Below, in pieces: positions 1 through 64,000 of a DNA stretch of 64,000 bases (position 1 is its first letter; every line of letters begins with the position of its first letter). The notes beneath the pieces were generated by a model, which saw only the letters and a list, made by a program, of their open reading frames with translations, ran no database searches and was not told the origin of the DNA. Location of the stretch: the NCBI GenBank assembly GCA_963965975.1, contig OZ014412.1, positions 1,118,501 through 1,182,500 of the forward strand, given 5' to 3'. Both the position numbers and the translations under genes were made by a program. This stretch comes from Xestospongia bergquistia. Lineage: Eukaryota; Porifera; Demospongiae; Haplosclerida; Petrosiidae.

Positions 1-202
1 AAGGAGCTACTGTGATTATTGCTGTATATATAAAATTTGTATATGAAAAATGAATATAAAATTAAATACTGAGTTTGTTAGACATCAGAGCATACAATAT
101 TGTTATTTAATCATTACCAACAGCATCTGTATCTCTACAAGTGAGAACAAGACTTCCTAATGCAATTATAACGAGTATTAGTTGCCAGTCTTTGTCAGTC
201 AT
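1..202 (-). CDS. Partial receptor gene A: signal-peptide exon and start of Ig exon
   Basis: This is the 5' end of a receptor gene that runs off the left edge. The signal-peptide exon is 118-202: ATG at 202, a hydrophobic stretch, then a GT donor just left of 118 leaving phase 1 (85 bp). The next exon begins at 21 after an AG acceptor and reads A-I-I-T-V-A-P, the usual start of the Ig exon in this family. The same exon pair, with closely similar intron and upstream DNA, recurs at 54336-54570, so genes A and J are recent duplicates. The rest of the ectodomain and tail lie outside the window. Exon assignment is by analogy with the complete copies. Confidence 0.7.
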
Positions 203-539
203 TTGTTAACGTTAATAAGCCGCCCACTCATTATTATTATAAATACACACAATTATATACGGACGAATTGGTCAATGCCGCCTCTTTTTTGTAACAGCAA
301 TCATATAATAATATTACTAATTATATCGCACTTATCGCCTATTATATTGTAAAGGACACATTCAGGTCACAAGTAATCATAGTAATGTAAATGTAGAAAC
401 AAGATCTAGAGATACAATAGGCAAACAAAATGTTAAAATAGAAATTATACTATATTATATTACACTTACAAACTATTACATTATAAATTACTGTCACAAA
501 GTAAGTAAATTGGTCCAGAAACATGTAATTACTGTAGGG
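203..539. repeat. Gene-free stretch with one copy of a dispersed AT-rich repeat
   Basis: No coding signal is seen. About 343-480 holds one diverged copy of a dispersed repeat marked by TTGTAAAGGACACATTCAG and AATGTAAATGTAGAAAC. Further copies lie at about 3960-4240, 23130-23480 and 56890-57120. Copies flank the fossil retroelement on both sides, so part of this repeat may be the remains of its ends, but it also occurs elsewhere without that element. Confidence 0.5.
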
Positions 540-3500
540 TGGAATAGGCTTTTTCACATAGGAATTCTACACAATTTCATCAGGGCATTCCTTCTTTAAG
601 AGATCTATAAGGGGAACAGCAATATTTGCATAGTTTAGGAAAAGCAAGGACAAACGAATTGAAGAATTGCTCACAGAGAACCTATAATTTAGCAAAAGGG
701 AGAACATTAGCACAACACAGCTCTTGGAGTTGATTGTGAAGATGTAGGAGAATCAAACTAAGATGCAGAGAGAGTCTCAGTAATGTCTTCTAGCACAGCA
801 GGAGAGACAGTAAGAATGGATGAGACAACAAAAAGAAGCAAAGTGAGAAGTTTGGTCCAAATTACTAAAGGCTTGAGTGAAGCCACCCCGACCCATGTTC
901 CAAAAGTTGTCAGCAATGATGATATTGAGAACTATCTTATGTCTTTGAGAGAGCAGCAATGCAAGAAGAATGACCTAAAGCAATATGGGCTACTACTCAG
1001 TTAGCAGGATTGCTTTTGGGAGATGCATTAGATGCCTATATGTCCAAGTAACTACTGCTGCTAAAGAATATAGTGAATTAAAGAAAGTATTACTCTCATA
1101 GTACAAGGTTAATATGGGAGTCACTGACAGAAATTCTGTGGGAACAGTCAAAAACAAGGAGAGTTACACAGGGCTTTTTTGGCAAGCAAATAGACAACCA
1201 GAACTGTTGGTTAACAGCAGTAAAGATGAATTACAAGGAGCTAAATTAAATGCTAATAAAGCAATCCTCTAGTCAATTGATTCAGACATTGTTGTATGGA
1301 TTCAAGAAAAAATCTAAATCAGCCCAGATAGTTGATAATATGGCAAACAACTATGAATTAGCTTGAGGAGGAACAGGATATACTCAAAAAACACCCTTTT
1401 CTACAGGGAGCTCAAATGGAGTTTACTACCCATAACTGGGTAACCCAGGCAAACTGAAGCTGTTAAAACCCAGTCATCCAGTGTTCTCACACCTAAAGCC
1501 AACACACAAGGAGATGTCCTTTGTTATTGTACCAACTACATGTCCTCTGCAGTGACATAGCTATAAAGAAAAGGCTAAAGCTAGACTTGTTCTTACTGCT
1601 GGTAGAACCCATTGCAGCACAAGTGATCAAGTTTTTGTGTAATGGGAGTCTGGATAAGTATCTTTTTAAAATAAAAAAATGTTAAAATAGAAATTGTTTG
1701 ATTGGATGTAGTAGAAGAAAGTAGCAATCACTTGTGTTCATGAAGACCAACTTAAACAATGGAATACAACTTGAGTATCCATTTGCAAATGTCGATATGC
1801 AAATTGGTTATTGGACCAATAAAGGTTCTTGTTACTAATATACCAGTAGATGTTTTTCTCAGTGTGAATTACAGATACAGCCAGTCTAGTGGTTCTGACT
1901 CAGGCTCAGAGGGAGAAAATGGAAAGTGCTCGGATTAGAGATCAAGAAGAAACAAAAAGAGAAAGAGCGAAAGCTGAATCCAATCTCCTGTCATCACAGG
2001 ACAATGACAGTTCTACAGAGGATGCCACTTTTATTGGAGTGACTTATTCCTACCACTAATATTGATGAAAGTGAAATTATAGGTACTGACATTCCATTCC
2101 AGACAGACAATTTTAAACTTTACAGCAGTCCAGCTGCTGACTAGAGAGAATCAGGATGCTGGCGTCAACCTCAAAATCATGTAGACCTCTGAGCAGAAAT
2201 CAAGTTATTTTAAAACAAACTCCTATATCATCACTGTCGATCAAAGAGGAGCAATGACAAGAAATCTATGCTCCTGTGATCAACTGGTCATGCCAACCCA
2301 ATGTTGAAAGACTATTCTCCATCTTTCACATGATTTCCTATTGCTGGCCATTTAGGGATCAACAAGACACGAGATAGACATCTCAATAGGTACTACCAGC
2401 TAGGAGTAGTCCAAGATGTGGCAAGTTATTGTCAGAGCTACCAAGTCAGTCAGAAAGGCCAGAAGAGAAGATCTAAAGCACCTATGGTTCCAATGCCTCT
2501 AATCAAGTGTCCCTTCTTGAGATTACCATGGACATTGTGGGTCCTCTTCCTTGTAGTAAGAGAGTAAGAAAGGTAACAAATACATCCTCATCCTATGTGA
2601 TTACTCTAACAGATATCCAGAGGCTATCCCAACTGAGTCAGAGTTAATCCTATAGCAAAATAACTCATGCAAATATTCACAAGAGTGGAAATCCCAGCTG
2701 AACTTCAAACAGATCAGTGAACCAATTTTTGTGTAACTTTACTACATGAAATCTAACAACTATTGGGCATTAATTGTATTCATACATCTTCATACCTTCC
2801 CAAACAGACGGATTAGTTGAGAGGATCTCTTAAGACCATGCACAAGACGTTCACATCATGTAATCAAAATACTTGGATGAGTTTCTTTTGTCATATAGGG
2901 AAGTACTACAAGAAAGTATTTAGTTCTTGCTATTTGAACTCCTCTGTGGTAGGAGAGTACATGGTCCACTTGATGTTTGTCAACATGCTTATTGTACTCC
3001 TTTGATCCTGTGACTAAAATTGAGGGAGGAGTTGGTCTAGATACTGGAATTGGGAAATGTCCAACCCCAACTAGTCCCTGGGTATCACCTGTGGTTGTAA
3101 TGGACTAGGAAGATGGAGGATTTGCTTCTGTGTGAACTATCATAAGCTAAATAAAGTCTCAAAATTCAATGCCTACCCTATGCATCACGTTGAGGATATC
3201 CATGAAGCCATTAGACCTATCAAGTTCATCATCCTCTAGACCTTGCCAGAGGATTTTGGCAGATTCCTCTCTCTTGAACTCAAGAGAAATTGGTTTCATT
3301 TAGCCTTTTTGAACTTGTCATCATATCATTTGGATTACACAGTGCATATGCTACATTCCAGAACATACAGAACATAATGGACATTGTATTAAAGGACAGC
3401 ATAGAATGCTGTCATGCCTATCTTCATGATCTTGTTGTATTTAGTCAAATATGGGATGATTATCTTGTCAACTCAAATCCATCTTCACTACTTTAAAAGA

Positions 3501-3830
3501 AGCTGGACTCACTCTCAATTTATGTAAATGTCAATTTGGACAAAGAAAAGTCAATTATCTGGGTTATCTCATTGAAGATGGACAACTATTACCAGATCCC
3601 AAAAAGGTAGAGGCCATAAAGGACTACAAGAAATCTACTAAGAAAGATGCACAACCCTTCCTAAGACTGATAAGATACTAAGTTAATCCTGAGGACCTGA
3701 TCTTCCTGATAGCACAAACATCTTTCTCCCCATAGTTCATCTCTCTCTCTGGGACTCCATTTGTAGGTCCCAAGTGCTACTAGAAGTCAAACAGATATGC
3801 CACCAAAAATGTCACAAATACGTATATTGC
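540..3830 (+). mobile_element. Decayed Ty3/gypsy-like retroelement, order gag - integrase - reverse transcriptase
   Basis: This is an old, heavily broken LTR-type retroelement on the plus strand; many breaks are evident and no intact gene remains. A gag-like region lies near 780-1100. Integrase similarity lies at about 2330-2950: an H/C zinc-binding-like stretch, then core-like blocks such as ITMDIVGPLP. Reverse-transcriptase similarity lies at about 3120-3660, with blocks such as FCVNYHKLN and YLGYLIEDGQLLPDPKKVEA. Integrase before reverse transcriptase is the reverse of the usual Ty3/gypsy order and is the arrangement known from Gmr1-like elements. Clear LTRs were not delimited, although similar AT-rich repeats flank both sides. 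Family and limits are inferred; advanced decay points to an ancient insertion. Confidence 0.6.
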
Positions 3831-3889
3831 ATTTTTCTCTCAGAGTAACAAAAACACTTGGATTTTTTTAGAAATCATTACAAACAAAC

Positions 3890-4240
3890 AACATATAATG
3901 TCAGGGCTACAAAACAATGACACATGTAATTGTTGTAGGGTCACAATCAAATTGATTTCATATTGGTATATGAACACATTCAGATGACAAATAATCACAG
4001 CACTATAAATGCAGAAAAAAAAAAAAACAATAGAGTAAATAAAATGACAACATTGAATTGAATACACTTAGAAATTATACAACATTATATCAAAATTTAT
4101 CTGGTATTATATTTTATAGAGCACATTCAGATGACAAGTAATCACGACACAGCACTGTAAATGTGGAAACAAAAAACAATAGAGTAAATCAATTCACAAC
4201 AGTGAATTTAATATACTCACACTTAGTCACAATGACATAT
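3890..4240. repeat. Two adjacent copies of the dispersed AT-rich repeat
   Basis: Two imperfect direct copies, at about 3960-4090 and 4110-4240, share the blocks ACACATTCAGATGACAA, CAATAGAGTAAA and TTGAATTGAATACACTTAG. The same blocks occur near 343-480, 23130-23480 and 56890-57120. There is no coding content. The right edge abuts the last exon of receptor gene B. Confidence 0.55.
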
Positions 4241-4244
4241 TAAC

Positions 4245-7200
4245 TTACTTCTTGTTACCAGTTTGTAGATCACCTCCTCCTCCATCTAGATCTGTAATGT
4301 ATTAATGTAATCTCATCACTGTTATATCATATACCTTTATTGAGTGTCATTAGCTTTGTCTTCCTCTTCCTACCACAAAGTCTACAAATAACAACCATTA
4401 ATATTGAAACTAAAGCTCCAATTGTCACAACAAATACACCACCACCAAATATCCAATTGAAATCTAGTGAAACTAGAGTGTTAACAATCTAAATAACACA
4501 TTTAACATACCAATATCATCAGATATTCCAATAGTAGGTACAATTGATGTCATTATGTTGGTAGTACTGGTAATGTCACTGATCAGAGAGCCTGTCTCAT
4601 CATTAGGTATAGTACCTAGTAAAATATAGAACAATATAGCAATGTAATACATTACATAATACTTACTAGTAATAATAATAGTCTCAATAGGAGATGGTAG
4701 TAGTAAAATATACTTCAGTACTTGAGGGTATACAACAGATGGGTTAGTTATAATAGTACCATCTACTATATCATGACCTGTCACAGTATAGTTACCACTA
4801 ACTGGTAGACTTATATACTGGTATATTGTACTCTCCTCTATACTGGATTTAGTTATATTAATAGACTTCACAGTTCCTTTAGAAAACTCTCTAAATATCA
4901 CATGACATCCATCAGCGGTAGATCTCTCAGCAAACCTACACTCTACAACAACTGATCCATTATCAGAGTAGTACTGTAGAGTGAGTCTTTGAACATGATA
5001 AGTTGCTACAGTGACAGCTAAAATACTTTAATATCAAACAGAATAGGTACTTACTAAAATATGATTCATTCTTAGCTTTAATGTGATCAAAAGAATCCAC
5101 TATGTCAGCAATAAAAACACAATTCATTTGAGGACCAATCTTTGTTATGTTATAGTTAACAGTCACTGACTCTTTATCTTCTGAAGAATAGACAATATCA
5201 GCAAGAGCATGTTTTTCTTCTGTTCCCTGGGAGTTGTCTCTAGTAACACCCAGTAAAGTACTGTTACAGAGTTTTGGAAAACCTTCAACCTAAAGTACAA
5301 TCAATAAACATTTATATATTCCTGAAAAAACTGATTGGTTAATTTAATTACTACAATATTTCCAATTACAATATTTGTATAAAAGCAGCAATATCTATTT
5401 TAATTCAGGTCCATGCAAGAGGGGAGAGGTTATCATTCAAAGGTGGCAACTACTCAAGGGCAGTTTGATTCAAGTAAATAAAAATATTGTTATACCAATA
5501 CTTGTAGTAACATTATTTGATACAAAAAGTAAATATCACACTTTTTAGATTTTTTTTCTATGTATTATAGAATTGACTGTTCATGTAGAAATTATATTTG
5601 GCCTTAAACAAATCCAGATGGTGAGCTAGGGATACTACGGAATTCAATACATCACATAAGTCAGTTATTATGGACTGTCAATTCCATAGTTATTAGCAAT
5701 TATATAGTACTTTACAATGTTATCATAGAGATACAAATGTACATGAATTAGTTAAAGGAGATAATTTATTCCAACAGAGAACGAATGTGCTTACGGTAAC
5801 TTTGAAATGTATAGAAACATTTTTTTGCGTATTAAAGATGACACTGTGGTCAGGTTGGATAATGATGTACATTTCTATGAAATTATAGATAAATTGGGTC
5901 ATTAATTAATTGCTAAAATCTACCTTCAGAGTATATACTTTGAACAACAGTGCTATTAGAACTATATCCTCCATTGTGTGTTACTATAACAGTAGCAGTG
6001 TAAATATCACAGACCATGAGGTTATATAACTTGTAAGATGTATCATTAGTGATATCATTATATAGTAGCTGGCCATGTTGGTTCTCTATGTAAATATGAT
6101 ATGATAGTGGATAGTTCTGAAATGGATGAGACCAGGTTAGCCTGGATGAACTGGTGAGACTGAAATTGAAGTAAAGGTTTTCTTTTGGTATCGGTGCAAT
6201 ACCTATCATGAAATATAGTTTCACAATAAAAATTTTATATAAACTAATCCATCCTTAGGTACAAACTGTATGTGTAATAGTATAGTTAATTAAAGTATTA
6301 AATAACCCTCACTATATGGGACTTCATTATAATAATATTAATTGCTACTAAAAGTAGGGAAATGCAAAGCAATGTGTTGACATCAAATGCAGATTATAGA
6401 AAAAGCATTGTGTATCAATTTTTCTTCTGAGTTGGGATGTAGTTACTATAGTCTGTCACTTTAATTCCTGAGGAAATCATAATGTACAAAGATCTCAATT
6501 TGCACTTAAAACAAGATTGTGTTGTTTATCAAAAGATCATGCAATCTACTGATAATAGAAAGACAAATAGAACAAGCTATTGTGAGGCCATAATAATACT
6601 ATTATTGAAATAGATCATCAAAGTACACTCTGGTTTATTCCTTACTCAAGTGCTATTTGATCATCAAAACGGTTTTTTTTATCAATATAAGCATAAAAAG
6701 TAATAAAAAGTTGCATGTGCCAGGCAGTTCTATATATTACTGTAAAAATCAATTGGTTGATTTGACCATATATGGTTGTACACATTGCATGTATTGATTT
6801 GTTTATGTAACTAATGGTTAAAACTAAAATCATATTTTTTAATTTGTATTTGCATGGATGCATGCAAGCTAAATATTGTTGAAAGAAATATAATCCAAAC
6901 TACCATCATATTAATAATAGAAGATTGGAATATATGAAAAAGCAGTGTTTCCAGAATACTTAATTGCTTTGAAGCATAATCTACAGACCACATCTTTTCT
7001 CTCTTTTTTTCCCTTCAATTATATGACCATCTTTAGCTGGAAAGCCAAAGTACTTCCACATTATGCTTTTGCTCCCTCCAAAGGAAAGAGTGCTTGGTTT
7101 GACATAGCTGTAGTAGTTGTGGTAGATCAACCAGCTGACAAAATAAACATGTGGTTTTCATTGCGCATGCTCAAATTAAACACGTGGTTTCTACCGTGAT

Positions 7201-7726
7201 GAATATAGCTTAGAAACAATTATCAAATCATGATAGCAACAAAAATATCACAATATTTTAACTATCAATACTATCGCCCAGGCCTATTGTATTCATAACT
7301 TAACAATGAGTTGTACAAAGCAAATTGGAAACTAACCTTTAACCCTCAACGTAGTTCCTTTTGAATTAAAGCTCTCACAGTAAACAATACATCCAACACG
7401 TATCCCATCATTAATAGGTAGTGCTCTTATAGTTAGTACTGATGACCACACATCAACTGATATATTGTTAATAGTTACTGATATATCTCTGTTTTGTGTA
7501 ATGGCGTTAGTAAGTGAATGGTCATTTATCGTCCAAACCAATGTATTTCCTGTACCCTCACAGGTAAAGTTCACTAGTGTATAAAGTGTTGGTAAGTCTG
7601 ATAGGGTGGGAGCTGTAGTAATTTTAGCAGCTGAAAAGTACAGTATCAATCTTAATAAAACAAAAAACGCCACTTACTAGTAGAACCAGATATAAGTATG
7701 AGGGATAAAAGTACAGTAATGGCCAT
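4245..7726 (-). CDS. Receptor gene B: Ig/FN3 single-pass membrane receptor, short tail
   Basis: Predicted type I membrane receptor of 518 aa. Exons, 5' to 3': 7678-7726 (signal peptide MAITVLLSLILISGS), 7337-7630 (Ig, with NFTCEG and SVLTIRALPINDG), 5924-6202 (FN3-like, with SYHIYIENQHGQLLYND), 5795-5874 plus 5055-5289 (third ectodomain, D3), 4667-5005 (fourth ectodomain, D4), 4511-4615 (stalk), 4335-4463 (TM, VFVVTIGALVSILMVVIC then basic GRKRKTK) and 4245-4291 (tail ending TGNKK, stop). Every junction has GT-AG ends and the phases close exactly, mostly 1-1. The cytoplasmic tail is about 30 residues and has no tyrosine motif, so this would be the short-tailed partner type. The final GTAAGT overlapping the stop could be a donor to an alternative longer tail. 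Ligand and function are unknown; an immune or self-recognition role is inference. Confidence 0.8.
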
Positions 7727-9298
7727 CCTCTCTTGAGTTAGGAAACACATAGAATGTCTTGCGAGTTCTGTCAAGTCGTGGGTTACTTACTCTGACAGAC
7801 ACCGACTAATATAGACGAATGGATCTAACAGAGTCAAACGGACAAAGTTAAAGAAAGCTTCGATGTTGAGAGACTACACCCTTTTTGAACAACACGAGGA
7901 TGGTTGCCGCCCCTTTCTGTCTAAATGAAGGTGTGGCAACACCAGACTAATCTGAGACCGTAAAAAAGCTGATTTGAATATTAATTACGTGATTGTGTGG
8001 GTACTGACAAACACACTATAGTAAAGATTTGAAGTAAGTCTACTTTCTCTTTCACTGCCAACTAAATTGTTGGAGTGTAAGGCTTGCTTTGAGTTCTAGA
8101 TCTATAGTCCCAAAGTACGAATTAGTACTTCAGAGAAATTTCCACTGGATTTACCATAATGTGAAAAGACATACTTCAAAGTAATTGGCTTTAACCAATG
8201 TAGTTTAATTACTCTTAAGTTTTAAATATTTCAATAATAACATTGATTTTAGAAGCAAGAGTTCCAACAATGTTCCCCTTAAACGAGCAATTCAAGAACT
8301 TTACATTAACTTCATGTAGCCATTTCATAATGCATTATTAACACAAGTATAATTATAGACAATATGTTGATCAATAGAAATGAGCTTAATTCTTCATGCA
8401 CTGATAAAATTCTACTTCAAATGTGCAGTGTTTTTGGTATTGGAATAAATTTAGTATCTACTAATTTTGGTATGGAATCGAAATTAATTTTCTTTTAGTT
8501 TTAGGTTTACCTAAAATGTCAGTTTTAGTTTTAGTATCAGCTTTTTTGAATAAAAATTGTGTTCATATCCTAAGAATGATGACAGGACCAGCAGCCATCA
8601 TGAAGAACATTCCAAAAGTCGAGTTTAAAATGATTAAATGAAGACTAAAATGAGGCCTATTGATAGTGACAATTCATCTTTGAATTGATTTTTCTTAGTG
8701 TGTGAATACCTCACTGAATTGTAAACAGTTGATGTACTAAAATTAATACCAAATGCCAATAATTTTAGTTTAGTCATAGTTTGAGTCAATGAAAATATTT
8801 AGTTTTTCAAAATTATTACCCGTTACAAAAACTAGCTAGGAAATATGTGGGCCTATGGATGAGACTAGTTAGTGTTTTTTAAGGTTTGGCTACATAGTCT
8901 ATACAATCTATGGTTTATTATATTGAATAGATGAAGCATTAACTTGTGAACATAAATAATAAATAGAATCAAAGGAGACCTCTCAGAGAACATCTGTATG
9001 ATTAATAATTAAAAATCTAGAGGAGTGTCACCTTGCCATCAACATAATTATGGTATTAGGAAGTCAACACATAGACTATATATTCTTGATTTTAATTGTG
9101 AACACAACAAGCTATAAAGCATTCAATATTTCAACATTGATAATAGCCTACTTGTTTATATACTGAAATAATGCAGTGATAATCATTAACACAATCAACA
9201 TAACAATGGAAAACAAAAACACAATTACATTTGTTATTATTGTTTTCATTAATTTCAGTCTTAGTGTTGTCATTGTCAATGTCTTTGTTAAAGTGTAA
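7727..9298. other. Intergenic stretch between receptor genes B and C
   Basis: AT-rich DNA with no supported exon. It should contain the promoter and 5' UTR of gene B near 7727-7900 and the 3' UTR of gene C left of 9299. No clear repeat or mobile element was recognised; short T-rich stretches around 8460-8560 and 8740-8830 are only low complexity. Confidence 0.4.
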
Positions 9299-12200
9299 TT
9301 AATTTTCACATATTGGATGATGATCCTAAAATTTGTATTAATATCATGTAAAATATTTAGACTTACTTGTTTTTCCAATGATCGTTGTTCAGATTTAGGA
9401 TACATAACAATATCTTCTTTCCTTATATGACAAGGTACTTCAGTAATGTTCTCTGTTGTCTGTAATAACATCACTAATATTTAATGTATTATTAATGTAT
9501 TATTACCACTGTGTTAAAGTGTCCACAAATATCAGCATATTGTATTGGAACATCATTAGTGGGTGGAGCTTTAGGATGAGTAGTGGATACTTCCACTTCA
9601 ACATAATGAGATTCTGCTTTTGAGGTATTGCTCAATTTTTTGTTACTTCCTAAACTGACTATTGGTCTCTCTTCATAACATGTCATATCATCAGACATTA
9701 ATATACCATTATCACTATAATGACCAGTGTGTGTCATTGTTGTTGGTTTCGTAAAAGGAGAGCAATCATCTAAATGATCCTATAAGAAAAGATTTAGGTC
9801 ATTTATTAATTAATAGTTATTTACTTTTCTTTTCATTTGTTTACACTGACTATATGATATATCATGTTCTGTAGTATTCTCAGTAAATGATGTTTCTTTT
9901 ACATCAGATGTAAGAGGGATATCATTGCTTTCATCTTGATCAATAGTTGAGTTAACAGCCTCAAACTGTAGTAATAATTATATTTATCAATAGTGCATTG
10001 TCATGGCAGCATTAGTTCAATGAACATTTAGTACAGAGGGAAGATTGACAATAATTCTATTATAGTTAATGTCATTGATATATAAAAACAGATACTATAA
10101 GAGATATTTTAAGTAGAGTATTTTGAATTATTCAAGTCACCATTCTCTTGGCAATACTAAAATTTACACATCACAAAACAAAATAAAATTACAGTAAATA
10201 ATGATATACTCTAATTGTTTATACATGATCATGTTCTATTTTTCAATACAGAAACTATCATAAGCCCTTGAGAAAAAGTCTTCAATCACTAATTACAGAT
10301 CTATTGTGGAATTTGTTTATGAATGTTAATTTTTGCAATTGCTAAATAGTTACTGTAATAATTTATTTATGCATTGTATAATTGTGGAATTCAATTTTGT
10401 AGAAGAGTCTTCAAATTTAAATGAAAATTAAGAGATGGAGAGTATTAAATTGTTCACTTTCTGTTAAAATTAATTTTAACCAGTAATGGCTATACAGACA
10501 ATGTTGACAAATGCTAGTCATTATTACTAGTCATTTCTAGTAATAACTGGAAATGACTACTAATTTATAGTACATATTTCCAAGAGAGTAACAAGTTGGT
10601 ACACTAGCAATTCATTGCAATCATATACTGGTAATCCAATCATATTATGAGCATACACCAGTGAGAGGGTGATGGTAAAGGGTAATTTTAATTGATTATA
10701 ATTAATTACAGTTTTTATGATAATTGTAATTATTTGCTAAAATTGCAATAACTGTTCATTGCATTCACTAAACAATTGTAATTAACCACAATTATATTAA
10801 TTGCTGGGGAAACTTCATACTCAATTATGAATTTAGTTAAACTACATGTTCACTATTTTAATCCAAATATGGCTTCTAGAAATAAGACCCTTGTCTTTTA
10901 CCATTATTCTGATATGGTTGATAGTGGTGGCTTTATATCCTTTAAGATGTCATTAAAGTCTAAAAACCTCTAAACACTAATTCTCTTAAAACTTAATTCC
11001 AACTATATGCAATTGTTTATTCATTGTCATGTAATGTACATTTCTAGTAACAGTAATAATTGTAATTGGGAAAAATTAGTTGTACTTGTAATTGATTACT
11101 CTTGAAGTAAATATAAGGGTAAAGATAACGTTAAATGCAATAGTAATGGTAATAATGATGGTAATGGTAATGGTAATTGTAATGATAGTGGTAACAGTAA
11201 TGGTAATGATAAATGTAATGGTAAATGGTAATAATACTCGTAGTGGTAATGGTAATGATAATGGTAATGGTAATGGTAATTGTAATGGTGAAATGATCAA
11301 GTAATTGTAATGGATATTAATTACATTGAGACTGTAATGGACAAATCACTGGCATACATTATTATAATAACAAAGATATAATAGATCTAATGAACAAATC
11401 TACAAGGATCACACTTATATCATCACTTACATTATCATGTGATGATGACTTCATTAATAATGAAGATGACTCTTTAAAAAAGGTATTACAAGGTATAGTA
11501 AGAGGTGTGTCTTCATTATCCGATAATAATAATTGATTATGTTCATTAACACAACTCATTTTAGATGTCACAGAGGAAATAGTCTGAATGTTCACAGTAC
11601 TGGTATGAGAGAACTCTAGTGAAGTGGTTAGAGCTTGATGTGGTATAACAGGAGGTGATATAGACTGTGAGGGTGGAGGTTGTACTTGAGGAGATATAGT
11701 TGATTGATGTTGTCTTCTTATGTCAAGTAACTATATATGGAAATAATGACATCATCACTGTTTGTCATCCTCTATTAACACTAATAGTAGTACCATAAGA
11801 CAAACATTCATTCAATAGTTATACATCATATTAACTTCTGTTAGTTAGATCTAGTTAGTTATTAAACATTAAACACTATAATACGATAAAATGTATTCAC
11901 TAATGTATTTACTGTTTAGACACTTTATGAAACCAATGATACAAATCTATCTACTAATATATAAACTAAAGTATTATACTATCAAGTAGTGAGAATAGTA
12001 CATACCTCATTCTGACTTATATGATAAGGATCAGCTACTACTGAAGTGCTTGTAGCAGCTGTAGTTAACTGAACTGGATCTTCATAACTAATATAAGGTA
12101 ATAGAGTAATGATAGTAATATGTAGTAGTAATATACTTGTTATTTGTAGCTTGTTGATAATGAACTACTGCTCTCTCTATTAGTAGAATATAAAGTGAAT

Positions 12201-14079
12201 GTATTAGTATTACTAACTCCATATACCTTCACGGAGTAACGTTAATTGTCTCTTTCCCCTCCTCAGTACAATAATACAAGTAAATGCTATCAGGGATATT
12301 ATAATCATCAACAGTATAACCATAGCAACTAGAATACCAGATATCAAATAGATATTTCCTGGACCATAAATAATTTCCGGTGTGACCTAACATGTATATT
12401 ATTTAACCCACCTTTTGGTTTTAAAGGAATTGACATACTACTTACACTAGAAATGTCACTGATCAGAGAGATTTTCTCATCACTTGATGATTTGCCTAGT
12501 AAAGTACCATATGACAGAGTATATGACAATTTGCTGGTAGTATTAACAGTCTCAGTAGGAAATGGTAGTAGTAGGACATATTCTAGTACTTGAGGGTACA
12601 CAACAGATGGGTTAGTTATAATAGTACCATCTACTATATCATAAGCTGTAACAGTGTAGTTACCACTAACTGGTAGACTTATATACTGGTATACTCTACT
12701 CTCCTCTATACTGGATTTAGTCATATTAATAGACTTCACAGTTCCTTTAGAAGGCTCTCTAAATATCACATGACATCCATCAGCAGTAGATCTCTCAGCA
12801 AACCTACACTCTACAACAACTGATCCATTATCAGAGTAGTACTGTAAAGGGAGTCCTTGAACATGATAGGTTGCTATATTTGTGATAAAAAGTATCAATT
12901 TCATTTAATGAACTCACTAAATGATGACTCGTTCTTTGTTTTAGACATATTAAAATAATCCAGTATATCAGCAATGAAGATATAGTTCAGTTGAGGACTT
13001 ATATTTGACACAGTATAATTAACAGTTACTGATTTATCTTCTAAAGAAGAATGAATATATTTTTTATTGTGTTCAGTTTTTGTTCCATTCAATGTCTCTT
13101 CTCTTGTAATACCCAGTAATGTAATATTACAAAGTCTAGGATAACCTGTAATCTTTAATACCACATAATACATCATGTAATGATAATATTATTAACTTAC
13201 AATAACATGAAATTCTACATCAACAGAATTATTATATTCATTAAAGATAACATCATGATCAGGTGAGATCATAGCATAATACTCTGTAATTCAATTAAGT
13301 TTAGAATAAGAATGAAATTGTTAACATACCTCCATTATACTCCTCTTGTATAGTAACATTACTAGAACTATATTCTCCACTATGAGCTATAACAGTAGCA
13401 GTGTAAATATCACAGACTGTGAGGTTATATAACTCATAAGATGTATCATTAGTGATATCATTATATAGTAACTGGTCATGTTGGTTCTCTAAATAAATAC
13501 AATATGATTTTGGAGTGTTCTCAGAAGAAAATAATGGAGGAGACCAGATCAGCCAGCCTGAGGCACTAGTGATGTTAAAAGTAAAATGAACATTTTCTAC
13601 TGATGTGATACCTGCAAATAAACAAAACAGTGACTTGGTAGTGTAGAACATGATAACTTACCTTTAACTGTGAAAGTAGCACCTTCAGATGCAAAATCAA
13701 GATTTTGATCTAAAACAGCACATCCAACAGTTATCCCATCATTAATAGATAATGCTCTTAAAGTTAGTACTGATGACCACACATCAACTGATATATTGTT
13801 AGTAGTTACTGATATCTCTCTGTCTTGATTACTAGGATCAACAGGTGAATTACCCTGTACTGACCATAACAATGTATCTCCTGTACCCTCACAGGTAAAG
13901 TTAGCTAGTTTGTAAAGTAGAGCAGTCATTGATGTAGGAGCTACTGTGATATTAGCTGTAATACGGGTATGCATATATATAAAATGTATAGAGAATTTAA
14001 CTTACATACCGGCTTCATTTAATGACCAGGGTAAGACAATAGTCATCATGAGAACAGTTCTTAAGACCATTTTAGCCAT
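9299..14079 (-). CDS. Receptor gene C: Ig/FN3 receptor with long ITIM-bearing tail
   Basis: Predicted receptor of 827 aa. Exons: 14010-14079 (signal peptide MAKMVLRTVLMMTIVLPWS), 13662-13955 (Ig), 13330-13611 (FN3-like), 13201-13283 and 12918-13152 (D3), 12412-12873 (D4 fused with stalk), 12227-12328 (TM, VAMVILLMIIISLIAF), then tail exons 12137-12176, 12006-12087 (N-YEDPVQL), 11431-11730 (Pro/Ser/Gln-rich), 9825-9965, 9507-9779, 9367-9459 and 9299-9325 (ends ICEN, stop). Exon 9507-9779 encodes SHYVEV and IQYADI; both fit the ITIM consensus (S/I/V/L)xYxx(I/V/L), the docking site for SH2 phosphatases in animal inhibitory receptors. Phases close across all 14 exons. The D4-stalk intron seen in relatives is read through here. 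Inhibitory signalling is inferred from the motifs alone. Confidence 0.8.
11108..11330. repeat. Imperfect (GGTAAT)n hexanucleotide-type repeat
   Basis: A run of GGTAAT/GGTAATG units with scattered variants lies in the 1.5 kb intron of gene C between tail exons 11431-11730 and 9825-9965. Open frames on both strands here are low-complexity artefacts of the repeat, not genes. Confidence 0.8.
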
Positions 14080-14209
14080 TATCAAATGCTATATTATAAT
14101 ATTCATATTGTATATAAATATCCACTATGTGCGTGGACTGTTGTTGTTATTATAATAAACAATTGTTGTACAAAATTTAATTTCATAATGAACTTGTAAG
14201 TAATTCAAT
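14080..14209. promoter_or_regulatory. Upstream region of gene C (position only)
   Basis: The 130 bases directly 5' of the gene C start should carry its promoter and 5' UTR. The stretch is AT-rich with TATAT-containing runs (for example near 14110-14120), but no specific element can be assigned. Confidence 0.25.
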
Positions 14210-14760
14210 AACAATATACATAATTTATATTACACAAGAGACTCTACTACTGATCTTTGTATATCAGTTCTATTATGTCCAATATGTAGTCCATAACTAC
14301 TGATAATAGCATATTGAGCTCCACCCCTGGAGGGACTGATAATCTATTAGGGAGGTGTGTTCTGTACAACTGAGGAGAACCCCTTAATTTAGAAAGCCTT
14401 CATATCTATAATACATATATTAACATGTAATGATCAGTTATAACTTACTCATTGGTAGGTTTACTTTGAAATATATGATGTCATATATCTGAGATGTCAT
14501 TGTCACATGATCTACCATGTCATTGTCACATGACCTTATCATAAATGTACATGATATACACAACCAGTATCTCCATTAGTACAACCAATATGTAGTGCAG
14601 TATATCCTGAACCTGATATCATCCTTATTTTAACAAAACACCCTCCATTATCAGACCCTATCATAAATGTACATGATATACACAAGACCCCATTATCAGT
14701 AGATATAGAGGCATTCTGTACTCCATAACTACCTGTAGTGTAATATTTAGGAAAAAAGAG
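14210..14760 (-). pseudogene. Decayed copy of the odd-ectodomain receptor (49775-51344 type)
   Basis: Three blocks match gene J-prime. About 14228-14315 reads QYAIISSYGLHIGH, the C-terminal tail of that gene. About 14410-14480 matches a tail-exon border. About 14560-14750 matches the ectodomain exon (TALHIG and related blocks, in reverse complement). The TM exon and most tail exons are missing and the ectodomain block is internally rearranged, so this is a truncated duplicate. Its tail has A rather than V two residues before the tyrosine, so the ITIM-like VQYVII of the intact gene is not retained in strict form. Confidence 0.65.
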
Positions 14761-15559
14761 AGATAGTTTGTAATCTGATAATATAAGTTAATAACTATAT
14801 ACATATGATTTACTGGTACTAATATTAATACATGTAGTTATATGTACATAGGAATTATCAATAATGTTTTCTCTAGAGTTACTATAATTACAATAACCAC
14901 AATTACAAACAGACACCTTACAGTGAAAATTAAACTATATTTAAGTCTATTTTAATTCAATTTTGACCTTTATTCAGTTTCCAATTTCAAGGTACGACTC
15001 CAATAACTGTTCCAGTGTTAGTCTATAATCAATACATTTTAACAGTTCTAAAATTAGTTGTATTACTGATAACTGTTATAAGAATATAAATAAAATTAAT
15101 GTTTGTATTAAAACAACCTAAGACAACAGACCAAAGGGTAAATAATATATCTGTACTATGAAATCATAGGACTGTATTAATATATAGTTAGTGATATAGT
15201 GTTTTACGGTACATTAATCTGATGATCATATGTACATTGTATTAGTTGTAGTATGTAATTTGTAGATTGATTTTGATCATAACTTTGTTATATTGGTTAT
15301 TAATGAATTAGTTTTGATATCATTGAATTTCTTTCTTGTGGTTCTTATGACAGTTTCATAAAGTGATTGGCATTTTCTAATGTCAACACTCCATATTACT
15401 TATGTGCATAATCTCCCAAAAAGGAATGACTTCAATCTATGAAGTCAAAACCAACATAGTATACTATATTATAATAATAACTTATTACTTACCTCATTAA
15501 CATTATTATATTACATTGACATTACACTGATGTTATAGAAGTACTTAATATCTATAGTG
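14761..15559. other. Intergenic AT-rich stretch
   Basis: No supported exon. The right part (about 15366-15559) belongs to a direct duplication described separately. The rest shows no recognised repeat. Confidence 0.35.
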
Positions 15560-16390
15560 ATTAAAGTATTTATAATAGATCCATTATCAGAATAGTACTG
15601 TAGAGTGAGTCCTTGAACATGCTAGGTTGCTATAGTGATAATTACAGAGAATTACATCAATCAAAAATACTATACTCACTAAATGACGACTCATTCTTTG
15701 TTTTAGAGTTATTAAAATAATCCAGTATATCAGCAATGAAGATATAGTTCAGTTGAGGACTTATATTTGACACAGTATAATTAAAGATATATTCCAGTAA
15801 TTGAGGATACACAACAGATGAGTTAGTTATAATAATACCATCTACTATATCATGAGCTGTTACTGTATAGTTACCACTAACTGGTAGAGTTATATACTGG
15901 TATATTGTACTCTTCTCTATACTGGATTTAGTTATATTAATAGACTTCACAGTTCCTTTAGAAGACTCTCTAAATATCACATGACATCCATCAGCAGTAG
16001 ATCTCTCAGCAAACCTACACTCTACAACAACTGATCCATTATCAGAATAGTACTGTAGAGTGAGTCCTTGAACATGCTAGGTTGCTATGGTGGTGATAAA
16101 AGTATTAATTTCATTTAATAAACTAAAAATGATGACTCAATCTTTACTTTAGAATTATTATAATAATCCAGTATATCAGTGATTGGCATTTTCTAATGTC
16201 AACACTCCATATTACTTATGTGCATAATCTCCCAAAAAGGAATGACTTCAATCTATGAAGTCAAAACCAACATAGTATACTATATTATAATAATAACTTA
16301 TTGCTTACCTCATTACATTATTATGACATTACACTGATGTTATAGAAGTACTTGATATCTTTAATAATTAAAGTATTAATAATAGATCTA
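15366..16390. repeat. Local direct duplication of about 200 bp, with a third copy at 58745-58975
   Basis: About 15366-15575 and 16184-16390 are close direct repeats, marked by GATTGGCATTTTCTAATGTC, CCCAAAAAGGAATGACTTC and CACTGATGTTATAGAAGTAC. A third, more diverged copy lies at about 58745-58975 in the partner segmental duplication. Receptor exon scraps lie between the two local copies, so the arrangement probably arose by unequal exchange. Confidence 0.7.
15560..16130 (-). pseudogene. Rearranged receptor ectodomain fragments (D4 and D3)
   Basis: Matches to the receptor D4 exon (start of exon at about 15585-15635 and again at 16035-16085; body at about 15790-16034) and D3 exon (15677-15785) are present in scrambled order. 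At about 15785 the end of D4 runs directly into the middle of D3 with no intron, giving a chimeric open frame (15657-15980). No signal peptide, TM or tail is nearby. The ISYxx-like repeats of the intact genes (QYITLPVSGNYTV) are still clear, so the copies are fairly recent. Confidence 0.7.
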
Positions 16391-16864
16391 TATCTACTGT
16401 ATTAAGTGACCATTGAATTGTATTGTACTCGGACATGATTAGTAGGTAGAGATATAAGACAAGATAAAGGATAATATATTTCAATATATTGACAAAATGT
16501 CTTTTATTTATTAATTAATTCTAACTCCATAGTGCTTTTATTTAATATAATATAATTGATAACAAGGTTGATAATAATGACAGATAAAAATCTATTTTTG
16601 AGTCAATGATACATCTAGATGTTATTATTTTAAAGCTTCTAAATAATAAAACTATAGTGCTGTCACTGTTCTTCAATATATTTTGTATCAATGATAAGGA
16701 TTGTAAGAATCTGTAGAGGTTAATTATATTTATGACTGTTAATAATGGATTCTCAGTTAACAGAAACAAATGAAAACAATTACTAATATATTCATTGTTA
16801 TGATGTAAACAACTGTTGTCTAAACACATAACAATAATTAAACTTTACATAACATGACCAGACA
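16391..16864. other. Gene-free AT-rich flank of tandem array 1
   Basis: No coding signal. The stretch aligns well by eye with 58976-59401, the corresponding flank of the second array (shared blocks such as CTAACTCCATAGTGCTTTTA and ATGATAAGGATTGTAAGAATC), so it is part of the segmental duplication. Confidence 0.6.
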
Positions 16865-17815
16865 TTTACATGATATTACACTGTAGTACTGTTACTATAC
16901 ATAACTGATGGTATTTACATTACTACTGATATATGACAGTACACTGTAGTATTGTTACTATATATTATTGACGGTACTTACATGGTCACTGATGTATGAC
17001 AGTACACTGTAGTACTGTTACTATATATAACTGATGGTACTTACATGGTCACTGACATATGACAGTACACTGTAGTACTGTTACTATATATAACTGATGG
17101 TACTTACATGGTCACTGACATATGACAGTACACTGTAGTACTGTTACTATATATAACTGATGGTACTTATATCGTCATCAACAACATATGACAGTACACT
17201 GTAGTTCTGTTACTATATACAACTGATGGTACTTATATCATTACTGACATATGACAGTACACTGTAGTACTGTTACTATATATAACTGATGGTACTTACA
17301 TGGTCACTGACGTATGAGAGTATACTGTAGTACTGTTACTATATATAACTGATGGTACTTATATCATCATCAACAACATATGACAGTACATTGTAGTACT
17401 ATTACTATATACAACTGATGGTACTTACATGGTCACTGACGTATGACAGTACACTGTAGTACTGTTACTATATATAACTGAAGGTACTTACATGGTCACT
17501 GACATATGACAGTACACCTGTAGTACTGTTACTATATACAACTGATGGTACTTACATGGTCACTGACGTATGACAGTACACTGTAGTACTGTTACTATAT
17601 ATAACTGATGGTACTTACATGGTCACTGACATATGACAGTACACTCTAGTACTGTTACTATATATAACTGATGGTACTTACATCGTCACTGACATATGAC
17701 AGTACATTGTAGTATTGTTACTATATATAACTGATGGTACTTACATGGTCACCAACATATGACAGTACACTGTAGTACTGTTACTATATATAACTGATGG
17801 TACTTATATCATTAC
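16865..17815. repeat. Tandem array 1, 63-bp unit, about 15 copies
   Basis: The unit contains GACAGTACACTGTAGTACTG, TTACTATATATAACTGATGG and TACTTACATGGTCACTGACA blocks and repeats with a 63-bp period. Some units carry ATCGTCATCAACAACA in place of the usual end. On the minus strand each unit contains a consensus-like splice donor (GTAAGTACC) and an ACAG acceptor-like site. No open frame spans the array. A related array of about 29 units lies at 59402-61255. Confidence 0.9.
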
Positions 17816-18330
17816 TTACATTCTCAGGATAACATTATAATTAATAAGTTCATAATTAGTTCACTCGTTATCACAAGAAGTAATTCTTGTTGCTTGGAAA
17901 GTATAACACAATCACTAACTTCATCCATAATATTAGTAAAAGACTCTAAAAGGTGGGTGTGGTAGCTATTGCACCTTGATGTAACAGTAAAGAAAGGGAG
18001 ATGACTGTTGTATGTTGCTAACTATCATGAAGTTGTCAATATTAACAGTAAATAACACAATTACAAGATAAATTAAACAGTGACATGTTGACTCTCCCTT
18101 TCTTTCTCTGTCCAGAAGGTATTAATATGTTGAGTTCAGGTTTCCTGAATGAGCAGTTCTCACAAGTTAGCAAAACAATAATGTAGCAAAAAATGACATT
18201 ATAAGTCACAACTAAATGTTCAGTTAACCAATTGATAGGGAGGAAGGCCATGTACATAATTAAGAGTAAGTTATTTTAGATATAGATAACAATATATACA
18301 AATACTAGTTCCTAACTAACTATATATCTA
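17816..18330. other. Gene-free flank between array 1 and the Roc-COR-like gene
   Basis: No supported exon. It aligns with 61256-61900 in the partner duplication (shared blocks TAACAGTAAATAACACAATT and CTAAATGTTCAGTTAA). It would contain the 3' region of gene E. Confidence 0.5.
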
Positions 18331-18625
18331 TTGTTGCCGAGCGCCTTAGCGCGAGGCAAATAATCGTGCATCGCATCTCGCAGATTGTATGTATGTATGT
18401 GTCATGCTTGAGAATGCAATTATTTCAGCCGAACCCACAAACGTATGCTCACGTGCTCCTGAAATGGCACTGTTGCTATTATTCTCCAGCTGTGCATGGA
18501 ATCATGTGTGCTATCTTCCCTGGCCCAGTTATTTTAACAGAAAGATAAAAATAATATCTGCATATAAAAATGTATGCAATTCATTGTGTGAGGCTCTACA
18601 CTGCGTATACGTATGTCTAGTAGAA
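18331..18625. mobile_element. Inserted unit of about 295 bp, SINE- or MITE-like
   Basis: This GC-richer stretch interrupts the alignment between the two segmental duplications: flanking sequence CAAATACTAGTTCCT and AAAAAGTACAATT is contiguous near 61890-61925 but separated here. It starts with TTGTTGCCGAGCGCC, and GCCGAGCGCCTTAGCGCGAGGC can fold into a hairpin. No open frame of substance and no clear terminal inverted repeats are seen. Class is uncertain; absence from the paralogous copy is the main evidence for insertion after the duplication. Confidence 0.55.
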
Positions 18626-18669
18626 TATATACATAGCAAAAAGTACAATTTATGTCATTTAGTTTTCAT

Positions 18670-20370
18670 TCACACGTTCGGAGCCTCAATCAAAGTGCTC
18701 TCATTTCCTTCATTATCTTCATTTATCCATTGAATAAACCCAACTCTAAAAGCAGGGTCAATTTGAGAGTAGCTGTCACCTAAAGAAATCATATGATATC
18801 AATGAATATTTTATTAAGTAATAATAGTTTACATTAAAAGCTATTTAAGTACTACATTAAATAACAATAAGTTACTTATTAGTAATCAAAGGGACTAAAG
18901 GACTTTTTGTTAAGGTAAAGGGTTATACAGATAACAGGCCAGTATTTTGAGTGTTAAGGTATGGGGTGTCGTTTGTATCAAAATTGAATGCATTCAATGG
19001 TACAATTAATAAGTTATGATTTACTTTTTAATGCTCATTATTTATTAAATAAATAAGAGATAAATCAAGAGTTATTTAATAAATAATAACTTAATTTATA
19101 AAATTATCATGATAATTTCCAATTTTGATACAAATAACACCCCATAGTAAGACTCTAATATGGGATCCAAATTGTGCTAGAAAAAGTTAACCTTGTTAAC
19201 TATTCATGAGGACATGATTGATCATTGTGACACTCCACTTTGAATGGACTGTGATTTTTTGGATTCACCAGACTATTAAATGCTGATAGGAAGTGACATT
19301 CTATGCTAGAGCTATATAATATTTAAAAAAAAAACTATAATTACAAGGTGGGTGTGGCATGCAATGAAGAAGGTCAGATTGTTTCGTTAAGTAAGGCATC
19401 TCATTGGCTATAAGTCACATGGTCAGTAATAAACTATTCTTAATATAACACATTAGTGTACACATATTTCAATATCAGAACTTAACCCATTAAATATCTA
19501 ATGTCTTACCAAGAGATTCATCTGACAAGGCAACAAGACCAACCATTGTGTCATCTCCTATCAAAAAAATTGAAAATACTTATACTACAGAGTATTCTTA
19601 CTTTTAAAGATTTCATTGTCATCAGTCATTGTAAAATATAGGGTATCTTTATCCATTTGGCACTGAACAATGCATTGCCCTGCTCCATCCTTCATTGCAA
19701 AACCAAGAAACAGAACATCATCATGAATGTGTTCCTGGAGATAGGAAAGGTCATAGTAACATATAATGTTACAAAATCACACACAACTACATGTATATAC
19801 AACAACATGGTATCCATGACAAAGAACTGAACAGTTAATAATTAATAATAATAATTGGTAAACTAACCTGAGATACTACTGTATTAGATTTGAATACAAT
19901 TATCACAGGATCACATGACTTTGTAAATACAGGTTTATCTCTGTCAATTAGTTGACAATATGGCAAGACAACAGGAATGAAATATGATGAAGTCCTTTCA
20001 TCACAAATCAAAGACAAAAACATTTCAAATTTGAAAGCACATGACTTGTCAACAAGAATGAAATTTTCATGAAATTCATGAAGTGTAGATAGCAGCTGGG
20101 CATTCTTCTGGTGTAAGTCAATTTTCTTTTTGAACACTTTTTTCTTGTCATAATGGGCAACAACTACAATTTTTTCCCCTCCAATGTTGCTACTGCCAAC
20201 TATTTTTTCTCTCATTTTTACTCCTCCTCCATCAAATAAATCATAAAATTGACTCCGACCACCAATATTATAAATATACGTCCAGTCATTATTGTGGAGA
20301 TCTTTTGATGTCTCTTGATTTACAAAAGTTTTTGCTTTTCCCATAAAGGACACATTAAAAGTATAATATC
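18670..20370 (-). CDS. Gene E: Roc-COR-like protein without P-loop (left paralog)
   Basis: Exons: 19868-20370 (ATG of MGKAKTFVNQ at 20344; an AG acceptor at 20371 leaves open that coding starts further upstream), 19602-19734, 19510-19557 and 18670-18779 (ending IEAPNV, stop). Phases close. WTYIYNIGGRSQFYDLF aligns with WIHVLDSGGQPQFADI of the Roc-COR pseudogene at 41700-44190, and LHEFHENFIL plus YFIPVVLPYC match its COR-like part (LHEFRDHFIF, YFIPAVLPN). The G3-like GGQ has become GGR and no P-loop exon was found, so GTP binding is doubtful. The C-terminal exons (EHIHDDVLFLGFAMKDGAG onward) are conserved in the paralog at 61950-63516. Cytosolic signalling or scaffold role is inference. Confidence 0.65.
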
Positions 20371-20779
20371 CTATAAAAGAATAATAAGATGTTTTGGTAT
20401 TAAACTAACAGATAATAAAACAGTTGACAACAGACTTTCTGCTCATGACCAAATATGGTGTTTGGAGAATAAGAAATTGCTCATACATTAAACTAAACCT
20501 TACAACAACAAAAGAGGGATGGTTGATTGGTTAACTTAGTACTTACTAAAGCTATTAACTTAACCTTGTTTAATGTGTATAGAAGCAGACTGTAGCCAGT
20601 CAACTCACTATAGGGTATCCATAAATTCAAATTACTATAATAAATTCAAGAACTATGCTCACTGTGTGGTAATGTGTCATTATTTGAGTTTCTCTTTTGT
20701 TGTGTACTTTACAAATTATAATAACAGTACTGTTGACTGTGAGGACAATAACACAATGTTTGAGTACTTTATAAGAACT
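20371..20779. promoter_or_regulatory. Upstream region of gene E, conserved in the paralog
   Basis: This stretch aligns with 63530-63940 upstream of gene K (shared TGACCAAATATGGTGTTT, CACTATAGGGTATCCATAAA and AATGTGTCATTATTTGAGT). It may hold the promoter or an unrecognised first exon. Conservation could also simply reflect recent duplication. Confidence 0.35.
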
Positions 20780-20902
20780 CCCAATGAATACAACCCACTG
20801 TCCAGTACATAAAGTACACTCCCAATGAATACGACTGACTGTCCAGTACATAAAGTACACTCCCGATGAATACAACTAACTGTCCAGTACATAAAGTAAC
20901 AT
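20780..20902. repeat. Three tandem copies of a 41-bp unit
   Basis: Copies begin at 20780, 20821 and 20862, each starting CCCAATGAATAC or CCCGATGAATAC and containing TGTCCAGTACATAAAGTA. The paralogous region near 63930 lacks the expansion. Confidence 0.85.
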
Positions 20903-23120
20903 TACATATTCTACGTTGTTCTGAACTTTGTCTATCTCTACTCAAAAAAGGAACTTTCCCATCAGTCTTGTCATTACAGTAATATGACTTATTACAAAAA
21001 TACTAAAGTATATATGATCATGTAAAATATGGTCCATCAAATAAGAAATAATCATCTAAAATGTTTACAACAATAGTTTGATGAGAAAGAGATGTAGCAT
21101 ATAATCCTATTTTTAATAATTTCTTATACTTGTATTCTAAATATAATAAGGTCATTGTTCAACCAGTTAATATTTGATTTGATTTAGAAAGTTAATATTC
21201 AATTACCAATTATCATGTCTATTATGAGTCTGGTGCACAAAGTATGTTGGATGTTCTTAGGATGGTCTTTTTTTCCCCAAATTATGAGTTATAGATGTTT
21301 GAAATGATTTACACAATCCAACACATGTGTGTATATATATACATACTACTGTAATCCTTAAGGATGTAGTAATTGGGAAGGTACTTACAAACCTATTGAC
21401 ATTACTTGTCAAATCAGCAATAGAAAAATTCACTATAAATTAACACTTATACCATGGCAACGGGCAGAGTATTCTCTATGTCATTTAGTGAGCGTTATGG
21501 ATATTCATATGATATGATTGATGTAAATTGGACATACTCAATTACAATAAATACCTCACAGTCTTAGAATATCTCATAACTTAAGCAAAAGTATTTGCTG
21601 TAAATATACTGTCCATTATCTCACTGTATTACATAGTACATTGCTATATTGATATTAGTAACAACTGAAAGTAATTTTGATTTGCCACTTTCAACTACAA
21701 CACACTATCACTTAGAGAGTGCCATAATATTACAAGATGTAGTGATACTAATGAAGGATCAAAGTGTTTTGTAAGACAATTGTTAAAAATATGAGCCACA
21801 TCAACTATTCTAATGTTAAACAAACCACTCTCAATAACTGTTATAATAATGTCATTAACACAAATAAAACCATTAAAGTCCAGAAACCTCACCAATACAG
21901 CTAGTGTTAATAGACATAAGTTAAACTAATGGTATTGAGATTTATTTAGGATATGTATTATATTACAAGGTTTGGTACTATCTATTAGTTATCATGATGT
22001 GGAGGATGGTAGTCTGGGCATGAGACTAGTTTCTTAATGTCACAATTAATTTAACAAATGTTAATGATCCTGTATTAGGTTAGTTTTGGTGGTACATGTA
22101 TCACATTTCGTTTTGTTTCCGATTTTTGGTTTTAATTCCTTAATATTGTAAGCTTTCTTTCTACATGGTACACTTACAAATATGGCTCTAAGATAGAACA
22201 GATCTTATGTCATATGCTTACAAAGTTTAGTTGTTATATAATAAACAGTATTGAAGTTAAAGCAGTTTAAAGTGCTTTACCAGGGTGACAGCCAAACTAA
22301 ATACTGTAACCCTCACCCACACAGAGGCAACAAGAAGGTCTATATTCATTAAAATATATTTTACACAATTGTCACATCAAAATAGTATGAACTATAATTG
22401 AACTCTTGACAGTAATCTATGACCATATTAAAAATTACGGAATTCTCAGAAAGAGCTAGCATTACTTATAAAGACAATGAACTCATAAACATAATAAAAG
22501 ATCATAAAAAAGGTTATTAACAAATATTCATTACTCCTTCTAAAAAAACAAATTTAAGTAATAACTAATTTACAATAAATGCAGAATACATGTACAACTA
22601 TTGTTAATGATTTAAGTTGTTAACAAGAACAGGCAAAACCCATTTAGTTCATCTACTTCAAAGAAGTATGAAAGGTTCTTTAAGTTTATTAGCTATGATA
22701 ACATCACAGTACACATAAAGCACACATAATCTCTCTAGAGTGGACACATACATACACTCAATGACTCACACTTTAAGAAATTAAACTGCTAAAACTATTT
22801 ACAATAAATTAATGAACAACATAAATTGTACAAGATTTATAATAACAGATTTTCAACAGATACAAGCTAACAATAAAATGATAGTTTACATTTTTAATTC
22901 AGTTATTAGAATGCTAATACAGTTATTATAATACACAGTAATATAACAAACTCATTTAGTAATAGTACATGCAATGATACTAAAACCATATGACAATAAA
23001 TAATTCTGAGGAGAATAATAAGACAATTTTGAACCACATCAAATAATATATGGTAAGTCAAAACATTAAAAATGAAAATGAGTCAGAAGTGACAAAGTAT
23101 TAACATACAAACAAAAGACT
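20903..23120. other. Gene-free AT-rich intergenic stretch
   Basis: No supported exon, repeat family or mobile element was recognised on either strand. Short open frames here show no family resemblance. Confidence 0.35.
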
Positions 23121-23490
23121 AAACAAAATGACAACATTGATTTCAATACACTTAAGACATTATATCACACTTACCAACTATTATATTGTAAAGGACACAT
23201 TCAGATGACAGCAATGTAAATGTGGAAACAAAAAAACCAATAGAGTAAACAAAATGACAACATTGAATTAAATACATTTAAAATTATACTACATTATATC
23301 ACACTTACCAACTATTATATTGTAAAGAACACATTCAAATGATAAGTGATCACAGCAATGTAAATGTGGAAACTGAAAAATTCGAGTAAACAAAAGAACA
23401 ACATTAAATTCAATACACTTAGAAATTACACTACATTATAATCACACTTACCAACTATTATATAGTAATTGTAAAGGACACATTCAGATG
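23121..23490. repeat. Three tandem copies of the dispersed AT-rich repeat
   Basis: Successive copies of roughly 130-140 bp share TATATCACACTTACCAACTA, TTGTAAAGGACACATTCAG, GTAAATGTGGAAAC and AACATTGAATT blocks. The same family occurs near 343-480, 3960-4240 and 56890-57120. Confidence 0.75.
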
Positions 23491-25791
23491 ACAAGCATTT
23501 ATTTATAGTAATATAAAAGTAGAGAAAAAAAGAGTAAAATAAAAGATAATACAATACCAAGAATGTAAACAAGATAGTAGGGATGGGATTGCATCATTTC
23601 TACAAAATAGTACAGTTGGAACAAGTAATAAAGGATATTCTCCAACATCTAAATTATTTAATGATAGATTGTTGTATTATGTATTTGTGCTATTATGTAG
23701 AGATGATACAATTGCCATTGTTACTATCATGCTTGTATTGAACTGAATTAGCCATCCTTACATTTACTTCATTTTTTTATAAAATATTTATTTTTTGTTT
23801 GCTTGTTTACTTAATTTTGGTTAAATTGCAGGTGTTTTAATAGCCAACAAAGAAAGTCATAGCGTCTTGCAAGACAGTGACTTTCCATGTTCAACCAATT
23901 TACAAAAAAACAGTTCTTACATATTGTGATGAAGAAATAATAATAATAAAAGTGATGACATAAAATTAGCTGGGAACCTGGAATGGTTCCATCAACAAGG
24001 AGGTTCTCCAGAATACAATAAAAGGATGTAACAACATTGCATCATGGCTAAGATTACAGTCATTAGCTTATCAGTCATATAATAATAATCCTGGATCTTC
24101 TTTTAAGCTGAACATCAAAGCAGGAAACAATATTAATTATTCATTAAAAATGGGTTAAGCTAAACTGCTAAACAGTTAACTCATATTCAACATATTATAT
24201 ACACTTATATAAAGTAATGTCAGTATATGTTTACTGACTAATTAATAACATGAAAAGTACAGACATTAAGATAAATACATTACAAACCACACCCTCATGA
24301 ATATTTAATTAGGGGAGGTATACTACATGTCATAGTCTAATATTGTGACATGAACAAATATTGTGTGAATGTCTTCATACATAATATACTGACATTATCA
24401 TTAGTACTACAATTTTTCAGTTATTATAAGTGTATTAGAAACAATTTTTTTCTTATTATATTAATAATATTTATGATCAATTAGTTAATCTCAGACAGAG
24501 AAGTCACACAACAATAGCATAAAACAACTAAAACATATAAACATGCAAACAATTATATTCAACAGGAACAAAGATATACAATCATAAGCTATGGATGATG
24601 GCATATAGAAATAATAATTAAATGCATTCGCAGAAGATTTTGAAGGCACAATATAAAATTTAATACCACAAAATATTGTCCAGCTACTTACAACCACTAG
24701 ACTTCATCAAAATCTAATATACTGTCTGCTTACTTTATTGTAAGGACCTGTATAGATTACTATAACAAAATGAAACATGAGAGATCCTAAATAGTTTCTT
24801 TTAAGACTTTATCAAATACTAGTCATTCAAAATTTATCAATGTAAGATTATCCAAGATGATGTTAACATCATCTCTGATCATGTCCTCCAGTATGTCTCT
24901 AGTGTAGCCTTGTACCCTGGTGTTCAGTAAAAGGAGAGAAGGAATACCAGGTAACTACTACTTGTGTATGCACATAATTTCTAAGATATGCTAGAAAATA
25001 GCATATGTCAACTATAATGCAAAAATTCCTCTTGCCACAATGTTTGACAATCTATGATGGCTACCTATAGTGCTGACAGTAATTTTTCCAATACTCTACT
25101 CTACACTCTAAAGCAGCTAGAAAGACCAGATGTATCTCTTAGAAAAAAATCAACTCTGATCTATTGAAGCTAAATATGATGGAAAACTATTTGAAATTGG
25201 AAGACACAACACACAATTCAAACTTTGCATTTGAGACAAATATATGAAGCAGCGGACACATCTACTAATGGAGACAACTAGTAAAGCAGTTATTTGCAAA
25301 GCCCAATTCAATTTGAATCTCAATTGTACTGAACAAGTTTATCACTCTTTTTGCAAGCACTAAATCTCTGCATAGACAACAAACTTGACTGTTTGAAGCC
25401 ATTCTTAAACTTGCATAGTAAATAAAATGTTAGTACTAGAAACCTAACCTATTTATTTATTGCTTTCATAAAAATAATTAATTATAATGTCATTATATTG
25501 CATATATTGCAATAATTACACACATGAGTATGAAGTTAGTTGATAGTGAAGATAATAGTTAATTGTCTGGAATAGAAGCACTGATCTAATTTCTTTACAG
25601 TACTATAATTCATTAATAGGTGTGGTTTGATTGTTAGTATCTTTTGCTAGAATTCATAAAAAAATTCCTAGTATACAATATAGGATAAATATTATTTAAG
25701 AGCATCGTTTATGTCTCACAGAGCAATTAAAGTTTAGGCACTGTTTTGTTGCAATCTCAATTAAAACTTAGGATTGATGCTTAAGTCATTT
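23491..25791. other. Mostly gene-free stretch with one weak coding trace
   Basis: On the minus strand, about 24823-24930 reads RDILEDMIRDDVNIILDNLT and ends in a stop at 24823-24825, which looks like the C-terminus of a protein rather than chance. No matching upstream exon or domain was found, so it may be a gene relic. Nothing else is supported; 24900-25420 shows fragments of apparently decayed sequence without a recognisable family. Confidence 0.25.
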
Positions 25792-28700
25792 TTAATTAAT
25801 AGTAACCTTTTTCTTTTTATCTGCTTCAAAATTAAAAGGAGGGACAGTGACCACATTAACATCACAAACAGGAACAGTGTCTGCATCAACATCCAAAGGA
25901 GGGACTTCAGATAACTATAGGATAGACAACATCATAAAGCACTATATACAATAGTGATTATGTGACTAAAATGATATTATCATCAGAAAACACTAACAGT
26001 TAAGGTGTTGAATGATATATTTCACTATATTAATTATTGAACAGTTTTGTTCTAGACGTCTATAAATCTCTTATTATCAATAAATCAATTAGAATAAACT
26101 ACATTGAAAATTCAAAGTGCAAAATGTAATGAAATGCACTAAAGTCCTTAACCTCACTGCAGTCTTATCCAGAGACTTTCTTTACTCTATATAGCCTCCT
26201 CAAATGACGTAATCTCACATATTAATTATTGAACAGTTTTGTTCTAGACGTCTATAAATCTCTTATTATCAATAACTCTCTTATTATCAATAAATCAATT
26301 AGAATAAACTACATTGAAAATTCAAAGTGCAAAATGTAATGAAATGCACTAAAGTCCTTAACCTCACTGCAGTCTTATCCAGAGACTTTCTTTACTCTAT
26401 ATAGCCTCCTCAAATGACGTAATCTCACATGACGTGCAAGATGATTTGATGACTCAGCATTTCTCTTCAATCAAAAGGAAAAATGTTTGCCTTTTAGTGT
26501 GTCTACTGGGTACTTTGCACTCTAATTGACAAATCTCCAATACTTTCCAACTTCTTAGTAAAAGTTAGTCATTCTCCAATGACAGCTATGGTGCTTGCAA
26601 TCAATGTATCGACAAAGATTACTGCCAAAAGTTAGAAAACTATCATAACTTTCCAAAGAAGTATTTTTGCAAAAATTCTCAGTTTAAAAAGTTGGAAAAT
26701 GTCATTAGCTGTATGCAGGAGAATTTTATTGAATTCTCGAGTCTTCACTGAAAGCTGTGCTTTTTTTCAAAGGTTATTCAGACTTTTAAAGCTTTTGTTA
26801 ATTTGATGCTCCTTTTGGCAGTATTCTTAAGAAGTACAGAAGTTTTGCTACCCTCCACTATAGTTTGTGGCTACCAGTACCGTGTTTGCCAAGTTAAGCA
26901 GTTCAAAGCCATTTGCCCTCATAACAGACATACACACACACATATTGACAGACTACAGTAACCCTCGCTGTGCTCACATGCACAGTGAGGTTAATGACAT
27001 TCTTTGGTTACTATATGCATTATTGGTGGTTGGTTCCCTTTATGTAAATTAATTTTATTCACTGCTCTCAAAAGCAAATACAACAATATATTAATTTATG
27101 AAAGTGGACATATATACACATGTAGTCAAAGAAATGTTAAAGAAATTATACTGGGTAAAAAGAATAAAGCTAGTAACAACAGATGCTACTGTTACAATCT
27201 TTTTGTGAAAAACAAATATTTCTTTGAATACAATCACAAATGATAGGCATTTTTGGTATTACTATTTAGTCATTTATATGCTAGTACATTGACTTTAAGA
27301 CTGCCTGGCACATGCAGCATGCCAGGCAGAAAAATGTCATGATTTTTTCCTTAAATATCTTCATATGTAGTACATGCAATTACATTATCACATTAACAAT
27401 AACATAACAATACAACATATACAAATATATATGCTATAATATAAACAATAGTAATTAGTGAATTACATACTTTTTTATTACATGAATCTGATGTGAAATT
27501 AACCAGCCCAGCTAAGTCTTCATAACTAATAGATAATAGTAATATCTGTTTTTCAGTGACAAGAATTAACAAACTTGTTGTTATCTTGTGAATTCTTTGC
27601 TACATCCAAATCTGTTAGTAAGTAAACACACATAATTACAGTATATAACTGGTCTTACCTTTACTGACGTGTGCTGGCTTCAGCTTGTGACCAACTAATA
27701 CATTGCTTTCTTGCACAACTAGAATTACTGCGATCAATGCAGACACAACTATGGTTATTGTAGATGCTCTAACAGTCATGTATCCATTAACTGTTATTAT
27801 AAGTAATAGACACCATATTATATAGTACTTACTACTTACCAGTAGGAGATGGTAGTATTAAGGTATATTCCAATACTTGAGGATATACAACAGATGGGTT
27901 AGTTATAATAGTACCATCTACTATATCATGACTTGTCACAGTATAGTTACCACTAACTGGTAGACTTATATACTGGTATACTGTACTCTCTATACTGGAT
28001 TTACTCATATTAATAGACTTCACAGTTTCTTTAGAAGACTCTCTAAATATCACATGACATCCATCAGCAGTAGATCTCTCAGCAAACCTACACTTTACAA
28101 CAACTGATCCATTATCAGAGTAGTACTGTAGAGTGAGTTCTTGAACATGATAAGTTGCTATGATTAGAAAAAGATTATGTATATCTATTTTGAAACCAAC
28201 TCACTGAAAAATGACTTCTCTTTTGATTTCAATACATTGACATTGTTAAAGACATGTTCGATAAAAACACAGTTCATCAGAGGAATAAGATATGACACAG
28301 TATAATTGACAGTTATTGTCTTTGAATTAGAAAAAGGAATATGTTTTGGAGTATGTTCCATTTCTAATTCATTTAGTAGTGATGACTTCTTTCTTATAGT
28401 ACCTCGTAATGTGCTATTACAGACTTTAGGATAACCTTCCACCTGTTATTATTAAGAAAAGATCATAACTTTAAGTAAAACAAGAATAATAAATGGTTAA
28501 TCATTAGGTAAGTCAACAAGAAACTTACAGTGATTATAAACGTCACTTTAAACTTGTTAACAGAGTTATCAAACAAAACGGTATGATTATGCAATGAAAG
28601 ATTATAATCTGTTAAAATTATAAAGACTTTATACCATATTGTCTAAATCATTACTTACCACCACAGTACTCATCATGAGTTGTCACTTTATTTGACGTAT

Positions 28701-29418
28701 ACAATAGCCAACTATCACTTACCATCACTATAACAGTAGCAGTGTAAATATCACAGACTGTGAGGTTATATAACTCATAAGATGTATCATTAGTGATATC
28801 ATTATATAGTAACTGGCCATGTTGGTTCTCTATATAAATGTGATATAATATCAGAGAACTCAACAAAACTTCAGATAAATATGGAGAGGACCAAGTCAAT
28901 ACAGAAGTAAAATCAGGACTAAAAACAAATTGGACATTTTTCACAGGTAAAACACCTGGTCAATAGAAATAGCATTTTCACTGATAGACACAAGTCTATA
29001 TTACCTTCAACTGTCAGTGTAGCTCCTCTCGATATAAAAGTGAGACTTTCAGTTAAAATGGCACAGGCAACACTTATTCCATCATTAATAGGTAGTGCTC
29101 TTATAGTTAATACTGATGACCACACATCAACTGATGTATTGTTAGTAGTTACTGATATCTCTCTGTCTTGATTACTGGGATCAAAAGGTGAATTACCTTG
29201 TACTGACCATAACAATATATCTCCCGTACCCCCACAAGTAAAGTTAGTCAGTTTGTAAAGTAGAGCACTAACTGATGAAGGAGCTACCGTGATGTTAGCT
29301 ATATGAAAAGGAATACAAATCGATTTAACAAGGTCAATACCATCTGCTTCCACATACCAACAGCATCTGCCTCTCTCATAGTTAGAACTACAATAGTTGG
29401 CAAAAGCAAAAAAGCCAT
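25792..29418 (-). CDS. Receptor gene F: Ig/FN3 receptor with YEDL-bearing tail
   Basis: Predicted receptor of 544 aa. Exons: 29358-29418 (signal peptide MAFLLLPTIVVLT), 29005-29298 (Ig), 28659-28955 (FN3-like), 28529-28608 and 28205-28442 (D3), 27840-28157 (D4), 27659-27790 (TM, TITIVVSALIAVILVV), 27575-27611, 27471-27525 (N-YEDLAGLVNF) and 25792-25914 (acidic LSEVPPLDVDADTVPV, ending VTIN, stop). Phases close throughout. The D4 exon joins the TM exon directly; no stalk exon was found. The tail has one YxxL motif (YEDL), a half-ITAM or endocytic-type signal, and a repeated VPPxD/VPPF pattern. The last intron (25915-27470) holds a piggyBac-like element and a local tandem duplication. Role in recognition is inferred from the family plan only. 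Confidence 0.8.
26029..26430. repeat. Tandem duplication of about 192-210 bp at the element edge
   Basis: Copies 26029-26220 and 26221-26430 are nearly identical; the second has an extra short repeat of CTCTTATTATCAATAA. Each contains flanking DNA plus the TTAA and first 70 or so bases of the piggyBac-like element that continues intact only from the second copy. The duplication therefore happened after the insertion. Confidence 0.9.
26362..26990. mobile_element. piggyBac-like non-autonomous DNA element, copy 1
   Basis: The element is bounded by TTAA at 26358-26361 and 26991-26994. Its ends are CCTCACTG at left and CAGTGAGG at right, a terminal inverted repeat. Near the right end CCCTCGCTGTG and CACAGTGAGG form a subterminal hairpin. 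It is about 629 bp with no transposase. A second copy (39879-40530) lies in the opposite orientation with the same internal sequence. TTAA duplication with CCT-type ends is characteristic of piggyBac relatives. It sits in the last intron of gene F. Confidence 0.8.
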
Positions 29419-29751
29419 CTTCAAGCCATCGATCGCTGTTTGTCACGTGAGCACGCAAATATTAGATTCTAACCATGAGAAAATCCCCCTCAAAAACAAC
29501 TGCAAAAAAATAGCTATTATGTTATTGCTAAAGAGCAGCTTTATAGATCAAACACCTTTTTAAAGAAAATAAACATATAAACATACATATATGAATTGAT
29601 TACACTCGCTAAACAGTGACAAAAAATTAAAACTGACTACAGCCATATTGTCAGAGCTATAATCTCACTGCCAGCTAACTCTTCTGTAGTTTTTCTATGG
29701 AAGGTTTCAAAATAAAGGTTATTAACCAATCAATCTCTTTTTACACATACA
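29419..29751. other. Intergenic stretch between genes F and G
   Basis: This 333-base stretch should hold the promoter of gene F and the 3' UTR of gene G. No repeat or exon was recognised. Confidence 0.35.
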
Positions 29752-32700
29752 TCATCTTTGTTCTAATTCATTTCCATTTAACTGCAGTGAGTTATTATTC
29801 CCTAAGATAGAAACTGATGTAAAAATGGAATATAATATAAAAAATACATACCATGTTTCTTCTTTCTACGACAGTAGCATAATATTCCTATTATCACAAT
29901 TATCTCTATCAATACAAAAGCAATTCCAGGAACTGTGACACCAACTATAACTAAATATACATATAAAATCAACATGAATTATACCATCTCCACACTGACT
30001 TAATATACTATTGTATGTTCCATTAGTAGGTTCTATAGATGTGACTACAATACGATTAGAAACATTAATAGTGTCTGCAGTACTAATAACATCAATGGTC
30101 AAGGAAAAGCCCTTTTTTCTTGATAATGAGACAACTATATTAACATAATTATAACAAGCAATACAATATAGTGTGTATACTACTTACTGGTAGGAGCAAC
30201 AGTCAGAGTAGGAGATAATAGTAGTAAGATATATTCCAGTACTTGAGGGTACACAACAGATGGGTTAGTTATAATAGTACCATCTACTATATCATGACCT
30301 GTCACAGTATAGTTACCACTAACTGGTAGACTTATATACTGGTATACTGTACTCTCCTCTATACTGGATTTACTCATATTAATAGACTTCGCAATTCCTT
30401 TATAAGACTCTCTAAATATTACAAGACATCCATCAGCAGTAGATCTCTCAGCAAACCCACACTCTACAACAATTGAGCCATTATTAGAGTAGTACTGTAG
30501 AGTGAGTCCTTGAACATGATAGGTTGCTATGGTGAAAAAAAATTATAGTAATTATATATAATTATATAAGATAACATTAATCAATATTAAAAATACTTAC
30601 TAAATTTTGACTCATTCTTTGTTCTAGACATATTAAAATAATCCAGTATATCAGCAATGAAGATATAGTTTAGTTGAGGACTTATATTTAATACAGTATA
30701 GCTAATAGTTACTGATTGTCTATCTTCTAAAGAACATATAATACATTTAGGAGAATGTTCTGTGTATGTTCCATTAATTACTGAGTAATCTCTTGTAACA
30801 CCCAGTAATGTACTATTACATAGTCTAGGATATCCTATAACCTAGATACATACACATTGTGAATATTACAATATAAATCTATTGCTATTACTTACAGAGA
30901 TTTTGAATTTAATGTCAAAGGAATTATTATGTTCATTAAAAGTGACCTCATGATCAGGTAAAATATTACAATAATACTCTGTAATAACCATGAGTTAAGT
31001 TCAAATGAATATAAAACTCTTCACATACCTCCACTATACTCCCTTTGTATAGTAACATTACTAGAACTATATTCTCCACTATGAGCTATAACAGTAGCAG
31101 TGTCAATATCACAAACTGTGAGGTTATATAACTTATAAGATGTATCCTCAGTGATATCATTATATAGTAACTGGCCATGTTGGTTCTCTATGTAAATGTG
31201 ATATAATAATGGAGCATTCTCAGAAGAAAACAATGGAGGAGACCAGTTTAACAAGAGAGCATAAGTGATATTGAAAATAAATAGAAAGTTTCTCACTGAT
31301 GTGATACCTGCCGTGAGTAAGATATAAACAACATTAGTAGCCAGTAAGTACAACATGATGAGTTATATATATTTAATTATTGCAATGTTCTGTAAATTGG
31401 AATGAAAGGTGAATTGTATAGTATTACTTTTCTGACTACTTAATATAGAGATTTTAATATGGATTTGTGTGTTCATCTCATTGTTCATTGTTGGTATTGT
31501 CATCCCTACATCATCTTTCATTTTTTCAAAATGTTTTTTGTTACTTGTTTACATTCTCTTTAACAATATTTTTGGTAGATTAACTATGATGATATTATAC
31601 ATATATGATGTGATATTTGTTCATAGTCATAGTTATAACAGCATAATATGCATTAATATTTTTTAAATATCAATTAAAAACATATTGAAATTCTTTGAAA
31701 AAATCTTTGTTTTTGTATAAGCCATAGTATAGATAGAGTATATTACATAATATAGTCATAGATCAGTGGAAATTTGAAATTCAATCACATCAAACTAAGA
31801 ATGAACAAGATATATAATATCATCACTGACTTAATATGCATGTACAATAAATACACTTTCACTTATTTTGTAATTTAATGTGCATGGCTGAAATGAAGCA
31901 TGTAATGTATGCAACTTATTAACTAACACTTATTATGAATATCATTATGTATTTTGGTATATAAGAAGACATGTTTTGTTTGTTAGTCAGTCTGTTATCA
32001 CTTGAGTTTGGTTGTGTTAAAAGTATAAATATATCTCTCTCAAACCAAACCACTACATGGTGTCAGGATGACTTCATACCAGATCACTGCTCCGGAACCA
32101 TTTAACTTCACCCACACGGAGGAATGGCCTCGGTGGATCAGAAGGTTCGAGCGATTCAGACAAGCCTCTGGCCTGGTAGAGAAGAGTGAAGAGAACCAGG
32201 TGAATACTTTGATTTATTCTATGGGAGACAGTGCTGATGACATTTTCCAAGCTTTTAAGCTGTCAGTCGAGGACATGAAAAAATACGACACGGTAAAAGG
32301 AAAGTTTGACAATTATTTCATAAAGAAAAAAATATCATATATGAACGAGCAAAATTCAACTCTAGACGACAGGAGGAAATGAGCCTGTTGATGTATTCAT
32401 CACAGCACTATACAACTTAGCGGAGAAATGCGAGTACGAGTCCCTATACGACGAGATGATTCGGGACAGAATCGTAGTCGGCATCGCAGACCAGGTATTA
32501 TCTGAAAGAATGCAACTAGATGAGAATCTCACCTTGGAAAAAGCAGCAAAAATGGCCAGACAGAGTGAGGCAGTTAAGAAGCAACAACCTGAGATCAGAG
32601 GAACCACAACAAAGGAAGACCTAGATGCTATCAAAACTGGGAAGCACAAGGCTCTTAAGCAGAGACGACCCACACCACAAAGCCACGCCAGCAATCCATC

Positions 32701-35700
32701 CAGACGACCACCGATGCACCCCAAAAGAGAAACAGCTTGTACAAGATGTGGCAAAGCTCCTCCTCATGGGAGAGACACATGCCCTACAAAGGACTCTAAA
32801 TGCTACAGATGTGGGAAAACAGGACATTTTAAAAATAAATGCAGGAGCTCAGTAAATGATATACGAGCTGATGAAGATGAAGCACAATTCCTTGGTGTAG
32901 TTGGACAGGATAGCTCAACCAGAGAAGGACCATGGATGATTGAGTTAAAGATGAACAGACAACCAATCACATTCAAGATAGATACTGGGGCAGATGTAAC
33001 GGTAATTTCTGATAAATTGCACAAGAAAATTAGAGATGGCCCATTGAAACCAGCAACACGACCATTAATAGGTCCCGGTCAAAACCCACTGACAGTTCTA
33101 GGACACTTCGTAACAAAACTTGAGAGTAATAATCGAATAACCACCGACACAATCTATGTTGTAAAGAACCTCAGGACACCACTTGTAGGAAGACCAGCAA
33201 TTCAAAAACTCCAGCTAATCTCACGGATTGAGAATGTTGTATGGGACAAAACACAAGTCACGACACAATTTCCAGAACTCTTCGAGGGTTTAGGAAGGAT
33301 CAGTGGCAATTACCGCATTCAGTTGGAGGGAAACGCAAAACCCTATTCAGTCCACACACCCAGACGAATACCAATTCCCCTACTCCCCAAAGTAAAACAG
33401 GAGTTAGCAAGGATGGAGAAATTAGGAGTGATCTCCAAGATTGATGAACCAACAGATTGGTGCTCTAGGATGGTGGTGGTTCCGAAACCAAATGATGGAG
33501 TAAGAATATGTGTAGATCTAACTCGATTGAATCGGCATGTAAAACGTGAAAGGCACATCTTACCTTCAGTGGATCATGTCATGGCACAAATAGGAGATGC
33601 AAAGATCTTCTCAAAGCTCGATGCCAACTCAGGATTTTGGCAGATTGAACTTGCTCCAGAATCAGCAAAGCTCACAACATTCATCACGCCTTATGGAAGG
33701 TATAAATTCAACAGATTGCCATTCGGAATCTCATCTGCACCAGAGTTCTTCCAAAAACGAATCTCAGAGATTTTAAGAGGGTGTGAAGGAGTAGTTGGAT
33801 TAATTGATGACATTTTAGTACACGGAAGGACCACAGAAGAACACCACAAGAGACTGATGGTAGTTCTGGAGAGACTGAAAAAAGAAGGCATTACACTCAA
33901 TAAAGATAAGTGTATTTTCTATACTAACAGTATTCATTTTTTAGGTCAAATTGTAAATGAGAAAGGGGTGTCAGCCGACCCAGACAAGATTAGAGCTATC
34001 CAGGAACTTCCGAGACCAAAAAATATAACGGAGGTGAGACGATTCCTGGGGATGCTCAATCAACTCAGCAAATTCTCTCCAAATCTTGCAGAACAATCGA
34101 AACCTATCAGAGACTTATTGAGCTCTAAAAATCAATGGAACTGGGGCCCAGACCAAGAAAAATCATTTGAAGACCTCAAGACTGAATTAAGTTCTGGAAG
34201 AGTACTGGCATTATATGAACCAGAGCGTGAGTCGAAGATATCTGCAGACGCATCAGCTTATGGTGTTGGAGCAGTACTTCGCCAGAAACAACCTGATGGA
34301 AATTGGAAGCCAATTGCTTTTGTATCAAGATCAATGACAGATACAGAACAGCGCTATGCGCAAATAGAAAAAGAAGCCTTGGCAATAATATGGGCCTGTG
34401 AGAGACTGAGTCAATACCTCATTGGCTCCAAGTTTGAAATAGAAACAGACCACAAACCGTTAGTTCCCCTATTATCGACAAAGAATCTCGAAGACCTACC
34501 AATAAGAATCCAGAGATTTCGCTTAAGAATGATGCGATATCAATTTTCAATAAATCATGTACCAGGCAAAGATCTAAATACAGCCGACTTTCTTTCAAGA
34601 TCACCACTGAAAGAGACAGAAGATAACTTAGGAAAAGAGGTAGAAGCGTATGTGGACATGATAGTGAATCACTTTCCTGCAACAGACAAACGTATCACCC
34701 AAATACAAGCACATCAGGACCGAGATCCAGTACTTCAAAAACTGAAACATCAATGTCTACAAGGGAAAAAGAGAGGAAATCTAAGGGAATATTCAGAAGT
34801 CCAGTATGAACTCTCTGTTAAAAATGGACTCCTGATGAGAGGAAGCAGAATAATTATCCCCAAAACGCTACAACAAGAGGTGTTAGAGCAGATTCATTTA
34901 GGTCACCAAGGTTTAAACAAGTGTAAAGAAAGAGCCCGGCTATCAGTATGGTGGCCAGGGATGACAAAAGAGATTGAAAAGTATGTGAAGAGATGTCGAA
35001 TTTGCAGTCAGTTCCAGCGACCGAAAGTAGAACCTCTTTGCCCTACAGAGTTACCAGATAAACCTTGGCTAAAAGTGGGCACAGATTTATTCATGTGGAA
35101 GCAAGCAACATACCTACTGGTTATTGACTACTATTCTCGATTTATTGAAATAGCCAAGCTCTCATCAACGACATCAGAAGGGGTCATCACTCACCTAAAG
35201 TCAATCTTCGCAAGACATGGAATTCCACAAACAGTAATCTCGGATAATGGACCTCAATATGCATCATCATCTTTCAAGGCATTTGCTGATCAGTATGGAT
35301 TCCAACACATCACAAGTAGCCCTCGATATCCTCAAGCAAATGGAGAGGCAGAACGGGCAGTACAAACAATAAAAGGTCTGTTAAGAAAATCCAGTGATCC
35401 CTATCTAGCACTCCTTTCTTATCGCTCAACTCCACTGAAGCTAGGATATAGTCCAGCAGAACTTCTCGTGAGTAGAAGATTACGTACAACTGTACCAGTT
35501 AGTAAAGATCTACTAGAACCTAAACTAGCTGATAAAGAGACTGTGAAAAATAGAGATCGAGATTTGAAGAGAGTACAGAAGGAATATTATGACAGGCATC
35601 ATTGTGCTAAAGAACAATCTTCACTGTTCCCAGGACAGGAATTTTGGATTCCTGACAATGGAATTACAGGGAGAATCCAACAGGAAGAATCTCATAGGTC

Positions 35701-38700
35701 TTACAGTGTGACTACACAAAATGAAGGAGTTATTAGAAGGAATAGAAGACAATTAAACCCTCTTCCTCCACATGAAGATGCTCAAGAAACTCGATCTGAT
35801 GGACCAGAGGTTAGGACATTTTCTACATCAGTTGAACGGAATGGAGACCAACAAGTACAATATACTAGAAGTGGACGAAAGTCTAAACCACCAGATCGAT
35901 ATGGAATTTGGATGTAACACTCTTCAATCCCGAAAAGGGAGATGTAATGTATGCAACTTATTAACTAACACTTATTATGAATATCATTATGTATTTTGGT
36001 ATATAAGAAGACATGTTTTGTTTGTTAGTCAGTCTGTTATCACTTGAGTTTGGTTGTGTTAAAAGTATAAATATATCTCTCTCAAACCAAACCACTACAA
36101 AGCAGATATGATGTTACTTGAAAAGAATCTCTTCAACTCAAATGTTTTGAAGGGAAGAGACAACTTGAATAAAACTAAACAAAAGGGAAATTTTTCAAAC
36201 AGTCTGAATATAAGTTTCTACATCATCTGAACTTACCAAGCATGCTCAATAAGAGTAATTTTTAAAGATAACTTTCAAACATGTCCAGTATTGCCATCGA
36301 CTGTCCATGGAGATTTTGGGAATATATTTTGGTCTCTCCAAGAGAGGTGTCTTCATCCCTTGGATTCCAATAGTCATTTTGTAACCATTTGTCAATCCCA
36401 TCCTTTTTTCCCTAAGTGATGTAAAGACAGTAAAGGACATCCCTTGGAGTTCTATGATTTTATTGGCAATGATCACTAGCTGTCTATCCCATCCTTTAGT
36501 CCTTAGAGGACATGTGCACATCCTTTGGACTCCTATGGTAATACCACTCCTTATCAATAGATTTCAATCCCATTCCTTTGTACCTAAGGGATGTTAGAAC
36601 AGTAAAGGACATCCCTTGGAGTCCTATGATATTACTGGCCATTATCGATAGATGTCCACCCCACCCTTAAGTTCCCAAAGGAAGTATGGAAATTAAGGAT
36701 TTCCTTTGAACTCCTGTGATAATAACTGACCGTTATAAGGGATGCAAAGACAGTACAGGACATCCCTTAGAGTCCAATGATAATACTAGCAATTGTCACT
36801 AACTGTCCATCCCATACATTAGTCGTCAGGGGACCTGTAGACATTAGGGACATCCCTTCAACTCCTGTAATAATAGTGGTAATTGTCTTATTTAGTAAAT
36901 GTACTTAGTAGATACTAACTCAATATAAAAAGTACATAAGTCAAAGCATGCAACTATACAGAAATATGACCACAAGTCACTTATACAGGTTTTTGTGTAG
37001 CAATATATTTAATGGGACTTTTTCTGGGACTCTTTTGTAGGGTATTGTGAAGAAATTTGCAGGGACTCTTGCGTGGTGTAGAAATGTCTACACCAGAAGA
37101 CTTTCTCTTTGTACCTTTGGGAGACTTCCTAGGAAGTTTGCATTCAGGAGTAATTACCATACAGCAAGAAATTTTTGAGGGTCACAATTTTTGTGCTTTG
37201 TAAGCATTTGTGAAATAAAATTCATTAATCCATGTATGACAGGAACGAGCCACAGCTGTTTTTCTACATGTGTTACCACAAGACATAAAAGAACTATTAG
37301 AGTTTCTCATTGGTAATGAAATACTGGTACAGGGCAATGGTAGTAAGACTTGCAAAGTCAAGAGGCTTATAACAACACCACATGCTCACAGGTGTGCAGT
37401 TAATAAATTTTGCGGTATTAAAATTCATAGGGTAGATAGGATTAAACTACAAAAAGCAAAAACATTAGCCCTCAAAAATTTCCCACTATATGATATGCAT
37501 GAGCTAATACTTACAATTGTATGTTTGAGAGTATTTAGGCAATGTCTCTCCAAATTTCATTATTTTTTTAAATGCTGCCATTTCATCTTGTTTCTCTAGA
37601 AAAGTCTGCTTTATGGAGGTTAATAAGGTTATATAAAAAAAAAAATAACCACAATTGTGTGTATATTTGTATATAACAAATTGTTCCATGTATTTGCTCA
37701 TTCCAACTCAAGATCAGATTGTTTTAATTCTTCCAGGCATCCAATGGACCTTACTTATTAACATAGTTATGGCACTTTTGGTTTTGGTCTCCATACAGAA
37801 ATTAGCTTGTCCGGTCACTAAAAGAAATGTTCACTTGCATTTGAGAAGTACTAACTAGAAGTAGTATGCACAATGGCTCTCAAGATAAGTGCTACTCATA
37901 GTCCTAATTTGCTTTGCAACATTAACAATAACACTATAGTCTGTTCATGTTCACCTTACCGGTAAAAACATTTTCATTACTTTCTAATAACATAACTGAA
38001 CAAATTGTCTCGTTATCCAGAAATTAATGGCCTTGTCTCCATCTATCAGACTTGGGTTTGACTCTACAATGTATCACCCCAGTATTTTATGAAGCTTTGA
38101 AAGAAAATATTCAGGTAACTCCGTATAAGAATTAATGTTAATAAATCAAAATCATGTCTATAGAACACACATGCAATTATCCAGGTTGCAAAAATGTTCT
38201 GGTGCTTGATGATAATATGAAAAATTGAAATAATCTGTGCATAGCTGAGGATGCTGGATGCATTCAGTATCCCAACTTACCAGGACATATCAAGTCAGGC
38301 TGGATTTTATTCCCACAATATAAATCTTGATACTGCTAGAAGCATGACAGTCGAACATGGGTGTCTTATCATACAGATGAGGGTTCTTGACAAAAAGACG
38401 GCTAGGAGCAACACATTTTACAAGGTTTATAAAATGACTGCAATGGAAATTCATGAGCAGTCATAAAAATTTAAATATCAATATACAGGTACTGTGGTTA
38501 GGTAAACCAGATATGCAAGTCACCTGGGAGTTAGCTGACTCATCATCATCAGATATCATCAAAGAGTTGGAGAAGAGCATTCGACCTGAAGTGATAACAC
38601 ATAAAGATGTGGAATATGGTCATCAGAAAAGTATTCTCTCTGTCAGTAGTAGCAACAGTGATCAAGACATCCCACAAAAGAATTCCAGAATAGAGTCTCC

Positions 38701-41055
38701 AATCATACAAAACAGTATTGGGAAAATTCTTGCCATCACTATTATCACTATGGCGTCAGTACTCAATGCAGAAAAGTAGATATTGCAAGTGATAGTTTTA
38801 CACTATGTTAGTCCACTCCCTCCATAACCAAACTTAATATAAACTCAACAATCTACATGCATACTTATTACGAGTGTTTGATGCAGAAGATGATAATAAA
38901 ATATTATCTTGTAATACTGAGAAGGCCAAACATTGTTTCAACTTGAGGACTGCTGGTTAGTGTAATGTTGCTCCTTGGCTCGTATGACTTTAGCATGTTT
39001 TATAAACAGAACTGAACTATGCAAAAACTGAACTCAAGACAGAGAACACTCATAATTTATACACAGACAAATAATGAAATGCATGATTAATAACTAGTTG
39101 CAACAATAATAATCATATTACAGTTAGTTATGAACATTTTCCATAAATTTAATTATGAAGACATTATTAATTTAAATTTTAAACCAAAACATTGCATAAG
39201 TGTTTTGGCTGTCACATAGCAAAAACACCTAAAACTACCCACAATGGTTGTATCAACTACAATACAAATTGGTTACTTTAACCTACATGTAATTGAAGTG
39301 ACACTCCTGGGTACCTTTAACTAAAATGGGTTTTAACAGATGACGTATCTAAGCAATTGATAGCATTTAAAGTGCTTGTAGAGTGTTTAACGAAAGGTAT
39401 TTCACTGGACAAGCTTTAGTCTCTTAGCAACAAAAGACTAAGGACAAAGCTAAAGGAGTTCATTGGACATCCTTTACTGTCCATTAGTCCCTTAGGGGAC
39501 AAAGGGATGAGATGGACTAAGGGCAAAAGTCAAAGGGGTAAATAGAGCATGAATTATTGTTAATTAGTCCCTTAGAGACAAAGGCATGGACAAGCAAGAC
39601 TGAAGTCCTTATGACTGTGCAGACATCCTTTATTGTCTGTTAATCCCTTTATTATAGCAATGTTTAAGGAGTCCACTTGACATTTTTTATTGTCCATAAG
39701 TACCTTGAGGACAAAAGGAATCTGAAATTCTCTTTGGACAGTCAAAAGGCAATATTGGACAACCCTAACAACAACTATGAGAGGGACATAACTTTTGTGC
39801 TAGCCTGGGAAAACAAAAACAGAGAAAGGAACAATTTGATTGTTTCTATACTTCCTAGTTTTCTAACTCTATTATTAACCTTGCTGTGCGTGGGCGCACA
39901 ACAAGGGTTACTGTAGTCTGTCAGTGTGTGTGTGTGTCTGTGTGTCTGTTACATGGGGCAAATGGTTTTGAACTACTTTAACTCCACAAACACAGCACTG
40001 GTAGCCACCAAACTATAGTGGACGATAGCAAAACGTCTGTACTTCTTAAGAATATTGCCAAAAGGAGCGTCAAATGAACAAAAAGCTTTAGAAGTCTGAA
40101 AAACCATTGAAAAAAAGCACAGCTTTCAGTGAAGACTCAAAAATTCAACAAAAATCTCCTGCATACAGCTTATGACATTTTCCAACCTTTTAAAGTGAGA
40201 ATTTTTCCAAAAATACTTCTTTGGAATATTATGACAGTTTTACTAACTTTTGGCAGTTATCTTTGTCGATACATTGAGCGCGAACTAAAAATACTAGCAC
40301 CATAGCTGTCATTGGAGAATCACTAACTTTTACTAAGAAGTTGGAAATTATTGGACCTTTTGTCAATTAGAGTGCAAAGTACCCAGTAGATGCACTAAAA
40401 GGCAAAGCTTTTTTCCCTTTGATTGAAGAAAAATGCTGAGTCATCAAATCATCTTGCGCATCACATGAGATTGCATCACTTGAGGAGGGTATATAGAATA
40501 GACAGTCTTTGGAATAAGACAGCAGCGAGGTTAAGCACTTTAGTGCATTTCATAAATTTGGTGATTTAGCAAATTATGAATAAGCTTCCTAAATGTAACA
40601 ATTAATATCAATAAATAATTATTGTAAGAATTTAAAATTGCCAATAGACTGACCTTTGACAGTTAAAGTTGTTCCTTTTCTGTCGACAGAAAAATTTCGG
40701 CCAAAAACAAAACATTGAACAATTATCCCATTATTAATAGGTAGTGCTCTTATAGTTAGTACTGATGACCACACATCAACTGATATATTGTTAGTAGTTA
40801 CTGATATCTCTCTGTCTTGATTAATGGCGTCATTAAGTGAATCACCCCCTACAGTCCAAAATAATACATCTCCTATACCCTGACAGGTGAAGTTAGCCAG
40901 TCTGTAAAGTGGAGCAGTAATAGGGGAAGGAGCTTCTGTTATCACAGCTGTGTGAAAAAAAATCAACATTAACACTACAAACCCTGCTTCAACTTACCAG
41001 CATCCGTCTTTCTTTCGAGAAGTAAGCCTAATAAACAAAGTAAAATGCAAGCCAT
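29752..41055 (-). CDS. Receptor gene G: Ig/FN3 receptor split by a transposon-filled 9.3 kb intron
   Basis: Predicted receptor of 534 aa. Exons: 40998-41055 (signal peptide MACILLCLLGLLLE), 40654-40947 (Ig), then after a 9346-bp intron 31029-31307 (FN3-like), 30896-30978 and 30601-30841 (D3), 30188-30526 (D4), 29985-30134 (stalk), 29852-29950 (TM, VIVGVTVPGIAFVLIEIIVI, then CRRKKKH) and 29752-29813 (tail ending ELEQR, stop). All phases close when the two parts are joined, each part lacks exactly the exons the other supplies, and the intron has a GT donor (40653) and AG acceptor (31308). The intron contains the Ty3/gypsy element, a decayed element and a piggyBac-like element. The short tail has no tyrosine motif. 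Whether splicing still spans the intron is unknown; the 3' part could be a separated remnant. Confidence 0.65.
31308..31900. other. Intron DNA left of the LTR element
   Basis: AT-rich, no exon recognised. The open frame that continues upstream of the FN3 exon to 31356 starts with a methionine and a hydrophobic run, but it coincides with the pyrimidine-rich acceptor tract and is not taken as coding. Confidence 0.4.
31901..32057 (+). repeat. 5' LTR, 157 bp
   Basis: It begins TGTAATGTATGC and ends CCACTACA, with TG...CA termini, and contains a TATAAAT-like run (AGTATAAATAT) that could serve as a TATA box. It appears identical to the copy at 35943-36099. Confidence 0.95.
32068..35917 (+). CDS. 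Gag-Pol region of the Ty3/gypsy element
   Basis: Parts in order: capsid-like gag from 32068; CCHC zinc knuckle CYRCGKTGHFKNKC near 32802-32843 with a second Cys-rich motif just before it; aspartic protease IDTGADVTVIS near 32980; reverse transcriptase near 33340-33960 with LIDDIL at its active site; RNase H near 34190-34580 with a DHKPL block; HHCC integrase zinc site (HLGHQG to CRICSQF) near 34896-35013; and the integrase core with TDLF, SDNGPQ and a later E. No chromodomain was recognised at the end. Product is the replication polyprotein of the element, not a host protein. It is described as a fossil; overall it is near complete. Confidence 0.9.
35943..36099 (+). repeat. 3' LTR, 157 bp
   Basis: Matches the 5' LTR over its full length by eye and is followed by AAGCA, the right-hand target duplication. 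Confidence 0.95.
36240..39730 (+). mobile_element. Decayed element with inverted subterminal repeats and chromo-like end
   Basis: Both flanks carry short repeats built on GGACATCCCTT/CCTTAGGGGAC blocks: several imperfect copies at about 36280-36880 and, in inverted orientation, at about 39400-39700. This suggests long terminal inverted repeats of a DNA transposon. Coding traces on the plus strand include a Cys-containing block near 38160-38230 (CNYPGCKNVLVLDDNMKN) and a chromodomain-like block near 38490-38580 (VLWLGKPDMQVTWELAD). On the minus strand near 37040-37160 a basic stretch with repeated SPRK/SPxK motifs appears. Coding is broken in many places. Family is not established. It lies in the long intron of gene G. 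Confidence 0.5.
39879..40530. mobile_element. piggyBac-like non-autonomous DNA element, copy 2
   Basis: Bounded by TTAA at 39875-39878 and 40531-40534, with ends CCTTGCTG and CAGCGAGG. The interior is the reverse complement of 26362-26990 (shared, for example, GCAAAGTACCCAGTAGA and AGCACAGCTTTCAGTGAAGA). It is about 652 bp with no transposase. A subterminal hairpin (CTTGCTGTGCG with CGCACAACAAGG) lies at the left, and a GT-rich microsatellite follows at about 39920-39950. It sits in the gene G intron close to the Ig exon. Confidence 0.8.
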
Positions 41056-41699
41056 TACTTTAGCGGTATTCAAGCCCGTATGTTTCCGTGGTCGACGGAC
41101 GTTTAAGCACTTTACCACACCTACTTATATAATTATACATCACATGCAGCTTCACAACGCTGGAGATGGCATTGGTAATACCAGTTGGTTATTGTTCACT
41201 ATTTGCAATAAAAGTTTGACTGTTTCCCAATGAAATGGTTTTTATCTGTAAATATAAAGACACAGCATGTAATTACATACATAAATTGAAGACAGAGTGA
41301 TGATGCATATGTATACCATTCAACAAGAAATAGTTATACACATAATGCAAACTATTATCTTGTTGAATTGATTATGCTTAACAATAAAAGAATACATGTA
41401 AATTATATACCAAAAATTATCTTAGCACATGACTAAATAAAAAATCACCAAGCATGTAAAATTGAGAGATGATACATTTCAATTTTACATAACATAATGA
41501 TAAAAACAATTTAAATAGAAAGAGCAATATACCTAAAGTAATTGAAACATGACTCATCATCTCAGATTTAGTATTGGAATAAGATCCTCGAGTATACCTC
41601 AAGTAGTGTATTAATATACATATATTATTGATGAAAAATAAAAGCAAATAAAATATTTGGATAGCAGTTATGACACATAATGTTTCAAATAATATGTTC
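41056..41699. other. Intergenic stretch upstream of gene G
   Basis: Expected to contain the promoter of gene G, and the 3' UTR of the Roc-COR pseudogene at its right end. No repeat or exon recognised; open frames here have no family resemblance. Confidence 0.35.
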
Positions 41700-44190
41700 T
41701 CAGTCCTTTAAGGCCATCTTAACAGAGTCATTGTCTAAACAAAATATAATTTGAAAAACATTGATCATATCATGTGTATCCTGTGCAGAAGGGACTTGAG
41801 CTAATTGGATTTGGCAAGCTGATGTACAATAAAAATAACAAGTGTGATACACATATTTAACACAGCATACCTTTGTAGCCTGTAAACCAATGTCCCTCTT
41901 TCTCTATATCAAGTGGTATAGGCTCTGATTCTGTCATTAGTGGACACTGAACATATTTAGAGTGAATTAACTTTGCTGGATGTGGTTGTATATTTAAATC
42001 TGTCATGTGATCAGGATGTCTACACAACAGACTAACTGTAAATTTGAGAGCAAAAGGATCGTATGACAGGATACCAGCACAGGATGATATAGCTTCATCC
42101 ATTGTATGGGCTATGATAATACAATTATTGCTAGGAATTCCAGAAAAGTAGACCTCCATCCATAAAAGAGAATCAACTAACAAGAGTGACCCTCCTAATT
42201 CATCAGACGACAATTTCACACCATAGTGTAGTTGATTAGAAAATTTAGGAGATAAGCCATCTAAATTAAAGGTTGGAGGAATTTTCCTCTTTAGAAAGGC
42301 TACTACAGTAGCAGAGAAAAGACCTTATAACAAACAGCAAGTGTAGAGTTATGAATAATATTATGATATCACTTACTTGAGGCACAACTCTGTTTCGAAA
42401 TTGAAGCACCATCGGCTGTCCAAATGTTTTCATAAAACATTTCTTCTCTTCCTTTGTAACATGACTGTTGGGAAGAACTGCTGGTATAAAGTACTGCTGG
42501 TTTGATGTAACAGATATAGTCTCCATTACATTATTTAAAGGACTAAATTAAGATCTGCCATTAATGCAAGGAAGTTATCCTTAGTGAACAAACCCTCAAC
42601 AAATCCAAGATCCTGTAGAGCATCAAGCAATTTACTTTCAAAAATGCCTCCATGTCAAAGCTGTTGATTCCAGCCTGGATATGGAGCACAATCTTCGAAA
42701 ATCTTATATTTTGCAGGATCAACAAATGAAGCTCTAAAGATGATAGTGACCAAGTTGACTAGGTACTGTGGATTGGTAAATATAATGTTATCAAGTACAT
42801 CAGGAAAATAGAATCGAATTGGTATTTCTACTTCACCAGCAGCAACATTTTTGTACCTAGTAATACGTGAGTGGATATCTTCAAAGATTTGTTTTCTGGC
42901 TTCTTTATGTGCATTGTCAACAAGAAAAATTAATTCATCTTCTGATTTGTTATAAAATATGAAGTGATCACGAAACTCATGCAAAACATGCAGCAGTTGA
43001 GAATTTTTTTTATGCAATGGCTCCTTCAATTTCCTTCAACAGGGTAGTTTTTCCAAGTGTGTGATCATAACTTGTGCCAATAATACAAAAGAGAGGCTTA
43101 AAATCAACTTTGGCAACTGTATGCTTGGCTGATGCTATAGAACGAACAAAGTGTTCTATCAGCTGAAGATTGGTCATGTGAGGCAAACAAGGCTGATATG
43201 CAACTTGACCACTGACAGAATACAGAAACTTAGGCTTATCGCTGAGAGCCTCATTTAGTTTTGTGACAATAACATTGAGGCAATTTCCACGAAGAAAAGC
43301 CCGTGATATGTCAGCAAATTGAGGCTGACCTCCACTATCAAGGACATGTATCCATGTTGATGCATGGAGCTCTTTTGATGTATTCCCATTTGCTAACACG
43401 TCAATGATTTGGCCAGAGTAATTAGAAATAACAGAAGTGGCATTATGGACAATTTTATTGTTTGTAGGCCTAACAGAAGCAATATCTTGTTGTTGATCAG
43501 CATATTGGGCTGATGTGGGTACATTGCCTTGTTTATCTATATTAGAGGGAGTGTTAGGAGTAAACCCGTTATTAACTTCTTCAGAATCAAAGGAATTAGA
43601 CAATGCTTCCATTATTCTCCTCGATAATTTGGTCCCCTCTATTCTCTCACAAATGCTTCCATGCTTCTCTCCAACTATATGCTCAATTACATGAAAAGGG
43701 CTACTAGCAGTAGGCGTGTTATGATATTTCGAAGCTGGTCAATTGAAAAGCAAATGTTGAAGAGATGTTTTCCCTACACCTGGAGGACCCATTAGTACCA
43801 ACTTGATAATTTTACAATATCAGACGTTTCTCTTAAAGGTTGTGCAAATATTTTTGCTGATTCTGTACTAGAGAAAAGTATATCACTGTTACTGAATACA
43901 TATGTTGAATGATCTCCATCTTCATAAATAACTTCATTTGGTAATTTGTTGCCTACTAATAATAAAATAGTTCAAATAACAAATTAAATAAACTTACCAA
44001 ACCCAACTGAACATTCATTATCAGTTAATGTGGGTGGAGATATATAAACAAAGCCATCATTATCAGCTATTAATATAAAGTATATTTTGTCATTACAATG
44101 ATCATTGTCTATTTACCTGTATTATTTTGAGCAGACAATCTATCACCATCAAGAGGACTTATCTTGTGCGAAAACTGCTCCTAAATTGGA
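41700..44190 (-). pseudogene. Broken Roc-COR (ROCO-like) GTPase gene
   Basis: Minus-strand blocks in order: N-terminal exons at about 44115-44170 (EQFSHKISPLDGD) and 44005-44075 (GFVYISPPTLTD); P-loop GPPGVGKTSLQHLLFN near 43755-43800; a G3-like block WIHVLDSGGQPQF near 43315-43355; COR-like LHEFRDHFIF and YFPDVLDNIIFTNPQYLV near 42770-42990; YFIPAVLPNSH near 42460; exon 41871-42323; and a final exon 41700-41794 ending MALKD, stop. The gene is broken: the frame changes just before the P-loop, a TGA falls right after LLFN, and the frame changes again near 43015 between the Roc and COR parts. ROCO proteins are GTP-dependent signalling switches. Genes E and K are shorter relatives. Confidence 0.7.
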
Positions 44191-45193
44191 ATAATTATAA
44201 AAATTCTGTATTATTTGTTCAATAATTATGAGACTTATAAATAATTTTTTTCTTTTATTTATGAGATTTTATGATCAATTTCTCAGATAAACATGGAACA
44301 AAGAAATGTTTTTTGTTCTTCTAGACAATCTGGCCCTATACAATAATTGAAGTTTTATAGAAACATTCCGATTGCAATTCCAATGCACTGGTTATAATAT
44401 GCATAGGCTGTCAACGTGGATGGGTTATGATTTTATTAATTTCTATATATAAATGAGTATGTTTGTTTTCACTGTTTATTATATTGTTGTATACATCTAT
44501 ATAGATGTATACAACAATATAATAAACAGTGAAAACAATTATACCCATTTTTATATATAGCTAACACATGGTCCAAAACAATCAAAGGACTGTCTGGAAT
44601 GTGTAGTGTTTAAAAAGGTTTAGTTAGGTTCATTTTACAACCAGCCCTATTTTCGATCACACATATTAACTATATATATGGTATGAGACCATCCTTGATG
44701 ATGATGACAGTGTGGAGCTATTAGAGCTATTAATAAAGGTGGGTGCTAAGACTAATATTACAAACAATGTAGGTTGTGATGCATACATTCATATATATGT
44801 ATGTATGGATAATGTAACAATAATGTTATAATGTAACAATAGTTTAACTACGTTGGAGGTACAGCAGTTCTTTAATTAAGGCTTATTGGTTAAGCTAAGC
44901 CATTTACAGTTGCAACAGCAATAACTAATAAATGAAATGATGCATCTTGTGATGTAATTTGTCAAATAGACATGGATACTAAGACGTTTCAGAGCAGGTA
45001 ATAATTAAGTTGCCATAACTTCAGAAAAAAAATTGTCATGAAAATTCCCACAAAATTAGTAGAAAATTGTACTTACGATATGAGGAATAAAGTTTACTAT
45101 ATTGCATTTTTAACAGATAGATGAATGGACAAAGCAAGTACTGAAACTATATCTATACTTAGAGTAGCAAATATTAATAAGTGAATTACTTAC
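44191..45193. other. Intergenic stretch with a large palindrome
   Basis: No exon recognised. It contains the palindromic unit at 44463-44538 and otherwise plain AT-rich DNA. Confidence 0.4.
44463..44538. repeat. 76-bp perfect palindrome, possible foldback element
   Basis: Two 38-base arms meet at 44500/44501 (CATCTAT|ATAGATG at the centre) with no mismatch. Weaker symmetry continues outward for about 20-25 bases each side (TATATATAAATGAGTAT against ATACCCATTTTTATATATA with small gaps), so the whole foldback may span about 44440-44562 and be edged by TA. It resembles a palindromic MITE. A perfect match over this length implies recent origin or active homogenisation. Confidence 0.85.
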
Positions 45194-47016
45194 TTCACTA
45201 TGTAATAATGTGGTATTTGGAAACTCAGCTAATTCTTCATAACTAACAGATAATGATAATAATAGTATCTTTTTTAAGTGAGATGACATAACATACTTAT
45301 TAGCTTTTGAATTTTGTAGTGATCAGATATAATTATAGCATTTAACTTATATGTAATAATATTGTTTTAGCTTTACTGACATGTGCTAATACTATTTTCC
45401 ATTGTAATATTATAACAATATCAACTGCAGCCACTATAGACACAAGTAAAATGACAATAGTCCCAGATAATGTAACTAAACAGTAAAGCATCCATTAACT
45501 CTATTATAAGAAATAGATAATACAAAATGTACTACTCATTACTTACTATCATAGCAGGAAGGTAGTAAGATATATTCCAGTATACAACAGGTGTGTTAGT
45601 TATAATAGTACCATCTACTATATCATGAGCTGTCACAGTATAGTTACCACTAACTGGTAGACTTATATACTGGTATACTGTACTCTCCTCTATACTGGAT
45701 TTACTCATATTAATAGACTTCACAGTTTCTTTAGAAGACTCTCTAAATATCACATGACATCTGTCAGCAGTGGATCTCTCAGCAAGCCTACACTCTACAA
45801 CAACTGATCCATTATCAGAACAGTACTGTAGAGTGAGTCCTTGAACATGATAGGTTGCTATGGTAAAAAGAGATTGTGTTAAAACAATAGAGAATAACAT
45901 ACTTACTAAATTATAACTCATTCTTTGTTTTAGAACTATTAAAATAATCCAGTATATCAGCAATGAAGATATAGTTTAGTTGAGGACTTATATTTGATAT
46001 ATATAGTATAGATAACAATTATTAAGTCATTGTCTTCTGAATAATATTTTTTTGAAGTGTGTTCTGTTTCTGATGGTCCATTTAATGAGCTCCCAGTAAT
46101 GTACTATTACAGAGTTTAGGATAACCTGTAATTTATCAATTATAATATATGAGAGAGAACACTGAATAAAAGTAAAGATGATAACTTACAGTAATCCAAA
46201 ATATCACATCAAATTTGTTGACAAACTTATTGGATTGTAAGATATAATAGTATCATACATTTACTTATCATTATATGTTATTATTACTTACCACCAGAGT
46301 TTCATTATGAGTTATCACATTATATGAGGTCAACAATTGCCCCTTGTCATAGATCATCACTACTACAGTAGCAATGTAATTATCATATACAGTGAGGTTA
46401 TATAACTCTTAAGATCTATCCTCAGTGATATCATTATATAGTAACTGGCCATGTTAGTTCTCTATATAAATGTGATACAATAGCTGATAAGTCTTGAATG
46501 AATAGGACCAAGTTAGCCAGCTTGAAGAATTGGTAAAGTTAAAAGTGAAGGTTTTCCACTAGTAAAGCACTTGTTAGAAAATATTTAGTATAATGATATC
46601 AAGCCCAGTATAGATTATACCTTTAATTGTCAATGTAGCTTCTTTCCGTGTTAAATCATTTAAAATTGATCTTATTACATCTAACACTTATTCCATCATT
46701 AATAGGTAGTGCTCTTATAGTTAGTACTGATGACCACACATCAACTGATATATTGTTAGTATATAGTTACTGATATCTCTCTATCTTGATTATTGGAATC
46801 AGTGACTGAATTACTCTGTACTGTCCACTCCAGCAAATCTCCTATGCCCTCACAGATAAAGAGGAGCAGACACTGATGATGGAGTATACTGTGATGTTAG
46901 CTGTATAAATGAAAAACAAAATATGTAGACTTCTTTAAAGTTATGTATCATTTACCTGTAATATCTGTTCCCCTCAAAGTAACTAGAAAGATTCCTAACA
47001 TGGTTAAAACAAGCAT
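45194..47016 (-). pseudogene. Receptor gene H: damaged Ig/FN3 receptor copy
   Basis: The order matches the family: signal peptide 46956-47016 (MLVLTMLGIFLVTL), Ig near 46620-46900, FN3-like near 46290-46560, D3 near 45905-46130, D4 near 45545-45860, TM region near 45400-45500, and a YEEL tail exon ending at 45194. Damage: the FN3 exon has a stop just before ELYNLT (about 46400-46415), the Ig and D3 exons carry small insertions and deletions that shift the frame, and the TM exon has a stop after FTV. D4 is almost intact and its QYISLPVSGNYTV core is unchanged, so the decay is recent. It can still donate sequence to neighbours by gene conversion. Confidence 0.8.
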
Positions 47017-47468
47017 TTGACAAATGATTTAATCAACCAATTTCTTGGTCTAATGTTTATGAGGCTAGAGATCACTCCTGCTATCCTATAACAGAATTAG
47101 TAGTGAGTGAGAGTGGTATAAACAGAATATTAATTACTGTCTCTAGTTTCATGGTAGTTCAACAAACCCTGACAACCAAAAAAGAAGTGTATAGGAAATT
47201 TATGCTTCACAGCTAGTGATAATAATAATTCTTTATTTTTGCATGACTTCTATGATCTGCCATTTTCTCCAAATACCGACCATTCTTGATGTTTAGCCAG
47301 CCTCTCCCCCTAAATGTGATTTATGATCGTTGATGTGACTGGGAGGTATATATGCTTTACCACTCTCATACTTCACTAGAAAATAGCATTTAGTGTAGAT
47401 ACATTACATATGCATAGCTTATGTATCTGTGGTTCAAGAGACAGAGTAGATACTAGAAAAATTTATTC
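47017..47468. other. Intergenic stretch between genes H and I
   Basis: Should carry the promoter of H and the 3' UTR of gene I. No repeat or exon recognised. Confidence 0.35.
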
Positions 47469-49644
47469 TTAAATATTATTAATGTTTTCATAGTCAGCAA
47501 TACATGTCCTACTAGGTTGTACTGTTATATATGATGGATTAGTCTCTAACTCCACTCTTCTACTTCTCATCTTTAATCTGTGGACTGTATACATACATAA
47601 TAGTAATAGAATATACACCTATGATTAATAGTGACATACCTTCCTCGTATGCAGGATTATGAGCAATAACTTGTGGATCAGCTAAAGAATAAAAATGTTA
47701 TACTATAATAGTTAATAATCCCTTTCTCTCTCTCACTTTCAATCTCATGTTGTTTAATCTTAATCTTCTTTAAAGACACAATAACAATAACTCCTGCTAC
47801 TATGACTACTACACCAACAACTAATAAAACTGCAGCTATACAGACAGAAATTAGGATAACTACGGACTCATTGGACCGGTAGATATCTAAAGAGAATGTC
47901 AATCTATTAGGTCACTGAAATATTATATCCCTGATATACCACTAGTGGGTCCTAAAGATGATGTTAATATACCAGTTTCAGTAATATGTGTCTCATCACT
48001 TAACATAATGTCTAAATAACATCAGATTACATGTTAATATTCAAATACATGTTAATGTTTACACTAACTTACTAGTAGTAATAACATTCTCAGTAGGAGA
48101 TGGTAATAGTAAGATATATTTCAGTATTTGAGGATATACAACAGATGGGTTAGTTATAATAGTACCATCTACTATATCATAAGCTGTCACGGTATAGTTA
48201 CCACTAACTGGTAGAGTTATATACTGGTATACTTTACTCTCCTCTATACTGGATTTACTCATATTAATAGACTTCACAGTTCCTTTAGAAGACTCCCTAA
48301 ATATCAAATGACATCCATCAGCAGTAGATCTCTCAGCAAACCTACACTCTACAACAACTGATTGATTATCAGAGTAGTACTGTAGAGTGAGTCTTTGAAC
48401 ATGATAGGTTGCTACATGGTCAATGAACCCTCACTATAATCAAGAGTATTATTACTCACTGAAATATGACACATCCCTTGCTTTGGAGTTATTAAAATAA
48501 TCCAGTATATCAGCAATGAAGATATAGTTCAATTGAGGTCCAGTACATGATACATTGTAGTGAACAGTCACTGACTTACAATCTCCTGAACAACATATGA
48601 TATCTTTATGTGAGTGTTCTGTTTCTGTTCCATTAAATAATTTGTGTCTAGTAATTCCCATTAATGTACTGTTACAAACTCTAGGATACCCTTCAACCTG
48701 TATATATCCATTATAAATTAATGAACACATTGTTAATACTTACAATAACTTGAAATTCAATATCAAAAGAATTAATATGCTCTTTGAAAATGACCTTATG
48801 ATCAGGTAGGATAATAACATAATATTCTGTAAAGAAGTAGTTAGTGTATATTATAATCTAGATAAACAAGTTATTAAAATCAATACCTCCAACATATTTA
48901 TCTGGAGTTGTAATACTATTAGAACTATATACTCCACTATGAACTATAACAGTAGCAGTGTAAATATCACAGACTGTGAGGTTATGTAACTCATAAGATG
49001 TATCATTAGTGATATCATTATATAGTAACTGGTCATGTTGGTTCTCTATATAAATGTGATATGATAGTGGGTAATTCTTAAATGGATAAGACCAGGTTAG
49101 CCAGTTTGAAGAATTGGTAAAGTTAAAAGTGAAATGAAGATTTTCTACTGGTAAAGCACCTGTTTTGAAAGATTGGTTATAAAGAAATCACAAGTTAGAA
49201 TATAGTTACCTTTAACTGTCAATGTAGCTGCTTTGGGTTTAAAACCATATGGATTAAAACTGATCACAGTACACTGAATAGTTACCCCATTATTAATAGG
49301 TAGTGCTCTTATAGTTAGTACTGATGACCACACATCAACTGGTATATTGTTAGTAGTTACTGATATCTCTCTGTCTTGATTACTGGGATTAGTAAGTAAA
49401 TTACCCTGTACTGACCACTTCAGTACATCTCCTGTACCCTCACAGGTAAAGTTAGCTAGTTGGTAGAGAAAAGTTGTAACTGGTGAAGGAGCTATTGTAA
49501 TGTTAGCTATAAAATAATATGATACAAATAATGTTAATTGTGTTATACAAATATTATAAGTACCTTACCAGTTCCGTCTACTGACAAAGGTGTCAGAACA
49601 AAGAGTATCAAAAAAATATTAAGACTCATTTCCATCTCTGTCAT
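47469..49644 (-). CDS. Receptor gene I: Ig/FN3 receptor with NPxY and YENI tail
   Basis: Predicted receptor of 550 aa. Exons: 49569-49644 (signal peptide MSLNIFLILFVLTPLS after MTEME), 49210-49506 (Ig), 48887-49159 (FN3-like), 48744-48826 and 48460-48697 (D3), 48073-48411 (D4), 47973-48011 (short stalk), 47737-47886 (TM, CIAAVLLVVGVVVIVAGVIV), 47640-47681 (DPQVIAHNPAYEE) and 47469-47584 (ETNPSYITV and DYENI, stop). All phases close. NPAY and NPSY are NPxY motifs, known to bind PTB domains or act in endocytosis; YENI fits the YxN pattern bound by Grb2-type SH2 domains. This tail differs completely from that of gene C, yet the ectodomain plan is the same. The same tail recurs in damaged genes J and L. 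Signalling role is inferred. Confidence 0.8.
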
Positions 49645-49774
49645 AATCTTTGCTGTGTAAATCTCATGAGATAATCATGAAGCTCTCTACTAACTGAACT
49701 AGAACTTACACATATATAAAGCTAATTAATCATAATGAATTTGACAATAGTAATGTATTACACAAGAGAGTCAG

Positions 49775-51344
49775 CTATTGTATATCAGTTCCATTATGAC
49801 CAATATGTAGTCCATAACTACTGATAATAACATATTGAACTTCACCCACTAGAATACATCAGGTAGCATACTAGATATAGTAGAACTACCAAAATATATA
49901 TCATGTTGAGGACCATCAAAGTCTTCATTTGCTGATATCTCTTTGTATGGTGGTGGTCCTTCTTGTAATATTGATAATACTAACAGATTTATTGGTACTC
50001 AAGCAGATAGGACTAGAGTTGCTCTTAAATTATTCTCCATTAACCACATAATTATCTAATTAATTAGTTAATATCATAGGATCTTACTCTTCTTGTAGGT
50101 GGAGTTTTAGGACTGTTGTGACAATGTAATGATAAGTTATCTTGTGAACAAAGTGCCTCATGACTCTCTCTCCTCTCTAATGACATGAGACTGGTATTAG
50201 GATTGAGTATGAGACTGGTATCATGATTGGGTATGAGACTGGTATTAGGATTGGGTATGAGACTGGTGTTAGGATAGAAATATCATATTATTATTAATTT
50301 ACATGTACTTAGTATATAAGTAGTCATCATATACAGCAATTAAATACTTGAACAGGATGTGGTAGGTCATTACTTTGAGGACCAGAGGTAACCTCATTGT
50401 TCTCTTGTCTTGTTACCATAGTGATTGATGAAGGAGGTGGGACAAATGATGGAGATTGTGTAGACAATGTTATATCACTGTTTATATTAGATGGAGATAT
50501 TTCATGTTGTAATTGATCTTGTAGTTGACTATCACCTCCTTCATATCTATAATACATATATTAACATGTAATGATCAGTTATAACTTACTCATTAGTAGG
50601 TTTACTTTGAAATGAATCAGTTCTCTTTAAAGTACTTAAATATATGATGTCATATATATGATGATGTCATTGTCACATGATCTACTACTGAGTTCCCAGT
50701 TCTTTCTCCTTCTCTTTTTAATACTATAATACACTACCAATATAACTAGTACTATTACTAACAATATGATCACTATACAAACTGCTATAGCTAGTGGAGA
50801 GAGAGAGATTATATTAATGTGTTATTATTTACATTATATATCAGTAAGTTTGTATACAATGTTTACTGATTTAATAGGTCTAGTATCATCTCCTGATCCT
50901 GTTGTCGTAGGAACTATAAAACAGACAGGTATATCACATGACATATCACATGACACTCACATAATATAGTTGGACTTGGTGTCTCTCTAATACTATTATA
51001 CATTGTACTAGATACATCGGTAACTGTAGATTGACTTGGTTGTGGGGGAGGGAGGACTTGTACTGGTGATATTATTACAGCTGTACCAGATGTGTCTTTC
51101 TGTCCATTATTGTTAATATCAAATATATTAATATTATATATTCCAGTCTCTAGACTTGTAATACAACCAGTAACTATATTCTCTCCATTAGTATGACCAA
51201 TATGTAGTGCAGTATATCCTGAACCTGATATCATCTTCATTTCAACAAAACACCCTCCATTATCAGACCCTATCATAAATGTACATGATATACATGAGAC
51301 CCTATTATCAGTAGATATAGAGGCATTCTGTACTCCATAACTAC
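49775..51344 (-). CDS. Gene J-prime: receptor with a different ectodomain and ITIM/PPPY tail
   Basis: The main ectodomain exon is 50961-51344 (128 codons, phase 1-1) with six cysteines in the pattern C-C, C, C and blocks FMIGSDNGGC and GYTALHIGHTNGE; it does not resemble Ig or FN3 and no family was recognised. A Pro-rich stalk (QVLPPPQPSQ) follows. The TM exon is about 50686-50790 (VCIVIILLVIVLVILVV, then KKRRRK). Tail blocks: TDSFQSKPTNE, YEGGDSQLQDQ, a repeated PNTSLIPN stretch, GPPPYKEI, and a last exon ending VQYVIISSYGLHIG...IQ, stop at 49775-49777. VQYVII fits the ITIM consensus and PPPY is a WW-domain ligand. The signal-peptide exon and the exon between 50790 and 50961 are not resolved, so the 5' end is open. 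Confidence 0.6.
50183..50277 (-). repeat. Coding 24-bp minisatellite in gene J-prime
   Basis: About four copies of a 24-base unit, with ATGAGACTGGTATTAGGATT on the plus strand, encode PNTSLIPN-type octapeptides on the minus strand. The length is a multiple of three, so copy-number change would keep the frame. Confidence 0.75.
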
Positions 51345-52445
51345 CTGTAGTGTAATATTTGGGAGAAGAGAGATAGTTTATAATCTGATAATATAAGTTT
51401 ATAACTCTATACATATGATTTACTGATAGTAATATTACACATAATATTAGATATTATATACACATAATAGTAATATTAGTATTATATTATACATAGTAAT
51501 ATTACACATAATATTAGATATTATATACACATAATAGTAATATTAGTATTATATTATACATAGTAATATTAGTATTATATTATACATAGTAATATTACAC
51601 ATAATATTAGATATTATATACACATAATAGTAATATTAGTATTATATTATACATAGTAATATTACCAATAATGTTTTCCCTTACAATAAACACACCTGTC
51701 AATTGAACTATATAACGCTATTCACATTTAATCATTTGAATTACATCTATTATATTGTGTTACTTGTAATGAGTGTTTGCCAGTATTGTTTTCTCTAGTG
51801 TTACTATGGTTACAATAATAATAGTCACAATGAGATAACAGTGATAGTACATAATGAACACAACTGATAATTAAACACACACAATATATATATCTAGTTC
51901 TATGAGATTGTTTTGATTTGAGAGATAAACAATATTTACTAAATATATATTATGTTATTACCATTATCACTAGTACATCATATGATAGTTGTAATAAGTA
52001 ATAAATTACATGTTTTTAATTACATATATTTAATTAATTACATATCATTTACATCTATACATGTAATTCATTACATATATAGATTATAAACTATCTCTCT
52101 CTCTTTTCTCCCAAATTATTACACTACAGGTATTACAAGTAATGTTAATATATGTATATCATAATATCATAAGATCACTTATAGTAACCCATCTATCATC
52201 TATCATCATAAATCATATTATTACCATTATTATTATTTTCCAATAACCAATATACTCTACCATATAGAATATACTACAATGATACTACCTGTTGTTAACT
52301 TGAAAAACAGTTCCCATGACAACAACATCAATACTACTGGTCATGATCTCAGTAGTCAATAACTAAAAGTGATTGAGGATAAACTTAGAGCTTAACTGAT
52401 CACTAATTAAACAATAACATTATAATTATTAATAATGTGGTATAA
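51345..52445. other. Intergenic AT-rich stretch upstream of J-prime
   Basis: Contains the AT-rich tandem repeat at 51429-51665 and a possible unrecognised first exon of gene J-prime. On the minus strand an ATG near 52333 opens a short frame, but there is no support for using it. Confidence 0.3.
51429..51665. repeat. AT-rich tandem repeat, about 67-bp unit
   Basis: Three full and one partial copies of a unit containing GTAATATTACACATAATATT and ATTAGTATTATATTATACAT. Low-complexity DNA with no coding content. Confidence 0.85.
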
Positions 52446-54537
52446 TTATATTATAATATTTTCATAGTCATCAGTACATGTCCTACTAGGTTGTACTGTT
52501 ATATATGATGGATTAGTCTCTAACTCCACTCTTCTACTTCTCATCTCTAATCTGTGTACTATGTAATGATCATAATATGAACTATACACAGTTATATTAT
52601 GAACATAGTTACCTTCATCATATGCAGGATTATGAGTAATAGTTTGTTGATCAACTATAGAAGAAACCACTTGAAATAATAATTAACTTCACATTCTCTC
52701 ACCTCCAACTTCATGTAGTTAATGTTTCTTCTTCAAATATACAATACTACTGACTACTAGACATATCACTATTATGATAATTACTACTACCACACTAACT
52801 GTACTAGTGGTAATGATGAGAATTGTCTTGTTAGTAGCTGTATATATAACTTGAAAATTATACAAAAATTTAATGCATACTTACATGACACCATTGAATT
52901 TAAAGGAGATTCAGAAAGTTCTACAGATGTAGTTATGTTCTTATCATCACTACCTATCTTCTCAATTGACGTAGTACCTAATAAATTATTATAGAACAAT
53001 AAAATACAATACAATATAGTACTTACTGGTTATAATAATAGCCTCAGTAGGAGATGGTAGTAGTAAGATATATTCCAGTATTTGAGGGTACACAACAGAT
53101 GGGTTAGTACCATCTATTATATCATAAGCTGTCACAGTATAGTTACCACTAACTGGTAGACTTACATACTGGTATACTGTACTCTCTTCTATACTGGATT
53201 TACTCATATTAATAGACTTCACAGTTCCTTTAGAAGACTCTCTAAATATCACATGACATCCATCAGCAGTAGATCTCTCAGCAAACCTACACTCTACAAC
53301 AACTGATCCGTTATCAGAGTAGTACTGTAGAGTGAGTCCTTGGACATTATAGGTTGCTATTAGAAGTAAAGTCTATACATTAAAATTATTTATAACCTTT
53401 TAATTAACTTACAAAATATGTTATAATCATGATTTTTAATTTTATGAAGACTATTTGTAATGTATAAAGTAAAATTGAAAATCATAAGAGGACTTAGATC
53501 AGTTATAATATAGTAAGTGACCAAATCTTCTTTACTGTCAGTAACATTGATAGTGAGAAAATTATAAATCAATTTCTCATTAATTTTTATAAACAGTACA
53601 CAATTAAAAAGTTTAGGATGACCTTTGATCTATATAATAATACACACAATTTAATATCAACAGTTTGTTCACTTACCATTATATTAAATGTCACATTAAA
53701 ATTGTTCTCCCTTACATCAAATATTACAGTATGATTCAATATACTAATAGTGTAATCTACATGGAAATTGAACTAATGACCTTTAGTAATACTACTGACC
53801 TCTAGTGTATTCCTCTTGTATAGTAACATTATTAGAACTATATTCTCCACTATGAGCTATAACAGTAGCAGTGTAAATATCACAGACTGTGAGGTTATAT
53901 AACTCATAAGATGTATCATTAGTGATATTATTATATAGTAACTGGCCATGTTGGTTCTCTATATAAATGTGATATGATATTGGATAGTTCTTAAATGGAT
54001 GAGACCAGGTCAACCAGCCCGATAAGAGATTACATTGATTATATAAAACAGAAATTAACTTTGAACAGTTAAAGTAGCTCCTTTTGATACAAAGTCAAAG
54101 TTTTGACCAAACACAGCACATCCAACACCTATCCAGTTATTAATAGGTAGTGCTCTTATAGTTAGTACTGATGACCACACATCAACTGATATATTGTTAG
54201 TAGTTACTGATATCTCTCTCTGCCTTGATTACTGGGATCAGTAAGTGGATTATTCTGTACTGTCCAAAACAAATCACTACCTGTACCCTCACAGGTAAAG
54301 TTAACCAGTGTGTAAAGTGAAGTGTTGATTGATAAAGGAGCTACTGTGATTATTGCTGTATATATAAAATTTGTGTGTGAAATGTGAACATAAACCTTAA
54401 TACTGAGTTAGTTAGATATCAAAGCATATAATGTTATTATTTAATTATTTACCAACAGGATCTGTGTCTCTAAAAGTGAGAAGAAGACTTCCTATTACAA
54501 ATGTAACGAGCATTAGTGTCCAGTCTTTGTCAGTCAT
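52446..54537 (-). pseudogene. Receptor gene J: damaged copy, sister of gene A
   Basis: Recognisable exons: signal peptide 54453-54537 (MTDKDWTLMLVTFVIGSLLL), Ig about 54060-54356, FN3-like about 53797-54020, a diverged D3 near 53405-53640, D4 53027-53356, stalk near 52880-52980, TM near 52730-52840 (VVVVIIIIVICLVV), and tail exons with NPAY and NPSYITV ending DDYENIII, stop 52446-52448. Damage: a 2-base insertion near 54220 shifts the Ig frame, the first third of the FN3 exon is deleted together with the preceding intron, and a TAA follows KKKH just after the TM. The tail exons downstream remain open and match gene I, so the loss is recent. A short alternative product cannot be excluded. Confidence 0.7.
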
Positions 54538-55220
54538 TTTCTTCAACCGCCCACTCGTTATTATTAGTGCACAATCAAACACTAACTAAAGTATCACAAC
54601 AGCAATTACTATTGTATTTGACAGGTAGTTGCCCAGTATTCATACAATGAGAGTTATCAGAGAACGAAAATCTAGTTTCTGTTGTTGAATATCATAATTG
54701 ACTGTAACTTCCAAGTACTACTATAATAAAATGTGTTATTACAAAATCAGCATTCAAAAGTTTTGTTTGAGATAACAATACTATATGGTTTTAATACATT
54801 TTTTTAACAACCTGATATATTTTCATAATAAAATAAAAGGTTGTTTTGGTTTGATTGGTTGATGATATTGAAGAGTTATTGTAATTAAATAGCATTACAA
54901 TATAATAATTGTTAATTAATTATTAAATTGACTAATGACTATTTTCACCATCTTCCTTTGTACCAATGTTACTTTGTTAACGTTACTGGTCCTACAGTCC
55001 CATCATGTCATGTTATCATCACTGTTTATCTTACATATAGAATGAGGTCATAGAAGTGGTCATCTATAAAGATCACTTATGATAAACACTTCTTTTATAA
55101 TTAGTAGTCCTCATGAGTGAGTGAACATATTTTATCTGACATAATAATAAATAAAAAAATTACAAAATTACAATAAAACTAAAGGGAATATAATAGACAA
55201 TATAATAGAGATACTAGAGA
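54538..55220. other. Intergenic stretch upstream of gene J
   Basis: About 54538-54570 matches the DNA upstream of gene A (CCGCCCACTC...TTATTATTA), so it probably holds the shared promoter. No exon is seen further right. Confidence 0.4.
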
Positions 55221-55691
55221 CTAGAAAGTAGTCTCGGAGACAAAGGTATCAATATTATCTGACCCAGGATGAGGTTCTATGAAAGCTTCTTCTTTCATGT
55301 TGAAATCACCAGTATCTAGAGCAGGATCTTTGATTGTTTAATTTGTTATCTAATATTGAAGTATTCTAGAGGGAGGGGTAACATATCTGTTGGAGATAAT
55401 GTATCATCAGTAACCATATCTGAGAGAAGATTCAGCATGTTCTGATCTACAACAATTGATATAGCCTGTTCTCATTTAACTAAAGGAAATAGAGAATAAA
55501 ACTAATATAACTATTTTATATATGATCTTACAGTTATTAGCAAATGAATTAATTCCAGGTTCATATTGTTCATACCTTTTAATGTTATCATTATTTGTAT
55601 GCTTAGAAACATAGTTCATTGATGTTGATGGTAGCCATGATACTGATGATGTTGTAGTGACCATTTCCTTTACATAAGAGGACAAAGTCAC
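55221..55691 (-). CDS. Orphan cytoplasmic-tail-like exons
   Basis: Three minus-strand blocks look coding: about 55520-55691 (SWLPSTSMNYVSKHTNN and RYEQYEPGINSF), about 55345-55470 (VVDQNMLNLLSDMVTDDTLS) and about 55221-55330 (FNMKEEAFIEPHPGSDNIDT, ending ETTF, stop). They are acidic and Ser/Thr-rich like receptor tails, but match no tail elsewhere in the window, and the splice phases between blocks are not settled. No TM or ectodomain exon was found between here and 58068. They may be the end of a receptor that has lost its front, or of an unrelated gene. Confidence 0.35.
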
Positions 55692-56693
55692 AATGTTGAT
55701 TTATTAAAATTACAAGTTGGGATAACATCTTGATAGACAGAATATACTAAATTACTTTGTATAAGATCTACACACCAACACAGACTCTTCCATTTAACAA
55801 AAATAAACATATTAACAAAGACAATAATGTTATAATATCATTAATTACTCTCTTTATTAACATTCAATTAATACCATAATATCACTCATTGTTTACATTA
55901 TACTACTTACTGCAGAATTATTTAAGAGTTTATTACCATGACAACAATACTAATAAACATTAACAAACATCAAAAACACATTGTGTCCATAACAGTATGT
56001 ACTACCTGGAATATGTACTAACAAGACAATGTCCTTGATAAAATATTCACTTAAACCTCAATTGCTAATGTTGTATAATAGTTTTCATATTTTAAGTTTG
56101 TGCCTTGAAGTTAATGAGGAATTAACCCACAACATAACTACCACAATTTAGTTAAAAAATCAATTAATTAAACATATGTAATGAGATAATTAAAAATAAG
56201 TAGTCCTTGTATCTATCTATCATATACGATATATTCCTAATATGGTGTTCCATGATGAATTACTTGTATTGATAAGCAGTTTATAAATAACAGTAATGAA
56301 ATAACCACTTTTATTTTACAAGCTAATTATTATCAGTAATAGTATGCTATAATAACATATACTAATAAACTGGCAAACATCATAAATAACTCACATTATC
56401 AGATGTTGCTAGCACTATGACATAAATAATATCACTAGAGATAGTAGTAGCAGTAGATATATTATTGTTATTTGGTAATGATGGATCATATTATGTAGTA
56501 TCTACAATTAAGTCAATATATTATGTGTAAACATAAAAAATACAATTTTTTTCTAACATTATGATATTCATTTTATTTGACAAACTATTAAAAGGGTTAA
56601 ATCTTTATTTTGCAATTGTGTTGCAAATAAAATAAAATAAGGTACATTTACAATACAAGGTTTGTCATATAACATATATACATGAACACTTAC
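55692..56693. other. Gene-free AT-rich stretch
   Basis: No exon, repeat or element recognised. Confidence 0.35.
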
Positions 56694-56795
56694 TTTGTTA
56701 ACAAGGTCTAAATTGGCTTCTTTTTGTGTTAAAAACAAAACAATACCTTTATGTCCCTTCTCTGCTGCTAACATGATAGGAGTAGATCCCTCCAT
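56694..56795 (-). CDS. Isolated ankyrin-repeat exon
   Basis: This 102-bp exon is phase 0-0, with an AG acceptor at 56796-56797 and GTAAGT donor at its left. It encodes one ankyrin repeat (GSTPIMLAAEKGHKGIVLFL then TQKEANLDLVNK). Exons of exactly one repeat are common in ankyrin genes. No neighbouring ankyrin exon was found within 2 kb, so it may be a scrap of an ankyrin gene rather than a working exon. Confidence 0.5.
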
Positions 56796-56879
56796 CTAAA
56801 AATATAATAATAAAATCATTAATCTCAACCAAAAGAATGTATCATAACAATTGTACATTATCAATATTAACACTGTTAT

Positions 56880-57120
56880 ATAATATGTATTTAATATTAA
56901 ACTTACCTCCTATTATATTGCAAAGGACACATTAAGATGACAAGTAATCACAGCAATGGAAATGTGGAAACAGAAAAAAACAATAGAGTAAACAAAATAA
57001 TAACATTGAATTCAATACACTTAGAAATTATACTACATTATATCACACTTACCAACTATTATATTGTAAAAAACACATTGAGATCATAAGTAATCACAGC
57101 AATGTAAACGTAGAAATGGA
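56880..57120. repeat. Two copies of the dispersed AT-rich repeat
   Basis: Shares GCAAAGGACACATTAAGATG, CAATGGAAATGTGGAAACAG and TTATATCACACTTACCAACT blocks with the copies at 343-480, 3960-4240 and 23130-23480. Confidence 0.7.
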
Positions 57121-58067
57121 CATGTTTCAGTTCTAAGTTTTAGTGGATGTGTTCTAAGTAATAGTAGATATTTACCATCATTTAAGAACATGTAACTGAC
57201 CAATCACATTCCTTCATTAACTCAGTTTGTGTCATTAACTACTTCCTGCCATTACCATATGAATCTTTTTTAATCCATGCTTTTACTGATTTTCCTTATA
57301 GTAATACAACCATATGGTAACAATAACATGACAAGTAGATACATACATTAATTTTATAAACTTGATATATTTTTTACAATAAAGGTAGTAGTTTGAGAGT
57401 TAGATGATAATGTAGAGTTATTATAATTGAATAACATAACAATAACAATTGTTAATTGCCAATTCATCAAATGACTAATGACCATCCTTGATCAGACTAT
57501 GTGTATTACTTAGTATTGTTGATATTACTGGTTTCATAATCCCATCTATGCCACAGTCTCATACCATATTATAGAAGTGATCATCTATAAATCGTCAACT
57601 AGTGGTCCCTATCATGAGTGGGTGATCATTCACTTGAGTTAACATAACTAATAACTAAATTGAATGGATTACACAGTGACAAGGCAACATCTTTTATCTT
57701 TTCTATTACAACATCTCAGTTACTGCTACAAAGATAAAAGAGATATAATATAATAGAGAAAGTAATTCTCAGAGACAGAAACCAATCTCACTCTCTACTT
57801 TTTGCAGATGACTGTAAGGATTACGATGATTTCCTGATGACTTATTTTACTTAGTTGAATGGGTACATGCATGAACCTCTGATCAATTTTGATGATACTA
57901 AATCTTTAGATGGTGATGGGATCTCACCTTGAATGTTAAAACATACTTGTGCTATCAGATAATATCATGTATTAACATTATTAGTAAATTTTATCTGATG
58001 TATTTTAATTCCTTCATTCTAGAACTTACAAACATCATTTACCCACTTATAATTATATTCTTTACGT
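57121..58067. other. Gene-free stretch
   Basis: No supported exon. The part near 57370-57500 resembles 54830-54960 (duplicated intergenic DNA: GATATATTTT, TTGGTTGATGATA and TAATTGTTAATT blocks). Confidence 0.35.
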
Positions 58068-58760
58068 TTACAAAATAATTTCTTCATAAATGTATGTATT
58101 TCTAGTTAACTGTACTGTTGTAAATGATGGATTAGTCTCTAACTCTACTCCTCTTCTCCTCATCTCAAGTCTGTTCACTATATACAATGTATATAATGAC
58201 TATATTCACATTAATACATACCTTCTTCATGTGTTGGATTGTAACTTAATTATAGCTAATTCATTAACTATTCCTAAGTGTTGTAAGGATAATAGAAAAT
58301 GGTAGCTTTTTAAAATTATCTTACCTTCATTCTGATGTTGTTGACTCCTCTTCCTTTAAAACGTACAGTAATACTAACTCCAGCTAATATTACTACTATG
58401 ACTATTACAATAGTTATACCAATGCTTATAAAGATCACTATGTCATCTGTGTATATAAAAAATAATGTTATAAAAAATTTTACACAATGTCCTGAGAGAA
58501 GATTCTGTAGTAGATTCTCCAGATTTCATAGAACTAGTTATGTCACCAATAGTTTTATCACTTGATATAGTACATAGTAAGATAGAACAATGAAATGGTC
58601 AGAGCTCAGAAGAAGCTAGTCATTGCTTATTTTGAAATTTTGGTAGGTTGCTATGGTGATGATAAAAGTATTAATTTCATTTAATAATCTCAAAGTGATG
58701 ACTCAATCTTTACTTTAGAATTATTATAATAATCCAGTATATCAGTGATTGGCATTTTCT
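58068..58760 (-). pseudogene. Receptor remnant L: TM and NPxF tail, ectodomain lost
   Basis: Exons present: stalk near 58490-58570 (SSDKTIGDITSSMKSGES), TM 58325-58446 (VIVIVVILAGVSITV then RFKGRG) and tail 58068-58177 (VELETNPSFTTVQLT, ending YEEIIL, stop). These match the tail of genes I and J, but the NPSY tyrosine is phenylalanine here. Right of the stalk only the edges of D4 (GGTTGCTATGG near 58650) and D3 (near 58690-58745) remain, joined abruptly to the duplicated block also found at 16184. The signal peptide, Ig and FN3 exons are gone, so this is a truncated copy. Confidence 0.65.
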
Positions 58761-59401
58761 AAGGACAACACTCCATATAAATTATGTGTATAATTATCCA
58801 TATAAGGAATGACTTCAATCTATAAAGTTAAAACCAACATAGTATAGTATATATAATATATATTCTAATAATCACTTATTACTTGCCTCATTAACATTAT
58901 TACATTGACATTACACTGATGTTATAGAAGTACTTAATATCTATAATGATTAAAATATTAATAATAGATCTATATCTACTGTATTAAGTGAGTATTAAAA
59001 CATATTGTACTTGGACATTACTAGTGGATAGAGATACAACACAAGATAAAGGATATGATATTTCAATATATTGACATAAACTCTTTTATTTATTAATTAA
59101 TTCTAACTCCATAGTGCTTTTATTTAATATATCAGTTGTAATATAATTGATAACAAGGTTGATAATATTGACTTATAAAGATCTATTTTTGAGTCAATGA
59201 TAAATCCAGATATTATTATTTTAAAGCTTCTAAATTATAAAACTATAGTGCTGTCATTTCTTCAATATATTTTGCATCAATGATAAGGATTGTAAGAATC
59301 TGTAGAGGTTAATTATATTCATGACTGTTAATAATGGATTCTCAGTTAACAGAAACAAATGAAACAATTACTAATATATTCATTGTTATGATGTAAACAA
59401 C

Positions 59402-61255
59402 TTACTATATATAACTGATGGTACTTATATCATCACTGACATATGACAGTACATTGTAGTACTGTTACTATATATAACTGATGGGACTTACATCATCACT
59501 GACATATGACAGTACACTGTAGTACTGTTACTATATATAACTGATGGTACTTACATCATCACTGACATATGACAGTACACTGTAATACTGTTACTATATA
59601 TAACTGATGGGACTTACATCATCACTGACATATGACAGTACACTGTATTACTGTTACTATATATAACTGATGGTACTTACATCATCACTGACACATGACA
59701 GTACACTGTAGTACTGTTACTATATATAACTGATGGTACTTACATCATCACTGACACATGACAGTACACTGTAGTACTGTTACTATATATAACTGATGGT
59801 ACTTACATCATCACTGACACATGACAGTACACTGTAGTACTGTTACTATATATAACTGATGGGACTTACATCATCACTGACACATGACAGTACACTGTAG
59901 TACTGTTACTATATATAACTGATGGGACTTACATCATCACTGACACATGACAGTACACTGTAGTACTGTTACTATATATAACTGATGGGACTTACATCAT
60001 CACTGACACATGACAGTACACTGTAGTACTGTTACTATATATAACTGATGGTACTTACATCATCACTGACACATGACAGTACACTGTAGTACTGTTACTA
60101 TATATAACTGATGGTACTTACATCATCACTGAACATGACAGTACACTGTAGTACTGTTACTATATATAACTGATGGTACTTACATCGTCACTGACATATG
60201 ACAGTACACTGTACACCTTAGTACTGTTACTATATATAACTGATGGGACTTACATCGTCACTGACATATGACAGTACACTGTAGTACTGTTACTATATAT
60301 AACTAATGGTACTTACATCATCACTGACACATGATAGTACACTGTAGTACTGTTACTATATATAACTGATGGTACTTACATCATCACTGACACATGACAG
60401 TACACTGTAGTACTGTTACTATATATAACTGATGGTATTTATATCATCACGTACATATGACAGTACACTGTAGTACTGTTACTATATATAACTGATGGTA
60501 CTTACATCATCACTGACACATGACAGTACACTGTAGTACTGTTACTATAATAACTGATGGGACTTACATCATCACTGACATATGACAGTACACTGTACAC
60601 TGTAGTACTGTTACTATATATAACTGATGGTACTTATATCATCACGTACATATGACAGTACACTGTAGTACTGTTACTATATATAACTGATGGGACTTAC
60701 ATCATCACTGACATATGACAGTACACTGTAGTACTGTTACTATATATAACTGATGGGACTTACATCATCACTGACATATGACAGTACACTGTAGTACTGT
60801 TACTATATATAACTGATGGTACTTACATCATCACTGACATATGACAGTACACTGTACACTGTAGTACTGTTACTATATATAACTGATGGTACTTACATCA
60901 TCACTGACATATGACAGTACACTGTAGTACTGTTACTATATATAACTGATGGTACTTACATCATCACTGACATATGACAGTACATTGTAGTACTGTTACT
61001 ATATATAACTGATGGGACTTACATCATCACTGACATATGACAGTACACTGTACACTGTAGTACTGTTACTATATATAACTGATGGTACTTACATCATCAC
61101 TGACATATGACAGTACACTGTAGTACTGTTACTATATATAACTGACTGTACTTACATCATCACTGACATATGACAGTACATTGTAGTACTGTTACTATAT
61201 ATAACTGATGGGACTTACATCATCACTGACATATGACAGTACATTGTAATACTGT
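59402..61255. repeat. Tandem array 2, 63-bp unit, about 29 copies
   Basis: The unit contains ATGACAGTACACTGTAGTAC, TGTTACTATATATAACTGAT and GGTACTTACATCATCACTGA. Two main variants alternate irregularly (TGATGGTACTT and TGATGGGACTT, and CATATG against CACATG). A few units carry an extra CACTGTA insertion. On the minus strand every unit carries GTAAGT. It corresponds to array 1 but its copies are more uniform, consistent with a later expansion. Confidence 0.92.
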
Positions 61256-61949
61256 TTTTCTGATGCTATTTATATCATCATTTACATCGTCAGGATAACA
61301 TAATAAATATTAACTTCATAATTAGTTCACTCAGTATCACAAAGAGTAATTCTTGTTATTTGGATAGTATTAACATATGATCATTAACTTCATCCATACA
61401 TGCATGTTGTAATATATATTAGTAGGTGGAGACTCTAATTGGTGGGTGTGGTAGTTATTGTACCTTGATGTAATAGTAATGAGAATGAGATAACTGTTAT
61501 ATGTTGCTAACTATTATGAAGTTGCTAACAGTAAATAACACAATTACAAGATAAATTAAACAGTGACATTATATGTTGATTCTCTCTCTCTCTCTTTCCA
61601 GAATATTATAAGTATATCGAGTTCAGATTTCCAGAATTGAACAGTTCTTCTCGGTCATACAGACCACACCTCCCTAATTGGTTTCTTCAATGATCAATTA
61701 TTTAATGGTTTGTCTTGTGACATGAAAAATTTAATGTCTTTTTAAAGTCAAAAAACCAATAATTCAGCAAAAAATGATATTATATACAAGTCACAACTAA
61801 ATGTTCAGTTAAATAACTGATAAGGGGATACAACACAATCAGAGTTAGTTATATTAGATATTATTAGATAACAACAAATACAAATACTAGTTCCTGATAA
61901 CTATATCTAAACATAAAAAGTACAATTCATTTCATTGAAAGATGACAAC
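61256..61949. other. Gene-free flank between array 2 and gene K
   Basis: Aligned with 17816-18330 plus DNA right of the insertion in the left copy. No exon recognised; it should hold the 3' UTR of gene K. Confidence 0.45.
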
Positions 61950-63516
61950 TTAGTTTTCATTAGTAAGATAGTTTTCTTTCATCACTTTAAGAGCCTCAAT
62001 CAAAGCACTCTCATTTTCTTCATTTATCCATTGAATGAACATATCTGTAAAAGCAGGCTCAATTTGACAGTGGTTGTCACCTAAAGAAATCATGTGATAT
62101 CAATGACTGTTTTATTAAGTAATAGTTTATTTTATAAGTTATTAAACTACTACATTAAATAACAATAAGTTACTTATTAGTAATCAAAGTGAGATAAAGG
62201 ACTAAAGGACTTTTTGTTAAGGTAAGGGGTTATGCTTAACAGGTCAGTATTTACAGTGGTAAGACTATAATATGACATGTGAATTGTGGTATAAAATATC
62301 AACTTTTTTATTATTCATAACGACATGATCAATCATTGTGATACTCATTTTGAATGGGCTGTGATTTCTCATAGATTTTGGATTCACTGGATATGTAAAT
62401 GTTGATAGAAAGTGATATTCTATACTAGAGCTATATAATTTGTCTTAAAAAACTATAATTACAAGGTGGGTGTGGTACACAATAAAGAGGTCCAAACCTG
62501 ACTAGTCAGATTGTTTTGTTAAGTAGCTATGTAGTGTTAATAGAAATCAGGTGATTACTTCCAAGCCATCTGATTGGCTATAAGTCACATGGTCAGTACT
62601 AAACTATTCTTAATATAACACATTAGTGTACTAATATTTTAATATCACAGCTTAACCTATTCAATATCTTATGTCTTTACTTACCAAGTGGGTCATCTGA
62701 CAAGTCAACAAGAGCAGCCATTGAGTCATATCCTATTTAAAATAGTTAAAACAATTGTACTATATAATACTCTTACCTTTAAAGACTTCGTTGTCATCAG
62801 TCATTATAAAAGGTAGGGTATCTTTATCCACTTGGTACTGAGCAATATATTGTCCTGCCTCATCCTTCAATGCAAAACCCCAAAACAGAACATTATCATG
62901 AATGTGTTCCTGGAGATAAGAAAATAGTATCATATAATGCTACAAAATCATACACAAATACATGTACATTAACATGATATCCATTACAAAGACTGGATAG
63001 TTAATAATTAATAATAATAATTGGTAAACTAACCTGAGGTACTGTGTTAGACTTGAATACAATCATCACAGGGTCACATGACTTGTCAAATACAGGTTTA
63101 TATCTGTCAATTAGTTGACAATATGGCAAGACATCAGCAATAAAATATGATGAAGACATTTGATCACAAATTAAAGACAAAAACGTTCCATATTTGAAAG
63201 CACATGACTTTTCAACAAGAATGAAATTTTCATGAAATTCATGAAGTGTACACAGCAGCTGGGCATTCTTCAGGTGTAAGTCAATTTTCTTTTTGAACAC
63301 TTTTGTCTTGTCATAATGGGCAACAATTACAAGTTTTTTCCTTCCAATCTTGCTACCACCAACTATTTTTTCTCTCACTTTTACTCCTCCTCTAACCAAT
63401 AAATCATAACGTTGGCACCACCCACCATTATCATAAATATACATCCAGTCCTTTTTGTGAAGATCTTTTGACGTCTCTTGATTTACAAAAGTTTTTGCTT
63501 TTCCCATAAATGACAA
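61950..63516 (-). CDS. Gene K: Roc-COR-like protein without P-loop (right paralog)
   Basis: Paralog of gene E with the same exon plan: main exon left of 63516 (reading GKAKTFVNQETSKDLHKKDW) down to about 63034, then about 62777-62910 (EHIHDNVLFWGFALKDEAGQ), a short exon near 62686-62732 (YDSMAALVDLSDDPL) and 61950-62080 (ending NYLTNEN, stop). YDNGGWCQRYDLL replaces the G3-like GGQ block, so the nucleotide-binding site has diverged further than in gene E. LHEFHENFIL and YFIADVLPYC keep the COR-like part. Its C-terminus is longer than that of gene E (KVMKENYLTNEN). As with E, an upstream exon may exist to the right of an AG near 63536. Function unknown. Confidence 0.65.
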
Positions 63517-63536
63517 ATAAGAAGCAAAACATTCTG

Positions 63537-64000
63537 CAAAAGAAAAATAAAATGTTTTAGTGTTAAACTAACAGATAACAGAGTAGTTAAAAACAGACAT
63601 TCTGCTCATGACCAAATATGGTGTTTAGACAATAAGAAATTGTTCATACATCAAACCAAACCTTACAACAACAAAAGAGGAACAGTTGACTGGTTAACTT
63701 AGCATGTACTAAAGTATGAACTTAACCTTGTTTATTGTGAATAGCAGTAGACTGTAGCCAGTCAAATCACTATAGGGTATCCATAAATTCAAATTACTAT
63801 AATAAATTCAAGAACTATGTTTGCTGTGGTAATGTGTCATTATTTGAGTATTTCTTTAGTTGTGTACTTTATTATATAACAACTGTATTGTTGACTGTGA
63901 GGACAATAACATACTGTTTGAGTATTTTAGTTATTATCAATGTAACATTTGATTTGATTGGATTGGAAGCTATTGAATCATAAATCAACTGTCATTAAAA
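63537..64000. promoter_or_regulatory. Upstream region of gene K to the window edge
   Basis: Aligned with the upstream region of gene E (20371-20779). Possible promoter or first exon; nothing specific is identified. Confidence 0.3.

Follow-up and report, generated by a model that had tools for sequence, protein, structure and literature searches.

Tandem array of Ig/FN3 receptor genes with a homogenised membrane-proximal exon in the demosponge Xestospongia bergquistia

Introduction

To our knowledge, sponge allorecognition receptors have not been established. Here, we ask what an array of receptor-like genes in Xestospongia bergquistia (contig OZ014412.1) may serve to recognise and how copies of one plan come to carry different tails. 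Invertebrate allorecognition mechanisms are called a complete mystery in a 2025 review (PMC12065747). The DNA analysed, called the window, is a stretch of 64,000 nucleotides, and all coordinates refer to it unless stated.

Results

The minus strand of the window carries a tandem array of Ig/FN3 receptor genes with a common plan: signal peptide, Ig, FN3, D3, D4, stalk, transmembrane segment (TM), and tail. The sequence-only reading from which we started had claimed such an array, with a common exon order and differing tails, and it was borne out by tblastn, reading frames, splice sites, and TM calls. Its count of five open genes falls to four, A, B, D, and G, in which the ectodomain is open throughout; gene E is partial, open only from FN3 onward, two genes are damaged (F and H), and there are several scraps. 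We looked for in-phase splice sites at 25 exons: five apiece in genes A, B, and G, four in both D and E, plus D4 of H and an orphan Ig exon. Each of the 25 had an AG acceptor, and 24 had a GT donor; in the remaining one, D4 of gene B, the sole candidate donor is GC. A tRNA search found none.

Gene A (4330 to 7630; tblastn, splice sites, frames, and TM) has Ig at 7630-7337, FN3 at 6202-5924, D3a at 5874-5795, D3b at 5289-5055, D4 at 5005-4667, and TM at about 4488-4330. Gene B (11985 to 14079) has a signal peptide at 14079-14008 (called by eye, as in genes D and G), Ig at 13955-13662, FN3 at 13611-13330, D3a at 13283-13201, D3b at 13152-12918, D4 at 12873-12535, TM at 12386-12216, and a tail with SYEDP and DPYHIS at 12089-11985. 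Scrap C (15571 to 16085; tblastn) is a D4 fused to the end of D3b, followed by the start of a second D4; its D4 (C2:1134283) holds one TAG and, over 302 columns, has 95.7% identity to the consensus of D4.

Gene D (27396 to 29418) comprises a signal peptide at 29418-29356, Ig at 29298-29005, FN3 at 28955-28659, D3a within 28642-28466, D3b at 28442-28205, D4 at 28157-27840, a weak TM near 27750, and a tail with ISYEDL within 27599-27396. Gene E (29805 to 31307) has FN3 at 31307-31029, D3a at 30978-30896, D3b at 30841-30601, D4 at 30526-30188, and TM at 29978-29805. Upstream of it, across a retroelement, lies the orphan Ig exon (40654 to 40947; tblastn and splice sites), which is possibly the Ig exon of gene E, separated by a recent retroelement.

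Damaged gene F (45113 to 47028) retains Ig in two pieces (46860-46677), FN3 at 46549-46358, D3b at 46132-45905, D4 at 45858-45559, TM near 45494-45345, and a tail with VSYEEL at 45322-45113. Gene G (47490 to 49644) has a signal peptide at 49644-49567, Ig at 49506-49210, FN3 at 49159-48887, D3a at 48826-48744, D3b at 48697-48460, D4 at 48411-48073, TM within 47911-47681, and a tail with NPAY, NPSYITV, and YENI at 47670-47490. Gene H (52449 to 54537) is damaged by a frame shift in Ig near 54225; it has a signal peptide at 54537-54451, Ig at 54356-54061, FN3 at 54022-53798, D3 at 53772-53393, D4 at 53356-53027, TM at 52880-52722, and an NPAY/NPSY/YENI tail at 52643-52449. Interleaved between G and H is a second receptor type, LB (minus strand, 49852 to 51870), with a signal-peptide-like segment at 51870-51763 (by eye), one D4-like domain at 51354-51043 that keeps the four columns invariant in D4, TM at 50821-50639, and a long tail with GPPPY. 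A last scrap (58071 to 58749) holds the end of D3b, a TM-like segment, and an NPxY-type tail, with no D4 match.

A genome search showed that the array runs past both ends of the window and is part of a megacluster: 230 of 237 near-full-length D4 exons, which form four subfamilies with 25 to 45% D4 protein identity between them, lie within 3.9 Mb on a single contig. The D4 query matched 129 places in the host genome at E≤0.001 (92 at E≤2.2e-51), so the array is not a chance resemblance.

Pfam fn3 (PF00041; cut-off, 25 bits) was matched at the FN3 exons of gene B (27.0 bits, within the ectodomain scan) and gene G (29.9 bits). At E≤1, the gene B ectodomain matched fn3 and Ig_J alone, with no sushi domain, and no Pfam model matched four Ig exons of the window or one of a sister subfamily at E≤0.1. 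A profile search of PDB with the Ig exon returned matches at E≥0.27 only, to antibody and IgNAR variable regions; of two PDB sequence searches, one gave a single match at E=0.014 and the other none at 0.01. In structure, Ig adopts the beta-sandwich of immunoglobulin domains, with its Cys pair and core Trp, and D4 is an FN3-like beta-sandwich. D3 was less clear-cut, with beta strands in the model of an Amphimedon queenslandica relative (P0007), to which chains of titin (Ig) and fibronectin (FN3) could both be aligned in this region. The nearest folds include many neural and adhesion Ig/FN3 receptors (PTPdelta, NCAM2, contactin, and Dscam), which could point to a Dscam- or protocadherin-like family for adhesion or cell identity, serving cell sorting and reaggregation and not immunity. 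We consider this quite unlikely, as such matches are expected of any Ig-FN3 chain, and the variety of tails and the damaged copies suggest fast birth and death. Neither Alr nor FcoR was among the fold-comparison matches listed.

Kinship with other demosponges is supported by A. queenslandica, the only named organism among the protein matches listed (two of the searches scored the best 8,000 or so candidates). Uncharacterised Ig-like/FN3 proteins of this species have the same plan, among them P0007 (A0A1X7U...), LOC109585793, LOC109581525, and LOC109585260. P0007 is homologous over the whole ectodomain (32% identity over 89% of a 430-amino-acid query; E=4e-28), and P0021 matches Pfam Ig_3 at E=7e-4, under the cut-off. 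These proteins share the domain order, the D4 core motif STADGCHVIF, and NPAY/NPAYET and [DN]PYH tails, and they probably belong to the same family. They differ from the window family in that D4 is hardly more uniform between paralogs than Ig: median paralog likeness was 0.56 for D4 and 0.52 for Ig, and in the five proteins where all four domains are present the values were 0.71 for D4, 0.70 for Ig, and 0.77 for FN3.

Divergence was compared among sampled loci: an initial 29 taken from the top of the D4 match list, then 20 more chosen by hand, not at random, from further down. Across the same 37 genes, dS between paralogs was 0.11 for D4, 0.36 for Ig, 0.40 for FN3, and 1.3 for D3, and the introns touching D4 were near chance identity. 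A core within the Ig exon is homogenised at synonymous sites as well (Ig comparisons leave out copy W30.2, whose slice overlapped W27.8). FN3 is not reshuffled, since its two ends correlate strongly (rho, 0.74). The clean D4-only pattern is shown for the window's subfamily only, because in the sister subfamily the synonymous distance of FN3 equals that of D4 (0.083 and 0.085; second estimate, 0.089 and 0.079) and introns are 70 to 95% identical.

Plain protein-level conservation was rejected as the cause of the D4 likeness: synonymous and fourfold sites are alike between paralogs, damaged D4 copies are about as near to consensus as others, and the amino-acid sequence varies from species to species and among the subfamilies. 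Between species, D4 is the slowest domain (46% identity versus 40% for Ig), so some purifying selection acts. Recent whole-gene duplication was rejected as a general cause, since neighbouring exons and introns differ in age; a few gene pairs are recent duplicates. The D4 distance was 0.059 within the main cluster, 0.052 to 0.078 to most other places, and 0.110 to one, and such near independence of place would be atypical of conversion that falls off with distance. Similarity about equal within and between clusters would suit a constraint on the nucleotide sequence of D4 and the Ig core (e.g., an RNA-level function) in place of copy exchange. That explanation is nonetheless very improbable: the nearness of damaged copies to consensus, the protein identity of D4 between subfamilies (25 to 45%) and of gene B D4 to A. 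queenslandica (median, 46%), and recombinants that break at D4 all speak against it, and no Rfam family reached its gathering score within the window.

These recombinants are two gene pairs in which near-identical recognition modules (91 to 96%) sit on different tails, which supports the paired-receptor layout proposed earlier more strongly than the first reading could. Gene B pairs with L010, a near-twin located 101 kb from it on the contig; the DNA 5' of D4 is 96% identical (998/1,037 columns), and TM and tail differ, being of the DPYH type in B and the NPxY/YENI type in L010. The second pair is L018 and L025, and in both pairs the break falls at D4 or directly after it. Tails differ in two of four close pairs and are common to both members in the other two; across copies, some linkage between Ig and TM is kept (rho, 0.35; p, 0.008). 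Because D4 is homogenised, its flanking introns are near chance identity, and the tail-swapped pairs break there, D4 appears to be the joint for swapping recognition and signalling modules.

NPxY/YENI is the commonest tail type (21 of 35 copies; motifs read by eye and pattern), and ISYEDL of gene D and VSYEEL of gene F fit the ITIM pattern [ILVS]xYxx[ILV], as a pattern match only. Such tails may suggest a broad pattern-recognition or phagocytic repertoire directed at microbes or symbionts, in which NPxY tails would lead to endocytosis or phagocytosis and ITIM-like tails to restraint. Another immune receptor family, SRCR, is expanded in sponges according to one source (PMC10855680). We put this forward tentatively, given that the tyrosine motifs are called by eye and pattern and that the second motif is NLSY, not NPSY, in 7 of the 21 tails.

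Sequence variation is greatest near the FG loop of Ig, where pN/pS is 0.74 to 0.82; windows above 1 occur mainly at very low pS. With the clustering, the alike recognition modules on different tyrosine tails, and the module exchange, this variable loop could fit an allorecognition complex governing whether individuals fuse or reject each other, like Alr in Hydractinia and fuhc in Botryllus. We hold this role to be possible but rather doubtful. Few Alr loci are described, far fewer than the copies of this family, and the candidates proposed so far for sponges are aggregation factors, reportedly put forward as such by Grice et al. in 2017. The same data fit an antimicrobial repertoire, and nothing separates the two. 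According to the 2025 review, polymorphic allorecognition spans sponges to humans, with candidate proteins not conserved across sponges, cnidarians, and ascidians (PMC12065747).

Discussion

We conclude with moderate confidence that the array belongs to an extensive family of demosponge recognition receptors at the cell surface, renewed by module exchange between paralogs with D4 as the homology joint. A recognition function is likely. The outer part (Ig, FN3, and D3) would sense something, with Ig as the putative ligand-binding domain; D4 would be a membrane-proximal FN3-like spacer; and the tails would signal through their tyrosine motifs (NPxY/YENI, ITIM-like YED/EL, and DPYH). Paralogs would swap modules, presumably by gene conversion or unequal exchange, and the near-identity of D4 would let a recognition module be coupled to one or another tail, while the shorter homogenised core of the Ig exon might act as another joint, at which the two Ig halves are re-assorted. 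The purpose would be self/non-self or microbe recognition. A bolder version, in which this is the long-sought self/non-self receptor system, a chromosome-scale germline complex of a few hundred multi-domain demosponge receptors, with near-invariant D4 as a standing joint through which every recognition module could be linked to every tyrosine tail and a second joint in Ig that would reshuffle binding loops, strikes us as unlikely.

For sponge allorecognition, the family is a specific candidate that can be mapped on a single contig and has homologs in a model sponge. It also documents, in an animal lineage that branched early, similar recognition modules joined to differing signalling tails, for which one homogenised exon as a joint would be a simple route. 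The array might be what an old self/non-self or microbe recognition system looks like. A literature search of partial coverage found no description of the receptor family; what is new here is its manner of evolution, through D4 near-identity and proposed module exchange.

The likeness to cnidarian Alr complexes claimed at the outset holds for the clustered layout and not for the ectodomain. Hydractinia Alr genes are likewise clustered Ig-superfamily genes with ITIM/ITAM-like tails; their ectodomains are tandem Ig-like domains, whereas in the window genes Ig is followed by FN3 (above the Pfam cut-off), D3, and FN3-like D4. The review places ITAM/ITIM on the Hydractinia candidates and describes Botryllus FcoR, at the fuhc locus, as having a variable Ig, a sushi domain, two C2 Ig, TM, and ITIM/hemITAM/core tyrosine tails (PMC12065747). 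FcoR resembles the sponge family as variable-Ig surface receptors of several domains with TM and tyrosine tails at one locus and differs in its sushi and C2 Ig domains, where the window genes have FN3, D3, and D4. Sponge aggregation factors are further sponge molecules discussed with regard to recognition or early immunity, and so is a receptor tyrosine kinase of Geodia that carries an Ig-like domain (PMC12018476). In mammalian paired receptors such as CEACAM and Siglec-11/16, part of the ectodomain is held similar by gene conversion although the tails signal differently (PMC2832619, PMC5701461). There the Ig-V or extracellular ligand-binding region is kept alike; in the sponge family, it is the membrane-proximal D4 and the Ig-exon core, across some ninety copies.

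D4 searches of the host genome placed the window-subfamily D4 at at least 129 places (E ≤ 0.001), mostly at 0.90–1.42 and 2.10–2.43 Mb of the contig carrying the window (C2); at least 92 matches reached E ≤ 2.2e-51, 6 of these 92 with in-frame stops. Three sister subfamilies had a D4 of their own, with at least 33 (E ≤ 1.5e-47; C2:0.44–0.77, 1.89–1.91, and 2.25–2.37 Mb), at least 62 (E ≤ 1.7e-47; C2:2.73–4.18 Mb; stops in 4), and at least 50 matches (E ≤ 4e-50; 49 at C2:2.81–4.34 Mb and 1 on contig C14; stop in one). Counts were made by hand from match tables and all totals are lower bounds; the four subfamilies together held at least 237 D4, 230 of them inside C2:0.44–4.35 Mb. The Ig-FN3-D3-D4-transmembrane (TM) plan was also found at second-subfamily loci; for the remaining two, D4 alone was read. 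Residues C23, F25, C34, and Y73 were kept in D4 of all four subfamilies and the aligned Amphimedon queenslandica proteins. A lone distant relative on another contig (G000:C12:6509525–6510877; D4 38% and Ig 47% identity) is possibly an older single-copy member. A separate dense array with strong FN3 exons lay at G000:C5:0.27–0.77 Mb, among the 150 FN3 matches listed.

Protein searches supported kinship with demosponge proteins: the spliced gene B ectodomain found A. queenslandica protein P0007 (32% identity across 89%). With P0007 as query, 18 more proteins, all from A. queenslandica, were returned among the best ∼8,000 candidates, and a profile search returned 64 among the best ∼8,000, those named by organism all from A. 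queenslandica and the rest from ENA contigs. Tails there included NPAY/NPAYET and [DN]PYH motifs, corresponding in the window to NPAY and NPSY in genes G and H and DPYHIS in gene B. Given this shared plan and these shared tails, sequence comparison dates the plan before the split of the two lineages, and two tail types probably predate it as well. The [DN]PYH[IV] motif stood in gene B (12089–11985), P0019, and P0024, and was degenerate in P0013; we know of no motif that it matches. Tails were surveyed in the 35 copies for which downstream sequence was available (at 28 loci and 7 in the window): 21 carried NPxY/YENI (NLSY replacing NPSY in 7 of these), 3 DPYH, 2 YEDL/YEEL, and 9 were left unclassed. 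In 35/35, basic residues followed a hydrophobic segment, as returned by a finder that reports the best segment, with no null.

For divergence, 57 slices were cut around D4 (8 from the window, 29 from best-D4-match loci, and 20 chosen by hand from further down the list), and the 37 with intact Ig, FN3, D3b, and D4 were compared (other 20 dropped). Over 666 pairs, D4 had the lowest median dS, 0.107, followed by Ig (0.357), FN3 (0.404), and D3b (1.29, leaving out 91 saturated pairs); pS was lower in D4 than in Ig in 653, FN3 in 655, and D3b in 648 of the 666 pairs. The 12 four-domain genes of the later, hand-picked sample gave dS of 0.123 (D4) and 0.379 (Ig). Across 55 copies (200 random pairs), D4 exon identity was 90 to 94% in the three 50-base windows measured, and flanking DNA on both sides was 62 to 68% identical (shuffled-sequence expectation, 60%).

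At the level of sequence, evidence for exchange around D4 is direct. Among the 25 genes complete in every part, four pairs lay within 0.11 of each other in Ig, FN3, and D3b, yet TM and tail differed in two, gene B/L010 (a locus 101 kb away) and L018/L025; conversely, TM was near-identical in 12 pairs, 9 differing by >0.15 in Ig. Gene B and L010 shared 0.85 to 1.0 identity across exons and introns up to D4, decaying within 100 to 200 bases beyond it (67% at 330 to 650 bases after D4 start); no 3′ donor for L010 was found in L014 and L019. Locus L018 reads as a recombinant, since it resembles L025 5′ of D4 (959/1,049 matching columns; L020, 764/1,147) and L020 3′ of D4 (290/323; L025, 204/389). 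Identity to L025 dropped at D4 end, preceded by two low 60-base windows (0.63), and identity to L020 climbed at D4 start; the 3′ stretch gave no signal against L024 (197/396), which has a similar TM exon at a different spacing. An Ig-TM correlation persisted across the sample (rho, 0.35; P = 0.008); some linkage has thus survived exchange. Within the Ig exon, distance matrices of the N part and the C part were unrelated (rho, −0.12; P = 0.86; n = 38), a result to be read with caution because halves of the N part also correlated weakly (rho, 0.18; P = 0.09) and FN3 ends correlated strongly (rho, 0.74). Some gene pairs were near in the N part yet distant in the C part.

Homogenised cores lay inside exons. 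Codons 46 to 70 had pS of 0.03 to 0.06 in 38 Ig copies, against 0.28 to 0.52 farther out on both sides (core below flanks in 698/703 pairs), and pN peaked in the FG-loop region (codons 76 to 90; 0.34 to 0.43); the D4 centre was below the D4 ends in 1,356/1,485 pairs. Exchange may be confined to islands still sharing homology, with flanks too diverged for pairing; this would account for the abrupt exon boundaries as well as for the U shape of pS. Against so simple an account, D4 stands out little relative to Ig in A. queenslandica, and is nearly as similar between distant clusters as inside one. In the sister-subfamily sample (Ig, n = 13; FN3, n = 12; D4, n = 13), the D4 centre was again low in pS (0 to 0.05; 0.14 to 0.21 at the ends), but D4 did not stand out there, being no more alike than FN3. 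Positive selection on the 13 sister-subfamily Ig copies was not shown, as the bootstrap range of pN/pS (0.86) was 0.65 to 1.15.

Between an orphan Ig exon (40.9 kb) and the FN3 of partial gene E lay an LTR retroelement (31901–36099; largest open reading frame [ORF] 32366–35917, plus strand), Ty3/gypsy-like by eye, whose 100% identical 158-bp direct repeats, TG..CA ends, and 5-bp target-site duplication (AAGCA) indicate very recent insertion. A second receptor type, LB (51870–49852 and 14951–14200; a single D4-like domain, a TM segment, and a long tail containing GPPPY), was interleaved with the main family and matched, mostly partially, in 7/30 family loci. ORFs of a candidate Roc-type GTPase gene lay at 43738–41857 (minus strand; Pfam Roc, E = 0.045, below the cut-off), with related ORFs at 20404–19838 and 63567–63004. 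Many short ORFs were common to 16.1–20.9 and 58.7–64.0 kb in the same order, by which these are taken as a duplicated segment, adjoining the gene scraps at 16 kb and at 58.7 kb.

On balance, we favour with moderate confidence a recognition receptor family renewed through module exchange at D4, with a ligand that may be another sponge, a microbe, or cells of the animal itself. The sequence-only reading had likened its layout to paired receptors and to Alr; the family does work like paired receptors, but recalls Alr while departing from the Alr domain layout. It likewise recalls fester co-receptors and departs from their domain layout. CEACAM and Siglec genes use conversion too, within the ligand-binding part (PMC2832619, PMC5701461), whereas the proposed exchange in the window family is at D4.
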